Shown piece after piece: positions 1 through 64,000 of a stretch of DNA of 64,000 bases. The first letter of the stretch is position 1; each line of letters opens with the position of its first letter. The notes beneath the pieces are model-generated. The model did no database searches. It was not told the origin of the DNA and saw only the letters and a program-made list of their open reading frames with translations. The translations under genes were made by a program, and so were the position numbers. Origin of the DNA: Acholoe squamosa (Eukaryota; Annelida; Polychaeta; Phyllodocida; Polynoidae); contig OX439035.1 of NCBI GenBank assembly GCA_949317995.1, forward strand, positions 84,073,959 to 84,137,958, given 5' to 3'.

Positions 1-330
1 GAGGAGACAGGGAGAGGGCCAGAAGACGACCCGGACAAGCTGGGATCCAATCTGCCGCGCCGTAATTAGGACGGTAACCAGCATAGCACAGGACGGCCGG
101 CGGTAGGCAACCAGCGCCAGTCTGAACATGTGACGCGCGTTGCATTGTGGGCAGGCGGCGGCGGCGGAAGTGACGGCGCGCAACATGCAAGACGCTGCAA
201 CGCTTTCTTAATTAACTCTTTCGCCACCGCGACCCTCACCACTTGGTTGCCAAGCATCCCCCACCCTCCACACATGCGCACCCACCAACACCCCTCCCTC
301 CTCGGCAATAGCAATCCTCAATGACAGGCC
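1..330. promoter_or_regulatory. CpG-rich, promoter-like segment
   Basis: This end of the window is much richer in CpG than the following kilobases, with GCGCGC, GGCCGGCGG and a GGC run near 157-167. It holds an ETS-type core GCGGAAGTGAC (about 164-174), and a YY1-like ATATGGCCG lies just beyond it (about 381). These are common near animal transcription starts. No TATA box or coding exon is identifiable, so direction is unknown. A CpG-rich exon of a gene lying left of the window is an alternative. Confidence 0.3.
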
Positions 331-556
331 TCCTTGCAACGTCAAAGACGTAGCCAAATATGACGTCTACTGTAAAAAAAATATGGCCGAACCACTCTTG
401 TTGTTGTCAAGATGAGAATGTCTTCACAAAGAGTCACTCATCCAGTCCTCCGTGCATCACGCCAACGTTGGCCTGTCTTGTGCTTTATGTATTAGCCTCT
501 ACCCAGTAAACACCATACCAAAATGCTACGGTATGACTAGGAATGGTTCCTACCAA

Positions 557-1135
557 ATTGGTTTGAATTACGTCTTTTTGCTTGGTATATGGACGTTCAA
601 ACATTAAGGTTTAACTACATCCTAGATACGTAATATCTATAAAATAAGTCTTCCTATGTATTTTTTTTACGTTTTTCTCCCTTCTCCTACCAAAAAGTTA
701 CAAAAAAATACAAAAAAAAAATTTAATTATAATGCTCCCTATATCAAAATCGTTTCCAGGTATGGGCTGGGATTGATCCCAGGTCCTCTGGATTTGAAAA
801 GCTTTACTCTACAGACTGAGCCAACCAGGAAACCAATATATCTGGCACCCAAAAGTATAACATATTCTCTTGGCTGTAAGTATAAGGTAATGCAAATGAC
901 TTGATGGGCTTTCAACACACAAATCCTCATCAGGATTCAGGGTCTATGGTTCAAGGCTTCTCCTTGTTGGATATTTTACCAAAGTTTTTCTTCAGTTTTC
1001 CCCCTTTTTTTAGGTAGGTTTTTGGTAGGAAAGAATGCAGAAATATGTATTTGTGAATAGTACATAGCTAGAACGTAGTTAAACCTTAATGTATGGACGT
1101 CCACATACCAAGCAAAAATATGTAGTTGCAACCAG
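557..1135. mobile_element. Hairpin-type TIR element with tRNA-like core
   Basis: The arms at about 557-705 and 1005-1135 are imperfect inverted copies. Both read TTTTTGCTTGGTAT.TGGACGT, then ACATTAAGGTTTAACTAC, then TCCTACCAAAAA further in. The ~300 bp between them contain the tRNA-like sequence at 755-831 and A/T-rich runs. No transposase frame is present, so it would be non-autonomous. The outer ends are too diverged to define a target duplication. Confidence 0.6.
755..831 (-). repeat. tRNA-like sequence (SINE head or tRNA pseudogene)
   Basis: Read on the minus strand this has an A-box-like TGGCTCAGTCTGTAGAG, a B-box-like GGGATCAATCCC flanked by a CTGGG/CCCAG arm, and a 7-bp acceptor-like pairing TCCTGGT/ACCTGGA with one mismatch. 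The anticodon arm does not fold well. It is therefore a tRNA-derived repeat or pseudogene, not a working tRNA gene. Minus-strand sequence downstream becomes T-rich, as Pol III terminators are. Confidence 0.55.
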
Positions 1136-1156
1136 AATTCTACGTATCTATACTGA

Positions 1157-1341
1157 GTAGCTGGTCTGGAGCTGGTTCCGGCGACACACACTGATAAGAA
1201 CTGATAGGATGGGACCAGCATGTCCCTGGAAGTTGGTGTTAACCAGGAACAAGGTACCCATCATGGTATGTCTTATCAGTGGGGTTTACTTCAACCAGCG
1301 AAATTCAAAATGGCGGCTCCACTAGGCCCCCATACTGAGTC
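1157..1341 (+). repeat. Dispersed repeat, copy A
   Basis: About 185 bp that recur at 38912-39100 in the same orientation with most positions identical. Shared words include GGCGACACACA, GATGGGACCAGCATGTCCCT, TGTTAACCAGGAA, CAACCAGCGAAATTCAAAAT and GGCGGCTCCACTAGG. No terminal repeats or poly-A tail are seen. It abuts the hairpin element at 557-1135, but the second copy lacks that element, so the two are separate units. Confidence 0.75.
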
Positions 1342-2900
1342 ATGAGGGAATGGTCTCAGGCATATTCTACCATCTATGCCATCACCAACTAGTGGTCAAA
1401 AATTGAAATGAACTAATTTTACCTAAATTCATGATATATGTATATATGTCCCTCTTGTATATGCCCTAACTCATCATTATCAAGCTGTTGAATATTAGAC
1501 TTTTGCAATTTCCTAACATAGCACTAAGATTCACTACTGACCAACTTCAATTTTTTTTTGCTCATATAAATGTCCATAATGATTGTATCTAAATCCCTGC
1601 AAAGTCTGGTGAACAAATCCCTGACAGTTTCTTTCCTATAATGAGAAATGTGAAATTACACTTTTCATTTCTGTTTGTTTTTGTTTTTTTGTTTTTTTAT
1701 TCATGGCTCTTTTGCTTGTCCAATGACTACCTGTTTTATTGCTTGATCATGGTACAGGTGATGTCTCCCAAGACATAAGAGAAGTAGTTAAGGTATCGCT
1801 GGTCAAGTTTTAAATATTTGAGAAAATGTTGAAAAGTGGGGATTTCTCCAATAAGTGGCCATACTCAAGGATTCCCCATTAATAACTTTGAAATTAGCAC
1901 AATGAACTAGGGTTTCATTGCATTATCTATCTCATAATAAATAAAAGTTATATAATCCCAAGTGATTTGGAGAAACTGCTGGTAGTTTAGGATTTACAGA
2001 ATAGTGGCATATGCTCTTTAATATTTGTTCATGTTTACCTAGCTTGCAAGTACAAAACAGTGCCCAAATGTAAATATCTCCGGTACCCTTCTTTGCCCCC
2101 ATCCCCCGTGGCTAAGAGTCTACGACAAATATACAATCATATTACTGGCCTGTCATGTCAGCCATGGGCATCTAAAAAGTCTGTTTGTATAAAAAATGTG
2201 CTTATTGGTATAAGTTAGTATTGTTGCATCCCCATGTTGTATACTTATGACTCCCACATTCACACTGGGATGTACAGGACCAGGATTACCCTAAGACTTG
2301 TGATGTTGTACGTTTGCAACCTGTGGTGGTCTCCCACACATTCTCACTCAAATGTCAAGCATCCATTTACCAGGGCGAAGGCAACGCAAAAACTGCTGCC
2401 TGAAAATGATTAAATGTCCACTAACTAAGGGGAGGCGGCAGCTAGAGTTAAGAAGAACTACTCCTCCTGTGACCTCATCGGCAGGAGTCTGGGCACATGT
2501 ACTGGAGGAGATACATACTGCTGATATCCGCAGTGGCTAGAAATTATAATAAACAAGTAAACAAAATATGTAAAAAGAGAGGGGGAAAAGAGACTTCAGT
2601 AGAGGGGAGATGGGGCCAGGGAGCGTACTTGGGAAATAAAACCGCCCTGAGGTCTGGGGAAAGGAGGACTGTTGTTGACTAGTGTGGGACTGTGAATTAA
2701 GTGCTTGCTGGAGTTGTGCAGAAGTGTGGATAGATGTAAGGGACAGGCCTAGGCCTGGAAGAAGTTAGAGATTGTGAGGTCTGGGGAGTGCATGTGGGTC
2801 GGTCCTGAGTTGATATCTTTCTGTTCCCTGTGTTGGTGGTAAAATATGAAATTAAAATCGAGAGACAGCACTGCAGTGGAAAGACTGAATGCCATGTGGT
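1342..2900. other. No gene seen
   Basis: A/T-rich sequence with oligo-T/G runs near 1675-1700 and short chance frames. No exon with convincing splice sites, no terminal inverted repeats and no tandem repeat were found. Confidence 0.5.
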
Positions 2901-3150
2901 GAGTGAGTGAGTAATGGTTGTTTAACGCCAAGCCGACAGCTAAGGTCATATTCATGGCGGAAAAAGTACATTAGACATCACGTCACAAAGGAATACATGT
3001 GCCTGTGCCCATGCATATGGACACCAGACACATGTAAGAAAGAGGGGACAGGAAAGAGGAGATTCAAGGAACGAATATGTGCCAGTGCCCGCGCATATGG
3101 ACACCACCCACACTCAGAGAGGATAGAAAAGCAAGACATAGACCCCTTTT
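2901..3150 (+). repeat. SINE-like repeat of mollusc type
   Basis: It begins GAGTGAGTGAGTAATGG, then GTTTAACGCC, CATATTCATGGCGG and later a duplicated box (about 2999-3025 and 3077-3106) sharing GTGCC.GTGCCC and GCATATGGACACCA. The head follows the layout of GAGTGAGTGAG...GTTTAACG...GGCGG repeats that I associate with mollusc genomes; that is recalled knowledge, not a search result. The end is ill defined. Confidence 0.5.
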
Positions 3151-6100
3151 AAAGATGGCCTGGGGCTGGGGAGGCCCGCATGCCATGTGGTTTGCCGACG
3201 AAAAATTTAGGGTAGATTCACCTTAAGTTGGCCACATACCTGGAATGGTCCACCCCTTCGGTAAGAACAAAAGTGATAATAATGTCACCAGCTATATGAA
3301 TCAATGCTTTCAACCAGTGGGCAATGGTTATTCGACATCTCACCAAATGTTCTTCTTCCTGGAGGGGATTCTTGTCAACCTAGCTAATAGGGTATTACAT
3401 GTACATGTAGTGATTAAACATATTAGGGCGAAAAGCTGCAGAATCATAGGAAATATTGGAAAATGGTAAGGCCTAGATGTTTAGATATGAACAATGTTCT
3501 GATGCTCAGAGCTGCTCCTGAGGGGGTGAGGTATAATGAGTAGAGGGGGGTAGCTGTCTACATCACTCTGTTCTGGTTCACACGGCCACATATCATACTA
3601 ACCGCCGGCTCTCCAGCTCTTTTTTTTACCTCTGCCCCCTCACTTCTTTAGGGATTGGTAGAGATAAAGGCGTAGAATAAACATCTGCTACCAATATCTG
3701 CGGCACAGTTTTATAGCAAATGAGCAGCTCGTTGATATATTGTGGCAGAGTGTGCTTGTGGCGAGCTGCTCGGTGAGATGTTAGGATCTAGTGAGTTGGT
3801 GGGATCTTCTCGTGACGCTGTTCGTTTCATACCTAAAATGACACAATGACAGTAGACGAGGATCGGGAGGTAGGAGCCTGGGGTAGGAGGAGCTCAGCAG
3901 ATTCATCACTGTCCTCTGGTATAGCAATGAAGATGGTGCAGTGATGACTGAGGGTGCTACTGATTATATTGATTACACATAGTAAACACTATGAATACAC
4001 TGAAACTGATTGAACGCATTTCTAATGCTCAACATTTCTCTGGCTTGTGTAGAAGTTCCTTGTGCCCCCTCCAGTTGTGATAATAATTACCGGTACATTG
4101 TGTATCGATGGGAATATTTACGTCGATGGCACTGATTTTGTATTCTGATAAGGTGGTCAGTAATTTCACTGCCTGAGAAGGGGGTCCGAAATTCTGTATT
4201 TTTTTTTTTTTTTTTTTTTTTTTGCATTGCATGGTTCAGCATTGCAAATCGCACTGTGTACATGCTAAACCTAAACCCATCCTTTAACATAATCCAGATT
4301 CAGTATGCCACGCAGTCACTTAAGACTAGCAGATGATATTTAAGATACATGTATTAAGTACAAACACTGTGCCAGCAGGTACAAGGTATGAGCGGCTCCG
4401 AGCTGCTCAGCGCTATGCTCAGACTCCTGGCTACCTATTGCCAACTGTAGTTCTAGCTGCTCCCTATAGACTATAGGTGGATCCGCTGTGATCTTCTCTA
4501 TATATTCCACACCAGATGGCAACCACCACCAAAAAGCTTTACCCTCTGTGACATTAACAAGTCCCCCAAGCTCCCTCCCTTCCCTGGTCTGCATCACGAA
4601 TCAGTAGATAGCAAAGACCTGTGAATAGTTCAAGATGGGAGTTAGTCATGTTTATAAGTTTACTTCCACATACATCTTAAAACATGTTGAGGGCACATTT
4701 TTATGTTCATGTGATTCGAATGAGTCATAGCACATTCTCAGCCGATGCTCTATACACTTAACAAGTTCCTGTCTTGCTACCACCCCCTTTCAACCTGGTC
4801 TAATGTGTGTCACGTGTGATCTCTTGTATACAAAATATACAGTGTTTTACACACAAGTCATTACAGGTGCTATTCAAATGCATTTAAAATAGCAATGGAC
4901 TTTAGCCTAAAAAACAAAGAAAGAACCAGAAGCACATGTGTCCCCCCCCCCTTCCCTGTCAGTTCTCCTTCACATGGTCCTAAGCCACCCTCCCAAGACA
5001 CATTCCCGACCCTGAATTATGAATGATCTGATTAAAAGTTCATCAGTTCTAATGGGTGTCTTCCGATCCCCATGTTGCACTTAAAAGACGGTCAGTCCCT
5101 CAACATGACAGCAACAACAGGGCTATTGCACGGTGGGTTCGTTTTTCATAGTTGCTTAATGATGGGATTCCAGCTTACTCCAATATCATGGTTAGATATT
5201 GAGATATGGCCAATGGGGAGTGAATAGCATACCATAGATTGTAAATGATTTCATCCAGCAGTTTTATAATTAGAGGGAATCACGAGGAAAGCATCTCGGC
5301 ACGATACACTGTACAGCATTTCCTATAAGTCCTACTCCTTAAGCCATGCTACATTGTGGATTTATCTCGTGTTTAGGGCTACATGGATCATCGTATCATG
5401 TAGTGGCAACCCCTGGATAATGCCTCGAGCCGCGCCTCATTAGGGCTAATCCATACAGAGACAGGCACTGACTTTAATCCCGGCTTAAACCAGGCTCTGA
5501 TCCCCCCACTGTCTGTGTCACCATCCTAGAGGTCAGATAAAGGTCACACAGGGCAGAATCACATCAGGGGTGGGTGGAGGTCAAGGAGGACGGTTAGATC
5601 AAGCCCCATTGTTGATGCTGTGTTGAGGATGTATAACTCACTCAATCATGATCATTAAATCTACATGACCTGATATACTACTGATCTAGTACCACCGACT
5701 TCAATATCATCCCCCCAAGGAAACCATGCTGATGCATATTGAATAACATTGACTGAATATACCCCCCCCCCTTTCCTACACTGAACATTCTCTTCCGGAT
5801 TCCCTTTGGCTAACTTCCATATTCTCTTCTTTGAGTTGGCTTCTTTTATGCCTAACCAATACTCGTGGACCTGTTAATCGGTCCCTGCTCAAACGGTAAC
5901 CCAGGCTGCCCGTGTGGGTCAGCCTGTGTACTTGACTTATTGTCCTCAAACAGAAGTCAGACATATCAGCATACAGCTGTAGCATATGGCAAGCAGGTTG
6001 TAAGTCCTCCTGCCCTGAGCTGCCCTACCACAGGTAGAAGGTTCACAACAAGTCTGCCGTCTGGCGGGTATTGAGAGAACTAGGTCCATAGAGCTTGCGG

Positions 6101-7342
6101 AGTAAAGTTTTTACCAGCCTTCTTGCTTATTTCACCCAATCTCGTTGAGAGAAATATTCTAGGGAATGCATCTCTAGCATTTAGGCATTATGGGTCCCCA
6201 TTTGGTGGGAATATTACTATGCACGGTACCTGCTGACATGTTATTATCATAGCAACCTGTGGACAGACCTACATGTACATTATATCCCCTAATCCTTGTT
6301 AGCCAGCGATGACTCTCACACTATTAGTCGAGGTAGGGAAAGCTTCCGTTTTTACTAAATCGAATAGCATTGACTAGGTTTAATATGTCTAATGATAACC
6401 ATATATAATGCCTAAACCAAATTAATTGTGCCGTTTCTGCCTGTGTTTGGTTGTCTCCCAATCATGCCATATGGATATTTGAACCGGTACATGCTGTTTA
6501 ACCTTAACTCCCTATACTGAAGCACGCAGTACTGTCTCAGTGCAGGAGGTACTAGGATAACTGGCAGTTACCCCATCCAACATGGCAGATACTACAATTA
6601 TGTATTAAAGAGATTGAAAAGAGGGAGATTACTCAGTATATCTACTGATCTGTGTATTTCTAACTTTACAACGTCATCTTAACTTATAACTGCAGACTGA
6701 CATTCATGTCTAGAACAGTAGTGTAGAGAGGTTTTAGATTTGACAGTACACATGTACTAGGGTAACTCAGTTTGTTTACAATAACAAGTACTATAGTAAC
6801 TTCATTTGTGTGAGATAAGCTAGTACACAACTTTCAGTTTTGGCTGATTTCTATCTATTAATCCAAGTAGTGCAGTTACTCCAGGTCTTCTCATAAATAT
6901 TCATGCCCTAGCTATGATTCTGTAATACTATTAAAATAGCGCATTAAACATGGAATGAAGACAGGTGTTTAACTTGTTTTCATATGGTCCCTCATGTTAG
7001 ATGGGGTGCCAGTTACCCTAGTACCTTCTGAACTGTGACTATAGTATTATATTGTAGCAAACACGGGGATTTAAAGGGGATAACTGTATATAAAATCTCG
7101 GTTGCTTGTCAACATCGTGTGTTCCTGACACCCATTACGTATTTAGGAAACCATGTGGCACATGTACCTGTGAGAACGTGTAGATACTGTGAAAGACTTT
7201 ATCCTTTCCAAATGGAGATACTGTATTTAGAATCAACACGATTATTCAGTGCGCATAACACGATACAGCAAGAGGTCAACTATACAGTAGCCAATGCTAA
7301 AGATCATCTAGGTCCATCTTGTTTTCTTTCTATTTTCATACC
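3151..7342. other. No gene seen; motif cluster and poly-T run
   Basis: Holds four exact GAGC-W-GCTC palindromes (3509, 3722, 3763, 4400), a run of 25 T at 4199-4223, and C runs near 4944 and 5762. Open frames are short and clash between strands. One minus-strand frame around 5870-5955 reads as a polar, disordered-looking tail, but it has only a weak acceptor. No recognisable product. Confidence 0.5.
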
Positions 7343-7668
7343 CCTGACAGAGGCGTAGGAAGCAAATCTTCATTGGGGGGGGGGGGGGGGGCAGCTGGGG
7401 GTCCACCACAACCACCTTGAATTGTCGGCTCAATCTTCATGACGCCTATACATACATATATAGAGAATTTGTATAGAAAGATAATTTTTGGTGAATTTCA
7501 GATCACATAAATCAATTTTGAGATGAGAGTTTTAGCTTTTTATGCAATCTGTAATGAATTCTTGGCAAATTTAGGGGGGGCCCAAACATACTCAGGCCCC
7601 ACCTTCTTCATGATTGGGGGGGCCCAGGCCCCCCTGCCCCCCCCCCCTTTTCCTACGCCACTGCCTGA
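7343..7668 (-). mobile_element. hAT-like MITE, 5-bp TSD, copy 1
   Basis: The element is 7348-7663 (316 bp) with ends CAGAGGCGTAGGAAG and TTTTCCTACGCCACTG. It is flanked by the exact 5-bp direct repeat CCTGA (7343-7347 and 7664-7668). The second copy at 40742-41094 has the same body in the opposite orientation and its own 5-bp duplication. CAG-type ends with a 5-bp duplication fit the hAT superfamily. Long G/C runs lie just inside both ends. No transposase is encoded. Confidence 0.85.
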
Positions 7669-10600
7669 GGTAGACCCCGGTCCTCCTTGTCGCCCCAGAC
7701 AAGCCCTGGTCTTCTGTAGATTGTTAATATCCCATCAGACGTCGGTCCCGTAGGAATCAGCAGACGGCTTCTAGTAGGAAGATTGCCGCGCCCCCTGGGT
7801 TTAACCCCTGGAACTAAACCCACTCCACCGTCTCAGTGCCTCCTCCTAACGAGAAAATAGGAAACTGGAATGACAGGGAGGCAGGTTGCTGCTGCCATCT
7901 GGCGTCCTTAACTACTACGTGCACTAGGGACTTGAGCAATGTTATTTACAAGACATCCTCTGTCGTTCCATTTACTCCTTATTGGTAGTTATACTGGTTA
8001 TGGTCGATAGGTCAGCCATGAGCTAGACATGGTTCCTGCAACAAGGAGCTTATATCCTGGCATGTAACACAGCTTACGTTGTTCATTATGGTAGCATGTT
8101 CCTTTATTAAGTGAGTCTATCTGACATATTTGACCAATGGTAATACATGTATATCTGAGACATTTAGCTATATGCCCGTGGAATAGAGACAAACATCACC
8201 TGTGGGTTCACATAACAGGTGTGTCAATGTGTGTCACCAGGTGAGCTAAGGTCATCAGCTCAATACTATCACAATACTACCCCAGCCTCCTCCAGTAGGT
8301 GGGTATCGAGGTATTCCTTGCACGTGCACTGTACCACAGTCAGTGCAGGTAGATGGGTGGTAAATGAACCACACCAATGCCTGCCATGTTTTATTCCACT
8401 AACCCTCTTTTCTATAGACGCTAGTAGAATATGTATCCCGCAAAAGCCACATTATATTAGTATAAAGGAGAAGCAGGTCCACCACACCACAATGCTTGGT
8501 GCCCCCAGGTTGTGCACCAGCTACAGCATTGAACAACATACATGTACGGCGTATTTTGGATGTATACATGCCTCAGTTGGCCTCTTTTGCACAAGGCATT
8601 ACCTCTTTCCAATAGGTGAGATTTCAGTTTCTGAAAACCAACGCGACAAAATGGCAGCCCATAATGGCAGCCCATACACCATATTCTGCATAACTCGATA
8701 CATCCCTATATACCCCGTCAGGGCTAAGCTGCTCCCTGGGTCAGGTTGATGCAGTACTGGTAACCATGGCGACCGATCAATAATAATACCAGTCGGAGCA
8801 TTACTTGAGCTGGTTGCTGGTGTCCTCTTCCACTTATTGCTGTCCGTCCCACTGCTGGGACGCCGACACCGTGGCACCAGCGGAGTATTGATTTCTGCCA
8901 CTGTTTACTTAGTACAGAAAAAGAGGCCTGAGTGATGTCTGGGTGGGTAGTCTGTGACTGACAAGTATGAGTGATGTCAGTTATCTATAAACGTGAGTAA
9001 GGATAACGAGTTAAAAGCGTTACTGTTAGAGGCAATATGGTGTAAGGTTGGGGGAAACCATGGAGGATAATCTCTACGGTGGAGCTGAGGATAAGTAGAG
9101 GACAGCCGCACTGCCCCAAAGAATTCATGAAGAGTAAACAAGACTGTTAAGAAATCCGATGATTTCGCATGCAAAATATATGAGAATACTAAAGTTCCTA
9201 ACTGATCCAACGTCTTAAAAACGTAGACTCAGAGTTATTATCTCGACAATACCAGCTGACCCTACAATAAAAGAAAGTACGTGTAAAAAAAAAATAGACC
9301 CATTACACGTTCCAAATGCAATCTATGCTCACAGTAGCACTGTGTTACAGTAGATTTTAGCAGTCGGTACATGTACTTTAGTTCAAAACACTGCTGATTG
9401 TCTCATAATTTCCATGGCAGCTATCATCAGTGAAGCATGTGATATGTCAGTTTTCTTCTTTGAGGATAATGTGTGCATCTAAGTATGTTAAACTGGTTGG
9501 GGCATCAGTGAGCAACGTAAACCTTGTCTACAGGTGGGCTTCCTCTTCCCTGTATACCCTTTTTAGACCTTTTTACACCCTGTACTTAGTGACCTGGACC
9601 ACACATCTACGCCCTAGTGCGACAATCCAGGTATCTTTTATCGAGCTATGCCAGCCCACTGTTCCTGTATGTATGGATCTGCAGAGGAGGGAAGATCGTC
9701 TATAGCCCTCCTTTGTTGAAAGTCGAGTTCCTCCTGGTCCCTATCAAACTAAATAGCCCACATCTACACAGACACATCTACCTGTCACTGAATACTTTAA
9801 TCCACTGTTCATAAATAGTTCAGTGCATTGTGACAGTAGGCTATCAGTGAGCAGCTCAGACCATTGTGACGGGTGACACACAGGTGGGAGCTGCTCTATA
9901 ATAGTTAACACAGACTGTATAGAGGGCATAGTCCATGTGTATATGTCCATGGGTAACCTATATTGTGGTTACATATGTTATTTGATATACCTTACAGGCA
10001 TGCCACACCATGGTACTGGATGGTACCTCCAGGGTGGGGTAGTATTGGTACTATGAGCAATAGGTGCGAGCAGCTCACACATAGCACTCACAGCCTGGGT
10101 ATGATGGTGGTAGGAGGGAGGGGGGGGATGGGTTCAGCAGTCTGGCCTCAAGGTAGGTCGATCAATCATCTGTCTGGGGCCTCTGTCCATATTACCAGCA
10201 GGGACGGGTCGGCTTTGGTAGGAGGCTTAGAGCTGGAGGGATGCCGACATCCCCAGGGCTTTTGGGTGGGGTAGGGTGGTAGGAAGGTGAGTGTAGAGGA
10301 AGTCTAGGTTGGGCTGCACTAATCATTGTGATGAGTCACGACTGCGAGCACCTCTAGGACTTTGCGTCATTTCCTGAGCTACTCAGAACATAAAACTTCA
10401 ACAATGAGGTGTTCTTAGTAGCAACTACAGATCTTATGTGCTATGTACATCATAAGTTATTGTAATCCATATGTCATGACCTGTACCAGACATCAATATG
10501 CGGATATTTTAGTTATTTATCCCCTACTTGTTCTCGTCTAAGGTATGTATTACAAACAGCTAATATCCGGTATACGGGTTTGGGCAGTTGATTAGGCTAG

Positions 10601-13600
10601 CTGGTCTGAAATGCTAGCTTGTCTGAAATGCTGCGCTACCCCCAATACACAAAAGTCTGAGATACCCCTCTTACTTCCAGACCGAGTGCACTAGCTAATA
10701 TTAAGAGGCTATATCTGTAAAATATTTTCTCAATGATAACACATCATGATCTTTATTTCTACACAAGGAATCTGTTTCCTTTCATTTATGCCAGTCATCT
10801 GTAAGTACATCACGGCTGAAAACTAGTTATTTCAATAATCTAGGAAACGTGGTACTCTGGCTACTGGTATCTATAATCTTGCTACATCTACATGAGGAAA
10901 TTCTTTCACACATTGGTCTTTTTCCTCTAAACAGGTCCTCTCAGACACACAAAGAGCACATTCCCTCTGCAATTTGGCTACATCAGGAGTGTTATGCTGA
11001 AGGATGGGGTCTGGAGCACCACATTTTTTTGTATTTTTTTTTGTAATATTGTTGAGGTCTGTATTGGAGCGTGGGTAGCTAGCTACCACCCCTCCCCCTC
11101 CAGCACCCTCTCAGTACGTGCTTTGCAAACGGTTTACACGTGTTGGTTGAATCTCGGCCGCACGTGAGACGTGTGTGTGGCAAGATGAGTCACCTGCCTG
11201 AGTAACCTGAGTGCAGGCAAACCCACTAATCCCCCCCCCCCTACCGCCTTCCTACATCGACCATGGCTTAACTCACCTTGATTCTACTGCATCATAGTAT
11301 ATTATACTATTTCTTATATAGTATATCTATGTTCTCCATTGTCATGTACATCTTGTACAATGCACTTATGGATATGGATATAAACATTATTTGCGTTTAC
11401 AGCCCAGCCTTATACCGTTACTTTGACATACATATGTGAGCATCTCAATTTTGATGTGCACTGTTACATGCAAAGGGACTTTCTCCCAGTGAAGGACGCA
11501 CTAAACAACCACTTTCCTGACTCACAAACATCGGACCGGGCATCGGACCTCTTTTCTTCCAATGTCATCCCCCACCTCTCATCCTTCCGATCGCCCTGTG
11601 GAGATGGTCTCTATCCTGATCCCCTCCTGCCTTTAGGGGGACCCCCTCCCGATCCGCTGGCATCTGGAGGATCGCCTGCCATCTGAGAGGTGCAGGCTGG
11701 ATGCTGTGGGTGTGAGCTCAGCCCAATAAGCCTGGTGATTGGGCACACCTGGGAGGATCATGTAGACAGGCTAACATTGCCAGACGTCAACCCTAAAGCC
11801 ACACCAGCACGTGTAGGGAATGTGGGGCTCATATAATATACCACACCCTACAGCAACATCAGCTGACCAAGGCACTAATTTACTAGACAAAATACATGTA
11901 TTAAATAATCCCCACACACCCCTCCTCCTCAAAAAAAAAATGAAGAGAAGATGATTAGCCACCATATATGTGTTCTATTTTGTGCAACAAAGGGTGTACC
12001 TGGAATTCTCGCCCATACAGGATTCTACGTTTGTACAGTAGCATTCCCCATTCCCCTGAGTATTGTTAGTATTGTTGAATGTATGAGTGCATTGCACACA
12101 GTGTTCACACATGGTGAATCAATATAATATGACTACCTAAACTTATGATACAAAGACCAGCTTAAGGTCCCCTTTGCTCAGCCGCCACCAAAATAACGAT
12201 GTCTGATATACTCCAATGTGAAGGAGGTGGTGAGGTGTGACTCCCGAGGGTTTGATCTACGTAATGACTTTGCTGATATTGAACTCCCGAAGCTCCAAGG
12301 TGACAAGGCCCCATAGGTTTTTCATTGTTACCTTTGGGCCCAGGCCCTGTCAGATAGGGCCTCATTTAATGCCCTCAGGTAGGCAGTAAATTCCTGGACC
12401 AGAGGCATATTATGCTATAAGGGGATCTGAGGACACTCCATGAGACGTGGATCGGTAGTAGTGGTAATCTTCATACTACAGTTACTTATTAGTTTAATCT
12501 AATCGAGCGTTTTGGAAGTACCATAGATATGAGAATCGTGCTAAAAATAGCATTCAATGGTGTTGACAGTGCTCAAATCCAGTACTTGCTTACCACTTGA
12601 TTTAGACAGCTTCTGTTGAATGTCACTGTCGTCACTGGAGGGCGTGTGCAGCCTTCAGGGAGCATAATATGGGGTGAGGGTGAAGGGGTGGGTAGACATT
12701 GGGGGTGCTTTTCAATGTCTGTCACTCACATAAGAAAAGGAAGGAGGGTGAGTGCCAGTAAACTGCATTTCTTTATACATGTGCTTCACATTAGATTTCT
12801 CAATGATTGACAGCAGATTTATGGCAATTTGAACGCATGCACACACAGTAAAGAGCAGCTATCGTCTTGTTCTATAACTATTCCAAAATAAATAATCCCA
12901 TGTGTGGAGCCTCCATGTTTATGACATTTCATTTTTACTGGCAAATGGTTGCACTGGCTTGCCAAAAGTGTGGTTTCTCACAGTTTTTCCGCATCTGGCC
13001 GCTGGGCGGCAATTTATCAGAATAATATGCCCAAAGGCAATGGGCAATAACAGATGTGTAATCTGAAAGTCAATGTTAATCCTAAGTAACATGCTCTGTA
13101 TCTGCCTGGAATAACATAAAAAGAATGCTGTCAATGATGTTGACACTGTAGCAGTGTGTGAGTGATCAGCTGCCCCGGTGCCACCAGTCACAACTTCTTG
13201 TCCAATCTGGAATTCTGTGGGCACTGCGGCATCCGGCTGTGGTTTACTGACGGACATGTCGGAAGTGGTGGAGGTGGTGATGGAGGACATTATTACCATT
13301 CTTCTCAGTACCCTGTTCCATGCTTCCCAGAAGGGTACAAGGTTCTGACCCCTGGTTACTACCTACCTCTCGTTACTACTGCTATGTATAACAAGCCATG
13401 ACAAGGATACTGACTTTTATTACTACTCAATGATACTTCTGCCATGCAGCGTGTAGGCTTTGACATATGACCCAGAGGGAATGTTCTATCTATAGATCAC
13501 TGACTCATTGAGCAGTTGGCGACTGCTCAAGATGCTTTGAGGTACATATGTACTGAAGTGAGTCGTGTCGTATGAACGTATGGTGATTGGAATACAGTGA

Positions 13601-15242
13601 TAACAGTGACAATCCATGGAGGTCCACATTTCTTACATGTACATACGTACAAGTATACTCTGCCTACTATCTGTGATGATTATAGATATGGAATGATCTA
13701 ATGCTAATGGCATCCAGTTATGACCTTTTATATAACCCTCTACACAGGCCCTGTGATCGCCAGATGTATGCTATCAGAATAGAGGCCATTGTGGTCCGAG
13801 TTAACAAGGCAGATGGTCGTCCCATGGATGCACAACAGCGGTCAAGTATGTAAATCCATGATGTCCCCTGACACATTAACACCATAGACAGCATTAGACA
13901 ATGTAGTCATACAACCCAACAGGGTCCCACGTGGGTAAACTGCCCGCTTGATATGTGCTAGTGGGTCAGGGTGGTGATCTGGGGTGTTGAATGGGATTCA
14001 GGGTCTCCTCCAGGGCTAGTGTGAATGCACTTTATCTATGTACAGTCAGATCCACAACCCTTATCCCCTCCTGTCAATGTTGATACATTTATAAAGGGTT
14101 TTGTTTACACTGCTGGTACAGTTTCTAAAGGAAACAAGCAATTATTGTAAGCAGTTACCTAGCTGTGTGTAGTTACCCCTAGCCCATCACAAGTGGTGCT
14201 ACTTATTGCTGTTAGTGTTTGTTACCATGTGTATTTACGCTCTCAGTGGCATGTGCCCCTTGTACCCTCATTCATTATTTATGGTATATTTCATTCATAC
14301 TAGACATGCAATAGATAGTGCATATACATGTATCAGGAATATGATGTTACGCCAATGGCTGCAATCATGTGCTATCTAATAGCCAGCTCCTCATTACAAC
14401 ATACTTGGATTTGTCATGTATATAGTACATCTACACCTAGATACTTTCTATATGATATACAATATGAGGTATAGAGGGAAATGTGTGTTCAATGAAAGCT
14501 TTAAATTTGTCGATATGAACAACAGTTATTCTGGTATCACATGTGAGCTCATATTCACACCTCACATCTCCCAACAGTTGGGTTGAATTTGGTACAATAT
14601 GACTATTCTGAAAAATGCTTGTATTACAAAACTGAACCTTTAGATGTATAAAACTGTGACGGATGATATATGATCTATCGACCTAATGACCTATTTGTCG
14701 TTGAAGCATTGATCGTAGACCCAAGTCATCACTTCATGATTATCTCGCCTATACATTCAATACATTTGACTGTGTGTTTACCTATAACATTATTGGCATA
14801 TATTCAGACCCTGTCTTTACAGGTATCCAAACAAGCCTGACCTATGTATATGGGTCAGGTCACCAGAAAGCAGTAGATTTTGTGTTTTTGGGTCATTTTG
14901 GACTTTTATGGATCTGGAGAAAGAAGTTGTGAACCAATCTTGTCTTACATAGACTTATTTGTTAGAGAACACTTAGGGCTATCAGAAAAATGTAGATTTG
15001 TGGTCATCCATCAAAAACTTTAGGACTTATAGCCTGCCGAAGTGAAAAAACAGCCAAATTTGTTCTTTTTTATACTTTTTGTATTTTTTACATGTGTCCT
15101 GATTGAATAAAGAACACTAGAGAGTATCCCAAAGTTATTTTTTGTATTGTATATGATCATAAGTATCATTTCCATGAGGTTTGGACATGTTACTAAGTGA
15201 GAATTTTTCATGATGTGTCTTTCAAAATGGAAATCTGTAATT
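7669..15242. other. No gene seen
   Basis: Non-repetitive intron-like or intergenic sequence. Holds three GAGC-W-GCTC sites (9849, 9888, 10068), a 13-bp tandem duplication ATGGCAGCCCATA near 8651, a 17-bp duplication at 10596-10629 and a C run near 11229. The 176-codon frame at 8219-8749 and the 126-codon frame at 12919-13299 have overlapping competitors and no recognisable domain. The stretch 13160-13390 is open on both strands and could hide an exon, but neither reading stands out. Confidence 0.5.
10596..10629 (+). repeat. 17-bp tandem duplication
   Basis: Two adjacent units GCTAGCT/TGTCTGAAAT differing at one position. Confidence 0.8.
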
Positions 15243-15627
15243 TGTAACGTCCGGTACCTAAATCTAAATCAGTTATAAAACATGGAAAAAATGAAGTTTC
15301 AAAATCTTTGTTATTACCCATATGAAGGACCCTATCATCCCCTACTTTGGTAAAGAAATTGTGTGTCTACCAGCATTTGTCTCCATATGAGAGCAGCTTA
15401 TGTGAAATAATTCTGATACGTAACGTCCGGTACTTTTATCATCATGTAGGAGGCAGGCTACTGTTCATGCATAACTCAAATTTTGTTCCATTCGGTAATT
15501 GAAGTCAATAATAGACATATTGGCCTTGTTATTTAATGTGTTTGTTATGCATAATAGGACATTCTTATATTACTGAGAGCAACTTCAATTACCTCCATAT
15601 TTCATTATTTTGGTACCGGACGTTACA
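15243..15627. mobile_element. TIR element, GTAACGTCCGGTACC ends
   Basis: The left end TGTAACGTCCGGTACC and the right end GGTACCGGACGTTACA are perfect inverted repeats. A third, direct copy TAACGTCCGGTAC lies inside at 15421. The interior is A/T-rich and non-coding. No flanking target duplication is visible, so the true ends may lie further out. Confidence 0.5.
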
Positions 15628-16600
15628 TGACACAAAACAAGCAATAAAAATGGAACCGGATGGCCTAGATTGGTATTTTTTGGTCTTCTGAGCTGAGGAG
15701 ATGTACCTTGACAATTATGTTGAGGTTATATAAAGTAATTAGAAAATTAGTTTTTCAGGGCCTTCAAGGGCAAAATCTTACACTTTCTGACGACCTGACC
15801 CATATATAGAAAGGAAAGTCCTGGAGTAAAAGGCCCTAGAGTAGATGATACCGGTATATGATTGTATGCTTCCAAACTGACATGCATCCTGGAGGTACTT
15901 ACAAAGAGTCCACACGTTAACTTTTGTTGGTCTAAGCCAGTATATGCCCAGGGGCTTATTCCAGAATTCTTTGCTTCTGAAGGTGGCATCTATACAAACA
16001 GGCCTTTTAGGTGTGGGCACTATGCTATATAGTATTCAGGTTTGGTGGACATAGGGCAGGTCAGTTGACCCCAGTCAGGGGCAGGGTTCAGCACATTCAT
16101 CATAAGTAACTGGAGTATACTTCTCCCCTGTCTAGTTAATGTGTGTATATTGGGGTAGGGGTGGGGGGATCCTATTGTGTTCACACGGGCTGCCCACCCT
16201 GGGACATGTCACACGGCTGAGGGCGGAGAATAAGTTGGATCCCTGCCAGTGCCAACCAATTTTGATTCCAAAGCAAGTCATCCTGACCCAATGCAATCAG
16301 CTGATTAGTACCAGGGATTGCTCTGTTTTTTATGGGTCAGTGCGGAAGGTAATTGCCAAATGATCAGCTTACTTATTTAGCTCACCATGCCAACAATAGG
16401 TTTATAAACTACTGTAGTTTTTCTTTTCTCTCTCTAATCTGCCTGTCGGGTGCATTGTCCAAGAGAGATGGATATCTATCAGAAAGGGCTGCCTGCATCC
16501 GTTGGCACATATATGCAGTATACTCAAATCAACAGAAAAATGTACAAAATGTGAATGGGATGCCAATAGATCATAGAGTGAATGCCTCCTCTTCCCCCAA
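15628..16600. other. No gene confidently seen
   Basis: Directly downstream (minus strand) of the signal-peptide exon, so a possible place for its next exons. Two overlapping minus-strand frames around 15750-16020 lack a convincing acceptor and donor pair. No repeats recognised. Confidence 0.35.
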
Positions 16601-16663
16601 CTCCGCCCACTCCTCTCCCAAGTGAAGGAGGGGGGGGGGGTTGTCAACATAAAAAACACTCAC

Positions 16664-16788
16664 CTTTTTTCCGTCCTGCAGCGTCTAGTCCCCCTAGTAG
16701 GGCCACAAGGAGCAGCAGGCAGCACACCTGGCTGTGTGAGGCCGTCATGGTGGGGTCTCCTCCTCCTGGTCAGATCAGCAACTGGCGT
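16664..16788 (-). CDS. First coding exon of a secreted or membrane protein (signal peptide)
   Basis: Read on the minus strand, an ATG in the favourable context CCCACCATGA begins at 16748. The frame runs 28 codons plus one base to 16664 and meets the donor GTGAGTG. The peptide starts MTASHSQ, has a hydrophobic core VCCLLLLVALLGGL, a plausible cleavage region DAAG and a basic RKK. This is the layout of a signal peptide. The phase-1 intron just after it is typical of genes for extracellular modular proteins (known pattern). Upstream, CACCTTTCCAG at 16789-16799 could be a 3' splice site, making 16749-16788 5' UTR and implying a further non-coding exon at higher coordinates. The product is unknown because later exons were not identified; they should lie below 16660. 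A chance frame is possible, but hydrophobic core, start context and donor agree. Confidence 0.55.
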
Positions 16789-16799
16789 CTGGAAAGGTG

Positions 16800-18164
16800 A
16801 CAAAAGGGTAGAAGAGTTTAGTGGTCAGTAAGTGGACACATGTAACGGTACATTGTCATAGTTCTGGTGTGGTACTTTAGGGGTAAGAGGTGGTGCCACA
16901 GCTGGCATTAGGCACCTGAGGATGTGTGGAACACACTGAACATTACAACATAGTCTACACACCTGTGTGAAGAGAATCCAGGGACACAGAGGGGATGGGG
17001 TGGGTGGTACCCTGTGTCAGGCTTAAGACTGTAGGCGCTCCTTCTGTCACATGGATCAACAAACAACTCGTGCTCCCGTTATTACCCACGGTCCAAACAC
17101 AGTAACTGCCAGCATATAGTCCACTAGAGATGTCTCTGTACTTTTCTCTGTGCACACCTCTCTCTCTCTCCTTCCCTAAGACACCACTACCACTACCAGT
17201 TACTATGGAAACAGAACCCTAAGACGGCTAGACGTGGTATGTAGTGAGTGGTCTGTGGGGGAGGAGCTGGTGGTATGGGGAGGATGAGCTGGAAGTCAGT
17301 GTCTGTGTAGGGGTTGGAGTGTTTGTATGATTCACACAGTAGTGGCTTGTCAGCCTCCCCTTCATGCCCCATACATACCCATAAGCACTTTAACACTCCC
17401 AGCAACCCAGCTTACCAGCCCCATACCAGCTAACTCACTCCTCGTGAGAATGCTATAGGCTGTATTATGTATGGAGCATGGAAAACACAGATTCAGATTC
17501 TTTATGTCTGAGAACGTGTATTGGCCCACTAGGCAGAGTTGCTAAATATGATCCAAATACACTATGTTAACTGCTCTCATATCCTGTGCTGCCAAAAGAA
17601 ATCGCCTGTCTTTTGTTATACATTTGCCCGACTCTCATCAACTGCTCGAGTAACTTTATCCCATGAACTTCACGACTCAAAGACCCATTACATCATACCC
17701 GGAATACAACTCATGAGACAATCGTCATAGAATTTCTACTGTATACATATGCCCGCGAATAAGGTGTACTTCACGTCCCACGTAGAAGATGCACCCTAGA
17801 GTTATAGAAGAGGCTAGAAGGCAGAGCTAGGACTTGATATTGAACAGTTTAGTACTGTTCTATTGTGAAATATCCTAGCCTATAGGGACGCAGAACCAGT
17901 CCTCAAGCTGCTACTCACATTTGTTCCAAAACTAGTCGATTGGGTTGAATATCACTACTTGCTCTGTTACCGACTGTTGAAGAAATGATAGAGAAAGCCC
18001 TATTTCACTTCACCACAAAGACTATGTGGAAATCCCTCCACCCCATCACATGACTCCCCACATCCGTACAGGGCTAAATATACACTAAAGGTACACTACA
18101 TTCAATCTGACATTCTGACTATAACACAATACTTCACACATGAAGGCAGAATGCAAGCATCAGC

Positions 18165-18168
<4 letters not shown>
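16800..18168. other. No gene seen; upstream of the signal-peptide exon
   Basis: If the minus-strand gene is real this is its 5' UTR intron or promoter region. A CT run lies near 17158-17172. At 17752-17806 there is a degenerate copy of the GCGTAGAAG.CGCACC words found in the 21.3-22.3 kb element. Confidence 0.4.
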
Positions 18169-18248
<80 letters not shown>

Positions 18249-18254
18249 CATACA
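18169..18254. repeat. (AT)n microsatellite
   Basis: About 75 bp of uninterrupted AT dinucleotide followed by a few ACAT units. The Ile-Tyr open frames on both strands come from this repeat and are not genes. Confidence 0.97.
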
Positions 18255-20700
18255 TTGGGAAGTCTTCCTAGTGACCCATGCAGCCATTACTATCTGCGCA
18301 CATTGGTCCCAAAGTATTCACTACAATCATGTATTCATGCCGGAGTCTGATTCATACTCCACAGCCTAAGTATATGTGGACCACCCATGTTATGTGAAGG
18401 TAATGTGCTAATTATGTCAGGAGCTGTTTGTTGTTGAAAGTATATACCTCTCATGGGTGTGGTATAATGAGTTTCCCAGAAGCCAATCTATAGGTCGGTT
18501 GCTTCAAAAGATAGGAAGGGATAGGTGTTGGTACTAAAAAAGAATTCGAGGAGAGGGGTAATCCCCTTGAGCTCTGAGTGGATCATCCCATAACACTGCT
18601 CCGCTCCTGTTTTCTGTGGATACAAATCACTTTTTTTGTCTCTACAGGATTTTCTCAGTTTTTATTAAGAAGGCTTACACACATAATACAAGACCTACTT
18701 GAGTTGATTTATTTACTTACAGTAGTTTAATCTTGGTTGGGTGGAGATGATATATGGGCACCTTTTTCCACAGGGCCACACATATAACCAGCCCTTACAT
18801 GTTGTCTATGCTCACCAGGGGGTCAAAATAGTGCACCTTCAGCCTACACCGATGAATACATGGTGCCCTAAGGCCAATACAACACCATTTGTCATTTTAT
18901 ACAGGAGAAGTAGGATTATAGAAGTTTATGTGTGGCGTCCACAGGTGACTCTATCCAAGGTGAGGGTTGTAAACACGGACTGAAAACAGGACTGTAAAAG
19001 GGGTAGGGTGAAATTGGGGGAGGAGTTTTATCCTGTATAAGGTTATCATCAGATACTATATCCTGCCACTGCGGGGCGCCACCTGTCTTCTAAGGGTCGG
19101 CGTCCTAAAAGGTAGTATTGTCCCTTCAGGTGAACACCTACCTTTTAGAGCTACTTCCGGTCTCGGTAGGACCAATAGTTAAATCCCTCAACAAAATGGT
19201 CTTAGCCTTTACATACCCAACCGATATCAGCAACTGGATAGAATAAAGATGTTACACCTGTCACTGTTTGTTAACCAAACCTTAGATTACTTGGCATGTT
19301 TGACTTGGTACCAGGTCATGTGGATCTAAGGTAATGACTTTTAAACTCAATACACTGTACCTATTGAATGATACTGAATAACTAATCTGTATTTTGAATT
19401 ATATGAAAATGACACTGCGCTTGATCTAAACCCCATGCCTAAATGTAGTATTCTACGAGCACTTGAGTCAGCTGAGTCTAGATATAGATAGGTCATGTGG
19501 AACACAATACCAAAATAGGACCACCAATATACCTCGAATTATCATCGGCATAGACGAAGTGATTCCTCTAATCATATCAGCAGATCACAATGCGGAAGCA
19601 TCAATGTACTCAAGGGAGATCGACTAACTAATGCAGTGGCCCTGGATGGGATCGTATTACCTTTTTCTAACCGCTAGCTAGTTCCTGGAGCATTCCTTTG
19701 AAACCACATCATGGAATAGGGTATCCCCCTAAATATACCACACAAAATCAAAACTCAGAAGACCGAGTAAATGTCGGCAGAAACATCTTAGATGTCTATA
19801 GGAGTGGACTGCCTCATTATATAGTCTTATAAAGTGATGTCTTTTGATAAGAGTGTGATGCAGGAAGGAATACACATTACTGTAGTGGGGAAGCGCAAAG
19901 GGAAGGGGACCCCCCTCCCATAATGCTACAAAGCTTTACATGTAGTTCCCCCATTTAAATGAGAAGGTCTCCTCTATAAACCTATATAGATGTACTACCT
20001 CCTCACCCCCTCCTCATCATTTAGATTTGTTTCCTATGCCTCAGTATCCACATATACACACACACAACTCATGTGATTCTCAGTGTTGCATCCCAAGCTG
20101 GCAAGTAATGAGATACTTCTGCGGTACATAACCTCCTTAAGATTAGAAATTAAACAGAACCAGCAGCGCGTGTATGTAGCCACCTGGAGGACCCTCCACC
20201 AGTCCACTCAGCTGTTCTATACAGCTAATTATGATCGGTTCATGCTTGGCTAGGGAGCTTGCTGAAGAGAGCAAAGACATTTGTCCTGATAGCATATCAA
20301 GGAATCGTATAACTTAGTGCATCATCAGGCTTGAGCAAGTCTTATCTATGCAAATTGCCATTGCTGTGAGTGAACAGTCCCCAAGGCCCTAGATTGGCAA
20401 CACTAGTAGTTTATACTTATTAGGGGCACTTCCTATCTATGCCTGCACATGCTGTTTGTAATATTGGATATGTCAGTTGTTGGGCAAAAACGCTAACTCG
20501 TTGATTGTACCGAGAATGATCATCCTTATTTGGGCATCTGAGTCCCTTTTTCACAACAAAGCATCCGGTGCCACCCAAGAGCAACAACATCAACTGTCAA
20601 AAGTAGGCTTTATAGTTGATCTAGAACGACAGGTCCTAGGAAATGGCTCCTAAACAAAAGAAGCTATCCTGTCAAAGAAATTGGCTAGATGAAGTTGATA
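18255..20700. other. No gene confidently seen
   Basis: Ordinary A/T-rich sequence. A possible 55-nt exon at 18905-18959 (plus strand) is discussed in the findings. No tandem repeat or inverted-end element was found. Confidence 0.4.
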
Positions 20701-20702
20701 GA

Positions 20703-20770
20703 GGGGGGGGCATCCATAAATTATGTACGCATCAAGGGGGGGGGGGGGTAAGCCAAATGCATACAGATGC
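20703..20770 (+). mobile_element. MITE fragment, CATCCATAAATTATGTACGC type
   Basis: G run followed by CATCCATAAATTATGTACGC and a second G run. The same end, inverted and almost identical, is found at 22921-22948. It looks like one end of a short G-rich palindromic MITE; the other end is not clear and could extend to about 20828. Confidence 0.5.
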
Positions 20771-21335
20771 GGGATTATTTTGGCATACTCAATGTGTATG
20801 CATATTGTGTATAAAAATAGCTCTATAGAGCCAAGATATAGGTTACTTTCAGCAGCTTTCTATCAGTGAAAGGATTTTTCATATACTCCTATTTGAACTG
20901 GAGCTTAGGCCGTCTATAAAACGGATACCTTTCAACCCTTTAGACCAAAAATGGCCGTGTCTAGTTTTCTCAAAGCAGCCATTGACGGCAGATTTTTCAC
21001 CGATCTTCACCGATTTTTTATGGCATGATATCAGTGGTGAAAAATTTGATTGGCATGGCAGAAGCAGATATCATTGATGATACGCATATCAGAATACATG
21101 TAGTCTTTTTTGTAGGTTCAAAGTTTGCATTTAACAGGCCTAGGCCAGTCGTTTCTGCAACCTCCCCAGCCAGGAGGCTGATGCAGAAGAGGCAGTAAGA
21201 CTCTAAACCTATGGGTAATAGAAAATGAGAGAAATTTCTCAAAGTCACAAAATCATTGATAAGTTAGAAGAAAGAAAATCTTGAACAAATCAGGAATTTT
21301 CAAACTTGAGGACCACTTACTGTTAAGGTGTACCC

Positions 21336-22316
21336 TACCGTAATCTCCCGCGTAGAAGGCGCAGCTCGCGTAGAAGGCGCACCCCCAACTCAGAGAATGG
21401 CTTTTCACGTAGAAGGCGCACGTACCTCTTCTGGATCAATTCCTGGAAAAACCCGCGTATAAGGCGCCCCCCAACTCACAGGGGGGCTGTTTCGCGTAGA
21501 AGGCGCCCCCCTCCCCACCCCCCCCCACCCTCACTATTGTACACCTCCCGGTCTGCCGCGGTGCTGGGTCTATGAGTTCAAGCTGTCATCGGCACACGGT
21601 CGGCGTCAATCCCGCCGAGCGCCCGTCGACACCTCCCGGTCTGCCGCGCTGCTGGCTATATGAGTTCAAGCTGTCATCGGCACACGGTGTGACGGTCGGC
21701 GTCAAACCCGCCGAGCAAATCTACACCGACCGGCTGCTGGCTATATGAGTTCAAGCTGTCAGCGGCACACGGTGTGACGGTCGGCGTCAAACCCGCCGAG
21801 CAAATCTACACCGACCGGCTGCTGGCTATATGAGTTCAAGCTATCATCGGCACACGGTGTGACGGTCGGCGTCAAACCCGCCGAGCAAATCTACACCGAC
21901 CGGCTGCTGGCTATATGAGTTCAAGCTGTCATCGGCGTATGGTGTGCCTTATCCCCGGCGAGCGCGTCGACACCTCCCGGTCTGCCGCGGCGCTAGCGCT
22001 ATGAGTCGATGCTGTCATCGGCCCACGTGTTCCCTACACCCCGGCAAGCCACACCGCATTGTCAACCTGTTGAGTCTATGCTGTCATCGGCACACGGTCG
22101 GCTTGAACCCGCCAAGCGCGTTGACACCTCCCGGTCTGCCGCGGTGCTGGCGCTATGAGTTCAAGCTGTCATCGGCGCATTTTCCCAAATGAGATGTTGG
22201 AAAAACCCGCGTATAAGGCGCACCCCCAACTCAAGGCAATTACCCTCCCGCGTATAAGACCCAGCAGCATTTTGTTTGGCGTAGAAGACGCGCCTTCTAC
22301 GCGGGAGATTACGGTA
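21336..22316. mobile_element. 977-bp TIR element (TA target site) carrying a satellite
   Basis: The element is 21338-22314. Its first 25 bases, starting CCGTAATCTCCCGCGTAG, are repeated exactly in inverted form at the right end, and TA flanks both sides. A TA duplication is characteristic of Tc1/mariner-type transposition (known). CGCGTA(G/T)AAGGCGC boxes recur just inside both ends. The middle is an 85-bp tandem array. No transposase frame is present. Degenerate relatives of the boxes occur near 17752, 30300-30450 and 50115-50305. Confidence 0.85.
21545..22180 (+). repeat. 85-bp satellite inside the TIR element
   Basis: Unit starts (GCTGG or variant) fall at 21563, 21651, 21736, 21821, 21906, 21992 and 22146; the three central steps are exactly 85 bp and the outer ones 86-88, with a diverged pair between 21992 and 22146. 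Conserved words are TATGAGTTCAAGCTGTCATC, GGCACACGGT and GGTCGGCGTCAAACCCGCC. The array is much more G/C- and CpG-rich than the surroundings. Confidence 0.9.
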
Positions 22317-22549
22317 AGTCCCAAATATTTAGGGATGATGGTTAGGCGGAGTTATTAATCTCAAAAATAATCGTTCTATATCCTTGTGTGTCAAAAGATT
22401 CTCAATTCAGGGGTTTGTCTTATAGCCCAGGATTTCTATTAACTAGAACAGTATTGAAATGACTAAAAACTGATTCCAGATGCAACTTATAGGTATGACA
22501 TGGACTCAGGGTACACCGTATACACAAGGTATTACGGTAATATGTATCC

Positions 22550-22656
22550 GGTCCTGCAAAAAGATAGCCAGTCCTGCATGAGGCAAAAATCTGCAGGACA
22601 ATTGGTCCTGCAGATTTGGTCCTGCAAGATTAAAAAAAAAAAAAAAAAAAAAAAAA
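22550..22656 (+). repeat. GTCCTGCA boxes, perfect hairpin and poly-A tail
   Basis: Five GTCCTGCA/TGCAGGAC boxes occur in about 80 bp. Two form a perfect 13-bp hairpin (AAATCTGCAGGAC, loop AATTG, 22587-22617). A run of 25 A follows directly at 22632-22656. A/T-rich ordinary sequence follows. It may be the end of a retroposed element or a TIR element remnant. Confidence 0.6.
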
Positions 22657-22811
22657 GTCTTCGAATAGACTGATTGGAAATGATGATCAAAACTATGGTG
22701 GGGTAGTATTCCCTAATTGTCCTAATAATCTCAAACATGAAATATTTAGTTGTCCACATCCTGTTGTACATTGTGTACATTGTGTGCCTCTGTATAGGAA
22801 TTGCTTGCCTA

Positions 22812-22948
22812 TGGGGGGGGGGGGGGGTCAGGCACAAGAGTATGTACGCAAGAGGGGGGGGGGCTCCAATGCGTACAGAGTGCAACAAGGGGGGTGGGGG
22901 GTCAATTTTTTTGAGAAAATGTGCGTACATAATTAATGGATGCCCCCT
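22812..22948 (-). mobile_element. G-rich MITE, CATCCATTAATTATGTACGC type
   Basis: Read on the minus strand it begins AGGGGGCATCCATTAATTATG, matching 20703 onwards, and contains TGTACGCA-type words plus three long C runs. The far end is degenerate. No target duplication could be assigned. The frames across it encode only poly-glycine/proline and are artefacts. Confidence 0.5.
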
Positions 22949-22949
22949 A

Positions 22950-25014
22950 GACGGTCTGACCTATTACACAGATATGTCATTGTGCCAAGGATAACCCGAC
23001 CCCCCCCCCAACCCCCACACACAACTATTCTTCCCAAGACAACATAGATGAGGACATGTACACTGCTTACCAGTCATCGTAGGGGTACATTTGTATTTGC
23101 ATCGCGTCCATTGGACAGAGAGCACCTGTCAGGCAGGGGTAAGCATATAAATACATGTATGTATGCCGAGTTGACGAAAGGAACCTTTGGTGGCTTTCTC
23201 TATAGACACAACCCTAGATCTTCTAGATCCCTAGATCCTGTATTTGCGCACTGAAGGAGCAGTCGAGTAGCAGGGAGCTGTCTAACGTTGTTCTCACAAG
23301 GGGGTTTGAAAACTTGGGTTTGTCTACACAGACATCCAACTGTTTCGTACAATCGTCTAAACTCAGAATTTGTAGCCAATATATGACTACAGATATGGTA
23401 TGATTGAAGATTTTGCCCATTACTTTTTATTATCTTAGTGCAGACACTGGGTGAGTTTGGAGAGAAAAAAACACACATACCCGGTACAAAACACACATAC
23501 ACTAGAGCAGCTCAGAGAAGCCACAGAGCCTATCAGTACAGACGCAGAGGTACCGGCAGAGCCTGTCTACTACATGTGTGGCAAACAGAATACACAGAGT
23601 TGATGTCCAACACGCGATGCCCCGATCTGTCCGCTCTATGGACGGCCTTCCGGGGTCAGTGAGACTCCTGCATGTGGAATCCCCCCCCCCCCCATTGATC
23701 CTACACCTGATCGATGGTGCTGAATACCTCCTGTGTCCAGGCACTTAAAACCAGCTTTAATGTGCCAGGATTGTTCTGGCAATAGAAAGTGAATGGGATT
23801 TGAAATAACAATTGCACCTATTAATTGGTTTGGGGTTTGATGGTAGACTGGTTTGGCATACAGATGGGGTAGATGAAAGGCGCTTTATCCGCATTTCCTA
23901 ATGAAGCAGGTCTCCACGTTTACATCACTAATGCTAGGCACATTGGCAGTCCATGTACAAGAACATATTATTGCCACGCTTAATCACAGAATTACCCCCC
24001 CCCCAATGTATTAAAGTCAAATCAGTCTGTTCCTCAATAGGACACATATTACGATGAGCAATCCACTATCCGACCGATTGATGTTAGAAAAAGGTGTTTG
24101 TTTGTTTAGTTTTAATCTATGGATATCTACATATAGAATGTGCAGAAAGCCCGGGGCAGAGAGTAGAAAATTTGAAGCCTCAACAATCCATGCCAACTAA
24201 CACTCACTGCCTCAATATTGGGATTTGTACAGATTTGCCTGCTGTATTGCATATTCATTTGCATAGTCTGGAACTCAAGGACCACGTTCTCCAGACTCCG
24301 CATTATGCCAGATGCACACATTTATAAACACAAAACGTGAACAGACTCCCCTGCGGCTACAAGGACGTCGAGTCCAATTACTGAAAGGGCTGTATTTACA
24401 GAAGATAGCCCATAAACTAGCATCACCCCCGTTGCTGCTTCAGAGATCACACAGTTGCTAGTTTGGAGAAGGGAACGTTGGGTCTCTTAGATGAGGCCAC
24501 TTAGATGGGACTTTTCTTGTTTCCTGAATAAAAGAAAAGAATTTCGACCAATGCTTTACGGCCATTTGTGGCAGAGCTGGTCCACTAGGAAGCAAATGCT
24601 GTGCTTCATAACAGTATCTATATTCCATGTGTGTTGTGTTACCACATGCAGATTGAATAGAAATGTGTAGTCTGCCAGCACAGTCACAGCGCTACCTGCC
24701 CATACTGGATTCAGTGAACATGATTGTGTGGTCATCACAGTCAAGAATATCAACTTCTTCTAGATGTATTCTGAACATTTCCTGGCTTTCCAAGAAATAC
24801 GGGTATACGTACAACTGATCCTGTCAACCATTTCTAGTCGCTTCTCTTGCAGCAGCAGGCACGTCTGGATGGATTCATAAGCTCCTTGCACAGAAAGCGA
24901 AATCCATTGGTCCCAGTGTCACAATGCTCCACGTTACAATATCAGCCTCCGTACCAGGTACCTGGTATCCCCTCTGTACCCCGGCCTACCTCACACTGAG
25001 CCCTAAGTCCATAT
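22950..25014. other. No gene confidently seen
   Basis: Contains C runs (about 22999, 23683, 23996), a weak candidate exon at 23071-23125 (see findings) and the 16-bp palindrome TACCAGGTACCTGGTA at 24952-24967. No terminal-repeat element recognised. Confidence 0.4.
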
Positions 25015-25622
25015 CTAACAGTCCCGGGGGGGGCCACTCCCTATCTTTTCTATAGTAACCATGTGCGTACATGGCCCCTGACTTGGTGCCCCTTTTAGCG
25101 GGGTAAAATTCAACCAAAATGAACCCCTTTTGACGGGAATTATCGTGGAAAAGTACCCCCTTTCCTGCTGTTAGAGTGCAAGAAGAGAAACCCCCAATTT
25201 GGGGACCCTTTCAACGGATTTTTTCCATAAAATATACCCCTTTCTCGACCATATTTTGATATTTTTTTCTGCAAAAGGTACCCCTTTCCCATCCAAAAAA
25301 CAATGATTTCCTGGACAAAGTACCCCTTTCCCAGCCAAAATTTTACAGTTCACTTCAGAAAAAGTCAAGAATTCAAGAATCGTAATGACCTCTTGATATT
25401 AAACCTAACTTTGGTTCTAGTTGGAGTATTTGAAAAATTCTTTTGCCATTCAACAGCCCTTTAAAAAGGTACCCCTTTTTGCTTAAATTGATCCCAAAAG
25501 GACCCCTTTTAACGGATCCGAGAGGATCCGCTACTAAGGCTCAAAATGTACCCCCTTTCCCTCTAGTTTTTGTACGCACATGGTGTCCATATATATCCAA
25601 GTGGCCCCCCTGGGCTAACAGT
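25015..25622. mobile_element. 592-bp TIR element with 8-bp TSD
   Basis: The element is 25023-25614 with ends CCCGGGGGGGGCCACT and GTGGCCCCCCTGGG. It is flanked by the exact 8-bp direct repeat CTAACAGT (25015-25022 and 25615-25622). The imperfect inverted ends extend about 50 bp and share CCATGTGCGTACA. The interior repeats GTACCCCTTTCC-like words at least six times. An 8-bp duplication fits hAT-type transposition (known for that superfamily). No transposase is present. Confidence 0.88.
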
Positions 25623-27410
25623 CTAGCTGTGACAGTTGCACACCTACACCAGCGTCCCGATACCCTGGTTACTACCAGGTCTTGTCACAGTGGCACACAT
25701 ACACGATGGGGTAGCGTCCCGTTGCCTTGACTATGAGAGGAGCTGGGGGTCGTCTCTCTGTAAACACTACCCCTGTCGTCGTCAGGCCCCATTGTAAACA
25801 ATTCCTGCCCTCAGCTGTGATTTGTAAGCAGACGACTTCCCGTCACATAAACACCTCTCTCTAGCGCTGCCAGGGGCCGCTGGAGGTGCATCTCTATGGT
25901 ACCCACAGACAAGAGCCAAGGGAGGGGTATATACAGGTATAGACAAGACCAGGTACATGTTGTGTAATTACACGACATGTCCCAGAGACTGAGGGTACAC
26001 CCTACATTCCAGCACCAGATGAACTATCTCTCACAGCGATGATGTAGCTAAAGGTCACTAAATGTTCAACCCACAGCTCACATGTCACGAACACCAGCTC
26101 AATGTGTCCTGTCCTGGCTAACCATACATAAATCATTTGACATTCGTTTATCTGTGTTTTTTTTTCAAAAGTTTATACAGATAGACTTGACCTAGTTCTT
26201 AAGTCGCCTTCTAATTTGCCCCGAGGTTCTAAATACCAAAGGACTATGATGGGTTCCATAGAAAGGATACATTAAAATCAGGCGATAATGAGAGGGTTGT
26301 CCCAATGAAAGATACAATCTTTATTCATGAGAGTAAAATGAACCAACGGCTATCCCCTTTCTTCCTCCAGATACGTGTGTTTAACTGTGGAACTGATAAA
26401 TCTTTGACACAATAACAATACAGTTTGCTTATGTCAAAGTTTAAACAATAAGTATGAATTCCATTGAGTTGACTCATTCACCAAAAAACATATGCTTGCA
26501 ACCAAAGAACCTTCGTATTACCCTTACATCACACATATAGGGCATTAGCACATTAGGCTATGGAGGCCGCCATTAGACCCCGACTGCACTATGACTAACA
26601 CCTTCAGCCCCCGTCTCCGCAGTAAATGCCAGGGATGCTTCCCATTGGTCAATAATACAATAGCCATGTGCCGTATAACAGTCCACAGCCCTTAGTTTAC
26701 GAGCAGCGCTTTCCTGCAAACAAGCAGTGTTGAGCTGCTCCTTTAGTACAGAACAGCTCACAGTGAGAGAGCTGGGTCCGACTGTGTCCCCAGCGGGTCG
26801 CCTTTAGGCTATAGTAAATATCAGGCCATCTGGCCAGGCTGCATGTAACTCCATGTATATTAATCACTTTAAGACCGGCAATGACTTGTGCATGCACAAA
26901 CAATAAGTCTTTTCCAACCTCATCTGTTTAACTGTTGCGAGATGCACTCGTCATAAGTATTACTTTGGGGTTTTGCCATATGTCTACATCAGTGGCCTTT
27001 TCCCTGTACTTACGAGTTTGCCTAACTATTTAGCCAAAATTAGGGGCTAAATGAGGGACGCCCCCCCCCCTTTTTTTCAAAATCCTGGATCCGACCCTGT
27101 ACATATCAATTACCTACATAATTGTTAAGCATTAGATACCATAATTAATCCCATCGGGTTGAGGGTATCCTATTTATATTTAGTATCACTGTGTAGGCCC
27201 ATTCCATGTTAAGTCTATCTTTTAGGGGTCGTTTTTGAAGGTACAGCACCCCACAGTGTCATACAAGACGAAATATGGTACTTGACTTTACAGGTCCATA
27301 AAGAGAGTAATAATAAAGATAACAGAGAATTTATATCACCATCAGGTCCGCCTACACATCACCTTTAATTTGGTACCACTACTGTCTTTGTGTGTAATAT
27401 ATTAATTATT
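25623..27410. other. No gene seen
   Basis: Contains one GAGC-W-GCTC site (26732) with a near copy at 26752, and a C/T run at 27061-27077 followed by TTTCAAAATCCTGGATCCG that looks like a MITE fragment. No exon recognised. Confidence 0.5.
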
Positions 27411-27439
27411 TTAGAAGCATTTACATGAGAAAATGTATG

Positions 27440-28005
27440 ATTTTCATGGACTATAATTAAATGTTCGGACATGAATGTTCAGAAATGAAAATTTGATGAA
27501 AAAGCTGAAATAAAGTTATCTAAATGCTTCACTTAACCCTCTAATAAATATTTTTCATGGCAATATAATTCAAGCAAAGTTGACTGAGAAGTATTTCATT
27601 GACTGAATAATTGTATGTGCCTTTAATTAACTGTTCGGAAATGAAACCCTAAAAAATCTCAATTTTTTTCACAACTTTATAGTCAGGAATTACATATACT
27701 TGCATATTTTCTCCAAATGTAATATGCCTTTAGGTAGTATCCTCATTGTATTTCTATTATATCTAAACACAAAGAACTATGGGTATTCAGATATACTTTT
27801 AAGGCATTTTATAATTAATCGTTCGGAAATGAACTGAAATCTGAGGACATTAGAAATAAATTCATAGAAAATTGTCTATTCATCACAGGCTAAAAAATTA
27901 AAGTATATCATAAAATTGAGATGACAATAATTAATCCTATTCAAGCACATGAGACATTAACGTCAAAGATCATTTTACAATTATGCTTCAAAAATGAAAA
28001 TTTGA
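27440..28005 (+). repeat. Degenerate ~175-bp tandem repeat
   Basis: AATTAA(N)TGTTCGGAAATGAA-type boxes recur with TTCGG starts at 27464, 27634 and 27822 and a weaker TTCAAAAATGAA at 27987 (steps 170, 188, 165). Each is preceded by an A/T-rich stretch ending in AATTAA/AATTAT and followed by AAAATTTGA-like sequence. The monomers are otherwise strongly diverged. Confidence 0.55.
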
Positions 28006-28505
28006 GTTGAGGACAGGCACTTTTCACTGCCTGTCCATCATTCACCATCCTTACTGCAGGAAAAATAACATTTTAAGACATCATAATGCTCATGAAAAAT
28101 ATCTCTGAGACTTCAGGATTCATTAGAGCCTCCGTACCAGGTACTCACATTATTCTATATACATAGCCTACCATTCCAAGATATGACCAAAATGCATCTG
28201 ATGACATAGAAAGATAGACTTCAGCTGGAATGTGCCTGTATCGTCAGCGAGTAGCTCACCAGCCATTGTCAGACGGACTCTAGCAGATAGAACTGGTATA
28301 AAGGGTTGGGAGTAGACAGGCGTTTTGGGTTCCTACAGCATCTCCTGTCCCCACAAAGCAATGTATGCCTTAGGTTGGGTTCACATGCAGACTTGCATTG
28401 GTTCTTCGTAAAATAGATCTAGAGCCATCATATTGCACACAAATTTCGCCATTAGTACGAATAGTCACACAGGGTTAATTATACAATGGAGGCGATGTTG
28501 GTCAT
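28006..28505. other. No gene seen
   Basis: Includes a second copy of the 16-mer GCCTCCGTACCAGGTA (28128-28143; first at 24945-24960). Otherwise ordinary sequence. Confidence 0.5.
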
Positions 28506-28650
28506 GACATGGCATGGCGAGAACAGGGCAAGGACAGGATAGAAAGGACAAGGACATGGGAGGAGGGCATGAGGAGGGGAAGGACATGACAAGAACAGAT
28601 AGATGGGTGGGAGGCAAAGAAGGAGGCAGGGACGGGTCAGGAGGCATAAG
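28506..28650 (+). repeat. Purine-rich tract
   Basis: About 145 bp of strongly purine-rich plus strand built from loosely repeated GGACA(A/G)GGACATG-like words. The proline/cysteine frames on the minus strand are a by-product. Confidence 0.6.
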
Positions 28651-29417
28651 GCACATGGTAGGCCCCCCATGGACAGCAATCCGCGCCATGTGACCCTTGA
28701 CCTGCCCCGGAAGTACTAGGACAGAGAGGCGGGGCAGACTGATGGGAGGGGCATGGAGGATGGTAAACGGGTTTTGTATATACTAGACCCAGAAAGTATT
28801 ATAGACTAGCTGCAGTCCTTGGTCCTCTTCTTTGTTAGTGGCATGGTGGAGAAGGAAAACCAATCTAGGGGTAGCCTAACTTAGGTTTACCTGGATGACA
28901 AAGATGAGAGATGGCCTCCTTCAACGCCCCCCACCGCCCGGCTTAGAAATGTAAAGAAAAATCACTCTACTAGATACGAGAGTGATAGCCCGGCTATCAG
29001 CAACCGAATTATATCAATCTGCATCACAACTTCCAGGATTAACCATGATTACTATGTTCTAGCATAATACACTTTGTATATGAAAGTTTGGTTCTCTGAT
29101 CTATACAGATATATTGCATGTAGAAAGTATTTTTCCACACAGAAGAAACCTTTTCATTTATGTATTATGGTACGCCTCCCAATACCTCCTGCTTTTTTTA
29201 CATCAACAGGCCTCGGGTGTTCTCTAACAGAACTCGAACAGAGACAATACATGTGCTAGGCAATATGAAAACTATCGATAAACGAGCTTTGTTTCCTCAG
29301 GTCAGCATTCATCACAATAATGGTCCATTGGGGAAACTTGATATGCCCATGTTTCTCATTGATATTTATCAAAGGTGTATCATCATGCTACAGGGAGTAC
29401 TGGGTTGGTCTTATGTT
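28651..29417. other. No gene seen
   Basis: Ordinary sequence with short chance frames; no repeat or element recognised. Confidence 0.5.
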
Positions 29418-29550
29418 CAGGGATGAAAGTTACTGGGCCCAAAAATCCCTGAAATGCTGAATAAGAACCCATCTAAATATTGATTTTGTATATGAATGTA
29501 TAGGGCTTTGGAACTTCAAAATCCCTGAAATCAGGGAAATCCCTGAAGCT
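29418..29550 (+). mobile_element. CAGGGATGAAAG MITE, decayed copy
   Basis: It begins CAGGGATGAAAGTTACTGGG and matches the complete copy at 32419-32560 through ATGTATAGGGC.TTGGAACTT and AAATCAGGGAAATCCCTGAAG. The right terminal repeat is missing or mutated and no target duplication remains. Confidence 0.75.
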
Positions 29551-30749
29551 TATTTGTGTATCACTAGAGGGTGTACTGTATTTTCCAATATGTACTACCC
29601 GGTAGTCTGTTTTTTTATTCAGGGCCAAAACCTTAATAGTAAAGATCAGTAGACATTTTAGTATAAGTTATGGCGTATCGGTCTCTTTGCCCTGGAGAAT
29701 CTGTTAGCACTCAGGTTCTAGAAATTACTGCTTATGTTCATTACATCTTTAAGATTCAACTCTCCGAAATGAAAATACTTTTAATACACTACTTACAGTG
29801 TACATCAACCTCCATATTCCATGAGCAAAGTGCAAATACCAGAGCATACAGAGAATAAACTAATGATGATAAACTAACATCATCTGAAAATTAATCCCAC
29901 TGACCCTGTCGCCCATGACCCCCACCCACAAGACAAGGGGACACATAGTGTAACCCTAGCACCAAAGTGAACTCATTCACAGTTATTAGTCCATGCGGGA
30001 AAGCAGCTTACGTCCATACTCTACCCATGTTGGGGGTCATAGGTCACGATGAGCTGCACACTGAGCTGCTCCCTGTATTAATCACCCGCATAGTTTTTAT
30101 ACCCCATCAGACATCAACACTCACACAGATTGAGACGGGAGGTGAGGTATACAGGTTTATGTCTGTCAGTGGGGGTTTGGTTCTGATACTTGATATGGGG
30201 TATTGTGTCATGGGATGAGGGCAGGCACGTGTAGATTGAAATGGGGACGGTCGAGGGTGTGTCAGTATGAAGTAGCAAAGAGTTATAGCAAAGCCAACGT
30301 AGACGTATAAGCCGCACCCTACGCATGTGGAGCACCCCCAACTTATGACAAGGCTATAAAGCCTTATTAAAGGCACACCTAGGGCTTGATTTCGGGCTGT
30401 TCTAAAATGTAATACCCTTGCTTAAAAGGCGCATCCCAAACTTTTCCTAATCCTTTAAGGTGCATTCTAAGAGCTCCATCCTCACGTATACACCGTGTCT
30501 TATATGGGGGGAATTATATATATGTGGCTATTTCCAGTCATATTGTACTTTTGCCATACAAAATGTACGAGATCACAAGCTGCTCTTCCAGTGGCATTCA
30601 CAGTAGCTCGGCTACATCGTTTTTCAATTTGCATGTATAAAGCCAGTAGGGCTCACATTGAAAGGGTACATTGTGTGCTGTAAAATCCATACGAAATCGT
30701 ATCATTTTGAAATGCACAGAACCGAAATGTAATTACAATACATAAGTTG
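29551..30749. other. No gene seen
   Basis: Holds one GAGC-W-GCTC site (30063) and a degenerate stretch at 30300-30450 with GTATAAG.CGCACC and AAAAGGCGCATCCC words related to the 21.3 kb TIR element. Confidence 0.45.
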
Positions 30750-30997
30750 GGCCAAAAAAGAAAGAGAGCTGTGTTTCCGGTAACATGGTCCAAAAAGTTG
30801 AGGTAGGTAGGTCGGAATTTTCTTTTTTTTTTAATTTTCTTTTTTTTTTTTTTTTTTGGGGGGGGGGGTCCAAGGTCTCATATAGTCATTCTTTGCTGGG
30901 TTTTCACTGGTGGGTGTTAGAAATGTTCATTTCTAGCATCGACCCTGTTTAGCTGAGGTCGGTCGGGTGACTGGAAACAAACCTTTTTTTTTTGGCC
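30750..30997. mobile_element. TIR element, GGCCAAAAAA ends
   Basis: The left end GGCCAAAAAAGAAAG...GTTTCCGGTAAC is mirrored at the right by GTGACTGGAAAC...TTTTTTTTGGCC. Inside are AGTTGAGGTAGGTAGGTCGG and CTGAGGTCGGTCGGGTGAC, plus T and G homopolymers. No clear target duplication. Confidence 0.5.
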
Positions 30998-32412
30998 TTA
31001 TCGCTTGACAAACACAACAATGCTATGATATGTATCAACTTTGTACCACTGGTATACCGGTAGACGAATTGAGGTCCAAATGATAGCAGACCTATATATT
31101 CCAGTATAGGCGTCTATTCAATACTGCCTAAATACCATCTATCATAGGCCTCTACTGGGGTAATGACACCTATCAGACTAACCCTCCCCCCAACCAGTAG
31201 ATCACTGGACGTACATGTGTACACACTTATGTACACATCAGCCATGCCTGGCCTCCCCCAATCATATGTGATCAACTCGTGTATAGCCTGTGTAAAATGA
31301 GCACAGAATTCACATTTCTCTGCTCATTGCTGTGACCTCCACAACTTGTGGATCGCTCCCCATGTATAGGGTATTACCATCCAGATATGGTCTTAGCAGC
31401 ATAAACATGGAGGACCGGGATGGATGGGTTTATAGGGAGTAAGTAGGTCACAGCTGGTTTATTATCTAGCCACATGCACATTTAGTATTGATCCCTGCAG
31501 CATTCTCGATTTTCAGATGCCCCATAAAAGCCAATGAGAGCCTGACCATTACCCCCAGACCAATATCTACCTCTACATTGAATCATGTACTATGGTCGGT
31601 CACCAATATCTATTTAAAGGACTGTTGTTGCTCAGGATGAGTCACTGGGTTGTATGCCAGTATATCATATTCATCGACGCCTAGATTATATTAGTTCTTG
31701 CATGTTTCCTCTCACCATGTTCTGATGACTAATGCTGGCAATATGAAATTGGAATATCGGTAGTCTATTCTGTATGAGGAAACTAGGATCGAAGTGTATT
31801 CTAAAATCTACAATTTCTAAATACATGTATCTACTTTTGAAGAGAGACTTCACCATGAATCACATCGATCAATCATAAACTGGTTACTGATGGCAGAGAC
31901 ATTCCTTGCTTGATAGTATGTCTGAGGAAGGTTGTCACGGTAGGGAATTGGGAGGGGGTACCAGATACTGGACTGGGTCCAGCTGCAAAGGCTGACACGA
32001 CTATGCAGGGTTGGCGGTAGGCGCGACGACCCGTGTTCGTGCGTCAGGGCCATCAGCAGGCGGCAAATCAATGAGACCTGGCCATACGAGGAGCCATCCA
32101 GATAGTCAAGGCAAGGGAGGAAGGGAGAGAAGGGTGGGATGGGGGAGGGTCGATAGGTGGGCGTGTAAGAGGAGGCCACAGCGATCGCAGGAGGTCAAGA
32201 AACAACCCATGGGGCTAAGGCTATACTAGGGCTAGTGCAGTCCTTAGGACTTGGGATTTCTTATTTATGACTGGGCACTGTGTGCTATGTGGAGACCTAT
32301 AAGGATGACCTGTCGTTAATGGGTTCCGAAGTAACCGGAAGTGCCTCCATGTCAATACTGTTCATTCACCCTACCATTGACTGCAGTCTAGATAGAATAT
32401 AATGCAGCAATG
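30998..32412. other. No gene seen
   Basis: Ordinary sequence; a purine-rich patch lies at 32105-32160. The 109-codon minus frame at 31850-32179 has no recognisable domain and overlaps a plus frame. Confidence 0.5.
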
Positions 32413-32566
32413 TAAATTCAGGGATGAAAGTCACAGAGTGCGAAAATCCCTGAAATGGTCCAATATCTGCCCAAAAATACTGTGTTTTATATAAATGTAT
32501 AGGGCCTTGGAACTTTTAAATCCCTGAAATCAGGGAAATCCCTGAAGACTTTCATCCCTGTAAATT
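32413..32566 (+). mobile_element. CAGGGATGAAAG MITE, complete, 6-bp TSD
   Basis: The element is 32419-32560 (142 bp), with ends CAGGGATGAAAGTC and GACTTTCATCCCTG as perfect 14-bp inverted repeats. It is flanked by the exact 6-bp direct repeat TAAATT (32413-32418, 32561-32566). CAG...CTG ends with a short target duplication suggest a hAT-like family. Non-coding. Confidence 0.88.
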
Positions 32567-32589
32567 GCTGATAACTCAAAAAGTGAAAA

Positions 32590-32760
32590 GCCTGTGATTG
32601 GCTGCCATGAGTTGTGCACTCATCCTGTTGCATCAGCACTCCCTCACCCAGGTTATTCGCACCACCCCGGGCACACCACCAAGCCAATATTCGCATAACT
32701 CCCGCCAAAACTGTGCTATTTGCACCACATTGCCAAAAAAAGGCGGGAAAGCGGATACAT
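32590..32760. promoter_or_regulatory. CCAAT/E2F-like promoter module
   Basis: Two CCAAT boxes (ATTGG at 32597-32601, CCAAT at 32684-32688) and two opposed E2F-type sites (TCCCGCCAAAA at 32700-32710, GGCGGGAAA at 32742-32750) lie within about 155 bp. Paired CCAAT and E2F sites are typical of cell-cycle promoters (known). No adjoining coding exon was recognised on either side, so this may be chance. Confidence 0.25.
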
Positions 32761-33121
32761 TGATCAACATCATATTCCTTCACCATTGGAGGAAAAAAAC
32801 GTCTTATGGCTGCCAACCAACTGACTCTGTACAGTATTGACAATTTCTTAAAATTTACAAAACTTGGTATTGAAATACCTTTTCAGGCAAGGCCCATACA
32901 TCTCCTCCTTTAATGGCACTACAAGTTCATTAAGTAACTCTGCCTCTTATATATAAAATTTCCATCTTTTTTTAAACTAATTCACACCACCAAAATGACT
33001 GAAAGTGCAGGGCCCAGGGTGTCTCCTTATAACTCGCTTTTTGAGTTAACAATGTATTGTATACATTGGGGCCTGGGACTCTGGATTCTTAATCCCGGAA
33101 ATGTGGACATAGAAATTGTCT

Positions 33122-33615
33122 ACTATTCAGTGTTGCCGAAATGACGCCGGCTTTTGCCGGTGTAGAATCCTGGTGGCCGGCGTAATGCCTCAGCTTCATA
33201 ATGGTGAAAGAATTTTTCAAATTGGACAATTAGAAGCGAAGATAGGGCCACATTTGTAAAATCATTTTATATTATATTTTTCACAGTATGAAACAAGTTA
33301 TAATGAAGTTTATAAAGGTAGCTTGAAAAATCAACCTTATATGGCCTGTGTGAGGGGGAAATGGCCTGCGTTAGATGCTAAGACGCAGGCCACTTTGGCT
33401 TGCGTATAGAACAGGGATGTAAGTCAGGAATGGGCAAAAATCAGGAAGCCATACATTTACTTGCAATAAAAGCCTTCTATTTTTCCAAACAGCCATCCTT
33501 ACCACTCGTATAAGGAAAATACATGTCATTCAAAAATTTCAGAAATCAGGAAATCCTGGTAAAATCTGAAGCCTTACATCCCTGATAGAAAAAGTTTTCG
33601 GCAACACTGACTATT
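33122..33615. mobile_element. CAGTGTTGCCGAAA element, 6-bp TSD, interrupted
   Basis: The element is 33128-33609, with ends CAGTGTTGCCGAAA and TTTTCGGCAACACTG. It is flanked by the exact 6-bp direct repeat ACTATT (33122-33127, 33610-33615). Its right part is split by the insertion at 33412-33584. The body contains GCCGGCTTTTGCCGG and paired CCTGCGTTAGATGC/GACGCAGGCC words. Non-coding; hAT-like by its ends. Confidence 0.85.
33406..33590. mobile_element. CAGGGATGTAAG MITE nested in the element above
   Basis: The element is 33412-33584 (173 bp), with ends CAGGGATGTAAG and CTTACATCCCTG. It is flanked by the exact 6-bp direct repeat ATAGAA (33406-33411, 33585-33590). It inserted into the CAGTGTTGCC element, so it is the younger of the two. 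Its ends resemble those of the 32419 copy, but the body differs. Confidence 0.88.
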
Positions 33616-33971
33616 CCACATTTAGTCTTGGTTTTAGCCACATGATTCAACAAAGCAGCTTTTTTTCATTGATCCTCAGCCATCTCCTTAACTTTTTACT
33701 TGACGTGTGGGCAATGACAAATGCTTCCTGTTCTCTCGTGAGTGCAGCCGTTAATCCAACAGCATTGTGCACGTGATAATTCCTAAATGGAATCAATGGT
33801 GTGGCATAATCCACAGGTCCTATCCTGAGATCTATTGTATTTTATGTCAGAGACTGGTATGTTATATACGATACCCTGGTACCGGTACTTAACGATGATT
33901 TACGGCTATGAGGCTCTTTCCTTTTATGGGGACTTTTAAATATGATATACATGTACTATGTGATTCCCTTC

Positions 33972-34295
33972 TTAGGGAGTGGTCATTATTTATCAACAGG
34001 GGGGGGTGGTGGGTTTTCGCACGGACGCACGGAAATTTTTTACGCCCCCCCTCGCTGGTAGTCAAAATTTTTTGTGCCCCCCCCACACCGGAGTCGTGGA
34101 GAGTTTTCACGCCCCTCTTTGATCTAGTAGCGCGCGGGCTTTTTTGCTAAAAAGAGGGTGAATTTTTTTAGCCCCCCCCCTCAAGAGGGTTCAAAATTGT
34201 TTTAGCCCCCCCCCTCGGGAGGGGTCTGAAAATTTTACGCCCCCCCCTCAAACCCACCACCCACCCCCTGTTGATAAATAATGACCACTCCCTTA
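33972..34295. mobile_element. PIF/Harbinger-like hairpin MITE, copy 1
   Basis: The element is 33975-34292 (318 bp). The ends GGGAGTGGTCATTATTTATC and its inverted copy are perfect over at least 25 bp, and the exact 3-bp repeat TTA flanks both sides. A TTA target is typical of PIF/Harbinger (known). The interior is a series of C runs separated by AAAATTTT-type spacers, so the whole unit can fold on itself. Frames across it are artefacts. Confidence 0.88.
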
Positions 34296-36815
34296 AAGCA
34301 AGAGGAACTCATCAGGAATTGGTGAGAAAAAAGGATGTTTGACGATGATTGACGTCAACCAGAATACCGTGGTTATTTACAATATCCATCTTCAATATCT
34401 AATGGGGCTATGATTTTGTAAAAAGATGGGAGAAATTTATAATTCTTTTCCTCCTTTGATGTGCCAGTTTTTATCCATGATTCCTCAGTTTCCTCACACC
34501 TATGTCATAGTACCCCATCCACCCCAGGGAGGGACTGCTGACAGAACCAATGTTTCCTTAGTAACTGAAGTACCCTCACACAGATAGCCTTCCCCCATAA
34601 CATCCCCACTTTTTGCTGTTGATGTTGGTGTTACATTGTGAGTGTTTTGGAAGGCATCTAGAAACACCCTGATAATACTCACATGGGGGTTACTTTTTGC
34701 TAAATACCGATGTGTAGACATGACAATCGGAATACTGGGACCAATTATAGAATTATTGTAAGCTTTCTTACTCAGCTATCCTCCTTGGAAATTCCTCTAG
34801 GGTTGATGAAAAAGTAGGGAAGGAATCATGTGTTTGGAGAGTTCACCAGCGAACACTCACACCCTGAGTGTCAGAGTCATAGTTACAAGCTCACTGATTC
34901 ATTATACCAGTGTCCTATGGGGGGATCTGCCTGGAATATGTCGAGGTACAGAGAGCTTCCAGATGAATTATTTGGGCAAGGACTTATTTAATCTGTCCTG
35001 GGTTGTGTATGGGTAACGAAGGCCAAGTCTGGTCTCCGTTTCTGCAAGCACTACAAAAAGCTGAGATGTCTTTGGTGGGCGGTGATCGTTTCCAAACTAG
35101 CATCCAGCCCACTATGCCGACACACGCCACACATTTCTCCGTGTTCCAATGTTTATTGCTCCAATCTGCACCTTTTTTCTGCCTACCTCACAAAAAATCC
35201 CACTTGCAGCCGTCATAAAAGCCCCTCCTCATCGTACATTTCCTGCTTGGTTGCTATAATACTATGCTGCTGTATAGGTATTGCCTTGACTCCCCCTTAC
35301 CCCCTGGAGGAAACCCCATCCACATGGAGGAGACCTCTTCCATCACCCTACCTGCCCTCCTCCTCCATCTAGCATATCACCCCCCCCCTTCCGTCTCCCT
35401 ACCATAGCCGCAGGTCACGCGCCCTGTGCTAGGCGTCATCGGGGCACGGCGTGACCTTTAAACCCTGACCCCCGTCTGACCTGAGCCCCTGGAGTGGGGT
35501 TACCTGTCAGGTGGAGCAGGTCTCAGTAGGTACTGGAGAGTGGGATACCCATAGTGGTTTTTGTAGGTCACTGTCTGGAGCCACTCCAAGTAGAGCTATA
35601 GGGCTTTTTCCTGAGGTTTCCGTTTGTCCAAGGAAGCTATGACGTTGTGCTCTGCACCCAGGGCTGTACAACACTTTAATATCTGCTGTAAAATGGCTGC
35701 AGTAACATTTATCACGAGCAGTTTCCCTAGCATCATTGTCAGCTACTTTCACTCCACACAAAAACCTGTACCATTGTCACTGCAGCCTATGCTTTCAGCC
35801 TGAAAAAGTCGACAGATATCACAATGATGTTCTTGGCTTTGTGTCACTGCTAAGTCTGCCCTATCTGAGGTGACTGTGAAAGCATCAAGCAGCAGTCACA
35901 CGATTCCGTGGCTTGGGTACCTGCATAGCATCAGCTGATAGGTACCGTATGGGTGCAAGTTACCGGTGGAATTAGCAAAGAACTAGATAAATACGCGTAT
36001 AGGTATACACCACTACATGTATTTTACTGCAAATATGTGCATCAGCAAAGACATTAATTGTACACCTGATGACAAAATCAATACAGCTGTCACATATATA
36101 CCGTAGGGTACTAGTGAGTGACCAGTTCATATTGTCACTTCTGTCTGATTCAAATAAACTGACACACGGAAATCTGCATTCTTTTAGAGTTCCACCAACT
36201 TGATGTGCGGCAGCCCTGTTTCTGGCCTGTTTCCCACCTTACCTTCGATCTGTTGATACATTACCATAACATTAGCCTACAAGCTGGAAACCATGTGTTT
36301 CTACTTTTGATTGGTACCGACTTTTCTTCCTGTCTTTTCTTTCATACTTAAAGTGAAACACAATTGAATCAAGGATGAAGTAAGCTCTCACCATGTGGGA
36401 ATTATCACAGTACTGTTAGTCAGCATGTATAAGTGATCAATGACATGGTTCAACAACGTGTACTTTCTCCAAGTTCTAGTGCACTGCCGGTCCAGTACTT
36501 AAAGAGTTTCTTTATGGACTGCTTATATCAAATGAGATATTTGTCTGTTTTAAATGACACTTTTAAGTGCTTGAGCTTTTAAAAAATTGTGGTGGAGAGT
36601 AGTGTTGATTGGAAATATGATATTTCCATATAAATGAGCATCATGAAGGTACAAATGTATCCCTCGTATTGCATTGATGGTTATTACCTCAAAAATTATC
36701 ATCTTGGTTCATTGCGAACGTTCCCACTTCTTCGTGTGAATAAAGTATGCAATCATAGAATTATCTCCTATATTATAGCAATAATACACGTTGATAATGG
36801 ATACCATTAGTTGTG
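34296..36815. other. No gene seen
   Basis: Ordinary sequence; a C/T-rich patch at 35285-35400 and a CRE-like TGACGTCA near 34349. Chance frames only. Confidence 0.5.
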
Positions 36816-36866
36816 GTATAGACTACATACAAGGTGTACTGTATAGACTACATACATAGGTGTCTA
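36816..36866 (+). repeat. 25-bp tandem duplication
   Basis: Two adjacent units GTATAGACTACATACA followed by (T)AGGTGT.CT. Confidence 0.8.
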
Positions 36867-38911
36867 CATACCTACACAACAGCACTGTTGACTACCGAGA
36901 TGCCATAACAAAGATACATCGATAGGCGCCACAGCAACACAGATAATTGACTAGTGTCATATTCATATGAGCAATTACTTCATTTCCTGCCCCACACCTG
37001 TGCTACATTGTGATGGACATAATCATATTTCCTGGGTAATTTACAGAATACACAGTGCCTGAGTTGCACCTCATTAGTTACGTACACATTGATGTGAGAA
37101 CCATACACCTATCATATGTCTCTCATGCAGTAATTCCTCCTCATGTGGAAAATGAGTTTCTCGTAAGCCCTGCACGACTGACACTTGGCGGTTAATGCGC
37201 ACATGTATGTGTATGCATACAATGTATATGGTATCATTGGATGCCATCTAAAGGCTAAAACAAATCAGTAAAGCTAATATCATACACTATATATACATCC
37301 TTCCATCCCTTCTTCCTTTGGTTGGCACCATGTGGTTTGAGTTTATTAGCTGTGCACGGTTTACTAACATCTATTAACCATTTAAGACTGGTGAGTGTGT
37401 AGGTATTTAAATCTATGTTTTGCTCACTAGCCCAGGATAACCAGCCATATCTGAGTTATAGTGTGACTATAATGAGAAGTTATGGTGGCTTGGACAGGCT
37501 GCTGAAATCAGCGAGGTGTATAGAGGCTATTAGGAGATAATATTTTACTGCCTGCAATATTGAAACTGACATAAAATTCGCCTTCACAGCGTGCAATATG
37601 CGACTGGTAATATGCTCGGGACGTGAGGCATTGACAAGTGGAAGATAACAGCTCGGGTTGTATGGTATGCTACAGGAGATACCTGGTACCTGGCCGCAAA
37701 CTGGTAGGGAGGTGGTGGAGGAAGTTATTAGCCCTAGGGCAGCGTATACCCCTACTGTCCCCTCCCATCCACTCCACAAACCACTCACCGACATACCAAC
37801 ACCAACTCAGTCAATATGTTGCCATGGTAACGCTTTTCTAGGTAGGTGGGCGGGGTTGGTGGCAGGGGGTGGCTTGCCTCATCTTCAGGACTAATGGGTG
37901 ACGTGGGACTCGGCAGACCTTCAACTCTGATCCTGTCCTGCTATAAGAGTGACACCTTCAGGATCAAAGTATATAAAAAGACTCTCTGAAAGCAGGCTAA
38001 AAGGGTGAGAGACGCCTCCTGTTTTACTGGAAAATAGGCTAATAACAAGTAATAGCCGAGTATAAGACGTGACAGGGCCAGGACAGGATCCGCTCTTGCT
38101 ACTTGTAGATCAAAGTCAAGGTTACAAAGGTAACAACAGAGGGGTTGTCCACTTTTGTTCAAATTCACTTTCAGATAGATTGTAGTACACTTGTTGCTAT
38201 GATATTGGGCTTTCTGGTGGATCAAAATTACTCAACTGGTTGATTCAATGCTCATCAACGATTTGGCAATGTTGATTCAGGTGTCAATCAATCGTTGTGG
38301 ACCACCGGACAAGCAACTGGGGATTTTGTTTGGGACGCTTTGTCTTTTGGCTGTATTTATGGGATTGAACTTTACTGTCAGAAAAAAAAGACAGGCCAAT
38401 ATGAACAGATGTGGGTTCCTGTAAATCCGACCAGGCCTCAGACAGTCTGCCTTTCTAGAAATAAAGAGGCAGTCGTGGGTAAAAGATCTACTGTCTGGTC
38501 CAAGTAGCTCTGACATTTTGGACCTTGCCAGACTGTGACGAGCTTTGGTCTTCTCTATCAGCCAAACATTAATGTTGAAAAGCCTGAATCCATGGCCCTC
38601 CTTACATGTCAGTGATAGACGGGTGGCCGCTAGGCTGAACCCCTGGATGGACTGCCCTTCTGACAGGGCAGTGATAGGACATGGCCCTTTCTGACAGGAC
38701 GCTGAAGGATTGGGGTCTCTGCAGGACGTGCTAACCCTCTCCAGGGCGTCAGGTGAATGCTATTCCTGGAGACTACACACCTGGTGAGCTAACGAGCGCC
38801 ACGTGTGGTCTATCTCCCCATGCTGAGCAGCCATGAAACTAGGGTATAGGTGTCGGGTATGGAGATAAGGTATAGTACTAGGGTTGGGCTGGATGCTTTT
38901 GTATTGGCCAC
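36867..38911. other. No gene seen
   Basis: Ordinary sequence. Frames at 37480-37894 overlap on both strands and have no recognisable domain. 38500-38760 has loosely repeated CTGACAGG words. Confidence 0.5.
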
Positions 38912-39100
38912 TAGCTGGCCTAGAGCTGGTTTCGGCGACACACACAGATATGAACTGATAAGATGGGACCAGCATGTCCCTGGAAGTGGGTGTTAACCAG
39001 GAATAAAGTACCCATCATGGTAGGTATGTCTGATCAGTGGGTTTTACCTCAACCAGCGAAATTCAAAATGGCGGCTCCACTAGGCCTTCATACTGAGTCC
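38912..39100 (+). repeat. Dispersed repeat, copy B
   Basis: Second copy of the repeat at 1157-1341, same orientation, with small substitutions and a short insertion near GGTAGGTATGTC. It ends at TACTGAGTC in both copies. Flanking sequence differs, so this is interspersed and not part of a large duplication. Confidence 0.75.
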
Positions 39101-40736
39101 TATAGGCCGTGTACATGTAAACCAGTCACCTTCTTCTAGGAGGCTGGCGTGTATTGGAGCTCCTAATGCTATAGGCTACGATGCAGACTCGTTCACAGAA
39201 CACATTTTTGTGCTTTCGCGTGGCCTACTTCCCCAAATTATGTGTTCGTTGTGCTTCTATAATACACGTGATTTTCTAAGCAGTAGGTTATCAACACTTT
39301 AAGTCATGGTAGAAGGAATCTGTAATAATCTGCGATGCCAATCCCTGGCTGGCAAAATGCAGGAAGAAATTTACAAACGGACTGGAGTGAAATGCCATAT
39401 GAAATATGGCTTGATGACAGGATATGATTGACTTCTGAAACAGTCACTTCAAAATTGACATACGTAGGATCACCTTTGGATACACAAGCTTTATTGATGG
39501 CCTTTTCTGTAATCGATTTAGGGAGTAGAGAATTTTCTGTAATAGGTTCCTAATTTAGTGAGTACTCCAGGTAATGGTAAATGTAACCTGCAGTTTAGTG
39601 GGTACATAATAACATGGGTTGTATACCTAATACACCTGTGGTCATTCATGTACCTTAGAGACTGATAGGTAAGGTTAGTGTTAGCAGGTAGCTGACACAG
39701 CTGGGATGTAAGGGAGGGATGTGTGGGAATCCCGATCCTCTACCACAGCTGTACAACTAACAGGGGTGAGATGTCATATGTGAACCTCCATCCATCACTC
39801 CGCCCTATCAGGAAGTACCTCAGCAATCCCCAATACATGTAGCTCTAATGTCAGTCATCCAAATGGCTGTCATTAGCTATGGCACATACCACCCTGGCTA
39901 CCAGTCCCCCATCATCTGGTGGTGGTGCATAATCAAGGGAAGGCCTGTTTGGATCTAACAACTATTAAGAGCGGCATGCAAGGTGAGTTGCTCTTCCAGA
40001 GAGAGTAGCTCGTCCTATACCATTGCCCCAGGTGTACTGGGCGCGTGTTGCGTGTCGGGCTACTATCAAACAGGCAGGCTCTGCGCCAGCCTGGCGCCCG
40101 TCGTGCTGTCTGCCTGCACAGCATCAGACCAAGGGGCTGGGACTAACTAGAGGCTTCATTCCGCTTCATTCTGTCTACTTTATCCTGAAAACTACCTTCT
40201 AACTCGAGGCTGTTTGCTCTTTCGACGCTGTATATACCGAGATGTTATGTAGATTATAAACATCAGGTTTTCTCAACCACTGATGTCTTCACAGATACCA
40301 GGCTGTTTTAATGGTACTTTGATATAATCTGAAACGTTAATCATGGTAATACTACAGGGAACTGAAAATGATAAATATTATGCTGAATAATACTTCTTCC
40401 GCGCCTGTAAATATTTCATGTTGTCATGTGCACTTCTTTCAGTGGACATGTCATGAGATATGTTGATACGTTACCAGCTACCAGCTCTGGCAGCTGCCAT
40501 CGGTTGGGCCTTGATTGTGGCATCGATAGGTCATCCAGGCCCCACGTGATCAATAGGGTGATTCGTGATAAAGCTCACTATCTAGATACCTGTGACCATA
40601 GATTAAACTGTATTGACGTGCCTCGTTTCTCAATGGTGTAACATGTACAGGTTGTACTCCAAAATCTTTCATTAAGAAGTGGCATAGCGATGCCATAAGC
40701 AGTATGTTAGGTAGACTCACTACCAATGCCAGGTAA
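39101..40736. other. No gene seen
   Basis: Ordinary sequence. A G/C-rich patch at 40035-40115 contains CTGCGCCAGCCTGGCGCC. No exon recognised. Confidence 0.5.
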
Positions 40737-41099
40737 AAAGACAGGGGCGTAGGAAAAGGGGGGGAGGCAGGCCCACCTGCCCCCCCCCCCAATCATAAAG
40801 GAGGTGGGACCTGAGTATATCTGGGCCCCCCAAAAATTTGCCAAGAATTCATAATGATTTGAACAAGAAGCTATAACACTTTGCATCTCATATTAGATTC
40901 ATATAGTTATGGGATAGGGAAAATGGGGGCATGGGCCTCAAATCAGATCTACAATTCATCGAAAATTGCTTTTCTATGCAAATTTTATATAGGTATGTAT
41001 AGGCGCTATTCCGCCTAAGCTGACAATTCAATGTGTTTGAGGTGGGGCCCCTTCTGCCCCCCCCCCCAATGAAGATTTGCTTCCTACGCCTCTGAAAGA
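40737..41099 (+). mobile_element. hAT-like MITE, 5-bp TSD, copy 2
   Basis: The element is 40742-41094 (353 bp), with ends CAGGGGCGTAGGAAAAGG and TTCCTACGCCTCTG. It is flanked by the exact 5-bp direct repeat AAAGA (40737-40741, 41095-41099). It matches the reverse complement of 7348-7663 throughout, including GGGCCCCCC.AAATTTGCC and AATGAAGATTTGCTTCCTA, and is about 37 bp longer in the middle. Confidence 0.9.
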
Positions 41100-41999
41100 C
41101 AAAACACTAGCTGCAGACTAGACGCTCAGTTATAAACTATCAACAATATTAGATCCTATATAGCCAGCAGTGCAACCACCACTGTCCTCCCAGATGCAAT
41201 TATCTACAGGAGGACATTAAAAATTCACAGGAGGATTGGCAGCCAGGTCCCAGTGAGTGCCCTGTGGGTGGTATGTCTACAAGGCCTGCAGGCAGCATGC
41301 TTCCCGCTCCTGTATTTACCATTACTGACTGTGTACCAAATCCATCAGTTGTTAGTCAACACTAGGCCCTAGAGACCTAGAATGGCCTATTTTTGCCCTC
41401 TCTATAACCATTAACTTCAAAGAACATGGTTGTTTGTCAGAGTGCAGCTTGAGTACAATCATCTTTTTGAATGGAAGCATAGCATTCATATTCTTTAGTG
41501 GGAACCAATTTTAGAACTAAGAAACATACCCCCAAATCCTGTATATAATCCCCACCCGGGGTTTTACGGTAGTAATTCATGGTCAAATGTACCATGGTCC
41601 GTAACCAGTTACCATACATAAAATAAACATGCAAGAGGGTAAATTCTAAAACAGTACAGGTGTTGTTTTTTTTTCTACGAGGGAATCAGTAATATCAGTG
41701 GTTGGAGTATGTGAAAGTCCTGTAGTATCTTAAATCAACAGGTGTATGTTTCCCTGATGTGTTATGTTCGTGACAACCAACTATAAAGGTTCGTACCGAT
41801 CTGCTAGACATGCCGAAAATATACACACAGGCAGAGTGAGATGCAAAACACAAAGGTGGTGGTAGATTAGTTCAGTCCTTCTCCCTGCATGTACCAGAGA
41901 GTGTGAGCCTGAATTGTACACTATATCTACCAAGATCATTCTACTACTATTTCTTTGCTTGAACTATCTATATCACATTCAATATATTCTCTCGATTCT
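41100..41999. other. No gene seen
   Basis: Ordinary sequence with short chance frames. Confidence 0.5.
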
Positions 42000-42053
42000 G
42001 TCTGTTTGTTGTTTGTTTTTGTTGTTGCTGTTGTTGTTGTTTTTGTTTTGTTT
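42000..42053 (+). repeat. GTT/GTTT-rich simple repeat
   Basis: Impure (GTT)n with a few TTTTG units. Confidence 0.85.
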
Positions 42054-45000
42054 CAAATTAGATAAGTCCTAGATATGAGTCTTGGACCAGAGGTTTACTT
42101 GAAATTCCCTAATGCACTGGTAAATTTGGTGTCTCCCTTGTCATTCCCTGCACATCCCTCCTGGTTTGATGGATTCCTGCTTTGCTCGGTCCGGGTCAAC
42201 TCATTTAGATAAATGTGACTGAGAAAGGCTGAATTATTGTTATAAATGAGCCTAAGAGGCAAGAAGCCAAAGTAGGTCAGGTCAGGGCGAGCTGCTCTGC
42301 CTGAGGAGGTGGAGGCCAAGGCAAGTGACCAATCAGCATGCGGGACATAATTGTGTGGGTGTCATTGGGGGTTAAATACATGGGTGACCTATGTGGAGGG
42401 ATGGCCAATGTCCTGTTGATCATGTCATGTGAACAGGGTCTATTAGGTGTAACTGGGGTAAAATATTATCATAAACCCATGAACATGTCTTGGACCCTAG
42501 AGAGCTGCTCTGGCATGCACATGAAAGAAAAGTATAGTTACGTCAATGGAGAATAACAGAATGGAATTGAATATGCTAACAGGAGAAAGCAAATATGTGG
42601 TTGGGGCGGGGAGGGGGTCTTACAAATATTGAGGAAGTTAAACTATATAAACTAGCGGCTATTTATTTATGAAGATCATACACGTGAAGCTTCCCTTTTG
42701 GAACAAAGGAGACACATCAGTAGAGTGAGTGATATGGTAGCCAGTCCTTTTGACATCTTAATATGTTTGGGCTGTAGACCTCCTTGGGCTATGCTAGGGT
42801 GATGGACACATCTGTGGGTCATCTGTAACGACCTGTCAACCTTTAGCCACGCCTGGTCTACCTCTAACCAGACCACGCGTGCATGTCGACACACTGGTAA
42901 AACTGAGGCACTCAAAGAAACTCACCTCTTTTTCCATGCCACATCCAAGGCCTTCTTTACACCAATATAGAAAAATACCGTACATGTGTACACAGTTATT
43001 ACCGGTAAAGGCATTTTAAGGAGTGTAGATATGGAACGAATAGTATGTAAACAATATGTTTATTGACAACTACTGGTCCTATAATGATCCCCCTCACATC
43101 ATCATAATTATACTTGAAATGTGAACTAGCCTTAGATCTGCTGAGTGGAGAAGAATTAATGTGGCTTTTAGTCTGGACAAGGTTTAGGCAAGCACCCTTC
43201 AGCAAGCAGGCACAACTGGCCCTTGCCTTCCACCCCCATAACCCATCCTCTCCTATTCCCATTTCCCCCATCCTTCCACCGCATGTGTGCTCTTGGGTCT
43301 CACAGCGCAATGAAAATGGACTATCAGTGGCCAACGCATGGTGTTGTGGCCATGGACGGGATCGAATGCTAGCCACAGTAATTTGTGTTGTGGGAGAAAA
43401 AGGCCCTGCAGTTATAGGGCGCGTGCTATCAGGGCCCGGTAATGAGGGGAGGCGGCAGCCGACCTGGTTTCTGCTCCTCCTGTGTCCATAGGCCCTACAG
43501 AACAATGACCAGTGATCAAAGCTCTCAATGATGAGAGTACAAAAGCTAGGTCTATAGAGTATACATCATAGACCGAAAGCCACACTGAAGATGTATCCAT
43601 GTATCATACCGACTGCATTTACATCGTGCATCTGCTTACAGCCACTGATAGTGAAATATAGACAATAGATCCTGTCCTGACGATGGCATACATCCCATCT
43701 ATACCGGAACATCTGTAAGCCTCGATGCTGGTTTGCCGTTTAATATCACTCATTGGTAGGTGTTTTACCGGTATTCATTAATGAAGGTTGCATCTCTGGA
43801 TGAAGGAGTTATATGCCGCACCACACACTGCCGTACCACACCGTACAGCATTTGATATGAACACCAACACAATCTTTGATCTCTCAGACCTCCAAATTCC
43901 ATGCCGCATGGTGCCGCACAAATGCCCCGTTGGTATGAAAGGGCCTAATAATCTACCGGAGGTATGGGAGGGGGTGTCTTTGAGATGACCTCAGATCAAG
44001 CTGCATCTGATATTCCTTCCTAACAGGACAGTTGTATTGTAGAGACGAGTTCTCCCAGCCCGACAAACAATAGTCGATGTATAGATACAAGGCGTGCCCT
44101 GTATGATATGGTATAGTATTTTTGTAGCCCCTGGGTGTGGCACAGTGAGGGTAGGTTCAGAGCTGGTGTTTTCCGGGGTGTTGTGGCATTCGCCACAGCC
44201 TCCCCTGTCATAAATACAGCTGAGATGACCAGGCGTGCTGTCCCTCAGCCCCTGGAGGAGGAATGCAGCCTGTCACTGACTCACTAGCCTCCTGGGGGCT
44301 ACCTGCAGCCTCCTGCATGCCAAGGTGATGTAGGAATTAGAGCTGGGCAATGAGACAAGCAGCAGCCTCTGGAAGATGTGCCCCACATACAGCTGTCCTC
44401 CCAACTATGAAATAAAATACATTACATCTATTGGGTTTGTTTTGTTCGTTTGGATAGTTTTACATCCGATCATTCAGGAATTCAGGAACTACACTTGGTT
44501 TATTCCCTCTGTATTTCCCTTTATATGTACAGGGGTATCATAAAATTGTCATGAGAAAAAGAGCAATAGGAATTTTAGGCACTTACGTAGTAATACAGAA
44601 TTGGTAGTGATGCAGAATTGGTCCATTCCATGTTGTGTTGGCGGCATTAGTTCATAATGCCATATAATTTCTAATCATATTGTTTTTCTATATAGCCTCA
44701 ATGGTATTCTTATATCATGTACATACATGAGTGTATAATGTTAGTTATCGAACAGATTTTACATACGCATATATTCATATTAAGACTTCACATGGCTAAT
44801 AAATAATGTATATGCCATTTCTCTCTGCGCAATACTGCGATTTATATTCATATCCCACATAATCAAACCACGCCCTCTAACCATTACCCAACCCAAACGT
44901 ATAAAATTGCGCTGTAGTTATTATCATACACCACATCCATCGATAGACTCCCACATTAGAAAACCTGTATATTGGGAGCCTGGAGGTACGTACAGATGCG

Positions 45001-48000
45001 GGTGCATGTTTCATGGGCAGGTTTCAGTCATCTGTGACATTTTGCTCAGCTGTCAGGGCTATTAGTGGATACCACTCGGAGCATGTATATGCCTAAAGCT
45101 GACAGGCCACCAAAATACCAACATGTTAGAATGGGGTAAAGGCTTCTAGAGTACTAGTGCTCAGCAAACTAGCGCCTCAGCCTGGGCCATGATTACCTTA
45201 ATAAAACATTTGGGAATTAATCTATGTGGATCGCAAAATATCTTGTGGATTTAGACCCACATCCATGTTAATTTCAAACACTTACCAGTAATGAAGATTT
45301 TCCAAATTTCCCAAACACAGTAAAGGCGTTTCTAAATGTAGGTCATCAACACTTACCCTGAAATAAAGGAAAACATTCGTCAATAATTAGGTATAAAATG
45401 CATCGTAAAAGATTCAGTCATTGGAAACAAATATGAAAGCAATTGGACAATTATTTCATTAAGGAAGATTTGACCTCCAATAGGCCTTCACTATTAACCT
45501 TTTTCATTACCACCCACGTCTTTGTTGTGCCCAATTTTTCATAATGCCTTGGTCATTATAATGCTCTGTCCAAATCTCCTGTGTCTCTCCAGAACAATGG
45601 TTTGAAATGATGAGTCAGTCAGACAACAGCCTTTACCCCAACCCAATCTCATTCTCATCAACTCTACCCAGTACAGCCCAATCCTTGCCTCTAGCAGCGT
45701 CCCCAATCCTTATCCGAGTTGAAAGTGAGGGACACCAGACTCAAAGCCCTGTGAACCCTACTGTGAGGGCAGTAGGGACAGGACCCCTTGTCCCATCTCT
45801 GGTTACTACACCAACACTGCTAAGATTTCAACAGGGCAATATGTCTACAGAAACTTCCTACTTCAACCTGATACTTATATTCTGCCCTGTCTAATGTAGG
45901 CTGGATTAATACATTACACAAAGTGTGTTGGTGACTCCAGACAGGGGGTACAGAGATAAGCCCCCAAGGCCAGACAAGTAATCATCCCCTCCCAGACCCC
46001 CTTCCCTGCCCAGCCTTTACCTGCCCAAGGGGGGCTGGTGGGTGAGGACGGTGGCTCATTAGCCACATAAACAAACAGCCCCAAGGCCCACTTTATAGCC
46101 ACACGCCGTTCAAGTACTCGACACTAGGAGTGGGTTCAACAAGTCAGCATCTCCATCCATTCTGGACAAGACACGACCCAGCCCCCTACTCCTTCATCTC
46201 GAGTGTAGCTAGGATCAGTTCTACATATTGAAGATTAATGGCACAAATGGCACAGCCGATGATACCACAACCAAATCTCCCTGTTTACTTTGTCTTTATA
46301 GATTCATGCTTTATCAGGGCTATCAGAATATCTTAATGCATGCTTGAGTTGCCCTTAATGAGTCACTCTTTATCAATGCATAACATGCATAGCCATAGAA
46401 TAAGTCTTTTGTGGATTGTTCTGTGCACTACTTGTTTGTAGAGTATGCATCAATCAATCTCACTGTACCAATTAGGCCAGACCCCGAGAGCCTGAGGGCT
46501 GACTGGCTGATGACCACAGCTTCAAGGTGGATTTAACACCAGAGCATGATAGACGACCACCACTATAGCATATGGTAAATGACCAGAGTAATGATGGGTG
46601 GCCGATAACATATGGTACTACAAAGTAGCCATAACCTCATGGTGGTCTGTATGCGTATAAGAACACAGGCTCCACCACCCCACACATGATGACCTGAGCC
46701 AGCTGAAGACACAACCCAACAGTCATCCGGCACAATGCATGTCTAGTAGTCTCACTGTGACTTTTTATATTTCATTGAGAAACCCAGTCATATGGCTGAA
46801 GTAAAGTGGAGCAAGATGAATTGGAGGTCTTCTACAAAACAAATGTATATATATGGTTAAAACTGTACCCAGATGATTTGATGTTTACAGAGAGGCTAGG
46901 TTATCCAATAGCAATCAGACCTTTCCCAGTGATTAATTACCATAGGCATTGGCAATGATTAATGGACAGATTAACTAACCACCATCTGTAGCTAACATTA
47001 AATACGATGATGCATACTGATCAGTGTAGATGCACCCCCCCCCCTCACCTTCTGTCCCCATCCTAGTGTAGCCTGTAGCTGCTTCAGCACTGCTTTAGTA
47101 AATAAGCTATATTTACTATACATATGCCCTAGAAACTATTCTTAAATTCATTGACTGAGAACTGAGACCAGCATATCTTCCATGGTGTTGTGCATTGTGA
47201 TCCACCCTCAAATTCTGTTATTTAAAGAGATAATCTGGTGCAGACAAGACTCGTCTCGGACTCATATCTTTTTTTGGTAATGATGATGTGCGATATTCTA
47301 TTCGTTATGTATGCTTATAAAATGTATCTGCACATATCATGTTGAAGTTTCTAGGACAGTAGGTTCTTCTAGTTCACCCATTGTACTTGTCATTTGGAAG
47401 GGCTCTAGGGACAAATAAACGAGATGTTCTAATTCTTATGGAAAAGAAATGCTGCATAATAAACAGGTGTGGCAAAAAAGTTGGTAAGCAAAACCGAGTC
47501 AATAAACACTACAACAGGGCCAAAAACTATTTAAAGAACAGTCCTGTTGTTCCTTATCTATTAGAGCAGTCAAAAACTCAAAGGTGGGGCTTCTCGCCAG
47601 CAACTCTCCAAGTAGCTGTCCAGTGGCGTGTCTGGCAAGTGAATGGAAAAGAACCGAACCCCCATGGTATATGAAACTCTTCATAGAAACACACCCTCCT
47701 AGGAACTTAAAAACATTATTGTGTCTTCAGCGTTAACAGTTGCATTATGAACTACTGCATATTTCCTGTTACCTTCATACCTGGCCAACACTCCCATTCC
47801 CCAGGTCATCCAAAATACAACCATCTCACTTGCTACACGATTCTTCAACATCTTCACCTTCAGTTGAGGATCAATATAAATCAGTCAGCTCAAGGGTCAA
47901 CTCTCAACCCCAACCTATCTGCACACCACATTGGAATCTTCGACAGAGACACCCCATTTATTGAATACACTTCCATTTGTACCTTGAATTGAAAGAACGA

Positions 48001-48240
48001 ATCTGGACAAAGCAGTGTACCTTTTTGCTATATAACCCGGGCCTATGCCTCCATCAATCCGCCTTTGATTTCCTCTGATACTTCTGCAGCATGACCCTAT
48101 CCACCTTTGATACCCTACATTTACCTGTGTATATCACCACCTTATTGTGGTTCACAGGCCAAACTATTCTATACAGTCAAGCTGCTCATACAGCTAAACT
48201 CTTCAAATGTACAACATATTACCTTCACAGAGAGAATAAA
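42054..48240. other. No gene confidently seen
   Basis: Holds GAGC-W-GCTC sites at 42289 and 42502 and a candidate last exon at 45593-45894 (see findings). The 168- and 125-codon frames at 42999-43505 lie on opposite strands of the same stretch and neither shows a known domain. Purine-rich short frames ending at AG|GTGAG occur near 42927 and 47049 (minus strand) but lack good acceptors. Confidence 0.4.
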
Positions 48241-48241
48241 C

Positions 48242-48428
48242 AGAGTCACAAAGGGAGTATGGAGTATAAAAAGGGAGTCAATGCTTCCCTGACTCCCTTC
48301 TTATGTTATCTGACTCCCTGTTTGTTCAGAGTCACAAGATCCTGACTAGTCTGAGAGAGTCAGTGGTGAATAAGGGAGTCATGGGTGAGCTGGACTCCCT
48401 AAGGGAGTCAGGGTATGCCAGGGAGTCA
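48242..48428. repeat. Cluster of GGGAGTCA/TGACTCCC boxes
   Basis: About ten GGGAGTCA, AGAGTCA or inverted TGACTCCC boxes lie in under 190 bp in both orientations. One pair is an almost perfect palindrome, GACTCCCTAAGGGAGTC. Structure resembles the box-filled element at 53364-53661, but terminal repeats and target duplication were not found. Confidence 0.6.
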
Positions 48429-51400
48429 ATTAAAATTATTAACCTCTTTTCTATTTTACAGGTTCATATAGACGCAAAATTTTTGTCAAAATTCCTGAGA
48501 TAGTCCTAACTTCATTTCATTATCGTCTATGTGAGACCCAAGTCTCACAGTGCTTCCATTTCATCCATCCCTCCTGTCAATACCTCCCACCACGGGGAAC
48601 AATACAAGCAGGCATTGTGTTACCATATATGACACCTAAAACACTGTGGTCCACTGATAAGTAATGGTCTGTAAAATACCACCCACTACAGGCGGCCTAT
48701 AGACATGTAGCCCCCCCTCCCCCCTTATGGTGTAAATACGTACATGGGGGTGCTCTTTAGGCGGTCATTTTCCATAAAGAAATTTCGTATTCATATATCC
48801 AATTTTCCATAAAGAAGTTTTTTATTCATATATCCACAGACTTGCACAAATCTAACAAGACGTCTGTCACTGGCGCCCAACAATAGAGTTTATGTCAATG
48901 TCGCCCAAGGTCAGCTCAGACCAGGCAAAGGTTAGTGCAAGGTCAAGTTTGTTTAGCCTGAGTCAGCTTGGAAGGTGTGGACCACCAGGTACTGGAGGTG
49001 GATGAAATTCAGGTCTGTACTGGGCTATGGAGTATGTCCCTCCTCCGGGTATACAACACTGCAAATCGTCAGTACAGTCCGCTTGCCAACAGTAGCACAC
49101 TTAAGTCACGTTTTATCTGATTCCTTTCCCTTTATTTTATTTTTGTTTGTGTTAGGAGTTTTTAACCACTTGACAAAGGCTCCTCTCCAAGCTTCGGTTA
49201 TATTTATAAACTAAATTGTGGCATTTGTGGGTCACTGGTGTAAAACGTTCAAATGGCAACTATTTGCTGGAAAATAGGGGGAAAGGAGCACAAGGAGCCA
49301 GGATATTTCTAGGACACTTTCTTTCTCAACTGTACATGTATTAAATGCATGCAGTGTAATGATTCTATGGGATACTATGGTTTTCATTCTTTACAACATC
49401 AACAACCAGTAGAGGACAACCAGTATTCCATATTACCTGCTGATAAATTTCACATGAAAATATGACACCTGGTATAATATACACACAGCAGAACATCTAA
49501 GGTTAGAGACTATCTAGTGCTACTAGTACCACAGCCGCAGTCCCCAAACACAACGTATGGAAATCAATAATCATACACTCTACAAATGTTTCCATTCCCC
49601 AAGGTAAACTAGCCTGCATATTCATTACCAAGCGCTTCTCCAATATCTTGAGAGGAATGTGCAAGAAACCCAGGCATCAGAAGTACCCACTGCACCCTTG
49701 CTTTAAAAACTAGATGTAAGAACATGACTTTAGTTTTTAGTGAAGGCCAGGGTGAAGGACTGCACTTTAACTACCAGTCTTTACCTAAAACCACTCCCTT
49801 TCTGATCCGCTGGTCGCGTGCTGTGATGGCCATCCTTCATTTTGTAAGGGCCCTTATGAGGCCTAACACGCTGCCTGCTGCTACCCAAATCCATATGCTA
49901 AAACCTACGTAGACTAACACACGTGCCCCTGTTAAGCCTTTTTACTTTGATTTTATTTTTACAAGTTAGCTTTTCTTTTCATTTTCAATTACACCTTTTT
50001 TTGTAGCTCTGATACAGGATCGATAACACTGTATCCTTTCTGGTAGCACATGCTACCACACTGGAGAGATGGCGAGTGATGGATGGATATTTCATATTGA
50101 ACCAATGGGTCCCTACCGTAGTACCTCGCTTACAAAGTGCACCACGTATAGGGCGCACCCTTGGATCTTATCAGTGTCAGGCGGATTTAAAAGTTGATTT
50201 TGGCAGTTTTATCTAATGAGGCTCAACCCGAATATCCCACATGTGTAAGGCGCACTGGGGTTTGGTTTTGCGTAAAAGTCTCGCCTTATACACTATAGGT
50301 GTCACAGTAGTAGTTGCTGATCCAAGCGCCACCAGCTGCAGTCATAGAGTAGATAGTGACACACCATGCAGGTAGGAACAAATGGAACAAGGATCTCAAT
50401 CATTTATAACAGTGGGTGGTATATTGTGAATGTTATCGAAACTGTGAGCTACCTAATGTGTTTTACGAGTGAATGTGCAAAGCACGAGTGTTTTTAATAG
50501 AAGTCATAAGAGGAAACCAGTCCAGGATGTCAGCCTTGTTCAGCGTGGGAACTGATTTTTCAGAGATGCCTGTGGTTCCAAGACCTCTTTCATTTTCATG
50601 TTCGGGGGCATGCCATCGACATTTGCTATAAAGCTACGAATCCCCCCACCGCTTTATGCCTTGTATATAATCGTGCTTTGTTATTCGCTTTCGTTCAAAA
50701 AGAGAGACGGATGTTGCCTAACTACGATGGTCTGATGCCCATGATTGTTCCACAATACCACATACCCCACCCCCCCCGGATATCTAAACGTGTTTTCCTA
50801 CTTTTTCAAGCATTAGGATATCAACACGTAGTAAATGCAACTATCGCCCTGAGTACTGACTCAGTGATACCTAAGACACCAAGAGATACCACAATCTTAG
50901 TAAATGTATCCCTCCACATGATATACTGACATGCTGCCTGTTGTTATCGTTAATTGAGGCACAATATAGCTGAAGGGGTGATAAAGTTTTAATTCTCTTC
51001 CACAAATAAAAGGAGTCATGTAAATCTATACTCTCTAATCATAGAAAAAAACACACGATCAAATCGGTCAGAAAATGGGAACTCCCCTACCATGTAAAAG
51101 TTAAGATAATTGGTTCTGTGTTAATGTACTTTGGTTTAGTGATTGTGAACATAGTTTTCTGGTGACAAAGCGTAAGAGACATTTTACACAAGATAAATCT
51201 GGCAGATGTAGGATAAAACCCTGTGAAGTTTCTTTCTCACAGTAATGTTGAACCCAATGAGGAGCACATGGTGCTATGGTACTCATGTCATTCTCATGGT
51301 GGGTGGTGAAGGGTGGTGAGTGGAAGGAGTGTAGACTTGGAAAAGACCTACGGTACATTTACTTGTCCCTGCTTGTATTGCTATTTGGATCTTAGGCTGA

Positions 51401-53363
51401 CTGAATACAGCAAGTCTAAAACCCTAGATGAGGTACCAGAGGGAATCAAGGGGTAGAGTATTTTCGAGGTGTACTAGTTTGTTGGAAGGCAAGCTGTGGG
51501 AACGGGCTTAGCTCTGTCACCACATCTCCTGCCATCCCACCCTAGGGTGGTGAATGGCAGCCCTTTCTTCTATGTCATGTCTATAATTAAAGTGGATCTT
51601 TGTCAGAGGATTCCAAGGAAAATTACTTAATTATCCAAGATACATTATCGGGTATTCATTCCTTTCAGTTCCTTTTCATTTAAAGATTTATTTCTACATT
51701 GTACAAGTGCAATGTTACTTACGCAAAAGCCCGGCATGAAAGTAGACGGCATAGAAGAAGTAGTCCAAATTCGCTCGCCACTAAAACGTGGGACCAGGCA
51801 TAACTCAAACGATGAATACCAGATGCATATTTCAAATCTAGAACACCAGTTGTAACGGTCGTATTACCGTGCCCAACGTTGTATTTTTCTCATTAGTCTG
51901 GTGCCGAGATGCCCAATACATGTACGGCAGCGACAAATCATGACCATGATAGAACCTACATTCATTTCAGACTCCCAATCTCTCAACACACTGGCCTAAA
52001 AGAAAAGACCCAATCATAACCAAGCTTCATGCATGTGTATTACATTCCTTGGATAGCGATACACAAAGTTGTTTCCATTAGGATTGCAGAGGCATGGCAG
52101 ATTGGGGGGGGGGGCATTTGGGACATGATACTGACCATTTTCGGCTTAACCTATCAGATATGACATTTGAAAGGTCATTTAAAATACTTAATACATATCG
52201 CGGTAACCCTTTCTGGTCACATAAAACAGTATTGTTGAGGCCAGATCTTTAAGATCCAAATCTCCACCATGGCAGCTCTGACATCACTAAGGCCACAGTC
52301 TCAGCGCCGCCCCTTTACCCCAGGCTGGTATGGTTATTTCTGAGGAGCCCCCCCCCCCCACCCCACCTACAGATTGGTATATGACCAAAAAGGATGTGTC
52401 CTGACATTCAGGCCGTGCAGAGCCTGTAGTACCACAGGCATTAGAGGCGGCCCTGGATGTGGCCTGCCTAACATGCTGATTACAGCCAAGTACTGCATCA
52501 GGCAGTTTAGTCTACCACCATCAACCGGCCTTATCCTTCTCTCCGTTGACCACCACAGCCAGCCCCCGGCACTATCTTCCCACAAGTATGCCCTACGGCT
52601 GCCTCCTGCCCAGATCTTGTCCGGGATGACCTTGTCCATTGCCGGCTGACCGCGCGCTTCAGGTCGATGGCACTGCTTGATCGCATCTACCCCTCTAACC
52701 CCCACCCATGTCCGCTGCCCCCAACCCCCACCACACATGTTCTTAGTTACCAGACCCAATGGGCAGATGGGTTTTCCTGTTTCTATCATTTTCTTTTTCT
52801 TCCGCCTTATCTGCTTTAGACTTTAGTACCTAGGTACTTTGCTGGACCTGGAGCCAGAGCTGGAGCCAAGCAGAGCTGGTTGTCGACCGGAAGTGGGCAC
52901 GCCCGTCACAATCACTCTCCCAGCATAATGCAGAGATAGAAACTATCAAAGGTACAACTTGATACCGCTGTCAGGAGAGTGACCTATCTTTCATCCAGAA
53001 TCTGACAAGTTGACGATGGTGCCTGGAGATAGATGTCTTCATGCTTTTGCTGCACATGTCTAGACTTTTCTTCTGTTTTATACCTGAGAGACTGGAGCAG
53101 GAACCCACATGCTGACAGTTATTGTAATAAGTGTCTGTCTGGGAGTTGAGGTAAAGCTCCCCAACTGAATTGGTATACAGTCGTGTGCTGCAAATGCATT
53201 CTTCTATTCGGTAACATACTGCATACTACATGATTGGATTCTGAACAATAGAAATAACAATCATCCATTCATTGCAATGTGACTAAAGTCTAGTAACGAA
53301 CGCCCTTTGACCGTATGGCGACTCAGGCTTATCCCAACAGGTTTTCCGTATCAGAGAACAACA
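48429..53363. other. No gene confidently seen
   Basis: Contains a 36-bp tandem duplication at 48768-48838 (TTTCCATAAAGAA...TATTCATATATCCA), a decayed relative of the 21.3 kb element at about 50115-50305, and G and C runs near 52110 and 52350. The 140-codon minus frame at 52367-52789 and its 91-codon plus competitor are unrecognised. Minus-strand 52748-52826 has a charged frame, but this follows from a purine-rich tract. Confidence 0.4.
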
Positions 53364-53661
53364 CACTGCAAAAAGGGTGTTTAAAGATACACACCAAATT
53401 TTCACCAGCATTTAAACACTTAAACTCTTAAAGTGTTTAGGTGTTTACCTTTTAAACACTTATTCTCAAACACCTAAACACTGAAGTGTTTAAGTGTTTA
53501 GCATTTAAACACTTGGTTAAACACTTCTTATTTAAACATGTTTCAAATTGAACACGTTTAGCACTTTAGAAGCGTTGAGAAAAGTGGGACAAATAAGTGT
53601 TTAACCAAGTGTTTAAGTTCTAAACACTGGTGTTTAATCCCTAAACGCTGTTTTTACAGTG
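53364..53661. mobile_element. TIR element filled with AAGTGTTTAA boxes
   Basis: The left end CACTGCAAAAAGGGTGTTTA is mirrored by TAAACGCTGTTTTTACAGTG at the right, with possible 2-bp CA direct repeats outside. In between, GTGTTTA or its complement TAAACAC occurs well over ten times in both orientations. CACTG-type ends with a 2-3-bp duplication would fit a CACTA/EnSpm-like family, but this is tentative. Non-coding. Confidence 0.75.
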
Positions 53662-54703
53662 CAGGACTGCTGTAAGTCTGGGCGGGTGATATAAAGTCAC
53701 AGACACATGTACGAGCAGAATACACCACTGTATACACACAGACTTAGCAGCTCTCAATGAGCCTCCCCTAGACTTGCTAAATCTCATCCTCTATGCCCTT
53801 ACTTTATTTACTGTCTTTAATGTTTCCCTACTACACTATGTTGCATAATCGGACCATGCTGGCTGAGGTTGAGAGTTCTGTGCAAATGCAAATCAATTAC
53901 ATGTACTTGGTTCAACTGCTGCCGTTAGTCATTACCTGCCTAGCCTGTGATCACTACATCTTCTAATATTAATACATCTGTCAGCGTCAGTTAGCACTGC
54001 CTAATGAGGGGGTCTATACCACATCTAACTCTGGCCCTTGAGCAGCTCAGTACGAGCAGTGAGCGTGTTATCTGGACGCTCTTCTCCCTGACATGGGCGG
54101 CTAGATAAGAGCGTCATTGCAAACACTGCCCCCACCCTTCTATAAGGGCGTATTGGTTATACAGTACAGTCTGCCCTGTTATTAGTTTACATCGCTACAC
54201 TGTTAGATATAGAAACATTATAAATACGATTTTCTCTCCATCAATTTCTTCCGACAGGCAAGCGCGTCCCTCCAGACACTCGCTACAGATATACACAAGA
54301 TGAACCACCAAAGTGGGCAAGATGGTGGCTTCCATGTGATATGGCAATCTCTGTGTGCAGGAGCAGGGCGTTGTTCGCCTTCTGCTCTACTGGCGGCGAC
54401 CCATGTAGCGGCGACCGAGCAGCTCACGGCAAGAGCTGCTCCCCGAGCTGCTCCCAGCAGACCGCATAGTTTCGGGGTGAGTCATCGCCCCCGCTCACCC
54501 ACCACAACGGCCACTTGTCTCTGACAGCCCTTCTCTAATGCACCTCTGAGTGCTTGACAGGTCCCCACATCGTGAGCCATCGTCACAAAAATGACACTGG
54601 TGTCAGTTCGATAGTAGTTAGCAAATTGATAATTACCAATTCACGTTATTGATTACCCCATTGTTCTAGTACACTTTAATTTATGTTGGCCAATGACATC
54701 TAT
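53662..54703. other. No gene confidently seen; motif cluster
   Basis: Holds four GAGC-W-GCTC sites (54040, 54417, 54433, 54445), the last three within 37 bp of a CpG-richer patch (54290-54520). Competing frames of 69-74 codons on both strands there are unrecognised. Confidence 0.4.
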
Positions 54704-54858
54704 ATATATCAGAGATGCCACTCACTGGCCAACATAAAACAGGAAAACTGGACTTTTGGACACATTTTCCCAGGAATTTAACATAATTTAATACGGGTAT
54801 CTTGGAATCAAAACCAGGAATCCCTTGGATACCAGGAAAAGTGGGGTCTCTGATATAT
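54704..54858. mobile_element. CAGAGATGCCACT MITE, 6-bp TSD
   Basis: The element is 54710-54852 (143 bp), with ends CAGAGATGCCACT and AGTGGGGTCTCTG as imperfect inverted repeats. The 6-bp ATATAT flanks both sides; since this is low-complexity sequence the duplication is less secure than for the other copies. A separate pair TTATGTTGGCCAATGA / CACTGGCCAACATAA straddles the left end. Confidence 0.65.
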
Positions 54859-57800
54859 TAACTATGAAACTCAGTACAGGTATGCATCAGGTATACATAT
54901 ATGTCTGAACAGCTATTTTGTGTTAGGTTGAAATAGGTCTGCATATTTCATTTATTTGCCTTGGGTAGATCTAAACCATGAGTTTTTAACATGACACTAC
55001 TGCAGATGTGCACGAATGTGGTAGCCAAAAAAATGAAATAGAAGCACGGTGCATGGGGTAACTGATAGAGTAACTCCATGAGGGGGTGAGAGGAAGCATC
55101 ACGTAGTCACCGCCTCCTACACATCATCATAACAAGGACTGCGTCTCAAGACGCCGCAGGGTCCAAGGTCAACCGTGACGTCATTCAGGTCATGGACCCA
55201 TAGGGTCACAGAGCTTTGGGGTCAATAGTCACCAGGCCCGCATCAAAGACATCTAAGGGTAGCTAATAGTGTATACTATGCAAATAGATAAATAAACAAA
55301 CACATGAGCAAATAGAAATAAAATGTGAAACCCATATTTGGCTTCATGTGTGCTTAGATCCTGATTCAGTGTGATTTCGAATTGAGGAAAGCACTTCAAT
55401 GTATGTACGGTACATGTATAATCATGCATTTATCAACCTTGGAATTGCCAAACATGTACTGCTGACATATTGTAGCCCCAGCTGTATAGAGATGGAGAAA
55501 CAATGAGCCTTTAACCAGACTGGCATTCAGCAATGCTAAGCCGTGACTAAGGAGGCACTTTCCATTCATCCGGTGCATTTTGCCGCAGCGTCCAACAAAA
55601 ACACTATATGACGCTCCATAATGGATGAACAACACAGCAGGAAGTAGCATTGCCATTGGAGAAGACTGGGAGCTGACGAGCAGCTATTGGTAAAAAGTAG
55701 GGCCAACCTGAGTTGGAGAACAGCTGAAGGGAAGAAAAGAAACAGGCGAAGGAAAGAAGCCGTGACATACATAGCTCAGAAACACGAAAACTATTTTTTT
55801 TAGGTTTAATAAGAACAGCTGAATTTGAACTGAAGAAGGCGTTATTATTTATGATTATCACTTATTTCCGTTTACAGAGCATCTATGCGAGAGGGATGAT
55901 AATAACGGGGTGTGAAATGATACCAGTTACACAATGAGCAAATGGGAATAGCCGAAAGGGCAAGGAGCAGCTCCCCTTTAGATACCTGAGCTGATTGCAC
56001 TACTTATCCAAAACGGCTACCCCGGAAGTCGTCGGCTTTGACCTTGGATGTTCCCGTAGTTGGCAACTCACACTCTATCTGTAGTGCAACCAGCGAAAGT
56101 GACCCAGTGAATTAGAAAACAGTAGAAGTTGTGTGACAAGCATAGGGTTACAACAGTAGGAGTTGCAGTGCTTTTGGCGCGTGGTGGCGCCACTACTTTT
56201 CGTGCGAGCAGCGCCGCAGGCGCTGGTCTCCTCACCAAAAGGCTGGTCCATAACTGGGGCACTGGGGTAACCTTCCATCCGCCCTGTGTTAACTGAGATC
56301 TGAAGCCAACTCCCCCACTTCCCGTTCTTGTACAAGTACAGTACTCCCCCCAATGCAATCCTCCAGTGGGTGCCTGGCTCTGAGCCCAGTCCAGCACCGC
56401 CCAGCCTCAGTAACGGACAGCTAGCCAGCCGTCAATACCAGCACTGTGTGCAGTATACTGTATGGGCGGCGGGTGTGATTGATAAAGAGATTTACCCCAT
56501 ACAATGGGCAAGAGACGCACGCATACAGGGGCACCAGGGGATTTTCTCAACCTCAGCTCAGAGCTTCCATCACCCATATAGGCATGACCTGGCCAGTCCC
56601 TGGGTGTCCTTTTCAGTGCCGACACCTTTACTGACTATAACCTTTGATGACTATAGCGCCAAAGCTGCAAAGTCTGCTCGTTCCCATGAGTCATCATTTC
56701 TGGATATTCTGACCATTTACTGAATGGATTCTCTCTACTGAATGTGGGGTGAATAACAATGTCAACACAATGCCCTCCTGGCTATGTTAACCCTTCAGTT
56801 ACTTTTGAGCTTTTCTGATGTCTTATATATTCCCACTGATATATTCTCCTATCAAATTTAAATATCTTCTTTCCTCCTGTACCACTAAAGATCAATGCTA
56901 ATGCTATTGTGTCAACCCCATACATACAGCCCTGTCTTGTTAGGCTCTAGGCCCCCTTAAAAGAATGGCTCCTCGTTCTATGTGCACTGGTTATATTTAT
57001 GGCATTTGCCCATGTATAGCCCTAGCCTCCATGTCCTTCAACATGCAAGTTGGGAACGATGTTAGCTCCCATATTCTCCCTATAAAGCCCTCCAGTACTA
57101 TCAGCAGCTATCAGAGCCTGGAGGCGACAGGCACTAGAGGGAGGTATAAAAGGGGCACAATACACATTGCTCCGTCTCTGGAAACCCCTTTGTTTCCCTA
57201 TCGGGTGCCGTTAAAAGTTCTGACTTTTCATTCCAGCTGAGAATTTTATTAGGGCTTCCATTAATAACCTACATGGAGCTTCGTTAAGAAGCAATTACCA
57301 TTTCATGAATAAGGCCAGTTATTTCTTCAACAGTCCCGTCGTCATCTGAATGCTTATTAATTAACATCGTGAATTGCTTTTAATGCCTCAAGTGGAACAA
57401 ATCGAAAAGTGAAAGAATAAATTGGCATTGGCCTTTAATGGGACTTCGTGGTTCGTATGTGGGTACCTAGACTAGTTCCAGTCTCCGCATTATCTGTGGA
57501 TTGTGGCGTATTGACTATAGTAGTGCTGCAAGGCATTCATCCATGGCTGAAACATGTTGCTGGCCTTGTCAAGTCTAGTAATTATCTTCTTCTTTTTTAT
57601 ATGTACTGTATGCTTAATAGTTTGGGGAAGAAGAAAAGCTCGAGCTGCAGTATTCTTTTTCTCTTTCATCTCTTTTTAGTACATGTAGTCATCTCATCGG
57701 AGCATGACTTGTGGATAGGGGTTTAGGTGTCCATGTGAACTTATTAACAAAATCTAAAGTCGGCGTATGCTAATCCAACAAGAAAAGGTATCCCATTTTT

Positions 57801-58991
57801 ACAGCTGAAATCATATCCTGCGCCACTAATTCAAAAGGGAGCAGCGATACCGACGTAAAGGGATTCAAATCTCACGGGACAACAAGCCTCGGGGTACCCC
57901 ACACCGTCACTAAATGCTGGGACCATTTTATAGGTGTTTGGGGGATTGCTGTCACTGGCAGTGTGACTGGACAAAGGAAATATGGCACAATCCTTTAACG
58001 GTCGTGGTAACGTGAGTGTTAACATAACATTTCTACGTTCATCTTATCAGGAATATCGCAAAACACTGACTACACATCTGACAGGGAGGGAGACATATTC
58101 TCGGCTATTTGGTGATTATATCAATACATATTCCTTAATTGAAACCAAGTGTACCGTATGTCATTTGCTAATGAAATACTTGTTAATGAATTATGAGCAA
58201 TTCGAGCACTCCCCTGGGATGGTGCACAGTACCGCTATGTGTGTGAGTCGTTGCACAATCATGTATCTAAGTTCAGATCAGAGAGGGTTTTATTTCAATC
58301 CATGCCCTTGGTGTTGCCCTGATGATCAGATTGCATCGAGAACATGGGCTGTGTGATATCTCTTTTTTAAATGCAGGTACAGAACTGTTTCGTACAACTG
58401 TATCAGCAAGTTTCACATTTTAATATTAAAACCAGTGACTCTATATCAGATGAAAAACAGAAATATAGTTCTCTTTCTTTATACGGCTGGGCCTAAATTG
58501 TACAGTAGTTGGTTGCAACAGTCTCTGGGGAATTTATATTGTTCATTGTCTGCAGTCTCCACATAATCACGTATTGAATGCTAGTTAGGTGTATTAAAGT
58601 ATGGTTTCTTTTTCTAAACACACCTCGTGTGGGGTAATGGAACATCACTTACGAATGACAGAAGCATATGCATTCTGCACATCCAAGCAAAAATAGCCTT
58701 TGGGCTCACATAACAGGGTGTTCATCTCCAAGCTGGCCTAAGGAGCTGCTCTGTCAACAGCACGTGGGACGTGAGCAGCTCAAAAATAGGAAAACCAGGT
58801 CATAATGACATAGAAAGATATAACATGTAGGTTACAGTGACTGAGTTTAAAATAGCATTGTTAACATTCTATAGGGTCTTGTGTGCTCTCTATGTACACA
58901 GGTTGTTGACCTTTCACCCTTTGTGGGTTGTGTTCTGTGGTTACAGAGCAGGGATCAAGCTACCCGGGATCGTGTGGAATCTCAATAGTAC
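54859..58991. other. No gene confidently seen
   Basis: Contains GAGC-W-GCTC sites at 55965, 58743 and 58773. Frames at 56068-56397 (minus, two overlapping), 56328-56723 (plus) and 57982-58356 (plus, 124 codons) were read and not recognised; they overlap or lack splice signals. A CRE-like TGACGTCA lies near 55177. Confidence 0.4.
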
Positions 58992-59231
58992 TTAGGGAGT
59001 GATCATTGTTTAACAACAGGGGGGCTGGTGGGTTTGCGCACGGACGCGCAAAAAAAAATTCCGACCCCCCTCTTGATAGGGTAAAAAATTTTTGACCCCA
59101 CCATAAGGGCCGAACATCGCGCGCGAACATGCCCTTTTACCCTATAGAAACAAGGGGTTGAAAAAATTCTGACCCCCCTCAAACCCACCAGCTCCCCCCC
59201 CCCCCGTTGTTAAAAAATGACCACTCCCTTA
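58992..59231. mobile_element. PIF/Harbinger-like hairpin MITE, copy 2
   Basis: The element is 58995-59228 (234 bp), with ends GGGAGTGATCATTGTTTAAC and its near-perfect inverted copy, and TTA on both sides. It shares the ends, GGTGGGTTTGCGCACGGACGC and the C-run/AAATTTT interior with copy 1 at 33975, and is shorter in the middle. Confidence 0.87.
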
Positions 59232-59454
59232 GAGGTGCTGTACGTGAAATCATGACCTTCTCATGCAACACTATTTATGCTGCCTCTTCAATGGGACCTT
59301 ACTACACCAACAGCCATCTGTATGTGATAACCACACACAACACACACAAGGTTTTGGACTTCATCCAAACCTAATATACTACCCAGCAAATTGTTGTGAC
59401 TCCTCGCCAACCTGTGTGAAGTGGCTCACACATGTCGCTAGATGGAACACGACG

Positions 59455-60115
59455 TCGCTATAGCACAAGATCACCAGGAATAGCAATGGTGGTGATCACA
59501 TGGCCTCACCTCAGATGGCAAGAATGGTGATCACTCAGACTCACCAGGGATGGCGACGCGGGTGATCACTCACCTCGCTAGATGAAACATGCATCTCGTC
59601 ATAGCACATGTTCACCAGGGATGGCGAGGATCGTGATCACTCATCCTCACCAGGGATGGCGACATGAGTGATCACTCATCCTCACCAGGGATGGCGACAT
59701 GAGTGATCACTCACTTCGCTAGATGAGACGCACACCACGTCATAATGCACATTCACCACGGATGGCAAGGATTGTGATCAGTCACCTCGCTAGATAAAAC
59801 GCGTACCTCGTGATAGCACAGGCTCACCACAGATGGTGAGGATCTTGATCACCCACACTCACCAGGGATGGCGACATGAGTGATCACTCACCTCGCTAGA
59901 TGAAACGCACACCATGCCATAGCGCATGTTCACCATGGTTGGCGAGGATCGTGATGACTCACACTCACCAGGGATGGCAAGGCGGTTGATCACTCACCTC
60001 GCTAGATGAAACACGCACCACGTCATAGCACAGGTTCACCATGGATGGCGAGAGTGGTGATCACTCAGACTCACCAGTGATGGCGACGCTGGTGATCACT
60101 CACCTTGTTAGATGA
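59455..60115 (+). repeat. 35/71-bp higher-order satellite
   Basis: TCACC(A/C)..GATGGCGA units start at 59541, 59612, 59647, 59682, 59753, 59824, 59859, 59930, 59965, 60036 and 60071. Steps are always 35 or 71 bp, so a ~35.5-bp base unit is arranged mostly as 106-bp pairs. GTGATCACTCACCTCGCTAG is the other conserved word. Confidence 0.9.
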
Positions 60116-60484
60116 AAAGCTCATGATCATCGACATTAGTAATCATGCAGCCTCACATCTGCCAGATCAAAGTATGTTTTGCCAGAGAAGGTATTGCCAT
60201 ATGTATCTTCCCTCTAACCACAGACAAGGTGTTCATGTTGATATTTCCCTATGTATTTTTCCTGTAACCAGAGAAAAGGTGTTTATGGATAGTTGCTTTC
60301 ATTTTAGAGATACCTCTATCTAAATTCAATGGATATTCTCTCTATATAATCTTGTTTGATTCAACTCTGAAGTATTACATGGAAATCAGTGTGAAACAAA
60401 GCACATTTGATACGTATGGGACTTATACTTCATGCCCACACTTCCTAGATAGGCTACATGTGGAACAGTGGTGCTGTCTCAACA

Positions 60485-61060
60485 CCTTTGGCAATGGTGG
60501 TGATAAGTTGCCACTGTGAGTGAGAGTGAGTGACAGATGATGCAATCCTCAGAGAGCATTGACTTGGAGTGACACAAATTCACGCATTGAGTGAGACAAA
60601 GGCTGGCAATGGTGGTGATAAGTTGCCATTCTGAGTGAGAGTGAGTGACAGATGATGCAATCCTTAGAGAGCATTGACATGGAGTGACACAAGTTCACGC
60701 ATTGAGTGAGACCAATGTTGGCAATGGTAGTGATAAGTCGCCATTATGTGTGAGAGTTGATGCCAGTGGCACGGGAGTGGTACATAATCACACAGTGAGT
60801 CAGATCCATGTTGGCGATGCTTGTGATAAGCCGCCATTCTGAGTGAGAGTTGACAGGCAGTGGCACATACTCACGCAGTGAGTTAGATCCATGTTGGCGA
60901 TGGTGGTGATAAGTCACCATGCTTTGTGAGGGATGACAAGGGGTGGCACATACTCACGCAGTGAGTGAGATCATGTTGGTGACTGTTGTGATAAATTGCC
61001 ATGCCATGTGAGACTGACACACAGTGGCGAAAGATGACGCAGTGAGTTATCACTCAGAAA
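60485..61060 (+). repeat. 83/115-bp satellite
   Basis: GGTGGTGATAAGTTGCCA-like words recur with TGATAA starts at 60501, 60616, 60731, 60824, 60907 and 60989 (steps 115, 115, 93, 83, 82). Conserved partners are CACGCAGTGAGT, GAGTGAGAGT and TGTTGGCGATGG. It shares only short words (GGCGA, TCACTCA) with the left array. Confidence 0.85.
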
Positions 61061-61114
61061 GGAGTCACCATTGATGACCAATCATGGCGACAGATAACGA
61101 CAATTTGCTGGGTA

Positions 61115-64000
61115 AACTCATAATGCACGGCTACTTGGTAAAACCTATTCCTAACCGCAAGGTAAATAAAGACTTCTGAATAACGAGTCACGAGAAAAGA
61201 ATAGATGCTTCCTTCTAGAATTTTCCAATGTGTTGCCAGCATTTGTCACTTAGGGGGAATCCCGTACCTCCTTTTTGCTATCACCTGTGGATGTTTCTGC
61301 AATGTAACTATCTGATACCCTGAGCTGACAGGATTCCCCCTGTTTTTATCCACGTTATCATCTTTTTATGTGCTGATGACTTATCTCTGGTGTGAGTCAG
61401 GTAAGTTGTGAAGTATGTTGCTGAGTTTTTGGCTGCATGAGTGGGGTAAAACGGAGGTGTCCCAATGAGAAATTGTGCGTGGTCTATGTTAGATATCATA
61501 TCAATCACTACATTCTGGGTTAAAACTGCGCTATGTGAAGACATGACCCGGGGATTTCGGGTACGAGAATATGGAGAAAGTCAAAGTCTCTATCTTTCTT
61601 CTTCTTTTTTTCTTTCATCATCTTGTATGAGAAAAACTTTGCTGAGATTTTCTCAGGCCTGGATTGAGGAATGATGTGTGACAGGATGGAATGAGGGTTT
61701 AGCCTACTCCAGCTGTTATGAGGTGCTACTGAGAGGTACATTATGGGTGTGGCTGGAAACAAGCTACCTGAGCTCTGCCAACTGGGGAATGTTAGCAAAA
61801 GGTATATGGGTTCAGTGATACCCACAGCAACTGTAAGTCGACAAAATGTGGCAATGTTCTGGTAATAGCTAGAAAGGTCATAGTCCCACCAAGAGACAAT
61901 ATTGTGACTAGCATGAGGCCTTAGTTATGGAAAACTTATACATGTAAAGGGTAGATGAAAAGTGTAGGCAAGCTCTATTAGTAGGCTAACCTGTGAGTTA
62001 TTTGTGGGGTGTTGTAAGGGTAAAGAGGGCCATAGAGATGGATGTGGGAGATGAGTGATGAGATGTGTAAACTGTGAAGTCATCCAACCTGACGCACACA
62101 CCTGACGCACGTTTCATACCTCACTAACCTTTACTCTGTAATTTATACATTATATTCACAGTCAACGTTTTCTTATAATACAATTTGCTCACACAAAAGA
62201 GGGGGGGGGGGCTTAATTATCGTCCCGCATCCCATATGTACTTATGTACCCCTTCTCCTATATCCCCATACACACACAACCCTGTAGTCACACAGAGTGA
62301 GACTGGCGGCTGTGTGACCCGTCGGGACACTGTGTGACCTCTGTGTGTGTTGGGCAGGGCTTCCCTCCTCCTACCACCAAATCAGTTGTGACAGGCACTT
62401 TGGACTCCCAGTCTGTGACTATAGAATGATACAATAGTGCAATACACTTTAGCTGCGTTTCTCAGTCAGAAGGGGTCAACAGTACATGCCAGAACTGTGG
62501 ATATTGGTAAAATAGAGCATGCAGTGCGTGTATAGATCTATACATAGAACTACATGTATATTGGTATCATTGGTATAATAAGTCGCTGTCTTTTGTTATT
62601 TTATCTTATACTTTATTGCTATTGGATTTGATGTGGTGTTACGTGCTACAGGCCTAAACCTATGTGAAAATACTGAAATGTACAATAATGGCATAAACGA
62701 CATTTCGAGATACCGTAGTCCTTACACAATTTATAATAAGATAGCTTAAGAATAAAAAGATGGAGCAGACAGATTCAGCATTTTTCAGTCTAGACAGACT
62801 GACATATTATAAATTGCGCAAGGGAGCAGAGCTCTGCTGCACCCCCCTATAACCAACTCACCCTGTTTTTCCTCCATGTTGAGCTCCAAAACCCATCCCA
62901 TCCATCTCCTAGTCCTAACACAAAAACCTACCCCCTTCCGACCCGCCCACTCTACACCCGCCAGCCACATGTGTATGGAGGCCGGGGCCGTATGGAAGAC
63001 CAGCCGAGACAGGACCCCTCCTGGTCCCATCCACACCCTCCGTCTTTGTGTGGTTTTATAGGTTCGGTGCTGCAACCTATAATAATAGCACACCAAATAC
63101 CTAACTCATCCTGTCTGCCTCCTGTCCATTAAAGATATACCTTACACCTACCTGTACACGCCTTCTCCTGCGTATAGCCTGGAGTTAATCCTAACGCAGA
63201 GCTCAGTATGTAGGAATATACTCCAGCCGCTGAGTGCTTGATTCTAAATGGTAATAGTAGTTGTGCCCTACACACACTCAGTCCACTCCGCTCGGGTCGG
63301 CGTTTTGCCGCTGTCTGAGCCCCTCACTGGTCTCTGGAGCAACTCTGGGTGGGAGAGCTCGCTGCTGGTGTGTGGTGGTGGGCGTGGGGGGTGCAGGGTG
63401 TATGGGGCTGTAGGGCAGAGGGCCTACGAGGCTGGCTGGGTATTGTAGTCGGTGTGGGTATGTATAGACGAGCCACAGTCCCAAATTTACCCCACTTTCT
63501 ATTTCATTTACAAGGGTACATGAATTTATCTGCAAAAAGTGCTCCCCATGATCCCAATTAAATGGTCTAAGCTACATTTCCCTAATCCACTACAAATAGG
63601 ATATACCTAACAATTAAGAAAGACATGATTACAGTCATGATCCATATACCATAATCGGATAGTGACAAGACTATAGAGTGTGTACATAAGATTATAGGGT
63701 AGGATTTGGGATAGGGATATTCCCCATACGGCATGGCAGTTTGGGGCAGTTGTGACAGATAAATTGTTCTTGGATGAAGGAGAGTCAGTCTGGATTTATC
63801 TCAGTGCAACCGCACCGCGTTTAATTGAACATAAAATTTAACTACGGACATAAACAGACTATTGCGATTTGCATTGATTAAATACACAGATACGACTGAA
63901 AGTTAAACTTGTTCTACATCGCATAAACAACACACCTTGTGGGAAATGGCCAGGTTTTAAGGTTGGTGGGGGAGGGGGGGGGGTATCAAAGAAATCTCCC
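61115..64000. other. No gene seen
   Basis: Ordinary sequence to the window end, with G runs near 62202 and 63967 and a G/T-rich patch at 63355-63450. Frames of 101-103 codons at 61520-61825 and 62785-63096 (minus) have no recognisable domain. Confidence 0.5.

Follow-up and report, generated by a model that had tools for sequence, protein, structure and literature searches.

The window, i.e., the whole 64-kb stretch of DNA that was analysed, carries 19 matches to the palindrome GAGCWGCTC (Table 1), against a mean of 0.20 and a maximum of 2 in 100 dinucleotide shuffles and 0.37–0.42 under an order-2 Markov model. Among the odd 9-bp palindromes with at least four copies in the window, this word has the top enrichment (50.7-fold, the next reaching 9.8-fold), and its density is about six times the genome mean. 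The original prediction had listed 18 exact copies; all 18 coordinates are right, and the count is one short (23505). The window contains only two open reading frames of at least 150 amino acids. No Pfam match was obtained in the six frames of positions 1–45,000 or in two frames per strand of 49,001–64,000, Rfam at gathering scores returned nothing in the window, ARAGORN found no tRNA in it, and nothing was found in the three plus-strand frames of the right flank (L066).

Table 1. Copies of GAGCWGCTC in the window. Strand is that of GAGCAGCTC; in minus-strand rows, GAGCTGCTC is the reading on the plus strand.
Feature	Position	Strand	Evidence
GAGCWGCTC copy, GAGCTGCTC on plus strand	3509..3517	-	exact match
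GAGCAGCTC, first of 41-bp pair, opposite centres	3722..3730	+	exact match, spacing
GAGCTGCTC, second of 41-bp pair	3763..3771	-	exact match, spacing
GAGCGGCTC, one mismatch, G-centred, 10 bp ahead of exact copy 4400	4390..4398		mismatch count
GAGCTGCTC; further one-mismatch copy at 4454	4400..4408	-	exact match, mismatch count
GAGCAGCTC, first of 39-bp pair	9849..9857	+	exact match, spacing
GAGCTGCTC, second of 39-bp pair	9888..9896	-	exact match, spacing
GAGCAGCTC	10068..10076	+	exact match
GAGCAGCTC, absent from original prediction	23505..23513	+	exact match
GAGCTGCTC; one-mismatch copies at 26701 and 26751	26732..26740	-	exact match, mismatch count
GAGCTGCTC; one-mismatch copy at 30051	30063..30071	-	exact match, mismatch count
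GAGCTGCTC	42289..42297	-	exact match
GAGCTGCTC	42502..42510	-	exact match
GAGCAGCTC	54040..54048	+	exact match
GAGCAGCTC, triple cluster, CpG-rich stretch	54417..54425	+	exact match
GAGCTGCTC, triple cluster	54433..54441	-	exact match
GAGCTGCTC, triple cluster	54445..54453	-	exact match
GAGCAGCTC; ETS-like CCGGAAGT 57 bp off at 56022; repeat starts at 55995	55965..55973	+	exact match
GAGCTGCTC, first of 30-bp pair	58743..58751	-	exact match, spacing
GAGCAGCTC, second of 30-bp pair	58773..58781	+	exact match, spacing

The copies are grouped, five gaps being shorter than 50 bp where uniform placement would give 0.27, and the close spacings of 41, 39, 30, 16 and 12 bp had been correctly predicted. 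Their flanks are unrelated, again as predicted: over columns -30 to +30, the sole column above the printing threshold, 23 bases after the motif start, is weak (0.59 bits). The GC content within 30 bp of the copies is 0.507 as against 0.435 for the window. No window copy (0 of 19) lies inside a repeat when the window is compared with itself, with an even sample of 197.5 kb and with short pieces, a comparison that detects very common families only; the copy at 55965 lies 22 bp outside one such repeat (55995–56227). The constant A or T at the centre holds for the listed matches, follows from the 9-mer that was chosen, and has an exception in the G-centred copy at 4390. The claim of many one-base variants is borne out in part (25 against 9.6 expected in the window), whereas two-mismatch variants stand at background (115 against 108 expected); of the six variant positions given as examples, five are off by 1–3 bp, and for that placed at 8708 the nearest variant lies at 8726.

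A genome-wide density near background had been named as the outcome that would speak against a selected signal. Instead, we counted 71,505 copies in 1.48 Gb, an 11.8–13.5-fold excess over Markov models of orders 1–4. The C/G-centred word is found 4,057 times (1.9–2.5-fold), and the reversed word and its C/G-centred form reach 1.1–2.6-fold and 1.8–4.3-fold, respectively. The dyad also extends outward: in 65 copies left after dropping 17 near-duplicate loci, GAGCAGCTC is followed by A 35 times and by T 4 times, and in the folded flank the preferred bases are T (-1) and G (-2); the preference for A comes back in 26 of the 49 first copies of the listed A/T pairs described below, counted by eye. 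The half-word GCTCA occurs 29 times near copies against 9.9, and TGAGC 14 times near the window copies against 7.7, an enrichment that may in part be explained by the GC-richer flanks. Close pairs are likewise in large excess. Those with a spacer of 3–33 bp number 10,576 genome-wide against about 107 expected from density, a count that takes in a minisatellite and repeat families, and pairs in one orientation, an A-centred with a T-centred copy, at a spacer of 5–35 bp number 1,097 against about 27. The start-to-start distance is 19–23 bp in 318 of these 1,097 pairs as against 177 if evenly spread, a bin that includes pairs from the list of 49 behind the period test. In that test, which covers the 49 listed pairs only and was framed once they had been seen, 38 pairs lie no more than 2.6 bp away from a multiple of 10.5 bp (p 0.008–0.014), the best period being 11.1 rather than 10.5 bp.

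The question arises as to whether mobile and tandem repeats alone, i.e., LTR-like or other dispersed elements and a minisatellite that carry the word as one of their parts and give it no host function, could account for these numbers, which we consider unlikely although it is the most serious of the alternatives. Of 83 copies examined, most of them taken from one contig's first 3 Mb, no fewer than 35 belong to groups common to several loci; dozens of copies sit in a minisatellite near C1:7.177 Mb whose unit is about 19 bp long, and LTR-like pieces hold one to four each. Against this explanation, the window copies lie outside the repeats that could be detected, 9 of the 11 copies in the even sample lie outside the LTR-like element that was recognised, and once one minisatellite row is set aside, the 49 A/T pairs on the list differ in their spacers. 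Among the LTR-like pieces, whose identity as LTRs is suggested by AATAAA and by similarity read by eye, the order GAGCTGCTC, TATA-type box, GAGCAGCTC is found in eight of the ten that were aligned. Of the other two, L001 has no second copy, and the first copy of L033 carries two changes. Nine of the ten came to light via the motif (only L010 comes from the even sample), so that the presence of the motif in them is partly due to selection. A second LTR-like group shows no BLAST similarity to the first; read by eye, L073 and L074 have two direct copies with TATAAATA between them, and L045 has ACAAATA in that place.

It seems somewhat probable to us, judging from sequence, that GAGCWGCTC is the site of a dimeric regulator, that it is arranged in homotypic clusters and that retrotransposon-like elements make use of it, the protein being putative. 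The full dyad, roughly (g)TGAGC-W-GCTCA(c), would be recognised by a sequence-specific DNA-binding protein acting as a dimer, with TGAGC as its half-site. In host DNA, small homotypic clusters of two to four dyads, spread over tens to hundreds of bp, would probably act as enhancer-type elements, and adjacent dimers probably touch, since close pairs are strongly favoured and distances of 19–23 bp, about two helix turns, are over-used. The same putative factor may serve at least two unrelated groups of LTR-like retrotransposons with copies on either side of a TATA-type box, and these groups would in turn spread further copies of the dyad. The original prediction of a dimer-binding site or short selected signal agrees with the dyad, its symmetric outer bases, the clusters, the over-used spacing and the placement around TATA-type boxes; it fits less well with a motif that is not specific to the window and that elsewhere has many of its copies in repeat families, and binding stays putative. 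Clusters of several identical transcription-factor sites within short distances are a known arrangement. GAGCWGCTC resembles them in its identical dyads spaced by tens to hundreds of bp, its extended half-site and its over-used spacing near two helix turns, and differs in that all nine bases are kept more tightly than expected of such sites. As in homotypic clusters, the site recurs at short distance above chance both in the window and genome-wide (repeats included), and the 19 window copies, set against the loci compared, do not form one family, while elsewhere many copies sit in several repeat families. LTR promoters also carry transcription-factor sites, for instance p53-type sites in primate ERVs. 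There, too, repeat families hold and spread a host-factor-like site near a promoter, whereas GAGCWGCTC has copies to either side of the TATA-type box. The p53-family half-site, RRRCWWGYYY, matches in its outer RRRC and GYYY; with a single central W (one base fewer) and strict GAG and CTC, GAGCWGCTC does not fit it, and we know of no factor for this word.

A general core-promoter or promoter-proximal element of the host, located near gene starts, is in our opinion improbable. It would agree with the LTR-like pieces, in which TATA-type boxes lie between copies, with the ETS-like word beside the copy at 55965 (Table 1), and with locus L026, where two copies lie beside CCGGAAGT, GGGCGTG and TGACGTCA. 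A small test showed no sign of the proximity to gene starts that had been proposed for examination: the regions upstream of 20 Ras-family first coding exons, drawn from the matches that start at profile position 1 or 2, contain 1 copy where 0.60 is expected in 12,480 bp, with 600 bp read upstream, so that introns in 5' UTRs may place true starts beyond. In addition, neither co-factor words (ETS, CRE, NFY, SP, MEF2, E-box, TATA and others) nor CpG-rich bins show a clear enrichment or association near the window copies.

Slightly less probable still is maintenance at the DNA level, in which a methylation- or repair-linked process of the kind proposed for HIP1 creates and keeps the word without any regulatory protein. 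HIP1 is a highly iterated palindrome of cyanobacteria, GCGATCGC, which has been tied to DNA methyltransferases (PMC4390886). The two are alike in form, both being sharp short palindromes far above chance, and the HIP-type pattern of many exact copies with unrelated flanks is found in the window and in the counts, although partly not elsewhere. HIP1 is bacterial, whereas GAGCWGCTC belongs to a eukaryote, and its clustered and paired copies, the over-used spacing of close pairs and the positions flanking TATA-type boxes in LTR-like pieces argue against such an origin. Finally, coding constraint, by which the codons GAG CAG CTC (Glu-Gln-Leu) or GAG CTG CTC (Glu-Leu-Leu) would inflate the count, is very improbable: elsewhere two copies, in L059 and L061, lie in what by eye looks like open coding frame, but the window, with only two long reading frames and no Pfam match in the frames listed above, has its sixfold density nonetheless, and codon use accounts for neither the pair spacing nor the dyad.

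Returning to the dimeric regulator, it is tempting to go one step further, although we hold the following more extended version to be doubtful. A hitherto undescribed factor of this lineage, transcriptional or architectural and acting as a dimer, would bind TGAGC-W-GCTCA dyads set at least two whole helix turns apart. It would mark tens of thousands of places, most of them distal elements, and two or more retrotransposon groups would each have acquired its site separately, in pairs flanking a TATA box, so that one switch would serve retrotransposons and host enhancers alike. If true, one short word would open the regulatory system of a lineage, its clusters would predict enhancers in an unannotated genome, and the dyad could be used as bait for the factor. 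The LTR-like pieces would then illustrate a possible use of host regulation by retrotransposons, and the word itself would be a well-defined eukaryotic short palindrome that is near-exact at tens of thousands of places. In the literature searched, no paper contains GAGCWGCTC or either of its 9-mers as a whole word, and GAGCNGCTC, AGCWGCTC, GAGCWGCT, two 11-mers and GAGCNNGCTC inside words gave no title naming such a motif. Another word, TACATGTA, was considered as a sister signal on account of its 25 copies in the window, but it was set aside because its genome-wide count of 180,113 is no more than about double that of its reversed control (92,562). The string GAGCWGCT does occur in an article on virus-free cassava (PMC6472600).

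Nineteen exact copies of the near-palindrome GAGCWGCTC lie in the 64-kb window, namely all 18 positions of the original prediction and one that it had overlooked (table). Dinucleotide shuffling gives an expectation of 0.20 (maximum 2 in 100 shuffles) and an order-2 Markov model 0.37-0.42; of the odd 9-bp palindromes present four or more times in the window, GAGCWGCTC is the most enriched at 50.7-fold, the runner-up reaching 9.8-fold. The one-base variants said to be many number 25 against 9.6 expected in the window, two-mismatch variants staying at background, and within 60 bp of exact copies the one-mismatch density is about 9.5 times that elsewhere in the window (5 near, 20 far). Both the grouping of sites and the disparity of their flanks are borne out: five gaps between neighbouring window copies are shorter than 50 bp against 0.27 under uniform placement, and the copies have no common surrounding sequence, a single weak column (0.59 bits) exceeding the printing threshold. 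GC content within 30 bp of window copies is 0.507 against 0.435 window-wide. The right flank of the window carries three copies, a 30-bp pair among them, and the left flank none.

The window spans C1:84,073,959-84,137,958. The assembly comprises 1.481 Gb in 63 contigs, those touched (up to C17) measuring 63-127 Mb each, and holds 71,505 copies, one every 20.7 kb on average. A stretch of 64 kb would thus have 3.1, and the window is about sixfold denser than the genome mean. Far from the near-background density that would have told against the original prediction, this is 11.8-13.5 times the 5,284-6,052 copies predicted by Markov models of order 1-4, whose training set was an even sample of 20 stretches with 197.5 kb of sequence. 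Against the same models the C/G-centred word (4,057 copies) stands at 1.9-2.5-fold, the reversed word (2,172) at 1.1-2.6-fold and the reversed C/G-centred word (3,336) at 1.8-4.3-fold; the models therefore set the expected number of some words a few times too low.

The symmetry extends beyond the nine letters. In the 65 copies left once 17 near-duplicate loci had been dropped, among which some repeat-family copies persist, GAGCAGCTC is followed by A in 35 and by T in 4, and the position after that holds C in 25, which folds over the dyad into g-T-GAGC-W-GCTC-A-c; in 26 of 49 listed A-centre/T-centre pairs the first copy likewise has A as this outer base (counted by eye). Within 75 bp of copies (19 loci dropped) GCTCA occurs 29 times against 9.9 and AGCAG 34 against 14.1, an enrichment to which GC-rich flanks may contribute.

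Copies also come in close pairs. Those separated by 3-33 bp number 10,576 genome-wide against about 107 from density, a minisatellite (table) and repeat families included; direct pairs amount to 3,226 and 3,250 on the two strands, and the minisatellite predominates among the matches listed. In the even sample of 20 stretches, 11 copies fall in four, some of them 24, 34 or 48 bp from the next copy. A-centre/T-centre pairs with spacers of 5-35 bp total 1,097 against about 27 expected. Start-to-start distances in 49 listed pairs cluster at 19-23, about 31 and about 42 bp, and in 38 of them the distance departs from a multiple of 10.5 bp by no more than 2.6 bp (51.6% expected); a period test gives p 0.008-0.014 with a best fit of 11.1 bp, on the very list from which the phasing idea arose and in which two pairs have a copy in common with another pair. 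Genome-wide, 318 of the 1,097 pairs fall at 19-23 bp against 177 if even, an excess clear in size. It is these 49 pairs and this one bin that suggest helical phasing.

At least 35 of the 83 copies in the window and in loci L001-L064 (L002 left out) belong to groups common to several loci, some of which may be segmental copies; the collection is weighted towards the opening 3 Mb of C1, the contig carrying the window. Two groups, read by eye, are putative LTRs. The first ends near AATAAA and aligns well downstream, its upstream U3 diverging between subfamilies; a TATA-type box is preceded by GAGCTGCTC at a distance of 7-10 bp and followed after a few bp by GAGCAGCTC, an order kept in 8 of 10 aligned pieces (the second copy is missing from L001, and the first carries two changes in L033). 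The motif itself led to nine of these ten, the exception being L010 from the even sample, so that selection accounts for part of the motif's presence in them. L025 has four copies. The second group (L045, L073, L074), without BLAST similarity to the first, has three copies per locus; two direct copies enclose TATAAATA in L073 and L074 and ACAAATA in L045; this family contains CTAAAAATAG/CTAAATATAG words, which we take to be MEF2-like.

As the word is sharp, symmetric, clustered, spacing-biased and found on either side of TATA-type boxes in two LTR-like groups, the best explanation, which we favour somewhat, is that it forms the dyad of a putative dimeric DNA-binding protein serving distal elements and retrotransposons alike. 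More tentatively, the candidate would be an undescribed dimeric factor whose helix-turn-spaced dyads, mostly in distal elements, were captured independently by at least two retrotransposon groups. That repeat spread alone accounts for the abundance seems unlikely: spacers differ in 49 of 50 listed A-centre/T-centre pairs, the other being the minisatellite, which such spread does not easily explain, and none of the 19 window copies lies inside a repeat by self-comparison and sampled loci, a small sample that would miss families of modest copy number. The low power of that check and the finding of LTR-like pieces through the motif take some weight from the protein reading and lend it to repeat spread. 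A general host promoter element near gene starts is improbable. Although L026 and one window copy (table) do have promoter-word neighbours, CpG-rich bins and known promoter words have no clear association with the copies, and the roughly 600 bp upstream of each of 20 Ras-family first coding exons, where 5' UTR introns may conceal true starts, contain in all one copy against 0.60 expected, leaving gene-start enrichment unsupported. A maintenance process like that proposed for HIP1 (PMC4390886) is less probable still, since it would predict neither close pairing nor TATA placement. A literature search found no paper with GAGCWGCTC and, for related words, no such motif in titles.

Features located in the window and on C1
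Feature	Position	Observation
GAGCWGCTC, additional copy	23505	
GAGCWGCTC copy	55965	22 bp outside a repeat
TACATGTA, examples	3396, 3402, 4346, 53898	25 copies in window, about 3x genome mean
CpG-rich tandem repeat	21541-22180	unit about 85 bp
CpG-rich stretch	54259-54477	bounded by acceptor-like cttccgacag and donor-like GTGAGT (by eye)
Nested tandem repeats	59426-61049	units about 35, 106, 115 and 83 bp; TGATCACTCA in some
Minisatellite near C1:7.177 Mb	C1:7,176,851-7,181,125	unit about 19 bp; GAGCTGCTC in most listed units

The window has a CpG observed/expected ratio of 0.44 and only two ORFs of at least 150 aa; no tRNA or Rfam family was found in it, nor any Pfam match in the frames searched. 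The host, by inference eukaryotic, is probably a CpG-methylating animal. The CpG-rich stretch, a possible exon or first exon as read by eye, has three GAGCWGCTC copies shortly 5' of its donor-like end. The tandem repeat with a unit of about 85 bp is CpG-rich while the genome is otherwise CpG-poor, and pieces adjoining the nested repeats are also present in sampled loci. TACATGTA, similar to an Iroquois homeobox palindrome, occurs 180,113 times genome-wide, only about twice its reversed control. TACCGGTA has six copies in the window and one in the 197.5-kb sample, and poly-C/poly-G tracts abound across the window (78 nine-base C or G words).
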